NCBI GenBank assembly: GCA_903826405.1
Contig: CAIKEH010000049.1
Location: forward strand, 1 to 49,229
Length of the DNA: 49,229 nt
Direction: 5' to 3'
Source: an uncultured bacterium
GTDB taxonomy: Bacteria > Bacteroidota > Bacteroidia > Chitinophagales > Chitinophagaceae
Notes under the pieces: generated by a model
Seen by the model: the letters and a program-made list of their open reading frames with translations, nothing else
What the model was told of the DNA's origin: nothing
Database searches by the model: none
Shown: positions 1-49,229 of the stretch, in pieces
Numbering within the stretch: position 1 is the first letter of the stretch
Layout of the letters: the number at the start of each line of letters is the position of its first letter
Program-made: the position numbers and the translations under genes

Positions 1-801
1 TCCCGTTAGCGGGATCGAGTAGTTGAACGTTCCCGATGCAGTTGGAGTGCCGCTGATCGTGATCTCGTTACTTGCCCACGAAGCCGTTACACCAGCAGGA
101 AGTCCTGTTGCCGTACCGATGCCCGTTGCACCCGTTGTAGTATGAGTGATATCAGTAAGAGCCGTGTTGATACAAAGTGTGGGGGTGCTTGATGCATCGC
201 CTGCCGTGTTGGCCGGAGTCACCGTGATCGTCACCGTACTGGAATAGTCAGCAGCACAGGCCCCGCTGGTGACCACGGCACGGTAATATGTTGTCGCAGT
301 AAGAGCACCTAATGTTAGGGTTGCGCTTGTTTCTCCAGATAAGTCATTGAAAGTTGAATTATTTGAAGACGACTGCCACTGGATCGTACCCGTGTTTCCG
401 GATAAAGTGATGTTCGTCGGAGTTGAACCGTAACATATGGTTTGATCTGGCGAAGCCGTTCCGCCGACAGAGGTGGGGTACCCTCCCACCGTAATTGACT
501 GAGAGGAAACATAAATAATAGTTTCACTATTATCTTTTATAGTGATATCATATATCCCGGGACTAAGATTAGTTATTTCGTTGGAACCTGAAAAAGTGGT
601 GTTGGAAGGGGAATTGGAAGAGCTTTGCAAAACCCAAGAAACATAGAAAGTACCGGAACTTTGTGTTGTTTCCTCCACCAGAATGCTCCCTTTGCCGTTG
701 GCACAGGTTGCATCAGTTGGCGTAATGGTAAATGACGGCGTCTGGGCAGATGCCGTCAAAAACCCAACGAGAAAGACAATAAGGGTAACAAATCTCCTCA
801 T
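1..801 (-). CDS. N-terminal part of a secreted SprB-repeat/Ig-like surface protein, truncated by the window edge
   Basis: An open frame of 267 codons starts at the ATG complementary to 799-801 and runs without a stop off the left edge, so only the N-terminus is present. It opens with a signal peptide (MRRFVTLIVFLVGFLTASAQ). Residues about 22-100 resemble a SprB-type repeat (ATCANGKGSILV followed by LSPGIYDITIKD). Residues about 110-195 form a Bacteroidota Ig-like domain (QTICYGSTP, IQWQSS, TTYYRAVV), and a third repeat with GLPAGVTASW and ISGTPTASGTFNY follows. Such proteins are usually large cell-surface adhesins exported by the type IX system, whose sorting signal would lie at the missing C-terminus. 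The base composition is more AT-rich than the genes to its right. The family type is well supported; the ligand is unknown. Confidence 0.85.
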   Translation of the reverse strand, partial: MRRFVTLIVFLVGFLTASAQTPSFTITPTDATCANGKGSILVEETTQSSGTFYVSWVLQSSSNSPSNTTFSGSNEITNLSPGIYDITIKDNSETIIYVSSQSITVGGYPTSVGGTASPDQTICYGSTPTNITLSGNTGTIQWQSSSNNSTFNDLSGETSATLTLGALTATTYYRAVVTSGACAADYSSTVTITVTPANTAGDASSTPTLCINTALTDITHTTTGATGIGTATGLPAGVTASWASNEITISGTPTASGTFNYSIPLTG

Positions 802-1465
802 GAAATAGAATTGCCTTAACCGAACATGTTATTTCATAACGGGCAAAAACAAAAAAAACCAGATCCCACACCCGACCACATTCAGGAGATCATATTTCAA
901 CCTGAAATAGGCTTGCAGACACCACAGCCCTGAAAAATCAACTTTCGCTATCCATGACCACAGGTTGAAAACCACTATCGGCTCTCGCACGGTGTAGACC
1001 AAGGATAAATTCAGCAACACAAAAACTGATCAACCTGCTGCTTTGAACAAAAAGTTCACAACAGGTAGATCCATTCTTCGTGCTTACTGAAAACGTAAGA
1101 CGACTCAGAGTGGTCTCAGAAAAATTGCTTTAGGTGGTTTAGAATAGAACATCAGTGACCAAACTATAAACATCCATTTCAATACGAAATAGAGGCAGGC
1201 CATCTAGATAGGAATAACGAATGCAGGTATTTAAAAGGGGTCGGATTTAGGGTATTAAAATTGGATAATTATAAAATTATCCGGCTAAAGATAGATGAAT
1301 AACCACTTAACCGATGATTAAATCTTGCGATTCCTTTACGATTGTGAGCAATATGTATGGAATTCGAAACTAATTAACTACTAATAAAATCGTTATCAAT
1401 GTTTTATAGGGAACAACTGTGAAGCTGGCCTCGCCTGTGTCAAGTCCATTACAAACTTTCTCTGC
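802..1465. other. Long AT-rich intergenic region
   Basis: About 660 bases separate the start of the surface-protein gene from the end of the amidohydrolase gene. I see no convincing gene. A 63-codon open frame at 829-1020 (minus) lacks a recognisable signal or domain. The stretch contains one clear inverted repeat at 1263-1282, listed separately. It should hold the promoter of the leftward surface-protein gene, but I found no TANNTTTG box there. Confidence 0.6.
1263..1282 (-). terminator. Inverted repeat, possible terminator of the amidohydrolase gene
   Basis: GGATAATT and AATTATCC form perfect 8-bp arms around the loop ATAA. Read on the minus strand, the stem is followed by AATTTTAAT, a weak U-tract. 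It lies 184 nt past the stop of the leftward amidohydrolase gene. The stem is AT-rich, so termination is only a possibility. Confidence 0.35.
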
Positions 1466-3043
1466 TCATTCCACTCCCGGCTGCTTCAACACCCAACCCG
1501 TTTTGACCTTCTCGTCATCCACCATCTTCTTCACATCCCCAAGCAGCTTTTTCGCATCATAAACGATACCATCCTTGATGGTGTACTTCACCCCTCCTAC
1601 CCGAATTGCCTGATTATTCGCATTCAATCTGATAGCCCCGGTACCATAAAGTACCTGCAGATTTTCCAGCGGATTCTGGTCGATCAAAAGCAAGTCTGCC
1701 AGCTTGCCAGGTTCTACGCTACCGAGGTCCTTCTCCTGTCCGAGTGCCTGTGCGGCATAAAGCGTCGCTGCCCGGATCACTTCAAGGGGATGGAAACCGG
1801 CCTCCCTCAAGAGCTCCAATTCCCTTATGTAACCGAAACCATACAACTGATAAATGAATCCGTCGTCGGAACCGGCAATAACACGTCCACCCCTATTCTT
1901 GTATTCATTAACGAAGGTCATCCAAAGACGATAGTTCTCCCTCCAGGCCACTTCCTGCTCTGTTCCCCAGTTGAACCAATAACTACCATGCGACACCCTG
2001 TTGGGTCCATAGTATTTCCAGAGAGAGGGAAGAGTATATGACTGATGACATTCCTGGGTACGGGCCCGTTGCAGATCACGGGATGCCTCGTAAATATTGA
2101 AGGTCGGGCAAAGCGTGAAGTCAAGCGAAATGAGCTCATCCATTACCTTATTCCATTTATCACTGCCGGGTTTTGCCGCTTCTTTCCAGAGTTTTCCGGC
2201 ATTGCCGAACCTATCCTGCTCGTTCTGATAATTATAATCCAGCGGAAAATCCTGTACCGTTCTATCGGCGAAAAGGGCTTCAGGCAACCCATACCAATGT
2301 TCCATGGAGGTCAGGCCCGCTCGTGCGGAGTTCAACACATTCCACCTTGCCACATCTATCTGAGCATGATGGCAAGCCGAACGCAAGCCCAGTCTTTTAT
2401 TCTCCTTCATGGCAGCCTCCATGATGGCCGGTGGGCCACCTCCGAATTTGATTCCATCCGCTCCTTTTTTCTGGTTATCCCTCACCCATTCAATAGCTTG
2501 TTCCGGTGTGTTGATCCCATTGGGAGCCCCCATACCGAAACCCGTATACGCGAAGATCCTGGGTGCAGTGATGGAATTGGCGGCACTTCGTTTCTTATGA
2601 TCAAGTACACCATCCAATCCATCGAAGGAACCCGGCTCCCGGATCGTTGTGATGCCGTGCGCCATCCACAGTTTGAAGACATATTCAGCCGGCGTACCCT
2701 GTTCAACACCTCCTATGTGTGCGTGCATGTCGATCAGCCCGGGGAGAATATAAAGTCCACTGCAATCCATCTCTTTCCCCCCCGTTTTCAGCTTCGGTCT
2801 TTTTTCCGGATTGACAGCCACCCCGGGATAACCAACAATATCGATCGCTACGATCCTGTTCTTCTCGATAGTGATGTCTACCGGTCCAATGGGCGGGGCA
2901 CCCGTACCATTGATGAGTGTTGCTCCCCGAAGGATCAATTGTGGATAAGGTCCGTCTCCCTCCTTGCGGTCAGGCGCTTTGGGGATCTGGGAATGAACCT
3001 GTATGAATAGTAACAGAAAAAGGAAGAAAAAAATACTGCGCAT
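1466..3043 (-). CDS. Secreted amidohydrolase family protein (imidazolonepropionase-like)
   Basis: This encodes a metal-dependent hydrolase of the amidohydrolase superfamily, predicted to act outside the cytoplasm. The frame is open to 3085, but the start at 3043 is preferred because residues 1-19 (MRSIFFFLFLLLFIQVHSQ) then form a signal peptide. The metal-binding HxH is in GLIDMHAHIGG (about residues 103-113). Further candidate ligands are the His of ACHHAQID, the His of SMEHWYG and the Asp of AGSDDGF, and the usual C-terminal strand ADLLLIDQNPLENL is present. Length (525 aa) fits the family. The substrate cannot be read from the sequence; relatives include peptidases and ring or amide hydrolases. 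It stands alone, with long non-coding stretches on both sides. Confidence 0.88.
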   Translation of the reverse strand: MRSIFFFLFLLLFIQVHSQIPKAPDRKEGDGPYPQLILRGATLINGTGAPPIGPVDITIEKNRIVAIDIVGYPGVAVNPEKRPKLKTGGKEMDCSGLYILPGLIDMHAHIGGVEQGTPAEYVFKLWMAHGITTIREPGSFDGLDGVLDHKKRSAANSITAPRIFAYTGFGMGAPNGINTPEQAIEWVRDNQKKGADGIKFGGGPPAIMEAAMKENKRLGLRSACHHAQIDVARWNVLNSARAGLTSMEHWYGLPEALFADRTVQDFPLDYNYQNEQDRFGNAGKLWKEAAKPGSDKWNKVMDELISLDFTLCPTFNIYEASRDLQRARTQECHQSYTLPSLWKYYGPNRVSHGSYWFNWGTEQEVAWRENYRLWMTFVNEYKNRGGRVIAGSDDGFIYQLYGFGYIRELELLREAGFHPLEVIRAATLYAAQALGQEKDLGSVEPGKLADLLLIDQNPLENLQVLYGTGAIRLNANNQAIRVGGVKYTIKDGIVYDAKKLLGDVKKMVDDEKVKTGWVLKQPGVE

Positions 3044-3460
3044 GGGATGTTGGTTTCTTCCTAAAAGATAAGCCGGTTTTACCATTTCCCGATATGGTCA
3101 ATGCATTATATTACCCTCTTTCAGGGTACACGAGGATGTCCCGAAAGCCCGGCCATGCTGATTATCCGTCCATATGGATGGGCCAAGGGGAATGTCTATA
3201 CATATTAAGGTATGGAGGGCTGTATGTTTAAACGCCAGACTAGCCACTATGCAGATCAATATGCCGTGCAATAGTGATGAAATTATGGTTGTGCGTATGT
3301 TCAAAACATCGCAAAGGGGATTTCAGTCAAATCCATGTTCCTGAATAGAGCACAGAGAAACATCGGCATGAATAACTTCATGCCACCGCGTTGAAAGACA
3401 TCCCTGGGGAATGATCGGCCAAAACAAGTTGATCCCGGATCACTGTTCGTAGAACGGACC
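3044..3460. other. Intergenic region upstream of the amidohydrolase gene
   Basis: About 417 bases with no supported gene. A 68-codon open frame (3098-3304, minus) has a hydrophobic N-terminus but no recognisable family, so I do not call it. No strong hairpin or consensus promoter was found. Confidence 0.5.
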
Positions 3461-3574
3461 TTACCTCACCCTCGTCATGAGTCGGCTATTGCCCTTGCAA
3501 CCATAGCCTTGCGTGTAACACGACGAAAATGCAAACGCGATGAACAGTAGAATAAAAAGAATCCCTGTCTTCAT
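3461..3574 (-). CDS. Tiny predicted lipoprotein (37 aa)
   Basis: A 37-codon frame starts at the ATG complementary to 3572-3574 and ends with TAA at 3461-3463. The product begins MKTGILFILLFIAFAFSSC, a lysine followed by a hydrophobic stretch and a lipobox-like SSC, so it should be lipidated at Cys19. The mature part is about 19 residues (YTQGYGCKGNSRLMTRVR) with a second Cys. A possible -7 box (TAATCTTG on the minus strand, 3624-3631) lies about 50 nt upstream. I recognise no function. The compact lipoprotein signal makes chance unlikely, but conservation would have to be shown. Confidence 0.6.
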   Translation of the reverse strand: MKTGILFILLFIAFAFSSCYTQGYGCKGNSRLMTRVR

Positions 3575-3914
3575 GATCTGGTGTTTTAATGTTGAATAAT
3601 TTCTATTTGCTTGACTGGGTAGGCAAGATTAGCAAAGGGAAACGGGTGTTGTGAAGCTAACCGTAAAACAAGGGGGATCGGGGGTCTTTTTGGGGAGGAA
3701 TATGCAATTTAAGCAGATCGGGGCATACTGCATTGTGCATACAAAGACTACTGGTATCGAATCGTCACGCTTCACTCATTGATCATCAAGTCCACGGGGC
3801 AAACAATGGTGGAACCAAGATCCGAATAACAGATTTCCCATTCACTCTAGATAGCCGATTTTAAAGCATTCTTTCGTAATTTACAGGACAACGCAGAAGG
3901 TCTGCCCAAGCCCG
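3575..3914. other. Divergent intergenic region between the small lipoprotein and the DUF1549/DUF1553 gene
   Basis: About 340 bases. It holds a possible minus-strand -7 box TAATCTTG (3624-3631) for the lipoprotein gene and a weak plus-strand box TAATTTAC (3877-3884) ahead of the DUF1549/DUF1553 gene. Neither has a clear TTTG at the expected spacing. No other structure is evident. Confidence 0.4.
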
Positions 3915-6461
3915 ATGGATCCTTACCGCGTCAAATCAATTCAGGTCAAAGGCTCAAGGATGATGGATGAACCCAAGTATAATTTCCGTGGAAGGAAACT
4001 GATCGCCGTCTGCATTTCACTGCTCCTCGCCGGATTAATCGCCGTATACTTGATCGAATTCACCCGTCAGCCTGAGCAGGTTACAAGTACATTCTGGCTA
4101 TGGCGTTTCCTCGGCAGGTTGCATCCCCTGACCGTACACTTTCCGATCGTACTCATACTCATAGCAGCCTTACTGGAAATATTCACCTGGAGAGCTTATC
4201 GATCGCCCCTTCGTCCCGCCATCGACCTGCTTCTTCCTGCAGGTGTCATCACTGCCGCGTTCTCTGTTGTATTCGGCCTTTTCCTGTCAAAAGACGGTGA
4301 CTATGGAGGGGATGCTTTGGCTGTTCATCAATGGACTGGAATCGCCACCTGCCTCTTGGGTGGTACAGCCTGGTGGCTGAGCCGCAGGGCCCAGAAAAAA
4401 TCGGAGAACGTATCCCTGAACAGCTATCGCACCATACTGCTGTTCACCGCCCTCGGGGTCATTATCGCCGGACATTATGGCGCGTCTCTCGCTCACGGTA
4501 AAGACTACCTGACCGCCACCCTTCCCTGGTCCTCGGATTTTGATCAATCTGCATCCTTAGGTGCCGGTACAGATTTTTCCGATAAGGATACCGCCCACCT
4601 CACACCCAAACAGGAGTTGGAACTCCAGGTCAAGGTAAGAGCCATATTCGCCCATAACTGTACCAAATGCCATGGACCGGAAAAGGTCAAGGGCGATCTT
4701 CGTCTGGATGCCAAGAATTTCGTCTTCAAGGGAGGCGAAAAAGGCCCCATCGTCGTTCCGGGTAATATCGAGAAAAGTGAAATCTTCCGGCGAATCACCC
4801 TTCCCGCCGGACACAAGGAATTGATGCCTTCAGAAGGAAAGAAACTTTCCGAGGGAGACGTAGCAGTTATCCGCTACTGGATCAAAAAAGGCACCCCATG
4901 GCCCGATGGCTCGGACAACATGCAAATCTTCCGGCTTGCACCCTTGGCTCCCCGTGACCCATCCTTACCTCCCACAACGGCGGATATCACGAATCCCATA
5001 GACCGCTGGACGAACCAATACTTCAGTTCCAACAAGATCTCCTGGCCCGCACTCGTAGACGACAGAACATACCTGAAGCGGATCAGCCTGGATATCACAG
5101 GACTGCTGCCCTCACCCGAAGAATTCAATTCCTTCATCAAGGATGTCAGACCAGATAAAAGAACCATCCGCGTCCGGGAACTCCTGAATAAAAAGGAAGA
5201 TTATGCCGCTCACTGGCTGAGCTTCTGGAACGACCTCCTCAGAAATGATTATACCGGCACGGGCTACATCACGGGAGGACGGTTCGAGATCACCGATTGG
5301 TTGTACAAAGCCATCCGTTCCAATATGCCGTACGACAGGTTGACGAAGGAATTGATCAACCCCACGGAACCTTCCAAGGGTTTCATCGAAGGGATCAAAT
5401 GGCGTGGGGTTGTGAATGCGAGCCAGCGTACCGAGATGCAGGCGGCACAGAACGTTTCGCAGGTCTTCCTGGGCCTTAACCTCAAATGCACTTCCTGCCA
5501 CAACAGCTTCATCAGCGACTGGAAGCTGGAGGATGCTTATGCTTTCGCAGATATCTTCGCCGACAGTTCACTCGAGATCAACCGTTGCGACAAACCTACC
5601 GGAAAGTACACCCATGCCCGCATGCTCTGGAAAGAGTTGGGAGATATCGACAGCAACGCGAACAAGAAGACACGGATGTCGCAGCTCGCCGATAATATCG
5701 TCAAACCCGAGAACGGCAGGTTTTATAGAACCATCGTGAACAGGGTCTGGGCCCAACTCATGGGCAGGGGTCTTGTTGAACCCGTCGACGTCATGGACAA
5801 CGAACCCTGGGATCAAGATCTGCTTGATTGGATGGCCACTCATTTCCAACAGGGTGGTAGCGACCTGCGTGAACTCATCTTCCTCATCGCGACTTCCAAA
5901 ACCTATCAGCTCCCGTCAGTAGGAATGGCAACGGCCAATGACATCGTCACCCATACGTATCAATTCAAAGGAATGGTGAAGAAAAGAATGACGGGCGAAC
6001 AGTTCTCTGACGCGGTCAGTAAAATGATAGAACCGGTGTATCCCGATTCGCTGATGATGTACAAACCCATTTACGATTCCGGATACCTTCCTTCCATTCT
6101 TTTCCGTGCCAGGGCATCCTTCGTATCAAACGACCATTTCCTGACCGCATTGGGAAGGCCCAATCGGGAAACCGTGACCTCCCGTCGGGAAACACAGGCC
6201 AACCTCCTGCAGGCATTGGAGTTGACGAACGGAGAAAGACTGAATTCCATACTGCATCGGGGTGCTGAAAAATGGAAGCGTCGGTACGGGAAAAGCGATG
6301 CCATCGTCCGGGAGATATACCATCGGGCTCTGCTGAGGGAGCCGAAGGAAAAAGAATTACAGGTAGCGATAGGTTCACTTGGCGGGGATCCATCCGTGGA
6401 CGCCATCCAGGACTTGTTCTGGTCCGTTGTGCTCTTACCCGAGTTTCAGATCATCAATTAA
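3915..6461 (+). CDS. Membrane-anchored di-heme DUF1549/DUF1553 (planctomycete-type cytochrome c) protein
   Basis: The protein has hydrophobic segments at about residues 29-48, 72-92, 104-124, 139-156 and 172-190, and the second to fourth resemble a DUF2231 membrane domain (RLHPLTVHFPIV). A cytochrome-type heme site CTKCH lies at 249-253 with a candidate axial Met in ELMPSEG at 304 (PSCyt1). A DUF1549 domain (PSCyt2) starts near 360 and contains a second heme motif CTSCH at 525-529. DUF1553 (PSD1) covers about 590-840, with NRVWAQLMGRGLVEPVD. This architecture is typical of Planctomycetes and Verrucomicrobia. It probably carries out redox chemistry outside the cytoplasmic membrane, but no reaction is established from sequence. 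ATGs at 3960 and 3963 are alternative starts. A DUF1501 gene follows 25 nt downstream, the usual partner. Confidence 0.9.
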   Translation: MDPYRVKSIQVKGSRMMDEPKYNFRGRKLIAVCISLLLAGLIAVYLIEFTRQPEQVTSTFWLWRFLGRLHPLTVHFPIVLILIAALLEIFTWRAYRSPLRPAIDLLLPAGVITAAFSVVFGLFLSKDGDYGGDALAVHQWTGIATCLLGGTAWWLSRRAQKKSENVSLNSYRTILLFTALGVIIAGHYGASLAHGKDYLTATLPWSSDFDQSASLGAGTDFSDKDTAHLTPKQELELQVKVRAIFAHNCTKCHGPEKVKGDLRLDAKNFVFKGGEKGPIVVPGNIEKSEIFRRITLPAGHKELMPSEGKKLSEGDVAVIRYWIKKGTPWPDGSDNMQIFRLAPLAPRDPSLPPTTADITNPIDRWTNQYFSSNKISWPALVDDRTYLKRISLDITGLLPSPEEFNSFIKDVRPDKRTIRVRELLNKKEDYAAHWLSFWNDLLRNDYTGTGYITGGRFEITDWLYKAIRSNMPYDRLTKELINPTEPSKGFIEGIKWRGVVNASQRTEMQAAQNVSQVFLGLNLKCTSCHNSFISDWKLEDAYAFADIFADSSLEINRCDKPTGKYTHARMLWKELGDIDSNANKKTRMSQLADNIVKPENGRFYRTIVNRVWAQLMGRGLVEPVDVMDNEPWDQDLLDWMATHFQQGGSDLRELIFLIATSKTYQLPSVGMATANDIVTHTYQFKGMVKKRMTGEQFSDAVSKMIEPVYPDSLMMYKPIYDSGYLPSILFRARASFVSNDHFLTALGRPNRETVTSRRETQANLLQALELTNGERLNSILHRGAEKWKRRYGKSDAIVREIYHRALLREPKEKELQVAIGSLGGDPSVDAIQDLFWSVVLLPEFQIIN

Positions 6462-6486
6462 TCAGACAACGTTCAAACTCGATCAT

Positions 6487-7914
6487 ATGAACAGACCGAC
6501 AGATAGAAGGCGATTCCTCAAGAACACCAGCGCCGCCACCATCGCAGCACTCGCTGCAGGAGCGCCTATGACCAATTTCCTGCTATCCTCCTGCGGAAAA
6601 AGGAAACCGGATACCAAGGCGGACACCGTGATCCTGCTCTGGATGGGTGGTGGCATGGCCCATACAGATACTTTCGATCCCAAAAGATATACCCCATTCA
6701 CCAAAGGCATGAAGGCGAACGATGTACTGAGCACTTTCCCCTCCATTCCCACCGCTATCGATGGGGTCCATTTTTCAGAAGGCCTAGGATCCATAGGCAA
6801 GGTGATGGACAAAGGAACCATCATCCGCTCCTATGTTGCTGCCGATCTCGGATTCATCCTGCATTCCCGGCATCAATATCATTGGCATACCTGCTACAAG
6901 CCTCCACAAACGGTCTCCGTCCCACATATCGGCTCCTGGATCGCGAAAGAACTCGGCCCCATGAATCCGGTCATACCCCCTTTCATAAGCATCGGCCAAC
7001 GGTTCACCGTAGGCGAAGGTGAAGAGGTAAAGGCCTTCCATACGGCAGGATTCCTCGGCAATGAATACGGTCCTTTCCTGATCCCCGATCCTTCGGCGGG
7101 TCTCGAAAGTGTGCGTCCGCCCGTGGGCATGTCCGAGTTGCGTTTCGAAAAAAGGAACCAGCTGTACAACGAACTCATCAGTGCCGGTGCGGCCGGTGAA
7201 TTCGGCAGCGATTATCAGAAGGAATCCCTTCGGCGTTCCATGGAACAAGCATACATTCTGCTGAAGTCGCCGGAAGCAGCCGCTTTCGACCTCAGCAAGG
7301 AACCCAAGGAGATCTATGACATCTACAATACTGGGCGGTTCGGGTTGGGTTGCCTGATGGCTCGCAGGCTCACCGAAAGAGGGGCCCGATTCATCAGCGT
7401 GACCACGGAATACGAACCCTTCATGAACTGGGATACTCACGACCACGGACACACGAGACTCGTGGACATGAAAAAACAGATCGATGGCCCCATTGCGCAA
7501 CTCATCAAAGACCTCGAAAGAACCGGCCGCCTCGACCGGACGCTCGTGATACTGGCCAGCGAGTTCAGCAGGGACATGATGGTGGAAGGGCGTCCCGACC
7601 TGAAAGTCCAGGAACAGGTACAGCAACCCGACATCATCACCGATATCAAGAACTATGGCATGCACCGGCACTTCACAGACGGATGCTCGATGCTGATGTT
7701 CGGCGGTGGCATCAAAAAAGGGAATGTATATGGAAAAACCGCTGACGAAAGGCCTTGCAAGACTATAGAGAACCCCATCATGATTGACCAGGTTCACCAG
7801 TCGATCTACCATGCTCTCGGGATCCCTCCCGACACCCATTACGTGATCGAGAAAAGACCTTTCTACACCACACCGGACGGAAAAGGCCTGCCCGTACTGG
7901 ATCTCTTCGCCTAA
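6487..7914 (+). CDS. Tat-type exported DUF1501 family protein
   Basis: The preferred start is the ATG at 6487 (475 aa), 25 nt after the upstream stop; the frame is open to 6379 but that part overlaps the previous gene. The N-terminus TDRRRFLKNTS is a twin-arginine signal, and LLSSC about 30 residues on could be a lipobox. The rest matches DUF1501, a branch of the alkaline phosphatase/sulfatase fold. Visible family segments are VILLWMGGGMAHTDTFDPK, NWDTHDHGH, LVILASEFSR and MLMFGGGIKKG, which hold the Asp/His residues expected for metal binding. In PVC genomes DUF1501 genes nearly always sit beside DUF1549/DUF1553 genes, as here, so the two products probably act together. The substrate is unknown. 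Confidence 0.9.
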   Translation: MNRPTDRRRFLKNTSAATIAALAAGAPMTNFLLSSCGKRKPDTKADTVILLWMGGGMAHTDTFDPKRYTPFTKGMKANDVLSTFPSIPTAIDGVHFSEGLGSIGKVMDKGTIIRSYVAADLGFILHSRHQYHWHTCYKPPQTVSVPHIGSWIAKELGPMNPVIPPFISIGQRFTVGEGEEVKAFHTAGFLGNEYGPFLIPDPSAGLESVRPPVGMSELRFEKRNQLYNELISAGAAGEFGSDYQKESLRRSMEQAYILLKSPEAAAFDLSKEPKEIYDIYNTGRFGLGCLMARRLTERGARFISVTTEYEPFMNWDTHDHGHTRLVDMKKQIDGPIAQLIKDLERTGRLDRTLVILASEFSRDMMVEGRPDLKVQEQVQQPDIITDIKNYGMHRHFTDGCSMLMFGGGIKKGNVYGKTADERPCKTIENPIMIDQVHQSIYHALGIPPDTHYVIEKRPFYTTPDGKGLPVLDLFA

Positions 7915-7918
7915 CTAG

Positions 7919-7944
7919 AATGGTCGATCCGGGGATCGACCATT
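7919..7944. terminator. Hairpin between convergent operons
   Basis: AATGGTCGATCC and GGATCGACCATT form perfect 12-bp arms separated by GG, giving a stem of about 10-11 bp with a 4-6 nt loop. It lies between the stop of the rightward DUF1501 gene (7914) and the stop of the leftward cupredoxin gene (7963), where a shared bidirectional terminator is expected. There is no long U-tract on either side. Confidence 0.65.
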
Positions 7945-7962
7945 TCGTTATGAAAATATAAT

Positions 7963-10008
7963 TTACTGAACCTTGACCACTCCACGCATCACCAGGTAAT
8001 GCCCGGGATAAGTGCATACATAAGGATACTGTCCCGGTTTATCCGGCGCAGTGAAATATATGGTATCCGACTCCTTCGGATGCAATAGTATTGTATGCAC
8101 CAGTACTTCAGGCATGGAGGGTATGAAACTCATCTTTTCTCCATCCAATCCCAATTTGAGTGCCGCCCCGCCTATCTTGTCAGCCGAGCCCGGCTTTCCG
8201 ATCACGAAATTGTGCAGCATGTCGTCGTTATTATTGAAAACGAGTTTCACACGTGCTCCGGGTTTCACACTGAAGGTTTCCAGATCGAATTTCAACCCGG
8301 GTTTGGTAGCGATCACAATGACCTGATCAGGTCCTTTCTTCCAATCAGATGGTTGCCGCGTGACCCGCTTGGCGGATGCTTTCTGCGGGACAGGCTTACC
8401 CGATTCCGCTGCCATGGCTTGGTGATCATGCATGGCCATGGGAACCACCTTATTCTCAGCTGTGATGGCGAGTTTGTCACCATCCGGGAAACGGTTCAAC
8501 GTATAATAGCCGTATGCATGCAACAGGGGCTTGCTGGAAGATGAGCGTACCCCTTCCGCCCGGATCTCATGGATATATCCCAGTCGCAAGCTGTCCACTA
8601 CAAGGCGAACACTCATGCGGTCCGGAGAAACCGTGATGGCACGGATCGGGCAAGTACCCTGATTGATCACCGGGCTGCCATATTGATGATGATACATATA
8701 GGTGAAGCTGCCGATCTTCCAGGACATGACATCCTTCGCTGTTTTCTCATTCACCGGTTCAGTGAAGGTAAACTCAAATCCGTCTGGCCTGGCTTGCACG
8801 GTCTTCATTTCAAATGGCGTCTTGCCATTCCACACCAATTGCTGCAAACCATAAAGTCCTCCCCCATCGGATGACCATCCCCGTGAGGTCATGCCCACGA
8901 ACATGCTGCCATCCGAACCCCAGACCTGACGCAGGATACCCGAAGAAAAACCTTCCCGGAACGGGAACACGATTCCTTGGTATACGCCTTTGACTTTTTC
9001 CAAATAAACGCGCATGATCTTGCTCTGTCCCTGATCACCAACGAAAAGCTGTCCTTCGAAAGGCCCCATCTTTCCATGCTGATCATAATTGAGAATGGCC
9101 GATGTGGATATGCCCAGTATGGTGTGTGGGAACCATACGGAGGGTGGTTTAAGTCCGGGTACGCGAAGGGCTACATCATATTTGGGCTCGTCATTGTCCG
9201 GGAGATCGGACTTCTTCAACTTCACTGGAGAACCGGGCTCTCCAGCCCAGACGAGTCCGCCGGGATTGCCCAGGAAATCTCCTTCCGCGACATGGGTGAT
9301 GCTTCCCGATCCGACCCAATCACCCTGATTCTCGGCGTAGAACATATCACCCTGATCGTTGAGCCCGAAACCTGCCGGCGACCGCAGCCCCGTCGCGAAT
9401 GGTTTGATGGTGCCATCCCGATCGACCCTCAACATCCACCCATGCCATTTGGATAAACTGGCACCATACCCTATCCAGCCCAAGTTCAGGTTGACCATCA
9501 TGTTGCCATTTTTATCCAACACAGGCCCATAAGCATACTCATGGTAATTGCCCGATAGAGGCCAACTCGTAACAGTTTTATATTCATCGGCTTCACCGTC
9601 GCCGTCCAGATCACGCAGGCGGGTGAGCTCGGCTCGTTGGGTGAGGTATAGATCCCCATCGATATAATTCAATCCGAGAGGCTCATGCAAACCTTGTGCG
9701 AACAATTTGTAACTAGGCAGTTTGCCACCCTTCATATAGGGATCATGGATGATCCAGACTTCACCCTTCCGTGTGCATACGGCAAGGGCATCATCGGACA
9801 TGAAAGCAAGTCCGCCGACTTCAAGCGAAATATGTTCTGGAATACGCACCGTCCTGATCTGATAATAATCCTCCTCTTTGGGTGCACCGGTACCGGTATC
9901 TTTTGACGCCTTTTGAGAAAAGCCGTGAAGACAGAATATCAATAAGCAAAACGAGGTCATCCAAAGATGCATGGTCCTGCGGTTCGTGGGCATATACTGG
10001 GATTTCAT
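7963..10008 (-). CDS. Secreted beta-propeller protein fused to an azurin-like copper domain
   Basis: Residues about 40-410 form a six-bladed-propeller-type domain of the PQQ/sorbosone-dehydrogenase-like or PVC family (RDLDGDGEADEY, GLRSPAGFGLNDQGDMFY, LFVGDQGQSKIMRV). After a linker, residues about 570-681 form a type I copper domain. His599 (MLHNF) and Cys665-x4-His670-x3-Met674 (YVCTYPGHYLVM) are the azurin/auracyanin ligand set. The N-terminus carries a signal peptide; Met6 or Met13 are possible starts. The product probably sits in the periplasm, and the copper domain suggests electron transfer from or to the propeller or the cytochrome c proteins of the same operon. It is the last gene of the twelve-gene block, 9 nt after the DUF1080 gene. 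The substrate is not known. Confidence 0.87.
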   Translation of the reverse strand: MKSQYMPTNRRTMHLWMTSFCLLIFCLHGFSQKASKDTGTGAPKEEDYYQIRTVRIPEHISLEVGGLAFMSDDALAVCTRKGEVWIIHDPYMKGGKLPSYKLFAQGLHEPLGLNYIDGDLYLTQRAELTRLRDLDGDGEADEYKTVTSWPLSGNYHEYAYGPVLDKNGNMMVNLNLGWIGYGASLSKWHGWMLRVDRDGTIKPFATGLRSPAGFGLNDQGDMFYAENQGDWVGSGSITHVAEGDFLGNPGGLVWAGEPGSPVKLKKSDLPDNDEPKYDVALRVPGLKPPSVWFPHTILGISTSAILNYDQHGKMGPFEGQLFVGDQGQSKIMRVYLEKVKGVYQGIVFPFREGFSSGILRQVWGSDGSMFVGMTSRGWSSDGGGLYGLQQLVWNGKTPFEMKTVQARPDGFEFTFTEPVNEKTAKDVMSWKIGSFTYMYHHQYGSPVINQGTCPIRAITVSPDRMSVRLVVDSLRLGYIHEIRAEGVRSSSSKPLLHAYGYYTLNRFPDGDKLAITAENKVVPMAMHDHQAMAAESGKPVPQKASAKRVTRQPSDWKKGPDQVIVIATKPGLKFDLETFSVKPGARVKLVFNNNDDMLHNFVIGKPGSADKIGGAALKLGLDGEKMSFIPSMPEVLVHTILLHPKESDTIYFTAPDKPGQYPYVCTYPGHYLVMRGVVKVQ

Positions 10009-10017
10009 GGAAACGAC

Positions 10018-11442
10018 TTAAAAAATGATGGAATAGGACAGCGTGGCAGTGGACTTGTCGATCGGTACGAGTAATTCCTTACCCGTAGCCGTGGTTCGGA
10101 TGACCGGCTTGTAACGATCGTCCAATCTGATATAATAATCTCGATCCCCGACGACATACATGTTCTTGCCGCTAGGTGTGATCATCTTGCCCGTGGCTAC
10201 CCTGCAATATAAATTACCTATGGGATCCTTCACGGTCAACTCCCGCTTGATTCCCTGAACATCGGTACCGGATATCTTATCTGATACGTTGATGCCTTTA
10301 TAGGAATATTGGAAGTTGGGTGTACGATCGACGTCCAGAGTGTACCCTTGATTACGAAAATCATCGAATGCGATCGAATCGGGCCAGTTGGAACCGGGTT
10401 CGGGCAGAACGGCGATGGCTGGTGCATCGTTCAGCACGATGAGGCTTCCCCTTGGCTTCGCCAGCTGGGGCTCGCCCCGTTCATGCCACATTTCCGTGAC
10501 GTTCAGATAATCTCCCCTCCAGATCTGGAATAATGCCCCCTGCTTGAGGTCGTATGAATAATTCACCTTATTCGGATGACCGTAAGAGATCACATGCGTG
10601 AGTTTTTTATCTCCGTACATCAGGTAACTACGAAGCAGGTACGGCTTTCCGGTAGCATCCAACAGGATGGGATCATCAGTTCCCATATTTTGTGCGATAG
10701 ATACGGGTGTGCTGAATCTGATGTTGCGGAAGGCCACATTCCCATGATCGCCCTGTAACATGAGCGGACCCTTTGCACTTTCCTCCTTGAAAAAAGCCGC
10801 TCTCGTAGGACCCGTAAGACGTATACCCGATTGGACCAAAGAGCCATTCAGGTAAACTTCATCAAATCGGGCATTACCGATCTTCACGCCCTTGTCGTCG
10901 AAACGGGGAGCGCGGAAGATGATCTTCAAATGCTGCCAGAGTCCGGGCGCCCTTGATGCATTTTGCAGGGGGGCAGATCCTTCATAACCCTCATTGTCTT
11001 TCCCCCTTGCATCATCCCAACGTTGATAGATGCCCCCACAATCAGAAAAACCTACCCTGGGTAATGTCCAACTATCGAATAATTGCACCTCGTACCTTCC
11101 TTGCAGGTATACGCCGGAGTTGGAGCCCTTTGCCATCATGAAGTCCAGTTCAAGCTGAGCATCACCGAATTCATCTCGGGTGAGCAGGTTCATGTTCTCT
11201 CCACCCGCAGCGACCAAATTCACCAGTGCACCTTCCCCGGGCACGGCTTTCATATCTCCATTGATGGATGGGTCAGCCGTGGCATTGGAAGCGATCACCC
11301 AGTTCTTGCCCGTGGGCCGAAATGAACCGAGATCGCGTAAAGAAATTCCGTTCTGCTCGCCGGACTGTTGCGAAAAAACTCCGGGTGAAATGGCTATAAC
11401 GAATGAGCATACAGCCAAGGTCCGTTTAAATTGGATCTTCAT
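10018..11442 (-). CDS. Secreted DUF1080 protein with an extra C-terminal domain
   Basis: The start at 11442 gives a signal peptide (MKIQFKRTLAVCSFVIAISP) and 474 aa; the frame is open to 11463. Residues about 30-245 match DUF1080 (PF06439, named 3-keto-disaccharide hydrolase), a concanavalin-like fold: LELDFMMAKGSNSGVYLQGR, YEVQLFDS, GNVAFRNIRF. Residues about 260-474 are a further domain of strand-rich sequence (LLRSYLMYGDKKLTHVISYG, FQIWRGDYLNVTEMWHERG) that I cannot assign. DUF1080 members are linked to cleavage of 3-oxidised glycosides, which suits the Gfo/Idh/MocA, ThuA and epimerase genes upstream. It lies 59 nt after the M1 peptidase gene. The fold is well supported; the reaction is inferred. 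Confidence 0.85.
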   Translation of the reverse strand: MKIQFKRTLAVCSFVIAISPGVFSQQSGEQNGISLRDLGSFRPTGKNWVIASNATADPSINGDMKAVPGEGALVNLVAAGGENMNLLTRDEFGDAQLELDFMMAKGSNSGVYLQGRYEVQLFDSWTLPRVGFSDCGGIYQRWDDARGKDNEGYEGSAPLQNASRAPGLWQHLKIIFRAPRFDDKGVKIGNARFDEVYLNGSLVQSGIRLTGPTRAAFFKEESAKGPLMLQGDHGNVAFRNIRFSTPVSIAQNMGTDDPILLDATGKPYLLRSYLMYGDKKLTHVISYGHPNKVNYSYDLKQGALFQIWRGDYLNVTEMWHERGEPQLAKPRGSLIVLNDAPAIAVLPEPGSNWPDSIAFDDFRNQGYTLDVDRTPNFQYSYKGINVSDKISGTDVQGIKRELTVKDPIGNLYCRVATGKMITPSGKNMYVVGDRDYYIRLDDRYKPVIRTTATGKELLVPIDKSTATLSYSIIF

Positions 11443-11501
11443 GTGTTGATGTGATGATGTCATTTATTATGGTTCTGTGATACGCTAATTTTTTTATGGA
11501 T

Positions 11502-13148
11502 TCAGCCTCGGCTGAATTCCATTTTCGCCAGCAATACATTCCGAGGATCAATGACCAGTTTCTCCGGGCTGCCTTCCATCGGTATGCTGAACATCGTTTT
11601 CTTCCCATTGATCCGGAACTTCCTGATCTCCGGCGCCTGGGAATCGGTTGAATATACTCCTAATTCAACGGGGAGATCGAAGATCATGTTCCCACGTTGT
11701 GCCTGCTCGATGGAAATATCCACTTGCTTTCTGCGCTTGTCGTAGGTCCACTTTCCCTTTAGAACGGGATTCTCGGGATGATAGAGCCACTGTTCAAAGG
11801 TTGATGTCAAGTCTTTCCCGCTGGCTTTCTCCATCTCCTCCATGAAATCACGGGTGGTGGCACTTCCATTGAAGTGCGCTGCATAATAAGAGCGAATACC
11901 TTTCCGAAAAGCATCATGCCCGATCATATCCCGGAGCATGTACAGGAACCATGCCCCTTTCTGATAGGTGATCCCACTGGTCACAGGTTGAATTTCTGCT
12001 GTCCGGTCCGCGATGATGCTGAATGTACTGTCCCGGGACGCTATATCATATATCGTTTTTCTAGCCTTGAGCAGGCCAGACTCGAATTCATCATGCCCAT
12101 AGGCATTCTCGATGAAGAGCAAGGTGAAGAAAGTCGCGAAGCCTTCACTCAGCCAGGCGTCATCCCATGTGCTTTCCGTGACGGCATTCCCGAACCATTG
12201 GTGCGCCAGTTCGTGGATGACGACGTTCCGCAAACGCACATCCCTTTTGCCATTGACCAGATCTTCTCCGTAAAAAATGGCGGAAGACGTTTCCATGCCG
12301 CCGCCGATGCTCGGCGACTGTATATTGGCTACTTTCTCATAAGCATAAGGTCCCACATAATCAGAGTAGAATCGGATCACATCCTTTGTGGGTTCGGCGA
12401 AATCATAAAAACCGGCTTCCCTGTTCTGCGGATGAACCCAGGTCTGAATGGAACGTCCATCAACCTCACCTACATATTGAATGGCGAATTCGGAAACACC
12501 CAGAACATACAACCAACAGGAAACTGGTACCGATTGCTTCCAGTGTGTCAATCTCGTCCGCGCATCGATGTTCGACTCTTCCAGAAGGAGTCCATTAGAA
12601 ACCACTTTGTAATGCGCCGGTGCCTTTACGATGAACTCCGAAGTAGCCTTGATATATGGATGATCGATGGTAGGTAGCCACTGCCTCGTCTTATTGGGCC
12701 AGTTCTCTACGAAGAAACTACGGCTGCCGAATTGGGTGGGACCGATTTTCAAACCGTCCGCCGGCATGCCATGATACCTGATGACGAAGACCCATATGGT
12801 TCCCGGTTCCGCAGCACTCGACCAATCGAGCAGCAATTCATCGCCGGTGTGTGAGAAATGTATGGGCTGCCCTTTCAGCGTGATGGACTCTACGACCATA
12901 CCTTTACCATTCCTTTCCGGGGTACGACCTGCCAGGTCAAGCCTCAGTTTCCGTACATCCTTGTCCTTGAACAGCACGGAAACAGATGTCTGTCCGAATA
13001 TCTCATCGGTACTGTCCGACAGGGTCAGCTCGAATGCATAGTGTTTGATATCTATGGATCGATTGATCGGATATTTGTCCGCGCGTACCTGCTGGGTCAA
13101 GCAGATCAAGGCGGAAAAAAAGATCAGGTGAACGATCCTTCCATGCAT
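11502..13148 (-). CDS. Secreted M1 family metallopeptidase
   Basis: A zinc aminopeptidase of the gluzincin type. The zinc site is complete: HELAH at residues 312-316 and the third ligand Glu335 in WLSEGFATFF. The exopeptidase motif appears as GGMETS (283-288), where Thr replaces the usual Asn. A signal peptide (about residues 1-23, MHGRIVHLIFFSALICLTQQ) predicts a periplasmic or surface location. At 548 aa it has the N-terminal beta domain and catalytic domain but lacks the large C-terminal domain of pepN-type enzymes, and a short beta-rich tail ends the protein. It sits inside the sugar operon, 28 nt after the second DUF1080 gene, which is an unexpected partner. Confidence 0.92.
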   Translation of the reverse strand: MHGRIVHLIFFSALICLTQQVRADKYPINRSIDIKHYAFELTLSDSTDEIFGQTSVSVLFKDKDVRKLRLDLAGRTPERNGKGMVVESITLKGQPIHFSHTGDELLLDWSSAAEPGTIWVFVIRYHGMPADGLKIGPTQFGSRSFFVENWPNKTRQWLPTIDHPYIKATSEFIVKAPAHYKVVSNGLLLEESNIDARTRLTHWKQSVPVSCWLYVLGVSEFAIQYVGEVDGRSIQTWVHPQNREAGFYDFAEPTKDVIRFYSDYVGPYAYEKVANIQSPSIGGGMETSSAIFYGEDLVNGKRDVRLRNVVIHELAHQWFGNAVTESTWDDAWLSEGFATFFTLLFIENAYGHDEFESGLLKARKTIYDIASRDSTFSIIADRTAEIQPVTSGITYQKGAWFLYMLRDMIGHDAFRKGIRSYYAAHFNGSATTRDFMEEMEKASGKDLTSTFEQWLYHPENPVLKGKWTYDKRRKQVDISIEQAQRGNMIFDLPVELGVYSTDSQAPEIRKFRINGKKTMFSIPMEGSPEKLVIDPRNVLLAKMEFSRG

Positions 13149-13176
13149 GTCGCGACTTATTTAAAGGTGAATGGAC

Positions 13177-13935
13177 TTATCCTTTCTTGTACCTGATGTT
13201 ACGATATTCCACTTTCATCGAGGGCATAACATGCACCTGCAAAGCAATGACACCGTCTGCCTTTCTGGCCGTGGTGTCGTTATCCGTGGCGTCGCTCATC
13301 AGAATACCATTTATATAATGCTTGAGTCGATTCCCTTTCGCAGTGATGTATATCTCATTCCAGTCGTTGACTTTGATCTTCGCTTTCAGGGAATCCGAAT
13401 TTCCGAGGGAATCGGTGATGATGGGCTTCTGTCCGGCTTCGAGTGTGACCACCTGCCCACGCATGGCCAGGAAACCCCGACCGCGTTCCTCATAATTCTG
13501 TCCCGTATATACATTCGCCCCGTCGATATCCGCCTGATATCCTTTCACGGCAAAAGGAATATCCTTCAATTCCTCACTGCGGTATTGGACACCACTGTTA
13601 CCTCCTTCACTGATTCGGTATTCTGCTTTGAATTCAAAATCCGAAGGTTTTTCAGCGCGCCAGATCAGGAATGAATTGGTCTTGATCTGTTTTTGTGCTG
13701 TGACCTCACCGATAAAACTACCTCCCTCAACCCTCCATACACTGGTATCAGCATCCCATCCCTGGAAAGTTTTGCCATCGAAGATCTGTGTGAAACCATC
13801 CTTGTCTGAGATGGTGGTATCCACGCCCGCTACGGTCTCCTGCTTGGGAGCATCGGAGCAACTCGTCATGATCAATACGATTGCAGGAAGGAAGGAAAAA
13901 CGGAGCAGTTGATTGAAGATCTTGTACTTTCTCAT
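13177..13935 (-). CDS. DUF1080 lipoprotein (3-keto-disaccharide hydrolase family)
   Basis: The start at 13935 is chosen because it gives a lipoprotein signal (MRKYKIFNQLLRFSFLP then IVLIMTSC) with the lipidated Cys at about residue 26; the frame is open to 14079 but that part overlaps the preceding gene. The mature protein is a single DUF1080 domain: FTQIFDGKTFQGWD, VWRVEGGSFIG, FEFKAEYRISEGGNSGVQYR, LKHYINGILMSD and the closing strand VEYRNIRYKKG. Members of PF06439 act on 3-keto glycosides. It is predicted to be membrane-anchored outside the cytoplasm. Placed directly downstream of a Gfo/Idh/MocA dehydrogenase, it would be a natural next step after C3 oxidation, but compartments differ unless intermediates are exported. 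Confidence 0.88.
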   Translation of the reverse strand: MRKYKIFNQLLRFSFLPAIVLIMTSCSDAPKQETVAGVDTTISDKDGFTQIFDGKTFQGWDADTSVWRVEGGSFIGEVTAQKQIKTNSFLIWRAEKPSDFEFKAEYRISEGGNSGVQYRSEELKDIPFAVKGYQADIDGANVYTGQNYEERGRGFLAMRGQVVTLEAGQKPIITDSLGNSDSLKAKIKVNDWNEIYITAKGNRLKHYINGILMSDATDNDTTARKADGVIALQVHVMPSMKVEYRNIRYKKG

Positions 13936-13993
13936 GTTGGGTTCTATATTGTGATGATCAATTACAGGCTGATTATCCTGTGGACTGTTGTTA

Positions 13994-15139
13994 TCATATG
14001 CCAGTACGTTTCCACGAACCGGAATGCGCCGAATCAAAAACGGCCTGACACACCTTCTGCGTCTCGTGGGCTTCGGCAAAAGTGGGTGAGCAGTTCTTAC
14101 CTGTCTCCAGACTTTCCAGGAAATCAGCCACCTGATGCACGAAGGAGTGCTCGTAGCCGATACCTAATCCGGGTACCCACCATTTATTCATGTAAGGCTG
14201 ATCCCCATCGGTAACATGGATCGAACGCCATCCCCTGACAATGGATTCATCGGAGTTGTCGAAATACTGCAGCCTGTTCAGGTCGTGCAGGTCCCAACGT
14301 ATGGAGGCGTCGGCGCCATTGATCTCGAAAGTATACAGGGCCTTGTGGCCACGTGCGTAACGGGTGGATTCGAACAAGCCAAGAGATCCATTGTTGAACC
14401 GGCACATGAAAGAGCAGGCGTCATCGATCGTTACTTCCTGCATTTTGCCCGTGACCTGGTGCATACGTTCCTTCACGAATGTTTCCGTCATGCCGTTCAC
14501 GTCGCTGATGCCTCCGTTCAGCCACATGGCTGTATCGATGCAGTGCGCAAGCAGATCTCCGAGTACGCCGGAGCCGGAGACGGCTGCATCCATGCGCCAT
14601 AATCCCGTTCCACCCTGTGGCAGGTTGGCATTGATGGTCCAATCCTGCAGGAACTGGGCGCGGTAATGGAAGATCTTTCCCAACTTTCCTGAAGCAATGA
14701 TCTGCTTCGCCAGGGTGACCGCCGGGATCCGTCGGTAGTTGTACCAAACCGTATTGGCCACACCGGCCTTGGCGATGGCATCGACCATACCCTGTGATTC
14801 CTGAAGGTCACGCGCCAATGGTTTTTCGCATAGGACCATCTTCCCCGCTGCCGCTGCGGCCCTGGCGATCTCCGCATGCGTATCATTGGGAGTGCAGATG
14901 TCAACGGCATCGATATCATCGCGCAGGACCAACTTCCTCCAATCGGTTTCATAGGAAGCATAGCCCCATTGTTCCGCGAATGCTTTCACGCTATCCTCAT
15001 TACGTGCGCAGGCTGCCTGCAATACAGGTCTGTACTGGAGTGCGGGAAAGAAATCCCCGACCCGTTTGTATCCGTTGGTATGCGTTCTGCCCATGAAACC
15101 GCATCCTATCAATCCTATCCTGAGTTGTTTTTTTTCCAT
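13994..15139 (-). CDS. Cytoplasmic Gfo/Idh/MocA family oxidoreductase
   Basis: An NAD(P)-dependent sugar dehydrogenase of 381 aa. The start at 15139 is preferred over 15166 because [17 protein letters not shown] then begins directly with the first beta strand and the Rossmann GxGxxG (GCGFMG). The family motif EKP is in [11 protein letters not shown] (Lys is the usual catalytic base), and [16 protein letters not shown] provides the Asp and His of the active site. No signal peptide is present, so it should act in the cytoplasm. Related enzymes such as ThuB oxidise or reduce C3 of sugars. It stands between a TIM-barrel isomerase gene (42 nt upstream) and a DUF1080 gene, consistent with keto-sugar metabolism. 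The exact substrate is unknown. Confidence 0.92.
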
Positions 15140-15181
15140 TTTATATGCTGATTTATGACTCTTCATTCATGTTTCCCGCAT

Positions 15182-16228
15182 TCATTCGGCTTCGTACCAG
15201 CCATGTTTTTCCCGTACGCTGACCAGGGCGGCGAGTATATCGTTCCAGGTTTTCTGTTGTTCCATCACCGAGTTGGGAAACATGCAACCATCCCAGCAAA
15301 TGTGGCGGAACGCTTTAGTCAAGCTACCATCTTCGTTGCGCAGCCAGTGTCCGGCATCCTCGGCGATGTTCAATCTTCCGTTCGGATCTGTAGCCAGGCA
15401 ATGCCGTCCGGTCTTGTCATGTGAACCGGTTCCATGCACTGTACCATCGTTCTGAGCTACGTGGAAATCGATGGTCCATGGGCGGAGGGCCTTGGTGAGG
15501 GTCTTCAGCCCCTCGGTCAATGCCGCACGATCGCCCCATTGGAAATCCACAGGGAGGATCCTGTCTTCCGGACTGTTGTATCCGAGCAGATAAAGTAAAG
15601 TATGTGCCATGTCTGCCTGGAACCCGATATTGGTTCTATCGACGGCTTCAAGGGTATCCAACATGGCCTTCCAGCTGTGCATGCCACCCCAGCAGATCTC
15701 TCCTTCCGCAGCCAATCTTTCACCGTAGTCGGCAGCCACGTCACACGCTTCGCGGAATGTTGCAGCAATGAGTTTGGTATTCCCTGCGGGGTCAACGGAC
15801 CAGGTTTCCGGATTGGTTGCGGAATCTATCCGTACGATGCCATTGGGCCGTACTCCGAGTTCACGAAGTTTCTGTGCGAAGCGGCAACTCTTCTTCACCT
15901 GTTCCACGAAACGGTTCCTGTCCTCACGGCTACCCATGGCCGAACCTCCCTCAGGTGGCCAGATCGGCGCCACGATACTGCCGATGTTCAGGTGCAGTGC
16001 CGATACTTTGTCTGCCAACGCTTTGATGCCATCGTCCGTACTGTCGACGGGAACGTGGGGATCGAAGAGCCCGATGTCTATGCCATCGAATTTCACGCCA
16101 CCGACCTCAGCATTCGCGGTCATGGTCAGCAGGCTGTCCAAAGAGATGAAGGGCTCCGATCCGGGGCCTTTGCCCACCACGCCGGGCCAGGTGGCATTGT
16201 GCAGTTTGGGATAATTGTTGCTTTGCAT
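15182..16228 (-). CDS. Xylose-isomerase-like TIM-barrel sugar isomerase/epimerase
   Basis: A 348-aa protein of the sugar phosphate isomerase/epimerase (AP_endonuc_2) family without a signal peptide. Candidate metal ligands and substrate-contact residues are visible in order: Glu of [13 protein letters not shown], Asp/His of [13 protein letters not shown], and His of [16 protein letters not shown]. The N-terminal segment [20 protein letters not shown] is typical of a longer subgroup that often occurs beside Gfo/Idh/MocA genes. It probably isomerises, epimerises or dehydrates a (keto)sugar in the cytoplasm. It is 23 nt downstream of the ketose 3-epimerase gene and 42 nt upstream of the dehydrogenase gene, within the same operon. 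Confidence 0.87.
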
Positions 16229-16251
16229 ATCGTTTGTTTATGAATGAGCGG

Positions 16252-17112
16252 TTATCTTGTCGGTAGTCCGTGTTCCTTGCATTGCGCCTTGATGAAGGCC
16301 AACCCATTAGTGGCGATGTCCCATGGCGGATTATATTCTCTCCATACATTGATGGCATTGGCGAAATCGGGATCATTCCGCGAGAAGGCTTCGATGGTCA
16401 TCCACCCATCATATCCGATCTCCGCCAGAGCCGAGAAATTATCCGACCAAGGCACGTGTCCGTCACCGGGAGTACCCCGATCGTTCTCACTGATGTGCAC
16501 ATGCACCAGCACGGGGGCGATGGTCTGTATGGCATCCCTTATTTTCTTTTCCTCGATGTTCGCATGGTGGGTGTCGTACATGGCCCTCACATGGGGGTGG
16601 GCGGTCTCGTCCACCAATCTCTTCAACTGGGCCATGGTATTGCACAGATAACATTCAAACCGGTTCAAGGCTTCCAGCACGATGGTGACACCGGCATCAC
16701 GGGCATGGTCACCTGCTGAATGAAGCACTTCCGCGGCCCAACCATATTCCTGATCCTGCGGCGCATGACGGGGGAAAAAGGCATGTGCGGAATGCAACGG
16801 TCCGCAAAACAATGCTGCTCCCATATCGTGAACCCTGTCTATCCCCCATTTGATCCTGTCGAGTCCGCGTTGGCGTACGGCTGGAGATGGGTCCACGGGA
16901 TTTTCATCTTTCCCGACAACAGAGACAGCGGTGGTCTCCAGTCCCAATGCCCGGGCATGATCACCGAAACGTTTATAGGCCTTGTTGTCTGAAGCGCCAA
17001 CGAAGCATTCCACTCCATCATATCCGATCTTTTTCAGCCTGTCCAGGAGAGGAAACTGCTCATCGGATACCACGGCTGTCCAAGCCAATGTGTTGAATCC
17101 TATCTTGATCAT
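16252..17112 (-). CDS. Ketose 3-epimerase (D-tagatose/D-allulose 3-epimerase family)
   Basis: A 286-aa TIM barrel. The metal-binding residues of this family are all present: Glu147 (VLEALNRFE), Asp180 (MYDTHHANIEE), His206 (LVHVHISENDRG) and Glu241 (MTIEAFSRND). Their spacing (33, 26 and 35 residues) equals that of characterised D-allulose 3-epimerases, and the surrounding NRFE, NIEE and PGDGHVPW segments agree. It should epimerise C3 of a free ketose or related keto-sugar in the cytoplasm. It lacks a signal peptide. The gene lies between the ThuA-like gene (28 nt) and the second TIM-barrel gene (23 nt). The family is confident; the physiological sugar is not known. Confidence 0.92.
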   Translation of the reverse strand: MIKIGFNTLAWTAVVSDEQFPLLDRLKKIGYDGVECFVGASDNKAYKRFGDHARALGLETTAVSVVGKDENPVDPSPAVRQRGLDRIKWGIDRVHDMGAALFCGPLHSAHAFFPRHAPQDQEYGWAAEVLHSAGDHARDAGVTIVLEALNRFECYLCNTMAQLKRLVDETAHPHVRAMYDTHHANIEEKKIRDAIQTIAPVLVHVHISENDRGTPGDGHVPWSDNFSALAEIGYDGWMTIEAFSRNDPDFANAINVWREYNPPWDIATNGLAFIKAQCKEHGLPTR

Positions 17113-17140
17113 GATCGTACTCTATTTATGCTTCGCATCT

Positions 17141-18019
17141 TTAATCACGATAAGGCACGTGGATATCGATCTCCCCGGCCCATTTCTTGGGTATCGGTTT
17201 TCCGGAAACCCAATGAAGGGCATTGATGACGAGATGCTGAAAGGGCACCTGATCAAAATCCTCCGGATGGCCGAGCGTGGTGAAGAAAAATTTAGCTCCG
17301 TAACTGTTGGTGCCTGTCCAAGCCACCGGGTTGTCATAGAACTTGGGGTTTTCAGAATTGATGGAATGCCCCATCAGCAGCCAGGTTGAACCTTTGAGCG
17401 GATAATCCGGTAGCACCTGATACAGCCAGGAACGGGCATGGAATCCCTTGTCGACGCCTGTCAGCAATGGATTTTTAGCCGCTTCGGGTATGATGGAAAC
17501 ATCGGTGGAGGAAGTATGACCATAGTGCGTGTGGTTGGCCTTTCCACCCCAGCCCGGTGGTGCATTGAACGCGAATTCTGCAAAGGCATTCCATTTTTCC
17601 AATGGGTCACCTGAAGGGTATTTGAAGGAATGTGTAGTGGTGCGGAATCCCATCAGTGGCTTTCCGGTCTTCAGGTATTCCTCAATGTATTTGACCTGTT
17701 CGGCGGGCAACCTGCGCCAGCGCAGGAAGAATACAGCAACATCCGCTTCCCGGAGTGCTTCCAGACCGGGTATGTTCTCTTCGGCATTCTGGTCGGGAAA
17801 AGCTTTCAGCACTTTGGTGCGGAAACCATAATTCTTTTCCAGCTCGGCGGCTATCTTGGGCATGGTGGACTCGCTCCCATATTCATGGTCTCCGGTAACG
17901 AAAACGATAAACGGTTTTGAAGCTGTTCCCTTCTTTTGGGTCTGCGCCTGGCCAACCACCATTACGTGCATATACATGAACAGGATGGTGCAGGGTATTT
18001 TCCAGTTTGCTTTTTGCAT
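17141..18019 (-). CDS. Secreted ThuA-like domain protein
   Basis: A 292-aa protein with a signal peptide (MQKANWKIPCTILFMYMHVM, cleavage after GQA-type residues near 25) and a ThuA-like fold (PF06283, class I glutamine amidotransferase-like). Family segments are FVTGDHEYGSE, DVAVFFLRWRRLPAEQ, GFRTTTHSF and the terminal FFTTLGHPEDF. ThuA takes part in trehalose use through 3-keto-trehalose together with ThuB, a Gfo/Idh/MocA enzyme. ThuA-like proteins of Bacteroidota and PVC bacteria are often exported, as here. It lies 36 nt downstream of the large cytochrome protein gene and 28 nt upstream of the epimerase gene. Exact chemistry is unproven. Confidence 0.88.
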   Translation of the reverse strand: MQKANWKIPCTILFMYMHVMVVGQAQTQKKGTASKPFIVFVTGDHEYGSESTMPKIAAELEKNYGFRTKVLKAFPDQNAEENIPGLEALREADVAVFFLRWRRLPAEQVKYIEEYLKTGKPLMGFRTTTHSFKYPSGDPLEKWNAFAEFAFNAPPGWGGKANHTHYGHTSSTDVSIIPEAAKNPLLTGVDKGFHARSWLYQVLPDYPLKGSTWLLMGHSINSENPKFYDNPVAWTGTNSYGAKFFFTTLGHPEDFDQVPFQHLVINALHWVSGKPIPKKWAGEIDIHVPYRD

Positions 18020-18055
18020 GATCGAAATGATTCGGTTTATGTATGAGTATCCATC

Positions 18056-21000
18056 TTATTTTAGGCCCGGATGCTCCTTGAGCAATTCCTCCGGGGTATA
18101 AAATCCAGTCTTGTTCTTGATCGACGCCCGGACCTGCTTCACCTTGTCCGCCTTCACTTCCGGCGCCTTGTTGCCGAACGCATTCCGCACATAGGTGAGT
18201 ACCGAGGCCACTTCCTCATCCTTCAACATTCCTTCGAATGGCGTCATGGGCACCTGACCGGGATATTTCTTTCCATTCACTTCAATAGGTCCGTACATGC
18301 CTTTCAACACCATCTTGATCAGGCGATCCTCGCTGCCGGTCACCCATTTGGACCCTTTCAGTGGAGGGAAGCCCGAAGCATCCAGTCCTTTCCCATCTGG
18401 CTGATGGCAGGTGGTGCAATACCCTTCCTTCATATATATGGCCTTCCCCTTTTGCATCACGCTTCCACTGATGCCGTTCGTGGTTGTTTTTGTTGTTTTC
18501 TCTTCCTCAGATGCCACACCATGACCTTCCAGATGCGCAACGGCCGTTTCATGTGCCTTTGTCATCCAGGAATCCATAGGCTTCTTCGCTGCCGCAGCTT
18601 CAATCGGCAATCCTTTTTCTTTGTTCAGCCAGGAGGCGGAAACGATGGCTTCCAGCCGAACCCTGCCGCTTTCGTCCTTGGCGGCCTGCATCAGCAATTC
18701 GGCCTGATCGGGTAATTGCCTCTCATTGAAGCGTACCACTTCCACTGCCGCGGAACGGATCCTGAAGTCCTTTGCCTGCAAGAGTTTCCGCAGGATTTTT
18801 TGATCCACCTTATCCTGTCCCCAACTGACCCATAACCCTTCCAAAAGCAATTTTTCATAGTTGGGGGAGTTCCGGTCCAGTTGATCGATCCACTGCTGCA
18901 GTTTGGGCAGCACCTCATTGGCACCATGCGCACGGAGTTCTCGGCGGGTCCGGTAACGTGTCCGGTATTCGGGCAGTTTCAGGTTCTCGAGCAACTGCTC
19001 CACACTCGCCCCTGCGATCTTTGCAGGCACCACCAATGGCCGGGATGGATAAGTTATCCTGTAGATGCGGCCGTGCGAATGATCCCTCAATGGATCGCGT
19101 GCATTATGCTGCATGTGGCCGATGAGCACATTGTGCCAGTCTGCTATGTACAAGGATCCGTCCGGAGCGAATTCCAGATCCACCGGACGATAATTGAAAT
19201 CGGAAGATTTGACCAGGTCCTGTCTGAATCGACTCTTATATCCGGTACCATCATCTTCAAGAGTATGCTCTTTGGTTCCCAGGAAGCCAATGGTGTTGTT
19301 GATCAGCATATCCCCCTGTACTTCGGGAGGGAAATGACGGCTGGAGATGAACTCTAATCCGGATGTGGGTCGAACGCGTTGCGCTTCCTCGATCAGGCTG
19401 ATCGCCTTGGGTGTGTATTCACCATAACGCGACTTCACCGTTCCCGGCATCATCCAGGTCACATCGGGACCGGATGTCTCGGCATAAAATACCTGTCCCC
19501 ACTCATCAAAGGCGATGCCCCAGGGGTTTGGGATGGACAGTTGCGCGATCCTGTCCAATTTCTTGTTCTTGGGATCATATCTGAAGAAACCACCGTTGGT
19601 GCCGCGGACAGGTCCATAGGAAGTTTCAATATCGTTGACCAGGAATACTCCCTGTCCCATGTAGATGGCGCCGGAAGGGTCGGTCGTATAAGCATGGTGC
19701 GCGTGATGCGTATCGTGGTCGTCGAATCCACTGAGGAGGATCTCGCGGGTATCCGCCTTGTCATCTCCATCCAGATCCCTCAATAACATGAAGTTTGTGC
19801 CCTGCGAAAGATATACACCTTCGGGCGCCAACTCGAAACCGAGTGGCAACTGGAGTTTGTCCGCAAAAACGGTCTCCTTGTCGGCCTTGCCGTCGGCGTC
19901 CGTATCCTCGAGGATGATCAGCTTGTCATCGGGCTTGGGATCACCTGGCCTCCAATGCGGATAGGTGGGCATGACGGCAACCCATAGACGACCTTTGTTG
20001 TCGAAGGAAATCTGAACGGGTTTGGCCAGATCGGGGAATTCCGTCTCTGAAGCAAAGAGGTCGATCTTGTAGCCGGGTGCCATCGTGAATTTATCCAATG
20101 CATCCTTGCCATACAGGTATTTCGCATCACCATGCTGATCGTCCTGCTTGTAATTGGTCTTTACGGGTGGCAGAACAGAGGTGTTCGCATCGGCTGCTGC
20201 CAGATCCATCTTCTCGCCATGAGCGGCTTTCCAGATAGCCTCATCCCGGATGAGGGTCATCTCCCTGATCTTCTTGAGTTCCGCCGGATAGTTGTCGGGA
20301 CCAAAGGGATCGTACCTTCTGCCGAAGACGTGCACCCCATTGGGCGCTTTGAAATCATTATGCCACATCCAGTCCTTTTCCAGCACGGCGGCCATGACAA
20401 GTGAGCGGTTGGCTTCTGACGTGGCGGGGGATCTGCCGAATGCCTCATCTACCAGGAAAGGACTGAATTTTGCATAACCAGCATCCGTCAGTTGGGATCC
20501 ATCGATCGTGAGGTCGGTCGATTCATCCGAGAACCAACTCTTCGAAGGGGAGTATGCATCAATGAAGAGCACCTTGTTCTTTGCGGCCACTTCCTTCATC
20601 GCATCCTTGTAGAGGGAAAGGTTTTCGTTTTCCACTTTACCATTGGGGAGGTCGAATTTTTTCGACAGGTCTTCGAATGCGATCGGCGACACAATCGCAA
20701 GTTGCGGTGCGGAAGCACCATTATATTTCTGCTTCAGGGTATGTTTGATGAATGCATCCAGCTCCGCCTTGTAATTCGCCAGACCGGCCTTGCCTTGAAA
20801 GGATTCATCGTATCCGAACAGGGCGATGATGATGTCGGCCTTGTGCTTGGTGATCCATTCATCGGGATATTCGAGAAAACCCTCAGTACCCGGACTGGTC
20901 GCCAATTCCGTCTGGAATTTTTCGGCACCGGGGAATGCCCATGGCGTGGGTCGTCCGGAATGGGGGCGGAAACCCGGGGTATTGCCACCATCACACATGT

Positions 21001-21220
21001 TCCGGACATAAAGCATACTATCGGGATAGCGTACCTGCAATTCGGTTTCGAAGTAGCCGTAGTTCATCATGCGTGAACCCAGGTTGTTGCCGATCAGAAT
21101 GATGTGCGATCCTTTTCTGATCCTGAGCTTCGGGTTGCCCGGCGACATGGATGCCAATGCCAGAACGATCACTACGGCCAGGAATGCCAGCAAGGGATCA
21201 CCTTTTTTGAAAATGGACAT
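18056..21220 (-). CDS. PVC-type fusion: degenerate SGNH domain, beta-propeller, HEAT-like region and cytochrome c
   Basis: A 1054-aa exported protein. After an N-terminal hydrophobic segment (about 9-25), residues about 38-260 resemble an SGNH/GDSL hydrolase, but the catalytic blocks are changed: GNNLGS replaces GDSxxxG and DGSQLTDAGY has Gln where the His is expected. Residues about 375-740 form a beta-propeller of the membrane-bound-dehydrogenase type (LEDTDADGKADKETVF, GIAFDEWGQVFYAETSG, FAPDGSLYIADWHN). A helical HEAT-like part follows (about 755-880). The C-terminal cytochrome c domain has CTTCH at 935-939 and a candidate axial Met at 992 (QVPMTPF). It probably passes electrons outside the membrane; the substrate is unknown. 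It is gene four of the operon. Confidence 0.88.
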   Translation of the reverse strand: MSIFKKGDPLLAFLAVVIVLALASMSPGNPKLRIRKGSHIILIGNNLGSRMMNYGYFETELQVRYPDSMLYVRNMCDGGNTPGFRPHSGRPTPWAFPGAEKFQTELATSPGTEGFLEYPDEWITKHKADIIIALFGYDESFQGKAGLANYKAELDAFIKHTLKQKYNGASAPQLAIVSPIAFEDLSKKFDLPNGKVENENLSLYKDAMKEVAAKNKVLFIDAYSPSKSWFSDESTDLTIDGSQLTDAGYAKFSPFLVDEAFGRSPATSEANRSLVMAAVLEKDWMWHNDFKAPNGVHVFGRRYDPFGPDNYPAELKKIREMTLIRDEAIWKAAHGEKMDLAAADANTSVLPPVKTNYKQDDQHGDAKYLYGKDALDKFTMAPGYKIDLFASETEFPDLAKPVQISFDNKGRLWVAVMPTYPHWRPGDPKPDDKLIILEDTDADGKADKETVFADKLQLPLGFELAPEGVYLSQGTNFMLLRDLDGDDKADTREILLSGFDDHDTHHAHHAYTTDPSGAIYMGQGVFLVNDIETSYGPVRGTNGGFFRYDPKNKKLDRIAQLSIPNPWGIAFDEWGQVFYAETSGPDVTWMMPGTVKSRYGEYTPKAISLIEEAQRVRPTSGLEFISSRHFPPEVQGDMLINNTIGFLGTKEHTLEDDGTGYKSRFRQDLVKSSDFNYRPVDLEFAPDGSLYIADWHNVLIGHMQHNARDPLRDHSHGRIYRITYPSRPLVVPAKIAGASVEQLLENLKLPEYRTRYRTRRELRAHGANEVLPKLQQWIDQLDRNSPNYEKLLLEGLWVSWGQDKVDQKILRKLLQAKDFRIRSAAVEVVRFNERQLPDQAELLMQAAKDESGRVRLEAIVSASWLNKEKGLPIEAAAAKKPMDSWMTKAHETAVAHLEGHGVASEEEKTTKTTTNGISGSVMQKGKAIYMKEGYCTTCHQPDGKGLDASGFPPLKGSKWVTGSEDRLIKMVLKGMYGPIEVNGKKYPGQVPMTPFEGMLKDEEVASVLTYVRNAFGNKAPEVKADKVKQVRASIKNKTGFYTPEELLKEHPGLK

Positions 21221-21276
21221 GTATGATTGTTTGGGGTTGATGGCTTACAATGTTGATTTTTTATTCACAGGAACGA

Positions 21277-22491
21277 TCACAGTACCATGTCCGGGTTGCC
21301 GGGTCCGAAATGTTTGAGGATGACGATCGGATCCGTGGCGGAGCCATTGACGATCTTCACCCCTTCCATAGCCGCTTTTTCACTGATGAAAAATTCATCA
21401 TTGGTCAACTGACCATACCTGATGAGTGCGGGAGTTTCTATGTCCCATACACCCATCTTACCGTGTCCCTGCATGACGATGATACCATAGGCTGCACTGT
21501 CCTTGATGGTTACCGTTTGCCCGGGCAGCACGGTCAGTTCCTTCGCTCCGAAGGCATCTGATTTGTAGCATATCCAATTCTCGATATAGCCCTGGGCTTC
21601 CATATCGGCTTTCGGACGAACAGGTTTGGGAGCCATGAATCGGTTCTGATACTGATGCGTGTCTAAGTTGAGGTCCCAGTCGATGACATCGAGCAATGCT
21701 TCATAGTCACCAATGCTTTCCTTGGGCGTTCCGTTCCAGAGCAGCTCCTCTGGTATGATGGCCTCGTTAACGAGTGATTGATACATGGCGAAGACATCCG
21801 AAGCCTTCTGGGGTTCATAGGTACACAGGCTGCCCGGTGCATGGAGCAGTCCCGGTGGTACATCCCATCCCGTTCCCGGCTCCAGGAGGTATGCCTGGGA
21901 TAGATTGGTGATCTTGTTATCGCCCTTGGTGAAATTCTTGAGGCATTCCCTGATCTGAGCGCGGGTCGTTCCCGGCGCCAGCCCCATGAAGGTGTAGGGA
22001 AAATCTCCACCGTGGTTGTTGAGTTGAGGAGGGAAGTAATAAGCTTCGGGTTTGCCGAGTTGGCCGATCAATGCGGCCTTTTCATCATTATGATGCACAT
22101 GGTGAGGCAGTGGCCCCATGTTGTCGAAGAACTTGGAATACATGGGCCAGGAATGATATTGATTCCAAAGGCGGTCACCGATGATGCGGCCTTGCAGGAT
22201 ATCGATGGCATCCTTGAGCAGGAATTGCACTTCCTGACCACCATCTTTGAATACGACCGGACTCAACCCTTCATTGACACCGGTGAGTGGTCCGTTCTTG
22301 GCCGGCGTGGTGGAGGATAGCCAACGTTCATCTATGCCCCCGCGGTTGCCGCCCAACACATAATAATCGTCGGGATGGAGTTTGATGCGGCGGCCAGGTA
22401 CGCAAAAAGATCGGGGCACCCATGTAGGGGCCAGTCGGAGTATGCCATTACCCTGCTCGAGTGCCTTTTCTGCCTGTTGTTGTGTTCCCAT
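21277..22491 (-). CDS. Cupin-fold protein, mannose-6-phosphate-isomerase-like
   Basis: The start at 22491 (405 aa, MGTQQQAEKALEQGNG) is preferred; the frame is open to 22548. It shows two cupin-like parts. The first has a His cluster suited to metal binding (GPLPHHVHHNDEKA, about 120-133) and a downstream WDVPPGLLHAPGS. The second, near the C-terminus, has ELTVLPGQTVTIKDSAAYG and IIVMQGHGKMGVWD. There is no signal peptide. The closest recognisable shape is a class I mannose-6-phosphate isomerase or a related sugar isomerase, which fits the sugar operon, but dioxygenase-type cupins are possible. It lies 71 nt after the DUF4432 gene, the longest gap in the block. Confidence 0.75.
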   Translation of the reverse strand: MGTQQQAEKALEQGNGILRLAPTWVPRSFCVPGRRIKLHPDDYYVLGGNRGGIDERWLSSTTPAKNGPLTGVNEGLSPVVFKDGGQEVQFLLKDAIDILQGRIIGDRLWNQYHSWPMYSKFFDNMGPLPHHVHHNDEKAALIGQLGKPEAYYFPPQLNNHGGDFPYTFMGLAPGTTRAQIRECLKNFTKGDNKITNLSQAYLLEPGTGWDVPPGLLHAPGSLCTYEPQKASDVFAMYQSLVNEAIIPEELLWNGTPKESIGDYEALLDVIDWDLNLDTHQYQNRFMAPKPVRPKADMEAQGYIENWICYKSDAFGAKELTVLPGQTVTIKDSAAYGIIVMQGHGKMGVWDIETPALIRYGQLTNDEFFISEKAAMEGVKIVNGSATDPIVILKHFGPGNPDMVL

Positions 22492-22562
22492 GGATGGTGA
22501 ATGTTTGTTTGGGTTTTGTTTTATGGTTGGACCGACGGGATCTCCCATCCGGTACCTGATGT

Positions 22563-23633
22563 CTAGTCATATGTGGCCAAGAAACCTGCAATGCTTTCCT
22601 TGTCATGATATAATTCCACTTCGAGGTGGTAATCCCTTCGCTCACCGGGGGCCAGAAAGACCAGTGTCTTATCTTTCCTCGCCTGTGCCTGACCGATAGG
22701 TGGATGTGTGCCGGGCTCGAGTGCAGTGACATATTCGCCCCTGCCCCAATGTTGCCAGTTCGTAAGCCAGGGCAATTCTTCCTTCCGGAATCGAAGGGCC
22801 AGTCCAAGCCCTATCTTGCCATTGTACAAACCGCAACTGCAACTTCCCGATACATCGGGAATGGGATCGATGATCCCCACTTCCTCGCCATTCGCGGAGT
22901 GCTCCTTCATCGGTGCCGGGCATTTTCGGAAGTTATGTCCATCCCGGAAGATCAGGTTATCTGCACTGTCAAAACGGGGCTTGCAATCCCCATTCCAGAG
23001 TAAGTCCGTGCCCTCGTCCACCAAAGGCCAACCGAAATTGCAATGATACAGCAGCATATGCGGGGCAGATGTATTGCCGATGTTCACCACTTCGTCATGG
23101 ATACGGATAACGGGACGTCCTATGGTACAGGTGATTGTTCTTTTCAATTCCAATGCGGGACCGAACAAGGGTGCTATCCTCGTGATGCCGGTAATGCCCA
23201 TGTCCATTCTTCCCTTTGCAGGATCGGGTTGGATGATGGATTGCAGTTCCGCGGGCTGATTGCTGTATTCTCCATGAAGACCACGTTGGCCGAACTCGTC
23301 CTGCTCCGGTCCACCCACATGAGTGAGGCCGCAAGTGGTCAGCAATCCCCCTCCGAAACCCTGCAGCCAGTCCACTCCTTTATTATAGGATGGCTGCGGT
23401 GAGGTGATGCCGGCATGAGATAACCAGGCCAGTCCGAACTGGTTGAAGAAGGCATCGGCTATATCCATGCCCCGGTCTATGACCACTTTGAACCGAAGGC
23501 CTGAACCGGTATTGATCCAGGCTATACGTGTACCCCTGGCCGGACCATTTTCCAGCACCATCAGTTCTATACCGCCGAGTTGTGCAGGGCTGCTGATCTT
23601 GCCTTGCCATTCAGGAATTGACTGGGCGTTCAT
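22563..23633 (-). CDS. DUF4432 (aldose 1-epimerase-like) protein
   Basis: A 356-aa protein without signal peptide, matching DUF4432 of the galactose-mutarotase fold. Typical segments are VVIDRGMDIADAFF near residues 50-65, GLLTTCGLTHVGGP, QRGLHGEYSNQPAE and the strand MLLYHCNFGWPLVDEG. The aldose 1-epimerase superfamily acts on sugar anomers, and this branch may also bind or isomerise ketohexoses. It is only 6 nt downstream of the cytochrome lipoprotein gene, so the two are surely cotranscribed. A mutarotase would prepare a sugar for the dehydrogenase and epimerases of the same operon. Substrate unknown. Confidence 0.87.
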   Translation of the reverse strand: MNAQSIPEWQGKISSPAQLGGIELMVLENGPARGTRIAWINTGSGLRFKVVIDRGMDIADAFFNQFGLAWLSHAGITSPQPSYNKGVDWLQGFGGGLLTTCGLTHVGGPEQDEFGQRGLHGEYSNQPAELQSIIQPDPAKGRMDMGITGITRIAPLFGPALELKRTITCTIGRPVIRIHDEVVNIGNTSAPHMLLYHCNFGWPLVDEGTDLLWNGDCKPRFDSADNLIFRDGHNFRKCPAPMKEHSANGEEVGIIDPIPDVSGSCSCGLYNGKIGLGLALRFRKEELPWLTNWQHWGRGEYVTALEPGTHPPIGQAQARKDKTLVFLAPGERRDYHLEVELYHDKESIAGFLATYD

Positions 23634-23639
23634 GAGTGC

Positions 23640-26333
23640 CTATGGCTTTTTAGGTGCGAATACGGAATCCTTGGGATTGCCACCGGATTTGAGATAAGCC
23701 AGCAGGTCCTTTAGTTCTTCCTCATTCAATCGATTGATCAGGCCGGACAGCATCACGGAGCTTTCCGATTTCCTCGTATGGTCGACGTCCTTCTTGGGAA
23801 TGTCCCGAAGGGTCTGCATCGCGAAAGGATTCTGTGCGATAGAATACTTGTCGCCTTCCTGGCTCATGAGATTACCCACGACGGAAGTGCCGTCCTTGAG
23901 ATAGAAGACGGTGGATGCATATTGATCGGAGATCGTTTTGCTCGGTTCGATGATGGATTCCAGCATGTCCTTGTAGGAGAATCGGGTACCCACCTGAGTC
24001 AGGTCGGGACCGATGCCTCCGCCTTCCCCACGCATGCCGTGGCAGTTGATGCAGAGGCTGGAACTGAACATGGCCTTACCCTGCTCGAAGTTGCGGTTGG
24101 AGAGGCCGTTTTTCACGAGAGCCAATGCTGTATCCACTTCCCAGTCCTTACCGGGGCCCTTGGGTTGCTTCATGTTGGGAGCCAATCCCATAAATGCACG
24201 GGCGACGAGTGAATCACCAGATATGGTATTGAAATAAGCGAGCTTCTCCCCAGGTACGTTGGCGAGGGCTTTCTTGCGGGCCAGGTCAATGAACCCGATG
24301 AAACTATGTCCACCTTTATATCCGAATGCGCTATAGAACCATTTGAAATATTTTTCGCGGTTCTCAGGTGTCCATCCGGTTTTGGCCTGACTCAACACGG
24401 TAGCATAATAGGTCTGCTGACGCGGGGGTACATTGGAGAGCATCTTAGCAATATCCAGTCCATAACCGGGGTTGCGCAGGATGAGGTCCGCTGAATTGGT
24501 GAAGGTCTTCTGGTCATTGGGGTCGTCCTTGGCGGTGGCCATCAGTTCCATCGTCTTGGCTACGGCAGTGGGTGATTCCAGCGCTACGAGCACCTTTGCC
24601 AGCGAACGGTTCAGGTCGTTGGAGGTAGCGGGATACTGCTTATCCAAATAACTGTTCACGGCGGTCCGGGCTTCACTACCGGGCATGCCTAAACGCAATA
24701 CCGCGAGTTCAAAAGCGCGGAGCAGATCCAGTTGGGCGGGTTCCTTGAGTGCACTGAAATCGATCTGAGTGAGCGCCATCATCAGTTTATCACGTTGATC
24801 CTTTCCACCCAGGCGAGCCATGGCGATGGCTGCCTGCGTCAGGGCCACGGGGTCTTTTTCTTTCATTGCCCTGTCCTTCCATTGAGCGACGGGCTGATGC
24901 TCGAGAGCGACCCGGGCCGCATAGCGAATGAACCGGTCGCTGTTGCTGAGGTATGGCCAAACGGAATCCACGGCGCCTGCCTTGGGAGCGGTGTGAAAGG
25001 ACTCCAGCATTCTGCGTGTCTTTTGCGCGTCGGTGAGTACAGCAGGTGCAAGGGCTTCGGTATTCTGCTTGTTGTCTTTATAATATACACGGTACAGGTC
25101 GGATTCGATCCGGCGGCCGCCGGTCAGGAAGTACAGTGCGCCGTCAGGACCGATGGTGCCATCTGTCAGCGGCAAGGGAGACCCGGAGATGAACTCTTCC
25201 GCCCTGGCCGTATAGGTTGCTCCGTCAGGTTGTGGCTGGATGGCATACATGATGCCGAAACTCCAGTCGAATGCAAAGATGGAACGACGGTATTTCTCCG
25301 GGAAATGGGCGTTCATGCCGCTGAACACTCCGGTCGGTGAGCCCTGACCGATATTCACCAAGGGGGGCAAGTTGTCCGCGTTGTTGGGAGACCATTTGTC
25401 CGTTCCCGGCCTCCAGCCAAATTCACCACCGCTGGTCACATGGCAGATGCGGGTGGGACGATACCAGGGGGTACCGAAATCCCATTCCATGTCGGAATCA
25501 TAAGTGAAGATATCACCTGCATCATTGAAGGCCAGATCGAAAGGATTCCGGAATCCGTTGCTGATGAGGTTGAAATCGGAACCATCAGGGCCTAATTTGG
25601 CGATCCACCCTCCATGGGTATTCACCGTATTGTCGTGACCGTTCGGGTCGCGGATGAGGGGAAGCAGGTTGTCGATCTCCCAAATGGGGAGGGAAGTGTA
25701 GTTGTCCATTTTGGGGATCTTGGTGAAGTTCCCGGCAATGATGTACAGCGACTTGCCATCGGGGGATAAGACGATGCTGTGCGGGCCATGTTCGCCGTCG
25801 CCTTCCAATTTTTTCAACAAAGTGATCTTGTCGTACTGATCATCGTTATCCGTATCCTGTAAACGATAAAGTCCACTGGGTTTGGAGTTCGCAGTATCTC
25901 CTTCATCGTTGACCATAACGTACAGGCTGTTGAAGGCATATAGCAGGCCATGGGCATATCCTATCCTGCGAGCCCGGGAAGTTGTGTCGCCCGGAAGTTT
26001 AAGCACCAGGCTGTCGATCTTGATTTTCATCTTGGAGGTATCCGAACCTACGGGGGGGATGCTCAATCGATAAAGATTACCGTACTGATCGGAGGTGATC
26101 ATCCTTTGCTTGTCATCGAAAGTCATGGCCACCCAGGAACCCCTGTTGTCCATACCCGGACTGTACAGATGGTCTGCGTGGAAATCCGCTGGCAGTTTCA
26201 GCGCGGCTATCTTGGGGTCTGAGGAGACCGCTACGGTTGAACCCTGATCAGCACCATTCTTACAGGCAGCGGAAATCAGGATCAGGACGAATAACAAAAA
26301 ATGGAATGGGACAGAACGGAGTTTCCTGTTCAT
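23640..26333 (-). CDS. PVC-type beta-propeller/HEAT/cytochrome c lipoprotein
   Basis: An 897-aa lipoprotein (signal with lipobox-like ISAAC, lipidated Cys at about residue 24). Residues about 45-420 form a sugar-dehydrogenase-like beta-propeller (YRLQDTDNDDQYDKITLL, GFRNPFDLAFNDAGDIFTYD, TDGTIGPDGALYFLTGGRR). Residues about 440-700 are helical HEAT-like repeats. The C-terminal cytochrome c domain carries CINCH at 761-765, GEGGGIGPDLTQVG and a candidate axial Met near 861. Proteins of this layout are frequent in PVC bacteria and also occur in Bacteroidota. It is the first gene of the twelve-gene block and probably marks its promoter side. A redox role outside the cytoplasm is likely; the donor is unknown. 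Confidence 0.9.
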   Translation of the reverse strand: MNRKLRSVPFHFLLFVLILISAACKNGADQGSTVAVSSDPKIAALKLPADFHADHLYSPGMDNRGSWVAMTFDDKQRMITSDQYGNLYRLSIPPVGSDTSKMKIKIDSLVLKLPGDTTSRARRIGYAHGLLYAFNSLYVMVNDEGDTANSKPSGLYRLQDTDNDDQYDKITLLKKLEGDGEHGPHSIVLSPDGKSLYIIAGNFTKIPKMDNYTSLPIWEIDNLLPLIRDPNGHDNTVNTHGGWIAKLGPDGSDFNLISNGFRNPFDLAFNDAGDIFTYDSDMEWDFGTPWYRPTRICHVTSGGEFGWRPGTDKWSPNNADNLPPLVNIGQGSPTGVFSGMNAHFPEKYRRSIFAFDWSFGIMYAIQPQPDGATYTARAEEFISGSPLPLTDGTIGPDGALYFLTGGRRIESDLYRVYYKDNKQNTEALAPAVLTDAQKTRRMLESFHTAPKAGAVDSVWPYLSNSDRFIRYAARVALEHQPVAQWKDRAMKEKDPVALTQAAIAMARLGGKDQRDKLMMALTQIDFSALKEPAQLDLLRAFELAVLRLGMPGSEARTAVNSYLDKQYPATSNDLNRSLAKVLVALESPTAVAKTMELMATAKDDPNDQKTFTNSADLILRNPGYGLDIAKMLSNVPPRQQTYYATVLSQAKTGWTPENREKYFKWFYSAFGYKGGHSFIGFIDLARKKALANVPGEKLAYFNTISGDSLVARAFMGLAPNMKQPKGPGKDWEVDTALALVKNGLSNRNFEQGKAMFSSSLCINCHGMRGEGGGIGPDLTQVGTRFSYKDMLESIIEPSKTISDQYASTVFYLKDGTSVVGNLMSQEGDKYSIAQNPFAMQTLRDIPKKDVDHTRKSESSVMLSGLINRLNEEELKDLLAYLKSGGNPKDSVFAPKKP

Positions 26334-26389
26334 GTTGGGGGATTGAAGGCTTATGAAATATGGTGTTGACGGGGTTCGGATGGACGAAG

Positions 26390-26408
26390 AGCCTTGCTGA
26401 GCAAGGCT
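26390..26408 (-). terminator. Short GC-rich hairpin before the operon
   Basis: AGCCTTGC, loop TGA, GCAAGGCT: perfect 8-bp arms. On the minus strand it lies 220 nt past the sialidase stop and 56 nt before the ATG at 26333, followed only by CTTCG, so a U-tract is lacking. It could end sialidase transcripts or be a leader structure of the operon mRNA. Confidence 0.4.
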
Positions 26409-26512
26409 TTCAGGGTTGGTGATCTTCCATCGGGTTTACCGGATCCTGGCCTTACTTTCAGAAGAATTCTCCGGAAAGCAAAAATCAGGTTGAATCGGGG
26501 ATTTAATATAGG

Positions 26513-26542
26513 TCAATTTTTGACGTTCGTGCCAAAAATTGA
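26513..26542. promoter_or_regulatory. Palindrome, possible operator
   Basis: TCAATTTTTG and CAAAAATTGA form perfect 10-bp arms around a 10-nt centre (acgttcgtgc). No U-tract follows on the minus strand, so it looks more like a dimer-binding site than a terminator. It lies 180 nt upstream of the first gene of the twelve-gene block. The binding protein, if any, is not encoded nearby. Confidence 0.35.
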
Positions 26543-26627
26543 TGAAAATATCCCCACATCCCGGATATATCTTTCCTGATCATCTATGCCTCTGCATTCG
26601 CCATGCTCGTGTCCGTAAACAACAGGA

Positions 26628-27785
26628 TCATTTTACCGAACCACGAACACTTACGGATCTGAAGACGATACGTGCATATCCATCCTTCTCGTATAATACA
26701 CCGATGTTACCGGCATCCAGCAAAACGATATCCGAATATGCGGTGGGATCATCACTTTCCACCCCTCCTCTGTCGATCTGTTTTTTCTCAGGCCAGGTCA
26801 TGCCATCATCTTTGCTGAACCGAATGGTGAGGTCGTTTCGTTGATCGGTATTAGCTGCATTACAGAATGCGAGTTTATGGTGTCCCTTAGACCTATCGAT
26901 AGTCAATATAGAACCTTCACATACGGGATCGGGCAATTGAGGTTCATGATAGGCCGTATCCCAATGCGATCCACCATCACTGCTGATGGCCACAATACGC
27001 ATGTGCAATTCCCCTTTTTGATCCCGCGCATTAAGCATGATCCTGTTTTTGGAGAGATCCGTTGCAGTAGCTTCATTGCTTCCCGGTATGGGCACATCTT
27101 CACTGAAATGAAAATGCCTGCCATGGTCATCCGTGTAAAAGACATGGGAGGAATAATCAGTGAAGTCGATCTTGGGCTCACCTGCGGAATGGTTGGCTGC
27201 AATCAGGAGCCTTCCTTTAAATATCCCAGAGGCCACCTGCAAAGCGTGGCCAGGGGTATTGGCATAACTGCGCCAAGCATGTTGATCAGGCATGACCTCG
27301 TGGGAGATATTGACCGGCTTGTCCCAGGTTTTGCCACCGTCCGCGGATGTGATGTACCAGACCTTGCGCTCACCGATGCCTTGCCGTATCTCGGATTCCG
27401 TCTGGTTGCCTGTATTATAAAAGAGGAATATTCGGCCTCGGGGAAATCTGGGATCCATCCTGTCCACCACCGGTGCGGGATTTCCAGCCTGCAATGAATC
27501 GACATCCACGATGGTTTTCATGGGGGACCATGTTTTTCCCTGATCCCTGCTGGTTTTCATGACGATATCGATATTACCGAAATCATCACTACTGTTAACC
27601 CTGCCTTCTGCAAAAGCCATAAGTGTTTTATCCGGCAATCGGATGATGGCCGGTATGCGATAAGTCCTATACCCTTCATCACCAGAAAGGAAAACCGGTA
27701 TGGGAGATCTCTCTTGTGAGAAGACATCTGATCCAGTCGAAAACAGGAAAGCAGATAATATCCAAATTAATCTCCGTTTAGACAT
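26628..27785 (-). CDS. Exo-alpha-sialidase (BNR-repeat neuraminidase)
   Basis: A secreted sialidase of about 385 aa; the start at 27785 gives MSKRRLIWILSAFLFSTGS as signal peptide (the frame is open to 27797). The catalytic set of this family is visible: YRIPAIIR (first Arg of the triad), the Asp of VNSSDDFGNID, Glu in SNEATATDL, Arg of MLNARDQKG, Arg of DLTIRFSKDD, and Tyr/Glu in TAYSDIVLLDAG and GVLYEKDG. Asp boxes SRDQGKTW, SADGGKTW, SSDGGSHW and SKDDGMTW mark the propeller blades. It should release terminal sialic acid or act on related glycosides. It is encoded 294 nt upstream of the twelve-gene block in the same direction but probably as a separate transcript. Confidence 0.92.
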   Translation of the reverse strand: MSKRRLIWILSAFLFSTGSDVFSQERSPIPVFLSGDEGYRTYRIPAIIRLPDKTLMAFAEGRVNSSDDFGNIDIVMKTSRDQGKTWSPMKTIVDVDSLQAGNPAPVVDRMDPRFPRGRIFLFYNTGNQTESEIRQGIGERKVWYITSADGGKTWDKPVNISHEVMPDQHAWRSYANTPGHALQVASGIFKGRLLIAANHSAGEPKIDFTDYSSHVFYTDDHGRHFHFSEDVPIPGSNEATATDLSKNRIMLNARDQKGELHMRIVAISSDGGSHWDTAYHEPQLPDPVCEGSILTIDRSKGHHKLAFCNAANTDQRNDLTIRFSKDDGMTWPEKKQIDRGGVESDDPTAYSDIVLLDAGNIGVLYEKDGYARIVFRSVSVRGSVK

Positions 27786-28374
27786 AGCGATCAACATTTT
27801 TTACAGCCATGCTTGAAATGCACGACCCGTTACCCGAGCGTGAATCTGATGAGTGTACTACGAGATCTCCTCTTCTTTACGTTCAGCAGTTGAAAAGTTA
27901 GGGAAAGGATAAGTAAATGGCTTAAGATTATGCTGATATTTCGAATTTGAAAGCCTGATTCATTGGTGAGGATCTGCATTGCGGTGTTGATGAACATTAA
28001 TCAGGGCTTTCAGGAAAGATCCATTCATCTAAAGCAAATCCTGGTTAAATAAGTCATTTTCCCTGGAATGAATGTTTGTCAGCAGGGCAAATTCATGCTA
28101 AAAAACTTTTTTTCATCATTCCATTTATCTGAATGTATTTATTTGACTTGAAAACAGGGGTGTCTTGCCTATCCATGACATAGCCATACTGATTTTGACG
28201 ATCCATTTCTTATTGGCTCAGCGGATCAATTTATATGGCTTGAAGGAGAAGATGTAGTTATTGGTAAAAAAAGAGGGTAAACCATAAGATCAGGCAAATG
28301 CACTAAATGCTGATAAAACCAAAAAACTGAAAAACCCGGGATCACTTATCTGCACTGAATTTCTGCAAACAAGG
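27786..28374. other. Long AT-rich intergenic region
   Basis: About 590 bases between the sialidase start and the tRNA terminator. I find no gene, no consensus TANNTTTG box on the minus strand and no strong hairpin. The sialidase promoter must lie in its left part. Confidence 0.55.
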
Positions 28375-28404
28375 AAAAAGCCACTGGAATTCAGTGGCTT
28401 TTTT
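28375..28404 (-). terminator. Intrinsic terminator of tRNA-Lys
   Basis: AAAAAGCCACTG and CAGTGGCTTTTT are exact complements around a short centre, with A- and T-runs on both sides, so it can work in both directions. On the minus strand it begins 8 nt after the CCA end of tRNA-Lys, the expected place for its terminator. Confidence 0.88.
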
Positions 28405-28412
28405 ATTGCTTT

Positions 28413-28488
28413 TGGTGATCCCGCTGGGACTCGAACCCAGGACCCCAACATTAAAAGTGTCGTGCTCTACCAGCTGAGCTACGAGATC
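28413..28488 (-). tRNA. tRNA-Lys (anticodon UUU)
   Basis: A 76-nt cloverleaf on the minus strand. The acceptor GATCTCG pairs with CGGGATC (one G-T). The D stem is GCTC/GAGC, the anticodon stem CGACA/TGTTG with loop CTTTTAA, and the T stem CTGGG/CCCAG with loop TTCGAGT. Anticodon positions read TTT, giving lysine. The CCA end is encoded (TGG at 28413-28415 on the plus strand). Confidence 0.97.
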
Positions 28489-28802
28489 CTACGATAACAA
28501 AAGCATGAACCTTGCGATCCGGTCACCCAGCAAAACCGAGTGACCCCCTTTTTAAAAGGAGTGCGAAAATACACCCTTGAGCCTTTAGCAACAAATTTTT
28601 ATACAGACTCTTATTCACAGCTTGTGGAAGAAGAGAAACACCCGTCCTGTTTGCGGTTCGTTCTCCAACTTATGCCATAAGCTCATAACACTCCAGTCCC
28701 GCACCTGCAAAGGATTTTGAGGTGAAATGCTCCTACTGGCCTAATTTTACGCATGCGTCATACCGTGCGCCAATATTCCTTCACCCATACCCAGGTCAGC
28801 TG
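28489..28802. promoter_or_regulatory. Divergent region between tRNA-Lys and the SAM hydroxide adenosyltransferase gene
   Basis: About 314 bases without a gene. A minus-strand TGCTTTTG (28498-28505) just ahead of the tRNA could be its -7 box. On the plus strand TAATTTTA (28742-28749) preceded by TTTG (28716-28719, spacer 22 nt) may serve the rightward gene. A 6-bp inverted repeat GGTCAC/GTGACC (28521-28545) has no clear role. Confidence 0.35.
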
Positions 28803-29633
28803 ATGCCCATTCTGACCCTGACTTCCGATATTGGCGCCAAAGACTTCCTCGCGGGAGCGCTGAAAGGTCAGATCCTCCAGGTCAATGAAGGTCTGAATCT
28901 GGTGGACATTTCACACCAACTCACCCCGTTCAACTATCCCCAGGCTGCCTATGTCTGTCGCAATGCATTCCGACAATTCCCGCCGGAAACCTTCCATATG
29001 GTTCTGGTAAACCTATACGACCACAAACCCGAACACCTGCTGATCGCCCATCATAATGATCAATACATCGGGATTGCCGACAATGGACTGCTGACGATGA
29101 TCCTGGAAGAAGCCCCTTCCAATGTGGTGGCCATACCACTCGACAAGACACAGCATAAAACAGCCCTTTACATCAGCCGGATCTTTGCACAAGCCTTCAC
29201 CGACCTGCTCAGTGGCCGCAAACTAATACAGATCGGCGACCCCGGGGTTTCCATACAAGTCAAGAATCCGCTCCGCCCCATGTTAGGCAACAACTGGATA
29301 GAAGGACAGATCATCTTCATCGACCATTTCGAGAACGTGGTGGTCAATATCACTCGAGACGACTTCGAAGAACAACGGCGCGGACGCAGTTTCAAGATCG
29401 TATTCAAGCGGGACGAAGTGATCGACAAGATCTCCGAAAGCTATGCCGACGTTCAGGATGGTGAGAAACTGGCCCATTTCAACTCAGCCGGCTACCTGGA
29501 GATCGCCATAAACAAGGGTAATGCGGCTGGCTTGTTCGGCCTGCAGGGCTATGCCGACAAACCCCAGAACGCACAGGCCCAATTCCTGCAAAGCAGACTC
29601 TTCTACCAGACCATTAAAGTGTATTTCGAATAA
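28803..29633 (+). CDS. SAM hydroxide adenosyltransferase (DUF62 family)
   Basis: The ATG at 28803 is chosen since MPILTLTSDIGAKDFLAG begins with the first conserved strand and motif; the frame is open to 28722. The 276-aa product matches the family that splits S-adenosylmethionine into adenosine and methionine (related to fluorinase and chlorinase). Conserved parts are TSDIGAKDF (substrate Asp region), YIGIADNGLL (family xPDNGLL) and IDHFENVVVNITRDDF (family DxFGNxxTN). It is cytoplasmic. A one-gene unit is likely, as the DUF2723 gene downstream has its own promoter. The physiological reason for SAM hydrolysis is not known in this family. Confidence 0.93.
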   Translation: MPILTLTSDIGAKDFLAGALKGQILQVNEGLNLVDISHQLTPFNYPQAAYVCRNAFRQFPPETFHMVLVNLYDHKPEHLLIAHHNDQYIGIADNGLLTMILEEAPSNVVAIPLDKTQHKTALYISRIFAQAFTDLLSGRKLIQIGDPGVSIQVKNPLRPMLGNNWIEGQIIFIDHFENVVVNITRDDFEEQRRGRSFKIVFKRDEVIDKISESYADVQDGEKLAHFNSAGYLEIAINKGNAAGLFGLQGYADKPQNAQAQFLQSRLFYQTIKVYFE

Positions 29634-29715
29634 AGCAGGATCAGTCCGCTCACCACCGTACCCTTCCCCTATTATCGAAGCCTTGTTAAACCCGAACAGG
29701 AATCGTTCAAACGTC

Positions 29716-29746
29716 TTTGAACCTTAGCAAATTTCTTGTAGGTTTG
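29716..29746 (+). promoter_or_regulatory. Consensus Bacteroidota promoter
   Basis: TTTG at 29716-29719, a 19-nt spacer, and TAGGTTTG at 29739-29746 match the Bacteroidota housekeeping consensus TTTG-N19-TANNTTTG exactly. Transcription would start near 29752, giving a leader of about 20 nt before the ATG at 29771. It also supports that start codon over the upstream in-frame ATG at 29717, which lies inside the promoter. Confidence 0.8.
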
Positions 29747-29770
29747 CCACCTTATAAACGCCGAAACCAT

Positions 29771-32700
29771 ATGACTTTCAAGAGAATCAACAACATCACC
29801 GGCTGGATCGTATTCCTTATCGCCAGCACGGTATACATACTGACCGCCGAAGCGGGCGGAAGCCTGTGGGACTGCGGGGAATTCGTGAGTTCCTGCTTCA
29901 AGGTCCAGATCCCCCACCCGCCGGGAGCGCCGCTCTTCGTGCTTCTGGGCAGGTTCTTCATCATCCTTTTCGGAGACAACCCCAACAATGCCGCCAAAGC
30001 GGTCAATGTCATGAGCGCATTGGCCAGTGGCGCCACCATACTATTCCTGTTCTGGACCATCACCCACTTCGCCCGCAAAATCGTGGCCAAGGGTACCCCG
30101 GACCTGACCGGAAACCAGATATTCACCATCATGGCCGCCGGCGTAATAGGTGCTCTCGCCTATACCTTCAGCGATTCCTTCTGGTACAGCGCCGTTGAAG
30201 GCGAAGTGTATGCATTGTCTTCCTTCTTCACCGCACTTGTATTCTGGATGATGCTGAAATGGGAACACAACGCCGATAACCCCGGTGCAGACAAATGGAT
30301 CGTGCTCATCTTTTTCATGATGGGACTTTCCATCGGCGTTCACCTGTTGGGCATCCTCACCATACCGTCCATCGTGATGATCTATTATTTCAAGCGCTAC
30401 CGCGTCACCAAATGGGGAACCTTCTGGGCCTTCCTCATCGGTTGCGCCATCACCGGTATCACCCAGAAAGTGGTCATCCAATATACCATCAAAGGTGCGG
30501 GCAGCTTCGATATCTTTTTTGTCAATAATCTTGGACTTCCCTTCTTCAGCGGCTTCATTTTCTATTTCGTACTCTTGTCCGTGCTCATCTGGTACGGCAT
30601 CCGCATAGCCGGCAACCAGAAGATCTCCACCCCCATCTTCGCCGTTTGGCTTTCCCTGTTGGCCTTCGCACTGCTCTATCCGTTCATTGCCGGTGGCACC
30701 ACAGGATCAAGCATACTCAAACTCATCGTCGTGGCCGTTGCTGTTACAACCGCTGCATACTATGGGCTCGAAGGCCTCAAACGCAATCCCTATTTCCTCA
30801 AGCTCGCACTCTGGTGCTTTGCTTTCATGATGATCGGATACTCCTCTTACCTGACCACCCTGGTTCGCTCCTCTGCAGACCCGGCAGTGGACATGTACAA
30901 CGTGGACAACCCCATGAGCCTCGTTGGCTACTTGGGCCGTGAACAATATGGCGACTTCCCACTAGTCTATGGCCAAGTGTTCACCGCACAACCCGAAGAA
31001 TACAAAGAGGGGGAGACGAAATACCAGAAAGGAAAAGACAAATACATAGTCACGGGCAAGGAGACCATCCCTTCCTACTCCGATGAGGACATGATGTTCC
31101 TGCCTCGCGTCTGGGATGCCAGCAATGAGCAAGGTCATGCCGATTTCTATAAACGATGGCTCAACCTGGGTGACGACGAGAAACCTACCCAGGCACATAA
31201 TATCAGATGGGCACTTTCCTACCAGATCGGCTGGATGTACCTGCGTTATTTCGGATGGAACTTCATCGGCAAGCAGAACGACCTTCAGGGATTCGGGAAT
31301 GTCCGCGATGGCAACACCATCACCGGCATCTCCGCGGTGGACAACACCCTGCTGGGCAACCAGGCCAAGTTGCCCGATAGCCTCAAGACCAACAAAGCGC
31401 ACAACACCCTTTTCGCTTTGCCCTTCATCCTCGGCCTGCTCGGTCTATTCTACCAATACCGAAAGGATGACCGGGATTGGCTGGTCACCTTCCTGCTCTT
31501 CTTCTTCACCGGCATGGCCATTGTCTTCTACCTGAATCAGGCTGGCAACCAGCCCCGTGAGCGGGACTATGCCTATGTGGGTTCTTTTTATGCATTCGCC
31601 ATCTGGATCGGACTCGGAGTCCTGCAGATCCGCGATTGGCTGGCCAAACCGTTCAAAGACGGCCCTCTGGCATCCTATGCCGCCGCATTGCTCTGCCTGC
31701 TGGCAGTACCCGTGCTCATGGCCAACCAGGAATGGGACGACCACGACCGCAGCCAGAAGCAGATGGCTCGCGACCTTGCCAGGGATTACCTGGAAAGCTG
31801 CGCACCCAATGCCATCCTCTTCTCCTTTGGAGACAATGACACCTACCCGCTGTGGTATGCTCAGGAGGTCGAAGGCATACGCCGAGACATCCGCGTGATC
31901 AACTACAGCCTGCTCGGCATCGACTGGTATGTCAATCAACTTCGTTATAAAGTCAACCAGAGCGACCCCGTTGATGTGATCTGGTCCGCCGACCAGATAG
32001 AAGGCAGCAAGCGTGACTTCATCAGATTTTATGAGAAACCCGGACTGAGTGACCCAAATCGCTATGTTGATCTCTACAGCCTCATGCATGATTTTGTGGG
32101 CAGCGATGACCCTGCGAACATGCTGCCGACCGCCGACGGAAGTCAGATCAACTACTTCCCCGTGAAGAAGGTCAGCATCCCCGTGGACAAAGCCCTCGTC
32201 CGTGCGAATCATACCATCAATGCGAACGACTCGGTGGACAATGAGGTACGCTTCGATATACCGAAGAACATCCTGCTGAAGAACGACATGGTCGTATTGA
32301 ACATACTCGCCGCCAACAAGTGGAAAAGACCAATCTATTTCACCACGCCCACCAACGACGGAGGATATGCCGACTATCTGCGTGCAGACGGACTCAGCTA
32401 CCGCTTCGTGCCCGTAAAAGGACAGGACCAGTTCAACAACGACTGGGGTTATGATAAGCTGATGAACAAGTTCGCATTCGGTAATGCGGATAAGAAAGGG
32501 GTTTATTTCGACGAGGAGAACCGTCGACACCTGCTTTCCATCCGTCAGGCTTTTGCACAGGCTGCCGGCAGCATGGCCAACAGCGGGCGTAAGGACGAAG
32601 CCAAAAAACTGCTGCAAAGGATCGATAAGGGAATGGAGCCGTCCAATTTGCCATACGGGCTGGTCAGCCGCAGCAACCAGCATGATATGATCTCCGCTCA

Positions 32701-33034
32701 GATCGCGGAATCGGCATTCAAGGCGGGTGATACCGTCATGGCCGGTAAAGTACTTGGAGCCGTCCGCAAGGACATTCAGGACCAGCTCGGCTATTATGCT
32801 TATTTGGGCGACATGTCACAATCCGAACTGGCACAGGCCGTGATGGACGTCATCAGTAACAAAGGCGACAACCTCACGAACAGGCAACGCAGCATGTTCA
32901 TCGAGATCAGACAGGCACTTGCCTTGCAGGAATACATCAACAATATGGAGCGTGTGTATAAATCCACGCCCGCTCCAGCCACGGAATTACCCGGCATCAT
33001 CCGGAACCAAGCGGACTCAGGAACTCAGAAATAA
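29771..33034 (+). CDS. DUF2723 membrane glycosyltransferase (protein O-mannosyltransferase-like)
   Basis: A 1087-aa integral membrane protein of the DUF2723 family (GT117), a GT-C fold related to protein O-mannosyltransferases. The N-terminal half carries about a dozen hydrophobic segments. The first external loop holds the acidic motif GGSLWDCGEF followed by VQIPHPPGAPLFVLLGR, the family signature. The C-terminal part (from about residue 680) is soluble, probably periplasmic, with NAILFSFGDNDTYPLWYAQE. It is expected to use a lipid-linked sugar to glycosylate proteins or surface polymers; in Bacteroidota this family has been linked to general O-glycosylation, but the acceptor cannot be read here. 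The start is fixed by the promoter and by alignment of the first helix. Confidence 0.9.
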   Translation: MTFKRINNITGWIVFLIASTVYILTAEAGGSLWDCGEFVSSCFKVQIPHPPGAPLFVLLGRFFIILFGDNPNNAAKAVNVMSALASGATILFLFWTITHFARKIVAKGTPDLTGNQIFTIMAAGVIGALAYTFSDSFWYSAVEGEVYALSSFFTALVFWMMLKWEHNADNPGADKWIVLIFFMMGLSIGVHLLGILTIPSIVMIYYFKRYRVTKWGTFWAFLIGCAITGITQKVVIQYTIKGAGSFDIFFVNNLGLPFFSGFIFYFVLLSVLIWYGIRIAGNQKISTPIFAVWLSLLAFALLYPFIAGGTTGSSILKLIVVAVAVTTAAYYGLEGLKRNPYFLKLALWCFAFMMIGYSSYLTTLVRSSADPAVDMYNVDNPMSLVGYLGREQYGDFPLVYGQVFTAQPEEYKEGETKYQKGKDKYIVTGKETIPSYSDEDMMFLPRVWDASNEQGHADFYKRWLNLGDDEKPTQAHNIRWALSYQIGWMYLRYFGWNFIGKQNDLQGFGNVRDGNTITGISAVDNTLLGNQAKLPDSLKTNKAHNTLFALPFILGLLGLFYQYRKDDRDWLVTFLLFFFTGMAIVFYLNQAGNQPRERDYAYVGSFYAFAIWIGLGVLQIRDWLAKPFKDGPLASYAAALLCLLAVPVLMANQEWDDHDRSQKQMARDLARDYLESCAPNAILFSFGDNDTYPLWYAQEVEGIRRDIRVINYSLLGIDWYVNQLRYKVNQSDPVDVIWSADQIEGSKRDFIRFYEKPGLSDPNRYVDLYSLMHDFVGSDDPANMLPTADGSQINYFPVKKVSIPVDKALVRANHTINANDSVDNEVRFDIPKNILLKNDMVVLNILAANKWKRPIYFTTPTNDGGYADYLRADGLSYRFVPVKGQDQFNNDWGYDKLMNKFAFGNADKKGVYFDEENRRHLLSIRQAFAQAAGSMANSGRKDEAKKLLQRIDKGMEPSNLPYGLVSRSNQHDMISAQIAESAFKAGDTVMAGKVLGAVRKDIQDQLGYYAYLGDMSQSELAQAVMDVISNKGDNLTNRQRSMFIEIRQALALQEYINNMERVYKSTPAPATELPGIIRNQADSGTQK

Positions 33035-33039
33035 TGGTA

Positions 33040-33087
33040 GTGGTCAGAAGTGAATGGCATTTTCTTGTCGACCTCACTTCTGACCAC
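33040..33087 (+). terminator. Long-armed hairpin after the DUF2723 gene
   Basis: GTGGTCAGAAGTGA (33040-33053) and TCACTTCTGACCAC (33074-33087) are perfect 14-bp arms with a 20-nt loop, starting 5 nt after the stop codon. There is no U-tract after it, so it may work as a 3' stabiliser or a factor-dependent terminator. Confidence 0.5.
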
Positions 33088-33152
33088 AAATCCCTCCTGC
33101 CTCCTGCCAACTGCTTTTATTCTCTCCTATTGTGCTACCTTGCACCATAAGC

Positions 33153-34250
33153 ATGAAAGGTTTCCATTTCAGCCATTTTGATCCTGATGCCGAAGGCAAA
33201 TCCACCTTTGACAAATTGCTGGATCTTTTCATGCAACTTCTCACCTATACCAGCGGCGATGTGGGCGAAGCGCTCAGCTGGCTCACCGAACTCGACAAGA
33301 AATACGAACTCACGAATGAGGATTATGGGATGGGTGACTTCATCGAAGACCTCAAGGAGAAAGGCTATATAGACGAAGACAAACAGAAAGGAGAGATCCA
33401 CATCACGCCGAAAACGGAGCAGGGCATCAGAAAGAGGAGCCTTGAAGAGATCTTCGGCAAACTCAAGAAAACAAAGACGGGAGACCACAAGACCTTCAAA
33501 CCCGGACAGGGCGACGAGATCAATCCCGAATCAAGACCCTTTCAATTCGGCGACAGGCTCGAACAGATCGATTTCGTCAGCTCCATTCGCAACGCACAGA
33601 TCAATCATGGCATAGACGCTTTTACCATGGGCGAGGACGACTTGGAGATCAGGGAGACCGATCTCAAGTCACAGACCTCCACCGTGCTGATGATCGATAT
33701 CTCCCATTCCATGATCCTGTACGGCGAGGATAGGATCACGCCCGCCAAAAAAGTGGCGATGGCACTCAGCGAACTGATCAAGACCAAATATCCCAAGGAT
33801 ACGCTCGACATCGTCGTATTCGGCAATGATGCCTGGACCATCGAGATCAAGGACATCCCCTACCTCCAGGTTGGTCCCTACCACACCAACACGGTAGCCG
33901 GGCTGGAACTGGCGATGGACATACTACGCCGCAGAAAGAATCCGAACAAGCAGATCTTCATGATCACCGATGGCAAACCCACCTGCCTTAAAATGGGGAA
34001 ACGCTATTACAAGAACAGTTTCGGATTGGACAGGAAGATCACGAACCGCTGCCTCAATCTGGCCGCGCAATGCAAGAAGCTAAAGATCCCGATCACCACC
34101 TTCATGATCGCAAGCGATCCTTACCTGCAACGCTTCGTGACCGAATTCACGGAGACCAACAACGGAAAAGCCTTCTTCGCCGCGCTCGATAACCTCGGTG
34201 CTTTCATATTCCGGGATTTCGAGAACGGGAAGCGCAAGACATTATATTGA
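33153..34250 (+). CDS. VWA domain protein (partner of the following AAA ATPase)
   Basis: The start at 33153 (365 aa, MKGFHFSHFDPDAEGKST) is preferred to 33132. Residues about 10-110 are a helical region, then a linker with DFVSSIRNAQINHG. A von Willebrand factor A domain covers about 175-365, with a complete MIDAS DxSxS (DISHS at 182-186), a Thr of the second loop near VAGLELAMD and the Asp of MITDGKPT. It has no signal peptide. Together with the ATPase gene 52 nt downstream it forms a pair of the magnesium chelatase D/I or MoxR-VWA type. Such pairs usually remodel or insert metals into target proteins; the target here is unknown. Confidence 0.87.
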   Translation: MKGFHFSHFDPDAEGKSTFDKLLDLFMQLLTYTSGDVGEALSWLTELDKKYELTNEDYGMGDFIEDLKEKGYIDEDKQKGEIHITPKTEQGIRKRSLEEIFGKLKKTKTGDHKTFKPGQGDEINPESRPFQFGDRLEQIDFVSSIRNAQINHGIDAFTMGEDDLEIRETDLKSQTSTVLMIDISHSMILYGEDRITPAKKVAMALSELIKTKYPKDTLDIVVFGNDAWTIEIKDIPYLQVGPYHTNTVAGLELAMDILRRRKNPNKQIFMITDGKPTCLKMGKRYYKNSFGLDRKITNRCLNLAAQCKKLKIPITTFMIASDPYLQRFVTEFTETNNGKAFFAALDNLGAFIFRDFENGKRKTLY

Positions 34251-34302
34251 TCACGGTCCTAAGCCACAATGGCAGCATGGACAAGCAAGACAAAAGGAAC
34301 AT

Positions 34303-35820
34303 ATGAAACTGGCCAGGACTTTCGGGGAGTTGAAGAAAAGCGGTTACCAAAGCCGATCCATCAAAGAAGAGATCAGAGAGAACCTGATCAGAAAATTGAA
34401 AACAGGGCACGATACGTTCAGCGGTATCTTGGGTTATGAGGATTCCGTTATACCGGATACGGAAAGGGCATTGCTGTCCCGTCACAATATCCTTTTCCTC
34501 GGCCTTCGCGGCCAAGCCAAGACCAGGATGGCAAGACAGATGATCTCCCTGCTCGATGAACAGATCCCTTTCGTTACCGGCAGTGAGATCAACGACGACC
34601 CATTCCACCCGATTTCACGTTATGCAAAGGACATGCTCGCGAAAATGGGAGATGACACGCCCATCAGCTGGCTGCCCGCCGATGAACGCTATGGCGAGAA
34701 ACTCGCAACGCCCGATGTGAGCGTGGCAGACCTCATCGGTGACATAGACCCCGTCAAGGCGGCCAACCTGAAGCTGAGCTTCGCCGATGAAGGTGTCATA
34801 CACTATGGAATCATCCCCCGCAGCAATCGATGCATCTTCGTCATCAACGAACTCCCAGACCTGCAAGCACGCATACAGGTGGCCCTTTTCAACATCCTGC
34901 AGGAAGGAGACATCCAGATCAGGGGATTCAAATTGCGCATGCCTTTGGACATCCTTTTCGTATTCACCGCCAATCCGGAAGATTACACCAATCGCGGTGC
35001 CATCGTCACTCCGCTCAAAGACCGTATCGAAAGCCAGATACTCACCCACTACCCCAAATCCGTGGAAACGGCACTCGCGATCACGGAACAGGAAGCCCAT
35101 ATACACAAAGAACAGAAAGACAGGATACGCATGAGCGACCTCGTCAAAAGACTGATCGAACAAGTGGCGTTTGAAGCTCGCGGCAGTGAATATGTAGACC
35201 AGAAAAGTGGCGTCTCCGCCCGACTCACCATCTCCGCCGCAGAAAATGCACACAGCGCGGCAGAAAGAAGGGCCATACTGAACAAGGAAAAGGAAACCCA
35301 GATCTGGATCAGCGACCTCACGGGAATCATCCCATCCATCACCGGGAAGATCGAACTCGTTTATGAAGGTGAGCAGGAAGGGCCTTATCAGGTTTCCTTC
35401 AATCTGCTGGAGAAATCCATACGCACCCTGTTCACCCAATACTTCCCCAATCCGGATGCATTGAAAAAGCGAAAGGGAAAAGAAGGTGCACAATCCGACA
35501 ATCCCTTCCGGAGCATCATCACCTGGTTCGACAAGGGGAACCACCTCAACATATTCTTCAATACCAAAGACGAGGATAAAGTACGCCTCCTATATACCGT
35601 GGATGGCTTGCATGCACTGGTGAAGCGTTATTTCCCCCAGGCCAACGAGATGGAAACGGCCATGCTGATGGAGTTCGTACTTCACGGATTGGCCTCCTTC
35701 TCGCTCATCAGCAAGAAGGTCTTGGATGCGAAGATCGAGTTCAAGGATCTGATGGGATCGATGATCAACCTTGGTGGATCGGATAGGGATGAAGAAGCAA
35801 CGGAAGACGACTTCAATTGA
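34303..35820 (+). CDS. MoxR/ChlI-type AAA+ ATPase
   Basis: The ATG at 34303 (505 aa) is preceded by an AAAGGA element at the right distance, while the frame is open to 34198 and would overlap the VWA gene. Residues about 40-330 form the AAA+ core: Walker A GLRGQAKT (67-74, Ala before the Lys as in MoxR and ChlI proteins), Walker B CIFVINELPD, sensor FVFTANPEDYTNRG and the downstream lid. It is cytoplasmic. The C-terminal region (about 350-505) is unassigned and ends in an acidic tail. The gene directly follows the VWA gene, and both products likely form one chaperone-like complex. No cobalt or magnesium chelatase large subunit is encoded nearby. Confidence 0.9.
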   Translation: MKLARTFGELKKSGYQSRSIKEEIRENLIRKLKTGHDTFSGILGYEDSVIPDTERALLSRHNILFLGLRGQAKTRMARQMISLLDEQIPFVTGSEINDDPFHPISRYAKDMLAKMGDDTPISWLPADERYGEKLATPDVSVADLIGDIDPVKAANLKLSFADEGVIHYGIIPRSNRCIFVINELPDLQARIQVALFNILQEGDIQIRGFKLRMPLDILFVFTANPEDYTNRGAIVTPLKDRIESQILTHYPKSVETALAITEQEAHIHKEQKDRIRMSDLVKRLIEQVAFEARGSEYVDQKSGVSARLTISAAENAHSAAERRAILNKEKETQIWISDLTGIIPSITGKIELVYEGEQEGPYQVSFNLLEKSIRTLFTQYFPNPDALKKRKGKEGAQSDNPFRSIITWFDKGNHLNIFFNTKDEDKVRLLYTVDGLHALVKRYFPQANEMETAMLMEFVLHGLASFSLISKKVLDAKIEFKDLMGSMINLGGSDRDEEATEDDFN

Positions 35821-35822
35821 AT

Positions 35823-36719
35823 TCAATCTCCCTTTTTACCTCCCAAAAGCATCCCGAATCGAAGACCCGCAGACAGCGCCAACCCCGGATTGTTCCCGGC
35901 GCGGATGAAAGAAAAATTATGTGCGGAACTCGAGGTGGAAAAGGAGGAGGAAATGAACGGGGCGTCTTTGACATTGTCCACGGCATAGCCAACCCCGGCA
36001 TAAATATCCAATAGGAATTTCTGACCGAACACCCACTGCTTTCCCAAATCGACCATGATTGATCCATAGGTGACATTACGCCGACTGAGCACTGCAGTTC
36101 CCGTTTTGTCATCCAAAACATTCTCGCCATACGTTCCGAGATAGATCAATGGTTTGATGTACCCGCCTTGCAACAAATGTGCATACCGGATATTGTGATT
36201 GATGAAATCAGGCGTGCGGATGAACTTATATCCGAACCCGAAACCCACACCTCCAGGATTACGTTTGTAGGTATTTATATACACCCCTCCATTCACATAA
36301 ACATCCTCCAATTTCTGACTGATACCCAAACCGATGATGGCCAGATTGACTTCAATGGATTGACCGGGCTTGATGCTGTGTTCAAAACTCATACCCGTAA
36401 AGCCAAAGAAGGGAGAAAGGAAATTGAATTTTATCGCATTCCGAGGTTGGCCGATATAGAGTTCCTTATCATTCAGAGAATTTTGATAGGATTCCACCCT
36501 GCCGTTCTGATAGACCACCTTGACCAATCGATCCTTTGAGATGGAATAGACAGGACCATCCGGGTCATCCTTCAATTTGTATTTGATCTCATCAAGACCC
36601 ACTTCCGTCACTTTGGCATTGATGACCTCCCCCCCTTTGCGATGAATGCGGTCCTGTGCCGATAATTGTCCTAAGCACATGGCCAGGAAGAAGAATCCAA
36701 AAGAAAATGACTTAAGCAT
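35823..36719 (-). CDS. Predicted outer-membrane or envelope protein
   Basis: A 298-aa protein with a signal peptide (MLKSFSFGFFFLAMCLGQLS, AQ cleavage). Residues about 25-75 form a small domain with GGEVINAKVTEVGLDEIKYK and GPVYSISKDRLVKVVYQNG, often seen at the N-terminus of Bacteroidota envelope proteins. The remainder alternates hydrophobic and polar residues with glycines and aromatics (GGVGFGFGYKFIRTP, GIYAGVGYAVDNVK-like strands) and ends in ALSAGLRFGMLLGGKKGD, suggesting a small beta-barrel. No specific function is recognisable. It converges on the ATPase gene with only 2 nt between the stop codons. Confidence 0.8.
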   Translation of the reverse strand: MLKSFSFGFFFLAMCLGQLSAQDRIHRKGGEVINAKVTEVGLDEIKYKLKDDPDGPVYSISKDRLVKVVYQNGRVESYQNSLNDKELYIGQPRNAIKFNFLSPFFGFTGMSFEHSIKPGQSIEVNLAIIGLGISQKLEDVYVNGGVYINTYKRNPGGVGFGFGYKFIRTPDFINHNIRYAHLLQGGYIKPLIYLGTYGENVLDDKTGTAVLSRRNVTYGSIMVDLGKQWVFGQKFLLDIYAGVGYAVDNVKDAPFISSSFSTSSSAHNFSFIRAGNNPGLALSAGLRFGMLLGGKKGD

Positions 36720-36785
36720 ATGAGAAAGTTTAGGGGTTAAAATTATGAATGTACCGGGTATTAACCCTTTTAAAAATGATGAAGA

Positions 36786-37814
36786 TCAGTATATGTTCAC
36801 TTCACGCTCCAGGTGAACTCCGAATTTGTGGTGTACATCATCCATGATCTCCTGACTGAGTTGCAGGATCTGCGTTCCAGTCGCGTTCCCATAATTGACC
36901 AATACCAGTGCCTGTCGCTGATGGCATCCGGCATCACCTCTTCTGAAACCCTTCCATCCGGCTTTTTCGATCAACCAACCCGCTGCGAGTTTCACCCCAC
37001 CTTCAGGTAATTCATGCCCCACCATGTCAGGATACTTTTGAAGAAATATGCCGTAAGCTTCCTTCGATACTACGGGATTTTTGAAGAAACTACCCGCATT
37101 GCCGATATGTTTAGGATCGGGCAACTTGGAACTGCGGATACGAATGACCGCATCGGAGATGGCCCTGACACTGAGTTCGGCAACACCCATCTTTACCAGT
37201 TCTTCCTGGATCGGGCCATAGGTAGTGTGAAAAACCGGAACCGTATCAAGACAGTAAGTCACGCTCAGGATGATGAAGCGATTTTTGCCTTCGTGCTTGA
37301 AATAACTCTCCCGATAACCGAAGGAGCAATCCGAGCGAGTGAAGCGTACCAGTTTGCGATCTTCAATATCCCAGGCTTCCAATACCTCAAAGATCTGCGC
37401 CATATCCACGCCATATGCTCCAATATTCTGTATGGGGGTAGCACCCACGTTGCCGGGTATGAGTGAGAGATTCTCCATACCAGACCAGCCCTGATCAAGG
37501 CAATGCATCACGAAACCATGCCAGTTCTCCCCCGCGCCTGCACGCACTAAGACCTTGCCATCACGAGTTCCCACCTGTTCGATACCGGGCAGATCATTTT
37601 TGATCACCCATCCATCCACATCGGAAGTGAACAGCACATTGCTGCCACCACCCAAGACCATCGTGTCGTTCTTGCGCAATTCTTGTTTATCTTCGATGTA
37701 CTCCAGCAATTCCTGCAATTCCCCGAGAGAGCGGAACTCGGCGAAATGCCGGGCACGAACATCGATACCGAAAGTGTTGTAAGGACGAAGGGAAAAATTT
37801 GCCCGGATATCCAT
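36786..37814 (-). CDS. murB: UDP-N-acetylenolpyruvoylglucosamine reductase MurB
   Basis: Peptidoglycan precursor synthesis in the cytoplasm: NADPH- and FAD-dependent reduction of UDP-GlcNAc-enolpyruvate to UDP-MurNAc. The 342-aa product is a type I MurB. FAD-binding segments are VLGGGSNVLF (53-62) and SLIPGNVGATPIQNIGAYG (117-135). The GYRESYFK motif supplies Arg168 and marks the type I loop. The catalytic Ser242 is in NAGSFFKNP and the catalytic Glu338 in LEREVN near the C-terminus. Neighbours are an envelope protein gene downstream and, head to head, an NAD(P)-binding protein gene 21 nt away, so the two starts share a compact promoter region. Confidence 0.97.
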   Translation of the reverse strand: MDIRANFSLRPYNTFGIDVRARHFAEFRSLGELQELLEYIEDKQELRKNDTMVLGGGSNVLFTSDVDGWVIKNDLPGIEQVGTRDGKVLVRAGAGENWHGFVMHCLDQGWSGMENLSLIPGNVGATPIQNIGAYGVDMAQIFEVLEAWDIEDRKLVRFTRSDCSFGYRESYFKHEGKNRFIILSVTYCLDTVPVFHTTYGPIQEELVKMGVAELSVRAISDAVIRIRSSKLPDPKHIGNAGSFFKNPVVSKEAYGIFLQKYPDMVGHELPEGGVKLAAGWLIEKAGWKGFRRGDAGCHQRQALVLVNYGNATGTQILQLSQEIMDDVHHKFGVHLEREVNIY

Positions 37815-37835
37815 TGGACAATAATACTTAAAATC

Positions 37836-38510
37836 ATGGGACAGACCGTATCATTGATCGGCTCCAGCGGACTCGTAGGCTCAAAGATCCTGGAATTGCT
37901 ACTCCAGGACGACCGATTCTCTTCCATCAATCTGCTCGTGAGAAAACAACCCAAAAGGGAACATCCCAAGATCAGGGTGATCAAGATGGACTTCTCCGAT
38001 GAAAAAGCCTACCAGGATGCAGTTAAGGGGAGTGAAGCCGTTTTCTGTTCCGTAGGCACGACGAACAAAAAGGTTGAAGGAGATAAGGACGAATACCGGA
38101 AAGTAGACTTTGACATCCCGGTATTCGCAGCAAGGGCCGCTGCCGCCTGCGGTGCATACAGTTTCGGGCTGGTCTCTTCCGTAGGTGCCAATCCCGACAA
38201 CAATGCAAACTTCTACCTCAAACTCAAAGGCGTGACCGAAGAGGCCGTCTGCAAGGAACACATTCCCCAGATCGTCTTGCTTCGCCCCTCGATACTTCTT
38301 GGAGAAAGAAAGGAAAGTCGCTTCGGAGAATCGATCGGAAAAGGCATAGCCGCCGTGGCCTCACCTCTTCTTTTCGGCTCTGCAAAAAAATACAGGGGCA
38401 TCAAAGCAGTTGATGTCGCAAAGGCCATGATCTCGGCGACACAAAAGCTGCCCAAGGGGATACATGTACTCGAATATCCGGAGATGATGAATATGATCGG
38501 CAAGAAGTAG
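37836..38510 (+). CDS. NAD(P)-binding Rossmann-fold protein (HTATIP2/NmrA-like)
   Basis: The start at 37836 gives 224 aa with MGQTVSLIGSSGLVGSKILE, a dinucleotide-binding GxxGxxG directly at the N-terminus; the frame is open to 37683 inside the murB gene. Further family parts are INLLVRKQ (strand 2 with Arg), AVFCSVGTT, a YLKLKG segment at the Tyr-x-x-x-Lys position and IVLLRPSILLGERKES. It belongs to the atypical short-chain dehydrogenase group of TIP30 and YbjT proteins. No signal peptide. The substrate is unknown. It is divergent from murB and converges on priA. Confidence 0.88.
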   Translation: MGQTVSLIGSSGLVGSKILELLLQDDRFSSINLLVRKQPKREHPKIRVIKMDFSDEKAYQDAVKGSEAVFCSVGTTNKKVEGDKDEYRKVDFDIPVFAARAAAACGAYSFGLVSSVGANPDNNANFYLKLKGVTEEAVCKEHIPQIVLLRPSILLGERKESRFGESIGKGIAAVASPLLFGSAKKYRGIKAVDVAKAMISATQKLPKGIHVLEYPEMMNMIGKK

Positions 38511-38552
38511 TTTACAGTTGTCTTCCATTACATCCTCTGATCAGATCGCGCA

Positions 38553-40997
38553 TCAGACCGGATCTACATCTACCTGTACCGTCACGGATCGGAATACCCG
38601 GTCGTTGGACAGCACGGCCATTTGCTGTTGCACGATCTGACGTGCCCTGGAGATGGTTTTGGAATCCCGCTGCAATTTGAGGATGAGTTCCATCCGATAC
38701 AGGTTGCGGATCCGGGCAACGACCGGTTCAGCAGGACCAAGCAGGGCATCAGGGAAAAACTTGGACAATTCACGGGCCACCATATGTGCTGCAGCTTCCG
38801 CAGTTGCCTTGTCCTTATGCCGGAAGATCAGGGAGATGAGGCGGCTGAAAGGTGGATAATGGAATTGCCTTCGCCCGGCGATCTCGAAATCGAAAAAAGC
38901 TTTATAGTCATGTTTCTGGACGAATCCCAAAATGGGATGCCCGGGGTTTGCCGTCTGCACCATCACCAAACCCTGGGCGCCTTTTCTTCCTGCCCGACCG
39001 CTCACCTGTTCCATGAGCTGATAGGCACGCTCGTTCACCCGAAAATCAGCGAAGCCGAGCAGACCATCCGCATCCAGGATACCAACAAGACTGACATGAT
39101 CAAAATCCAAACCCTTGACCACCATCTGCGTACCCACCAGCACATCCACTTTTCCTTGCTCAAAAGTCTGTATGAGGGTGTCGTGTGCAGATTTCCCTTT
39201 CACCGTATCCACATCCATCCTGGCCACACGGGCATCCGGGAGCAGATCATGCAATTCCTCCTCGATCCGCTCAGTGCCGAAATTCCGCTCCTGCCATTGG
39301 CTGCTGCCACAGGCTTCACAGGTCATGGGGCGGGGGTATGTGCTGCCACAATAATGGCAGATGAGTTTGTGCGTGAGTTTATGATACGTGAGGGATACGT
39401 CACAATGGTTGCAATGGGGGATGTGTGAGCAGGTACCGCAGATCATGTACGGCGCATAACCCCGGCGGTTCTGGAAAAGGATGACCTGCTTGCCATGGGA
39501 CAATGCCTGGGAGATACCTTCCTGCAAACGTGGTGAGATCATGATCCGGGTGCCCGCACGACGGGGAATGTTGCGCGTATCCACGGTCTCGATCGAAGGC
39601 ATGTCGATGCCCCCATAACGTTCTTCCAGATCAACCAGGCCATATTTCCCGGACACGGCATTCTGGTAAGATTCCAGGGAAGGGGTGGCACTGCCCAGCA
39701 CTACTTTTGCCCCTGTCCTTGAGGCATACCAGATGGCTGAATCGCGCGCATGGTAGCGGGGTGCCGGGTCCTGCTGCTTGAAGGATGCATCCTGCTCCTC
39801 ATCCACCATGATGAGACCCAGATCGATGAAAGGCAGAAAAAGGGCAGAACGGGCACCGAGCAGGATCTTGGTTTCCCCCGACTTCACCTTGTTCCATATC
39901 TCGACCCTTTCGTTGGGATTGAACTTACTGTGGTAAATGGAGATGTACCCACCAAAATGTTTCTGGAGTCTGCGTATGATCTGTGCAGTGAGTGCGATCT
40001 CCGGAAGCAAGTATAAAACCTGCTTGCCTTTGGCCAGGTATTCCTCGATCAATTTGATATAGATCTGCGTTTTTCCGCTGGAAGTCACGCCATGCAAAAG
40101 ACAGACCGGCCTTTCTTCGAGAGAGGTCCGAACGGAAGCCAGCGCTTTTTCCTGAGCCGGGGAAAGATCGAAGCGGATGTCCATCTCCAGCGGCAAAGCG
40201 CGGATACGATCCACTGCCAACTTCTCTGAAAGGAGTACCCCTTTTTCGACGAGCCCCTTCAGTTGCGCTGCAGAGGCACCCGATTTTTTCAGGAGTTCAG
40301 ATTGCTTCACCTCACCTTCGGTTCTGGAAATATGCAGATAGGCGAGCAGGAGTTCCATCTGCTTTGCAGCCCGACTGTTCCAATTATTCAGCAGGTCTGC
40401 GAGTTTGTCTTCCTGGATATAATCGGGGTGAAGCCGTATGAAGGATTCTTTTTTAGGGGCATATCTTTCCTTCAAAGACTCCCAGGCATGGCAGACCCTT
40501 TTATCAATCAGCCTCTTGACCACGGGATAGACATGAGCCGCATCCAGGATCTCCTGAACCTCTTCGAGTTTGAGTTCCTTTCTGATCAGCAAGCCTTCCG
40601 CCACCAGGTATTCATCGTGGTCGAGAGCGGAGAAGTCATCCCCATAATCTTCATTGAAGACCAGGATCGTTTCGCTGCTGAGCTTGAAATGGGTGGGAAG
40701 TGCGGCGGCCATGACCTCCCCTTCACTGCACATGTAGTACTCCGACATCCATGTCCACAGGTCGAGTTGGGCCTGATGCACAACGGGCTCATGATCCAGC
40801 AGATTCTGGATCGGCTTGGGATCGAATCCAGTTGGCTTTTCCTCGAACAACCGCTTGACCACACCGGCGTATTTCTTCTGCCTGCCAAAGATGACTTCCA
40901 CCCGAACCCCGGGCATGACCTTATCCTTCAGGTCATCGGGGATACTGTAGGTATACGTCTTGGGCAAGGCAAGGGGTATGATGATCTCAGCAAACAT
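38553..40997 (-). CDS. priA: Primosomal protein N' (replication restart helicase PriA)
   Basis: An 814-aa DNA helicase that reloads the replication machinery at stalled forks. The N-terminal DNA-binding domain starts with MFAEIIIPLALPKTYTYSIP. The helicase core shows Walker A GVTSSGKT (303-310), the DEEQ form of motif II (399-402), GSATPS (435-440) and NRRGYAP. The zinc-binding part has eight cysteines at 520, 523, 529, 532, 547, 550, 560 and 563. Length and order agree with PriA. A frame-preserved start at 40997 has the expected first strand. It converges on the NAD(P)-binding protein gene with 42 nt between. Confidence 0.97.
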   Translation of the reverse strand: MFAEIIIPLALPKTYTYSIPDDLKDKVMPGVRVEVIFGRQKKYAGVVKRLFEEKPTGFDPKPIQNLLDHEPVVHQAQLDLWTWMSEYYMCSEGEVMAAALPTHFKLSSETILVFNEDYGDDFSALDHDEYLVAEGLLIRKELKLEEVQEILDAAHVYPVVKRLIDKRVCHAWESLKERYAPKKESFIRLHPDYIQEDKLADLLNNWNSRAAKQMELLLAYLHISRTEGEVKQSELLKKSGASAAQLKGLVEKGVLLSEKLAVDRIRALPLEMDIRFDLSPAQEKALASVRTSLEERPVCLLHGVTSSGKTQIYIKLIEEYLAKGKQVLYLLPEIALTAQIIRRLQKHFGGYISIYHSKFNPNERVEIWNKVKSGETKILLGARSALFLPFIDLGLIMVDEEQDASFKQQDPAPRYHARDSAIWYASRTGAKVVLGSATPSLESYQNAVSGKYGLVDLEERYGGIDMPSIETVDTRNIPRRAGTRIMISPRLQEGISQALSHGKQVILFQNRRGYAPYMICGTCSHIPHCNHCDVSLTYHKLTHKLICHYCGSTYPRPMTCEACGSSQWQERNFGTERIEEELHDLLPDARVARMDVDTVKGKSAHDTLIQTFEQGKVDVLVGTQMVVKGLDFDHVSLVGILDADGLLGFADFRVNERAYQLMEQVSGRAGRKGAQGLVMVQTANPGHPILGFVQKHDYKAFFDFEIAGRRQFHYPPFSRLISLIFRHKDKATAEAAAHMVARELSKFFPDALLGPAEPVVARIRNLYRMELILKLQRDSKTISRARQIVQQQMAVLSNDRVFRSVTVQVDVDPV

Positions 40998-41086
40998 GGG
41001 AATGATCTGGCGTTGATGATTGCATGATAAGAGAATGGTATTCCATGTTTTTTCCCCCCGGCGCAGGGGTTTGATCCGTGTTGAAA

Positions 41087-41875
41087 TTACAACGCTTTAT
41101 TCGTTTCACCGGGGTCGGAAATCCAGGGAGCACCCACCTCAATAAGTTTTTCAGACATTATTTGCTGAACCCTGTTTTTCAGCATTTTAACATCCTTAAT
41201 TCCCAGGCCTTCAACAGATATGGGATCCAGGAAATAGGCCCGGTTCAATCCTGGAGTGAGGGTGAACATGTGTCGATAATGCATCCTGGAAAAAGTATCC
41301 GGATAGACAACAGGAAGAATGGGCGTCTGCGTTTCAATGGCGATCTTGAATGCACCATCGTAAAGATCCTTGAGTGGTTCGTTTGTCATGTTGAAGGTGC
41401 CTTCCGGAAACACCAGGATCGATATGCCTTTCTTGAGCACAGACTTGAGTTGGCGCACAGAGCGGGCCCTGCTTTCGGCACTATCCCGCTGTACGATAAC
41501 CACAGAGATCCTGTAGATATAGCCGAAAATGGGGATGTTCTTCATCTCGGCTTTTCCCAGCGCCCTGATCGGCTGACGGAAGGTGTCTATCAGTATAGCG
41601 GCATCCAGGTATGAAATGTGGTTGGCGACAAAAATATATTGCTGCTTCCTGTTCGGTCGCTGGGATCCGTAGATATTTTTATGGAAGATGCCAATGGCAG
41701 GGAACCAGATCGTAGCCCAAAACCTGAGCACTAAGTAGATGAAGTTGCCTCCTCTTATTCTGCCCCAGAAAGATGCGACAAATATCACCGGAAAAAACAA
41801 AAGCATCAACGCAATGAAAAGCGCGTAGGCGTACAGGCAATATATGATCCGGAAAGGCCAAAGCAGCCACTTCAT
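41087..41875 (-). CDS. plsC: 1-acyl-sn-glycerol-3-phosphate acyltransferase-like protein
   Basis: A 262-aa membrane-bound acyltransferase of the LPLAT/PlsC family in phospholipid synthesis. An N-terminal hydrophobic segment (about 14-36) is followed by the catalytic NHISYLD (85-91, HX4D) and the acceptor-binding FPEGT (156-160); Arg130 is in the VIVQRDSAES segment. It probably acylates lysophosphatidic acid or a similar lipid at the inner membrane. The gene starts 19 nt after the DUF4258 gene, in a two-gene operon. The family is sure, but this size class includes other lysolipid acyltransferases. Confidence 0.87.
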   Translation of the reverse strand: MKWLLWPFRIIYCLYAYALFIALMLLFFPVIFVASFWGRIRGGNFIYLVLRFWATIWFPAIGIFHKNIYGSQRPNRKQQYIFVANHISYLDAAILIDTFRQPIRALGKAEMKNIPIFGYIYRISVVIVQRDSAESRARSVRQLKSVLKKGISILVFPEGTFNMTNEPLKDLYDGAFKIAIETQTPILPVVYPDTFSRMHYRHMFTLTPGLNRAYFLDPISVEGLGIKDVKMLKNRVQQIMSEKLIEVGAPWISDPGETNKAL

Positions 41876-41894
41876 GCATGGTTGGATTGAAAAA

Positions 41895-42374
41895 TTACTT
41901 GCAGTCGCACACCCACTCCTCCCCTAGATCTATAACGGTCACCACTACCAGACCGCGCGCAGCGGAAGCAAAGACTATTCGTACCCTTTGGCCATCAGGC
42001 GTATCCCCTTCAACAGCATATTTCGGGTCGGGATTGGCACGAAGATCGCTTTTCTGCCAATTGATAACTCCATTCCGGAGAACAGTCCTGACTTCGGCTT
42101 CCTCGATATGTCGGCAGCCCATCCTGCAACGGGCATGCTTGGTGAAGATCAACTGGGTCGGGTTCCTGTCCAAGCCAGCGTCGGGACGCGAAGCCGGGTC
42201 GGCAATAATAGGACTCGGCTGGACAGGCTTGACCGTCTGAACCTGCTCTATCCTGGCTTTTTTTCTGCTCCTCTGCCGCAGATAGGGCCTGAGCGTTTTC
42301 TGCAATAGCGCCAGCAACACCACGATGATGATGAGGATCAATATGAGACGAGATGGGGAGGACGGCCTGGACAT
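41895..42374 (-). CDS. Membrane-anchored DUF4258 domain protein
   Basis: A 159-aa protein with an N-terminal membrane segment (LILILIIIVVLLALL, about 10-24), a basic stretch and a proline-containing linker. The C-terminal DUF4258 domain (about 75-155) has TKHARCRMGCRHIEEAEV, RTVLRNGVINW and VRIVFASAARGLVVVTVI. DUF4258 shares the small alpha/beta fold of RelE-like toxins, but many members are single genes without an antitoxin; none is visible here. The function is unknown. It is the first gene of an operon with the acyltransferase gene, behind a promoter at 42381-42412. Confidence 0.82.
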   Translation of the reverse strand: MSRPSSPSRLILILIIIVVLLALLQKTLRPYLRQRSRKKARIEQVQTVKPVQPSPIIADPASRPDAGLDRNPTQLIFTKHARCRMGCRHIEEAEVRTVLRNGVINWQKSDLRANPDPKYAVEGDTPDGQRVRIVFASAARGLVVVTVIDLGEEWVCDCK

Positions 42375-42380
42375 GCAGGC

Positions 42381-42412
42381 TAAAATTAGGCGTACCGTCC
42401 GAAAACAGCAAA
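42381..42412 (-). promoter_or_regulatory. Promoter of the DUF4258-acyltransferase operon
   Basis: On the minus strand TTTG (42412-42409), a 20-nt spacer and TAATTTTA (42388-42381, one mismatch to TANNTTTG) are followed after 6 nt by the ATG at 42374. If correct, transcription starts at or next to the start codon, so the mRNA would be leaderless or nearly so. Confidence 0.55.
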
Positions 42413-42495
42413 TCAGCAGAAAAGAACAGGTGTATCAGTATATGAGGAATACATGATTGATCACCCGCGGGGTTAAAAAGCAAAAGAATAAGTGG

Positions 42496-43086
42496 TCACT
42501 TTGTCTCTTTCTGCCAAATTCGGCTGACCGTGAAGGATAATCCCCAAGTGTTGTAATATTTCCACTTGATGTCCCAGACGGCAGCAGCGCCTACCTCCCA
42601 TTTCCGGGCAACATGCCATCCATATTCCACCCCTACACGCGTCAGGGTCAGGGAATGCCCTCCGGCGATCTCGGCACCTACACCACCTATGAAACTGAAA
42701 TGGGCACCCGGCTTGAATATGGCTACGGGTACAAATGCCAAGGGGTAATCCCGCTCAATCTCCACACCATCGTGACCTTCGATCTTGAAACTCTCCAGCA
42801 AGATATCGTTCTGCAGTCCGACCGCCCACTTATCCGATAACCAATAATCATAATTGAAAGACCAGGAAGCGATCCCCAACCATTGTGTCTTGTTTCCGAT
42901 CTGGCCCTCCGACACATGGGTATGCCCCAGGCCCAGCGTGAAGCGATGGCTTCCCTTCATGGAATGATGTTCATGCTCTTCCAGCTTTGCTGAAGATGCA
43001 GCACGCTCCGTTTTTTCATCTTGAGAAAAAGCAGCTGAACAGAAAAAAAAGAACAGGATGAACGGTACTATTTTCTGGGTCAACAT
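42496..43086 (-). CDS. Predicted small outer-membrane beta-barrel protein
   Basis: The start at 43086 gives 196 aa with the signal peptide MLTQKIVPFILFFFFCSAAF; the frame is open to 43188. The mature part begins with a charged His-rich segment (KLEEHEHHSMKGSH), then amphipathic strands rich in Gly and aromatics (FTLGLGHTHVSEGQIG, ASWSFNYDYWLSDKWAVGLQ) and ends with a strand LSFTVSRIWQKETK, as in small outer-membrane barrels. I recognise no specific family. The His-rich start might bind metal, but this is speculation. It lies 166 nt downstream of the AraC-type regulator gene on the same strand. Confidence 0.75.
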   Translation of the reverse strand: MLTQKIVPFILFFFFCSAAFSQDEKTERAASSAKLEEHEHHSMKGSHRFTLGLGHTHVSEGQIGNKTQWLGIASWSFNYDYWLSDKWAVGLQNDILLESFKIEGHDGVEIERDYPLAFVPVAIFKPGAHFSFIGGVGAEIAGGHSLTLTRVGVEYGWHVARKWEVGAAAVWDIKWKYYNTWGLSFTVSRIWQKETK

Positions 43087-43252
43087 CTGATCGTGTTTGA
43101 TTTGAGCTTGTGCAGGTTCAGTTGAACTGGATCCGACAAGTAAATGTACTGAGCCTATATCAAGTATCATGGATTCTCCGAACACCATGGTTCAATGACC
43201 AACTATCCATATGTTCCGAATAATTGGGCGGATCCTGACCGGAATCCATGAG

Positions 43253-43660
43253 TCAGTTATTGCATTCCGGAGAACCGAATACGGATCGCATGAATTCCTT
43301 GGGGGTTTGCTCCGTGATGTGCTTGAAGTTCTTGATGAAGGTGTTACGACTGTTGAAACCGCAATCCCTGGCGATGGCTTCGATGGTGTATCGACGGATC
43401 TCGTTGTTGCGAAGTCGCTTTTTGACCTCTTCCACCCTATATCGGTTGATGAACTGGTTGAACCCGAAACAATATTCTTCGTTGATCATCGCAGAAAGCA
43501 CATGGCGGCGGATACCGGTCTCTTCTGCGAGCTGCTCCAAACTGTAATTCATACGCAGATAAGGCTTATGGCTGATCATGTGCTGCTCAACCATTTCCTT
43601 GAGGCCAACAAATCCATTCTTGCGGGCCTCACGCAATGAACACATCAATACTTCTTGCAT
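43253..43660 (-). CDS. Stand-alone AraC-type DNA-binding protein
   Basis: A 135-aa protein consisting almost only of the AraC/XylS helix-turn-helix domain. The first HTH is in YSLEQLAEETGIRRHVLS, the linker helix in FNQFINRYRVEEVKKRL, and the second HTH in YTIEAIARDCGFNSRNTFI with the closing FKHITEQTPKEFMR. It lacks a sensor domain, whereas most Bacteroidota members have N-terminal membrane or cupin domains. Nothing in the preceding 740 bases resembles a lost sensor part. The predicted envelope protein gene downstream is a candidate target. A transcription regulator role is confident; ligand and regulon are unknown. Confidence 0.9.
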   Translation of the reverse strand: MQEVLMCSLREARKNGFVGLKEMVEQHMISHKPYLRMNYSLEQLAEETGIRRHVLSAMINEEYCFGFNQFINRYRVEEVKKRLRNNEIRRYTIEAIARDCGFNSRNTFIKNFKHITEQTPKEFMRSVFGSPECNN

Positions 43661-44383
43661 ATTATTTGAATTTAATTGTCTAATTCAGATCCCGTCATCC
43701 ATTCACGAACTCCATCCGTCCAGGGGTTTCAGATTCCATCGGCAATGTTTTGGGCAGTAAAGCGGTCCGTTCGAACAGGAACGGCATGGGTTGAGCAGGG
43801 CGGAGACCTGGAAATGTGGCAAGGGGTTGATTTCCAATAAAACCTGGTCGATCTATTCAGAGAAAAATGGGCGTTGTAATGCCGTATAAAAGTAGGGTAC
43901 AAAGCAATACCCTTCGTTAAGCGCAGATGAACTCTTGTTCAATTTAGAGAAACCAGAACAATTAGTTCTGATTTCTGGCGTCCATAATTACGAATCCATA
44001 CTTTCAAACATATAAAACAATCATGGGCAAATGCCAGACTCATCAAATCGGTCAAAATGGCAAGACGAAGCCGTTGTGATTTCCCGAAAAATGAGCAGCA
44101 AAATGAACGAAAAATACGGCGATCATTCCCGATCATTTGACCCAAGTGGGTATTCGAACAGGAATATATCGCCAACCGAGACAGCTCACTACGACAGAAA
44201 AGCCCTTTTTTTCAGTAAAATCCCGGAATCTGCGTATCTAAGACTTTGGCCATGTAGGATGACCGAAAAGTTAAATTCCCAGTTCATCGTTCAGAATTTT
44301 CATGCCGCCTACTCACTTGTTTGAAAGTCAGGCCCTCCCCCATTTACTGTATGAACAGCCATAATGTGGACAGGTTAATGAGT
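43661..44383. other. Long divergent intergenic region
   Basis: About 720 bases between the AraC-type gene and mtaB. Two overlapping open frames on opposite strands (43939-44175 minus, 44031-44324 plus) lack domains or a plausible start context. The stretch could hold a small RNA or a decayed gene, but I see no clear structure. Confidence 0.5.
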
Positions 44384-44391
44384 TATCTTTG
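44384..44391 (+). promoter_or_regulatory. -7 promoter element of mtaB
   Basis: TATCTTTG is a perfect TANNTTTG box. It ends only 8 nt before the ATG at 44400, so transcription would begin a few bases ahead of, or at, the start codon. No TTTG is found at the usual -33 position. Confidence 0.55.
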
Positions 44392-44399
44392 CCCCCCTG

Positions 44400-45680
44400 A
44401 TGTCGTCAAAGAATTCCATAGCCTTCCACACCCTCGGTTGCAAGCTGAATTTCTCAGAAAGTTCAACCCTATCCCGCATGATGGAGAAGGAAGGTTTTGA
44501 GAAAAAAGGGTTTGAAGAAGAAGCTGATGTGTATGTGATCAATACCTGCTCTGTAACGGATAACGCGGACAAGGAATGTCGATACCTCGTTCGCCAGATC
44601 CAGCGTAGAGCCCCTTCGTCTTTTGTGGTCATCACCGGTTGTTATGCACAACTGAAGCCCGCGGAGATTGCTTCCATCCCCGGCGTGGACCTGGTCTTAG
44701 GTGCTGCCGAGAAATTCAACCTGCCCCACCACATCAGCTTATTGACCAAAGGAGATCCTGCACGCATCTGCAGTTGTGATATTGATACCGTCAGCGGATT
44801 CCATGCCTCCCACTCCATGGGTGACAGAACCCGCAGTTTCATGAAGGTCCAGGACGGCTGCGACTACACATGCTCCTTCTGCACCATACCCTTAGCCCGA
44901 GGCAAGAGTCGCAGTGACCGGATAGAAAATGTCGTGGAGCGGGCCAGGACGATCGCGGCAGAAGGCGCCAGGGAGATCATCCTCACCGGAGTGAACCTGG
45001 GCGATTTCGGAAAGGCGCCCGACGGGGATGTCCGCAGCGGGGAAGATCTCCATCAGCTGCTTCTTGCCCTGGATGAAGTGGAAGGCATCGAACGCTATCG
45101 GATCTCTTCGATTGAGCCCAACCTGCTGACCGACGACATCATCGCATGCGTTGCAGAAAGCAAACACATCATGCCGCATTTCCACATCCCCCTGCAGAGC
45201 GGCAGCAACCGGATACTGGGTCTCATGAAAAGAAGATATCAACGTGAACTTTATGCCCGTCGCGTCGAAAAAATAAAATCGCTCATCCCTCATTGTGCCA
45301 TCGGGGTGGATGTGATTGTGGGCTTCCCGGGTGAAGGAGAAACCGAGTTCAATGAGACAGTGGAATTCCTGCACGGACTGGATATATCCTATTTGCATGT
45401 ATTCACCTACTCGGAACGACCTAATACCCTGGCATACACGATGGACAAGGTGGTACCTGTTCCTGTACGTCAGGAAAGGAACAAGATCCTGCGCAATCTA
45501 TCCTATATGAAGAACAGTCATTTCATCACTCAGCATGATGGACAGACGCGTAAGGTGCTTTTCGAAAAGGCGGAACAGCATGGCATGATGGAAGGGTATT
45601 CGGATAATTATATTCGCGTCACCATCCCCTACGATGGGGCGATGGTGAATCAAGTGAAGGATTGGAAGATCCAACGATAA
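44400..45680 (+). CDS. mtaB: tRNA t6A37 methylthiotransferase MtaB
   Basis: A radical-SAM methylthiotransferase that converts t6A37 of tRNA to ms2t6A. The 426-aa product has the UPF0004 domain with cluster cysteines Cys14 (LGCKLN), Cys50 (INTCSVTD) and Cys81 (ITGCYAQ). The radical-SAM motif CxxxCxxC is at 154, 158 and 161 (DGCDYTCSFCTIP). The MtaB-type NTCSVTDNAD and a short C-terminal TRAM-like part support this over MiaB or RimO. The start at 44400 is supported by the promoter box 8 nt upstream. It acts in the cytoplasm; the next gene follows after 65 nt. Confidence 0.95.
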   Translation: MSSKNSIAFHTLGCKLNFSESSTLSRMMEKEGFEKKGFEEEADVYVINTCSVTDNADKECRYLVRQIQRRAPSSFVVITGCYAQLKPAEIASIPGVDLVLGAAEKFNLPHHISLLTKGDPARICSCDIDTVSGFHASHSMGDRTRSFMKVQDGCDYTCSFCTIPLARGKSRSDRIENVVERARTIAAEGAREIILTGVNLGDFGKAPDGDVRSGEDLHQLLLALDEVEGIERYRISSIEPNLLTDDIIACVAESKHIMPHFHIPLQSGSNRILGLMKRRYQRELYARRVEKIKSLIPHCAIGVDVIVGFPGEGETEFNETVEFLHGLDISYLHVFTYSERPNTLAYTMDKVVPVPVRQERNKILRNLSYMKNSHFITQHDGQTRKVLFEKAEQHGMMEGYSDNYIRVTIPYDGAMVNQVKDWKIQR

Positions 45681-45745
45681 TTAACATACCCTTTTACAAC
45701 CCATTTCCACCGTATTTCGTTTATATTAGTAGTGAGAAAAGAAAC

Positions 45746-46036
45746 ATGACAAAATTCCAGGTCAGCATAAAATTCGAGATGGACGACAATTTCATGTCGC
45801 ATGTGCCGGAGCACAGGGACCTCATCAACCAACTCATTGATGACGGGGTCATCGATCATTATGTCGTGACCATGGAGTCACAAAGATCCTGGATCACCTT
45901 CTCCGCTGAAAGCAAGAAAGAGGTGGAGAAGTACCTTAAAAAATCACCTTTGTATCCATATTGGACCTATGAGATCGAGGAATTGTTTGTGGTGGATGGG
46001 CACCAGTACAGATTGCCCGCACTGCAGATGAATTGA
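45746..46036 (+). CDS. Small conserved-looking protein of unknown function (96 aa)
   Basis: The start at 45746 (MTKFQVSIKFEMDDNFMSHV) is preferred; the frame is open to 45662 but that part overlaps the end of mtaB. The 96-aa product alternates predicted strands and helices: a strand, helix HRDLINQLIDDGV, strand HYVVTMESQRSWITF, helix KKEVEKYLKKSPL and strand EIEELFVVDG. This resembles a ferredoxin-like fold as in YciI or muconolactone-isomerase-like proteins. No catalytic residues can be named. It has no signal peptide and is 65 nt behind mtaB, perhaps in the same transcript. Confidence 0.75.
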   Translation: MTKFQVSIKFEMDDNFMSHVPEHRDLINQLIDDGVIDHYVVTMESQRSWITFSAESKKEVEKYLKKSPLYPYWTYEIEELFVVDGHQYRLPALQMN

Positions 46037-46142
46037 GGAAAATGGCTCATCGAAATGAACTCGATCCGCTGAACATTGTTCACCCGATCACCAACAGCAT
46101 CCCAAAGAACTCAATGCTCTAATAATAGAAACTACTTTCATC

Positions 46143-46979
46143 ATGATATCATCACCCTTGAACCATTTCAAACCTGCCCTCTTCCTGTTCGCACTGTCCT
46201 TTTTGTACCTATCCTCAGGAGCTCAGATAGCAGACAGTGCAATGCGTAAAGTGTCTTTGCAGGGAGTGGTCAATTTCCGCGATATCGGTGGATACAAGAC
46301 GAATGATGGCAAGCAGGTGGTATGGGGTCGGATCTACCGCTCTGGTGCGTTGAGCAGAACAACAGCTGCCGATCGGGAAGAATTATATAATCGCAGGATC
46401 ACGTCGATATTTGATTTCAGGAATTTGGATGAGGCGCTGAGCGGTCCGGATACCGTTTGGCAGGACGCAGTCTACATGCGTTGTGGAGCCGGCAGTGAGC
46501 AATTGAGCAATTGGGGAACGATCCTGAAAACGCTGACCACAGGCGACTCCTTACTCAACTCTTTTTATGGTTCAGTCGATTCCCTCGGCGCCCGATACAA
46601 GCCCTTATTCCAGAAACTGATGAACCAGCCGAAAAGGGAAGCCGTGGTCTACCATTGCAGTTCAGGCAAGGACCGCACGGGCATTGCAACGGCACTCATA
46701 CTTCATGCCCTGGGTGTCCCGGATGCCACCATCTGGCAGGATTATGAGGCCTCCAACTTTTATCGGCAACGGGAAAATGAAAGAGCGATAGCCGTTCTCT
46801 CTGCAAATGGATATCCCAGGGCCGTCGCGGAAGACCTGGTCGTCGTCAAACCTTCTTATCTGCAAACAACCTGGGATGCCCTGAACAAGAAATATGGCAC
46901 CATCGACAATTTCCTGGATAAGGAATTGGGGATGGGACCGGATCAGTTGAAAAAACTCAGGGAGAAGTACACAAAATAA
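46143..46979 (+). CDS. Secreted tyrosine phosphatase (Y_phosphatase3 family)
   Basis: A 278-aa protein with a signal peptide (about residues 1-27, ending LYLSSGAQ). The family start VNFRDIGGYKTNDG (43-56) and GRIYRSGAL are present, and the catalytic P-loop is HCSSGKDRTG (171-180), with Cys172 as nucleophile and Arg178. Acid/base residues may be in DFRNLDEAL. Relatives dephosphorylate phosphotyrosine or phosphoinositides, and some are virulence factors in pathogens; here a periplasmic or surface role is likely but the substrate is unknown. It converges on a Gfo/Idh/MocA gene. Confidence 0.92.
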   Translation: MISSPLNHFKPALFLFALSFLYLSSGAQIADSAMRKVSLQGVVNFRDIGGYKTNDGKQVVWGRIYRSGALSRTTAADREELYNRRITSIFDFRNLDEALSGPDTVWQDAVYMRCGAGSEQLSNWGTILKTLTTGDSLLNSFYGSVDSLGARYKPLFQKLMNQPKREAVVYHCSSGKDRTGIATALILHALGVPDATIWQDYEASNFYRQRENERAIAVLSANGYPRAVAEDLVVVKPSYLQTTWDALNKKYGTIDNFLDKELGMGPDQLKKLREKYTK

Positions 46980-47059
46980 AACCGGGACATTTTCTGCTAT
47001 CAACAGCCTGCTATACATGGGATTTCTCCCGCTGAATAGTCAGATGCCAAACAGAAAAA

Positions 47060-47091
47060 AGATTTATTAGGGATCCCTTTGAAATAAATCT
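47060..47091 (-). terminator. Intrinsic terminator of the Gfo/Idh/MocA gene
   Basis: AGATTTATT (47060-47068) and AATAAATCT (47083-47091) are perfect 9-bp arms around a loop containing the palindrome AGGGATCCCT. On the minus strand the stem is followed by a run of T (complement of the A-run at 47055-47060), 16 nt past the stop of the leftward gene. The stem is AT-rich, but the U-tract supports a terminator. Confidence 0.6.
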
Positions 47092-47106
47092 GGGATAAAC
47101 TGATGC

Positions 47107-48276
47107 CTACACCATCGGCCAGGGGAAGGTGGAGCCGAGTTCGACTTTTTTACCCGTGGCAGAGGAAGTTCTGGCACCTTCGATGATCTCCAGAACATGC
47201 AGGGCATGCTCGGCATTGATCCGCGGCTCGATACCTTTTATGATGGACTCACCCACGACCGTGGCACCCATCTGCCATTGAAAATCACCCGGATCCGGTT
47301 CATGAAGGGTGGCTGGTTTATCCCAGGAATCATCCAGCCATACACCATAAGTTTCCCAATCATATCCGATCATGCGCATGTTGGCCTTGTCTCCATAAAT
47401 CTGGATGGAATGCAACTGCTGGCCTTTGGCTTCATGCCCATGCGGATCGAAATAGTTGAACCCGCACATGACATGGCTGATGATACCCTTGCCGTGATCA
47501 AGGAGCAGGTGTGCATTATCCTCAGCCTCCACTTTGATGGTGCCTTTATCATCTACCGTCCTTTCGGGATTGACGATGCTGGTCATGGCCATCACCGATC
47601 GGGCCGGCCCTAACAGACCGGTGAGGGTTGCCATATTGTACACGCCCAGATCAGGCATGGAACCTCCGCCTTTTTCATAAAAGAAAGCGGACCAGGTGGG
47701 TCCGGTATGACCGTACTGACCGTGTGCACTGGCGATGCGGCCAAGCTTTCCTTCCTGAATCGACCGACTCATGAACGCGAATTGCGGACTCATCACAACG
47801 GCCGGTGCTCCCCAGAAATGCAGTTTCCTGCTCCGCGCTAATTCAAGCAGTGCCTTCCCTTCCGCATAAGTATTGGCCATGGGCTTTTCACTCCATACAT
47901 GCTTACCGGCGGAAAGTGCCTTTTTATTGAGTTCACCATGCATCTGCATGTCCGTGGTGGTCACCATCATGTCAAAAGGAACTCCTTTCAGCATGGCCTC
48001 AATATGGGGGTAGGTCTCTGCCCGGACATTGTATTTCTTCTTCTGCTCAAGCGCCCTCTCGTACTTGATGTCACAAAGTGCCACGATGTCGATCATGCTG
48101 GACCCTTGAAGGTTGGGGATGTAGCGGTTACTCACGCTGCCGCAACCGATGAGTGCCACGCGGAGTTTTTTGTCTGCACGTTGAACCGCCAAGCTTTCCA
48201 AAGAAGATAGCATGGCTGCAGCGCCTGCCATGGCAGATCGCTGCAAAAATTCCTTACGGGAGATGGATGTGGACAT
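47107..48276 (-). CDS. Exported Gfo/Idh/MocA family protein
   Basis: A 389-aa protein of the Gfo/Idh/MocA family with a Tat-like signal (SRKEFLQRSAMAGAAAML, Arg-Lys instead of Arg-Arg), so it is probably folded with its nucleotide before export. The Rossmann motif is VALIGCGSVSNRY, the EKP motif VWSEKPMANTY. In the active-site helix the usual His is Tyr (PDLGVYNMATLTGLLGP), as in an exported subgroup of this family. It is the gene downstream of a GH144-like glucanase fragment, 74 nt away, and both could serve the same glycan. Substrate unknown. Confidence 0.9.
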   Translation of the reverse strand: MSTSISRKEFLQRSAMAGAAAMLSSLESLAVQRADKKLRVALIGCGSVSNRYIPNLQGSSMIDIVALCDIKYERALEQKKKYNVRAETYPHIEAMLKGVPFDMMVTTTDMQMHGELNKKALSAGKHVWSEKPMANTYAEGKALLELARSRKLHFWGAPAVVMSPQFAFMSRSIQEGKLGRIASAHGQYGHTGPTWSAFFYEKGGGSMPDLGVYNMATLTGLLGPARSVMAMTSIVNPERTVDDKGTIKVEAEDNAHLLLDHGKGIISHVMCGFNYFDPHGHEAKGQQLHSIQIYGDKANMRMIGYDWETYGVWLDDSWDKPATLHEPDPGDFQWQMGATVVGESIIKGIEPRINAEHALHVLEIIEGARTSSATGKKVELGSTFPWPMV

Positions 48277-48350
48277 GGCTTTAAATTATATTTTTTGATG
48301 TTGTCTCAAGTTCATGGAACCAGATCAGTCCATAACTAATGAAAAAGACC

Positions 48351-49229
48351 CTATAGCTTGAGATATGGACTCCTGAATCCAAGCCTTACTAAACCTCGCT
48401 GTACATCGGGTATGTTCATGAATAGTTTCCAGAGCAGCTTGCTTCTGTAGTTCTCAATCATGACCACGATGGGACCCTGATCGATCGCTAAATGGGATCT
48501 GGCATACCAGTCGTGTTCGATGCTGAAACCATCCGTGAAACCATAGTCACTCCAGATCCTGTTTCCGATACCATAGTAAAAATAGCGCATCGCTTCCATG
48601 CTTTCCGCTGGGGTGAAGGGCATGGAGGATATCGCAGCGGTAGGCTGTATCACACCCAGGTCTACTTCCGGGCAATGTGCCACATACCCCTTATAGCTGT
48701 CCCCTGCCGTTAGTCCCCAACAATTCGCGCCGTATCCCTTGTATTTCTTCGGATTTTCCATGCAGTAGGCCCTGTTGATGAGCGTGTGGTTGCGCACTTG
48801 CTCAAAATAATCGATCCCCAGGCTATCCGTGAGACCGTTCGGATCGATGCCCTGAAAAGTGTATTGTTCAAAGAAAAGCGGACCGCCCTTGTCATAATTA
48901 CCCAAGGGCAAGCTCATCCCGTAATAGGTTTTCCCATTTCGGAATCCACCACTGCCCGTCCAGGTGGAATCATATACCGTTTTGGAAATGGGATGATAGG
49001 GAGAAGAGGCAGCCATGATGTATGTGATCAGGCATTCGTCCCATCCCCAGACGGGGAAGTTCATGTCGAAACCATTGTGCGGACTCCAGTGCCAGAAGAG
49101 ACGGTTGCTGCCATTGGTATGCCAGTTCCAGTTGGCCGCACCCCATATCTGATCTACCCTTTTTCGGAGGTATTTCTCCCGAAGGTCGTCGCCCTTGAAA
49201 TATTCTTTGGCACAGAGCAGGCCCATGCA
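48351..49229 (-). CDS. C-terminal part of a GH144-type beta-1,2-glucanase/glucoamylase-like protein, truncated by the window edge
   Basis: The frame is open to the last base (49229), so the N-terminus is outside the window; the ATG at 49226 is internal. The 292 codons present match the glycoamylase-like domain (PF10091) of GH144, with VDQIWGAANWNWHTNGSN, WGWDECLITYIMAASSP, CWGLTAGDSYKGY and an (alpha/alpha)6-barrel pattern. Characterised members, such as one from Chitinophaga pinensis, are endo-beta-1,2-glucanases; others in this domain family differ. It is expected to be secreted. It is followed at 74 nt by an exported Gfo/Idh/MocA gene. Confidence 0.88.
   Translation of the reverse strand, partial: CMGLLCAKEYFKGDDLREKYLRKRVDQIWGAANWNWHTNGSNRLFWHWSPHNGFDMNFPVWGWDECLITYIMAASSPYHPISKTVYDSTWTGSGGFRNGKTYYGMSLPLGNYDKGGPLFFEQYTFQGIDPNGLTDSLGIDYFEQVRNHTLINRAYCMENPKKYKGYGANCWGLTAGDSYKGYVAHCPEVDLGVIQPTAAISSMPFTPAESMEAMRYFYYGIGNRIWSDYGFTDGFSIEHDWYARSHLAIDQGPIVVMIENYRSKLLWKLFMNIPDVQRGLVRLGFRSPYLKL

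Follow-up and report, generated by a model that had tools for sequence, protein, structure and literature searches.

A conserved gene block links propeller-cytochromes to putative keto-sugar enzymes in an uncultured Chitinophagaceae bacterium

Genes for cytochromes and a copper protein lie among genes for sugar enzymes in an uncultured member of the Chitinophagaceae (Bacteroidota), raising the question of whether they serve one pathway and which protein oxidises the sugar. The window is the whole 49,229-nucleotide stretch of contig CAIKEH010000049.1 (assembly GCA_903826405.1). Recomputed open reading frames bear out the original prediction of twelve minus-strand genes with gaps of 6-71 nt, which span positions 7963-26333 and run from g12 (first) to g1 (last). 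That prediction counted twelve genes but named eleven; g3, encoding an M1-type peptidase, was missing from its inventory. Families were assigned to the operon genes using Pfam and NCBIfam profiles, as follows.

g12, 23640-26333, minus strand: lipoprotein-like beta-propeller with helical repeats and cytochrome c (CINCH at residues 761-765)
g11, 22563-23633, minus strand: DUF4432 protein, aldose-1-epimerase-like, mutarotase fold (PF14486, E 1.2e-93)
g10, 21277-22491, minus strand: possible cupin-type sugar isomerase; a longer ORF, to 22548, is also open
g9, 18056-21220, minus strand: SGNH-like domain, DUF7133 propeller, HEAT and cytochrome c (CTTCH at 935-939)
g8, 17141-18019, minus strand: ThuA-like protein, predicted to be exported (PF06283, 41.7 bits against a cut-off of 33.4)
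g7, 16252-17112, minus strand: xylose-isomerase-like TIM barrel, epimerase/isomerase-like (PF01261, E 1.5e-42)
g6, 15182-16228, minus strand: second, divergent xylose-isomerase-like TIM barrel (PF01261, E 9.6e-12)
g5, 13994-15166, minus strand: NAD-type Gfo/Idh/MocA oxidoreductase, on the levoglucosan-dehydrogenase side of the family
g4, 13177-13935, minus strand: lipoprotein-like DUF1080 protein, at the end of the nine-gene core (PF06439, E 4.8e-39)
g3, 11502-13148, minus strand: M1-type peptidase (PF01433, E 2.3e-41)
g2, 10018-11463, minus strand: second DUF1080 protein, predicted to be exported, partner of g1 (PF06439, E 1.6e-26)
g1, 7963-10008, minus strand: propeller-like domain with an auracyanin/azurin-like blue copper domain (plastocyanin/azurin family, PF00127, E 1.1e-9)
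Hairpin, 7919-7944, between convergent stops: 11-bp stem
DUF1501 gene, 6379-7914, plus strand: protein with a TAT-like signal, paired with the PSCyt gene; the ORF given is the longest one, and the true start lies further in
PSCyt gene, 3915-6461, plus strand: PSCyt1/DUF1549/DUF1553 protein with two CxxCH motifs, convergent neighbour of the operon

From g12 to g1 the intergenic gaps are 6, 71, 56, 36, 28, 23, 15, 58, 28, 38 and 9 nt, assuming ATG starts at 22491 (g10) and 13935 (g4). The folding energy of the region around the hairpin (7908-7958) is -18.2 kcal/mol (z -3.9), and the hairpin is likely a shared terminator for both convergent gene sets. A Bacteroidota-type promoter pattern had no match upstream of g12 and a single match elsewhere, at chance level, and scans for sigma-70 promoters and terminators gave a signal no higher than in shuffles. 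The arrangement of the twelve genes is not due to chance, because nine of them recur as a block.

This block, from g12 to g4, is a conserved unit. Its nine genes are contiguous, in the same order and on the same strand, in 9 of 80 relatives' loci, and all nine are present in 12 of the 80, with a different order in L018, L023 and L081. Among relatives with isolate-like records, Chryseolinea sp. H1M3-3 (L023) has all nine, Pontibacter sp. E15-1 (L046) has eight and Fibrisoma limi (L031) has seven. Gene clusters were defined by at least 40% identity over 60% of length, and weaker relatives were counted as absent. None of the other eight core genes was found in 28 of the 80 g9 loci, some of which lie on short contigs. 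Among 395 genomes of the same phylum, g12 occurs in 29, and 10 of the 11 genomes with a close g10 also carry g12 (nominal P 9e-12; this count leaves out distant g10 relatives, found in 8 of 19 g10 genomes). The presence of all nine genes in 12 loci and the joint occurrence of g12 with close g10 show that the cytochrome and sugar genes belong together, as predicted; whether the two sets never co-occur elsewhere had been set beforehand as a check, and they do co-occur.

The proposal of a single twelve-gene pathway did not survive the comparison. We reject it because no g1-g3 orthologues were detected in the core loci and because g10 and g1 lie apart in the other sampled genomes that have both. 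No orthologues of g1, g2 or g3 were identified in the nine-gene loci (L004 has a 27% partial match to g1), and the sole match to g3 across the 80 loci is at 23%, in L015. Genes g2 and g1 are a separate conserved pair: of the 15 g1 loci fetched, 14 carry g2 as well, in one case across a small intervening ORF, and one lacks it. These 15 places were drawn from g1 matches in 33 of the 395 genomes, some covering the propeller part alone. In the eight other sampled genomes with a close g10 and g1, the two are on different contigs (six genomes) or more than 100 kb apart on one contig (two genomes). The g2-g1 pair stands inside this operon in this genome alone among the loci examined, and g1-g3 look like additions to the core. 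A g1 match at 39% was seen in L071, and weak g1-profile matches (90-116 bits) lie near g12 in L087, L108, L109, L111 and L114.

The DUF1080 family (PF06439) bears the Pfam name 3-keto-disaccharide hydrolase, and both g4 and g2 score over its cut-off. Of the 29 sampled g12 loci, 12 have a DUF1080 gene directly adjoining g12 and two more have one within four genes; in 14 of them none was detected within that distance. This count covers 29 of 30 sampled places (G119 was left out), and the neighbours were sought with g4 and g2 profiles, so that the numbers found are lower bounds. The g9 scan supplied a further 18 g12 loci, three of which have DUF1080 within four genes. In the window itself DUF1080 stands further down the operon from g12, and in the nine-gene loci g4 is eight genes on. 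A Runella plasmid carries genes for an SGNH hydrolase, a c-type cytochrome related to g12 and a DUF1080 protein side by side. In the same genome as the window, a parallel operon encodes a single protein that joins ThuA to a sugar-dehydrogenase-like propeller and to cytochrome c, and this fusion gene adjoins two DUF1080 genes.

The haem c ligand motifs of g12 and g9 are intact. Across 13 aligned g12 rows C761, C764, H765, M861, H182, R262 and N263 are all invariant; g12 scores 100 bits against TIGR02603 (cut-off 68.15) and 78.1 bits against TIGR02604, below the cut-off. For g9 we identified PF23500 (E 5.1e-70), PF00034 above its cut-off and TIGR02604 (234.5 against a cut-off of 122.2); its SGNH/GDSL-like match is below the Pfam cut-off. 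The propellers of g9 and g12 are related by comparison. The one propeller modelled, that of g9 (AF2, pLDDT 76.8), has soluble PQQ glucose dehydrogenase (sGDH) as its top Foldseek match in the PDB (E 3.7e-7, probability 1.00), with a TM score to the target of 0.48 and 12% identity. The copper domain of g1 matches auracyanin A (E 1.4e-10), with type I copper ligands H599, C665, H670 and M674 invariant in 16 of 16 rows; its propeller part gave a weak profile match (31.9 bits to a TIGR02604/TIGR02603-type model, below the cut-off).

The sGDH protein has a catalytic His, an Arg-Asn motif and C-terminal Lys/Arg PQQ ligands. The His and Arg-Asn of the sGDH/aldose dehydrogenase family are retained in g12, and the Arg is Pro in g9. 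The Arg before Asp in E. coli 2g8s is replaced by Thr in g12 and by Ile in the ThuA-propeller-cytochrome fusion protein, whose propeller aligns weakly with that of g9 (hhalign probability 9.8). PF07995 (GSDH) has no match in g1, g9 or g12 at a limit of E 10, and no PqqE above cut-off was identified in the genome, although PQQ might be taken up from outside. The propeller PQQ site looks incomplete. We do not accept the sGDH-like fold match alone as proof of PQQ; the propeller of a Teredinibacter redox protein annotated as a PQQ dehydrogenase had no PQQ bound (PMC10916295).

The g11 protein matches PDB 3ty1, a hypothetical aldose 1-epimerase (E 5.5e-31). The g10 protein is 79-85% identical to 14 orthologues and has the highest mean column identity among four aligned operon proteins. 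Its earlier naming as a cupin is weakly supported, by profile matches to mannose-6-phosphate isomerase (E about 0.1), with no match in Pfam; a predicted structure was discarded (pLDDT 41.6, from an alignment both shallow and too similar). For g7, a D-psicose 3-epimerase model gave 145 bits, below its cut-off of 300, and E147, D180, H206 and E241 are invariant in 14 rows. The g6 protein is 71-80% identical to 14 orthologues, with no solved relative at E 0.01 in a PDB profile search and zero matches in a search of plasmids. The closest NCBIfam model to g5 is levoglucosan dehydrogenase (NF052479, 330 bits, below the cut-off of 650) and its nearest PDB entries are 4h3v, then 6a3f; K115, D204 and H208 are invariant in 14 rows. 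By a crude measure of N-terminal hydrophobicity, g12, g4 and g8 are predicted to be exported (hydrophobic in 16 of 16, 18 of 18 and 29 of 33 orthologues) and g11 to be cytoplasmic (0 of 20).

Several known systems resemble parts of this operon. BT2157-BT2160 of Bacteroides thetaiotaomicron constitute a 3-keto pathway with DUF1080 and Gfo enzymes, for which we know of no cytochrome partner. The operon likewise encodes DUF1080 and Gfo proteins, but g5 falls below the cut-offs for BT_2158 (NF058561, 44.5 bits, cut-off 750) and BT_2159 (NF058563, 31.7 bits, cut-off 650). BT2157 has been named a 3-ketotrehalose hydrolase (PMC9007349). The Caulobacter lactose cluster, as described by Price et al. 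2022 (PMC9007349), combines periplasmic 3-oxidation by LacABC with a DUF1080 hydrolase, a transporter, two epimerases and a sugar reductase. Periplasmic 3-oxidation with a DUF1080 hydrolase would be common to both, whereas the operon has no LacABC match and instead encodes propellers joined to a haem c or copper domain. More generally, it shares with LacABC/GMC-type systems a nearby DUF1080 hydrolase (g4, g2) but not GMC and Gluconate_2-dh3 in the cluster. In Agrobacterium, the GlycDH operon, with AtOGE, AtHYD and Gfo (PMC10628242), likewise encodes a single Gfo oxidoreductase and a pair of proteins resembling sugar-phosphate isomerases; its 3-oxidising enzyme is a flavoenzyme, DUF1080 does not appear in that text, and an eliminase/hydratase role for g6 and g7 is putative. 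In the levoglucosan pathway, LgdA-LgdB1-LgdB2-LgdC (PMC7676230; PMC10066097), LgdA resembles g5 and there are again two sugar-isomerase-like TIM barrels, but g5 is below the cut-off, the operon lacks a second Gfo and cytochromes are no part of the pathway as described there. Finally, the 'planctomycete-specific' cytochromes of PVC bacteria (PMC5615132) and redox proteins of Teredinibacter and Cellvibrio (PMC10916295) are cytochrome proteins linked to carbohydrates, some of them with propeller-like domains; the cytochromes reported here differ in that they go with a defined set of keto-sugar genes and with DUF1080 partners.

The reading that we favour, at a little under an even chance, is a two-compartment oxidative glycoside pathway, in which exported propeller-carrier proteins, with DUF1080 and ThuA, feed a cytoplasmic isomerase/reductase arm. 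Outside the inner membrane, g12 and g9 (haem c) and g1 (type I copper) would oxidise a sugar hydroxyl, most likely at C3 of a glycoside, with electrons probably passing from the propeller to the fused haem or copper carrier and on to respiration. The lipoprotein g4 (and g2, with g1) would split the keto-glycoside, perhaps assisted by g8. The keto-sugar could then enter the cell (MFS-like or ABC-like genes lie within the cluster in some relatives), where g11 would catalyse mutarotation and g10 an isomerisation step, the TIM barrels g6 and g7 would either epimerise the sugar or carry out elimination and hydration, and g5 would catalyse NADH-linked reduction. As in the original prediction, we infer that oxidation is at C3 and that electrons move from the propeller to haem or copper; the catalytic propeller, the substrate and the order of cytoplasmic steps are likewise inferred. 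This reading follows from the conserved linkage of the nine genes and of g10 with g12, the pairing of DUF1080 with g12 and of g2 with g1, the Runella plasmid trio, the fusion gene beside two DUF1080 genes, the sGDH match of g9 and its relatedness to g12, the predicted exported/cytoplasmic split, and the analogues as described in PMC9007349, PMC10628242 and PMC7676230. Counted against it were the lack of PqqE above cut-off, the altered Arg positions, the low TM score and identity of g9 to sGDH, its weak alignment to the fusion protein, the Teredinibacter propeller without PQQ (PMC10916295), g12 loci without nearby DUF1080, the g1 locus without g2 and the lone g9 loci.

Also counted against it were Gluconate_2-dh3 genes beside GMC-like ORFs elsewhere in the genome, which could make 3-keto compounds. 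Gluconate_2-dh3 genes occur at two other places, after five GMC-like ORFs (L101) and near a GMC-like ORF and a weak Gfo match (L102), the GMC assignments being judged by reading the sequence. They lend substance to a reading that we consider unlikely, yet a serious competitor: the propeller-cytochromes would be carriers or scaffolds that, with the rest of the operon, take electrons and keto-sugars from a LacABC/GlycDH-type flavin dehydrogenase encoded elsewhere. One X183 cytochrome domain did slowly donate electrons to an LPMO, although those of Teredinibacter did not (PMC10916295). The sGDH-like fold of the modelled g9 propeller argues against such a role, as does the lack of a Pfam match to GMC or Gluconate_2-dh3 among the twelve genes. 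That same fold match, with the His and Arg-Asn of g12 aligning with the glucose/aldose dehydrogenase family, might instead indicate oxidation of aldose C1 to a lactone, with DUF1080 and ThuA acting on something else and the cytoplasmic enzymes in a sugar-acid or rare-sugar route. The recurrent DUF1080 partner and the absence of a Pfam lactonase match among the twelve genes make this quite improbable. Similarly improbable is a cluster for rare sugars or polyols that involves no keto-glycoside chemistry, its cytochrome domains serving redox sensing or sugar-independent respiration: distant g10 relatives do have kinase-, ABC-transporter- or polyol-type genes as neighbours (in L093, by reading and a partial Pfam scan, and on an Arthrobacter plasmid), but DUF1080 and ThuA recur with propellers, and the nearest NCBIfam model to g5 is a levoglucosan dehydrogenase.

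The enzyme that oxidises the sugar may represent a type uncharacterised so far. The operon ties propeller-cytochrome genes to one small keto-sugar enzyme set. Because g12 with g4 and g1 with g2 are recurrent partners, the question can be tested using two-protein assays. A wider reading, which we hold to be speculative and rather unlikely, is that these proteins represent a class of sugar dehydrogenases that are modular and act outside the cytoplasm. Each would combine an sGDH-like propeller, with a non-classical PQQ site or none, with an interchangeable acceptor (cytochrome c or cupredoxin) and would have a DUF1080 keto-glycoside hydrolase dedicated to it; in Bacteroidota the class would take the place of flavin 3-dehydrogenases. 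On this reading the PSCyt/DUF1501 pair, better known from planctomycetes, might take part in the same chemistry; this pair was also found adjoining g12 in other loci.

The original prediction placed keto-sugar enzymes, extracytoplasmic cytochromes and a copper protein in one twelve-gene operon. The layout was borne out: twelve tightly spaced minus-strand genes (g12 to g1, first to last transcribed) occupy 7963-26333, with intergenic gaps of 6-71 nt. The families assigned to them are backed by Pfam and NCBIfam, with the M1-type peptidase g3 missing from the list. Because g10 has no Pfam match and weak profile similarity to mannose-6-phosphate isomerase, its naming as a cupin is a lead. The window is an entire contig of a 3.585 Mb assembly (55 contigs) with 18 DUF1080 stretches. 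The operon is flanked by:

3915-7914, plus strand: PSCyt1/DUF1549/DUF1553 and DUF1501 gene pair, convergent with the operon
7919-7944: hairpin with an 11-bp stem, between the stops of g1 and the convergent DUF1501 gene
26628-27797, minus strand: sialidase-like BNR gene, same strand as g12, 294-nt gap upstream of g12

The hairpin stretch has a folding energy of -18.2 kcal/mol, which beats all 200 of 200 shuffles. In relatives, the PSCyt/DUF1501 pair adjoins g12 in L007, L103 and L104 (same strand as g12 in the last two) and lies at the operon end in L023.

A genome collection was scanned with g9, a propeller-cytochrome c, and the best 80 of 242 relatives were kept. The nearest are MAGs labelled Chitinophagaceae, Chitinophagales, Chitinophagia, Sediminibacterium, Chitinophaga or Bacteroidetes. 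Nine genes are contiguous on one strand in the order g12-g11-g10-g9-g8-g7-g6-g5-g4 in 9 of these 80 loci, and the full set occurs in 12; g9 alone of the nine was found in 28, short contigs among them. The sialidase-like BNR protein has no match in the 80 loci. The core is reordered with its content kept in L018, L023 and, from a phylum sample of 395 same-phylum genomes, L081. By reading of the sequence, the cluster gains an MFS-like gene in L002 and ABC-transporter-like genes in L031 (matched in length by ORFs of L035), and SusC/SusD-like genes adjoin g12 in L081, L083, L086, L088 and L122. Where locus titles read Eudoraea, Arenibacter, Maribacter or related names, g6-g5 and g9 are accompanied by three other dehydrogenase-like genes. 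One g9 relative (68% identity) lies on L036, a contig labelled as an Acidobacteria MAG, which may reflect transfer or mis-binning.

In the phylum sample, g12, the other propeller-cytochrome c, was found in 29 genomes and g10 in 19 (11 close matches of at least 485 bits, 8 distant ones of 233-247 bits). Close g10 is accompanied by g12 in 10 of 11 genomes, the window's own counted (hypergeometric P 9e-12, a nominal value because the genomes are related). The two genes are less than 6 kb apart in nine of the ten, and on different contigs in G190. The surroundings of the 8 distant matches (L091-L098) show no strong match to other window genes, and there the putative isomerase family may belong to another pathway. 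Genes near the L093 relative include some for glycoside hydrolases and a small cupin, and others that read as encoding a sugar kinase and ABC transporters. A further g10 relative (33% identity) on the Arthrobacter plasmid NZ_CP084551.1 lies next to genes for a ribose-type ABC transporter, dihydroxyacetone kinase, ribose-5-phosphate isomerase and triose-phosphate isomerase.

DUF1080 genes lie directly beside g12 in 12 of the 29 sampled loci (window included) and at most four genes away in 2 more; in the window DUF1080 is further along the same operon, and none was detected within four genes of g12 in 14 loci. The g12-DUF1080 pair occurs without the g10 set in L103 and L117-L120. On a Runella slithyformis plasmid, genes for an SGNH hydrolase, a c-type cytochrome that is a distant g12 relative and DUF1080 are side by side on one strand. 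The propeller-cupredoxin g1 has matches in 33 of the 395 genomes, part of them over the propeller alone. A g2-type DUF1080 gene accompanies g1 in 14 of 15 fetched loci (13 directly adjacent, one with a small ORF between) and is lacking in L139. Eight other sampled genomes carry both g1 and close g10; the genes are on separate contigs in 6 of them and share a contig, at a distance of more than 100 kb, in the other 2. Thus, the operon looks like a nine-gene core joined by a g2-g1 module and a peptidase. The nine-gene loci contain no g1, g2 or g3 orthologue, L004 having a partial g1 match (27%).

The same genome encodes a parallel gene set:

825-15403 of L127 (G000:C13:238500-255041): on one strand, MFS-like, Gfo-like and TIM-barrel-like genes (by reading) and genes for a small protein with CxxCH, a 1135-aa protein and two DUF1080 proteins; further along that strand, past two opposite-strand genes, SusC/SusD-like genes

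The 1135-aa protein fuses a ThuA-like domain, a propeller clearly similar to sugar dehydrogenases (2ism, E 3e-18; soluble PQQ glucose dehydrogenase, sGDH, 5e-9) and a domain resembling cytochrome c-552, an arrangement that argues for joint action of ThuA, propeller and haem.

A PDB comparison of the g9 model (pLDDT 76.8) ranks sGDH first (12% identity, Foldseek E 3.7e-7, TM 0.48 to the target). By hhalign, the propeller of g9 is related to that of g12 (probability 89, E 2e-6). The propeller of the L127 fusion aligns with g12 (probability 46, E 2e-4) and poorly with g9 (probability 9.8). Through this fusion, His182 and Arg262-Asn263 of g12 fall on the sugar-dehydrogenase histidine and Arg-Asn motifs. 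The Arg preceding Asp in E. coli 2g8s, a position at which sGDH residues bind PQQ, is Ile in the fusion and Thr in g12, and no PqqE over cut-off was found in the genome. Thus, fold and part of the predicted site fit a dehydrogenase, but the cofactor does not follow. In Teredinibacter, a similar propeller annotation (PQQ dehydrogenase) failed, according to an excerpt of PMC10916295.

In the terminal cytochrome c domains of g9 (29 rows) and g12 (13 rows), CxxCH does not vary, nor does a Met that may serve as the sixth haem ligand. The C-terminal end of g1 is an auracyanin/azurin-like domain, whose four type I copper ligands are kept in all 16 sequences aligned. By a crude measure of export (a hydrophobic 12-residue stretch close to the N-terminus), orthologues of g12 (16/16), g4 (18/18), g8 (29/33) and g9 (74/76) look exported; the stretch occurs in g5 0/33, g6 0/32, g7 1/31, g10 0/22 and g11 0/20. 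Thus, the operon splits into one exported and one cytoplasmic arm. In the latter, g11 resembles the hypothetical aldose 1-epimerase 3ty1. The structure matches of g5 are 4h3v and then 6a3f, that of a levoglucosan dehydrogenase; against the NCBIfam model for that enzyme it scores 330 bits, under the cut-off of 650.

By analogy with systems of Caulobacter (PMC9007349), Agrobacterium (PMC10628242) and Bacillus smithii (PMC7676230), as excerpted, 3-oxidation would come first, followed by splitting of the keto-glycoside and import; the TIM-barrel and Gfo enzymes would then return the sugar to central metabolism. Propeller catalysis, oxidation at C3, the substrate and the sequence of the cytoplasmic steps are our inferences. 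Unlike those systems, so far as the excerpts describe them, the electron side here involves propellers with a built-in haem c or copper domain, and a flavin dehydrogenase has no match in the operon. The genome has one COX1 oxidase gene, whose product could accept electrons from the propeller-fused carriers. None of the literature matches listed (titles and abstract openings, subscription literature mostly outside) describes propeller-cytochromes or cupredoxins working with DUF1080, and we file the operon with known 3-keto-glycoside systems as a new variant.

A second Gfo/Idh/MocA gene in the window (47107-48276, minus strand) encodes a signal-like N-terminus and scores under the cut-off of glycoside 3-dehydrogenase models; a very similar protein is encoded directly after the nine-gene block in L012. 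Elsewhere in the genome (G000:C43), locus L101 contains, at 124-9743, five consecutive GMC-like oxidoreductase ORFs (by reading), then a Gluconate_2-dh3 gene and a TIM-barrel-like ORF.
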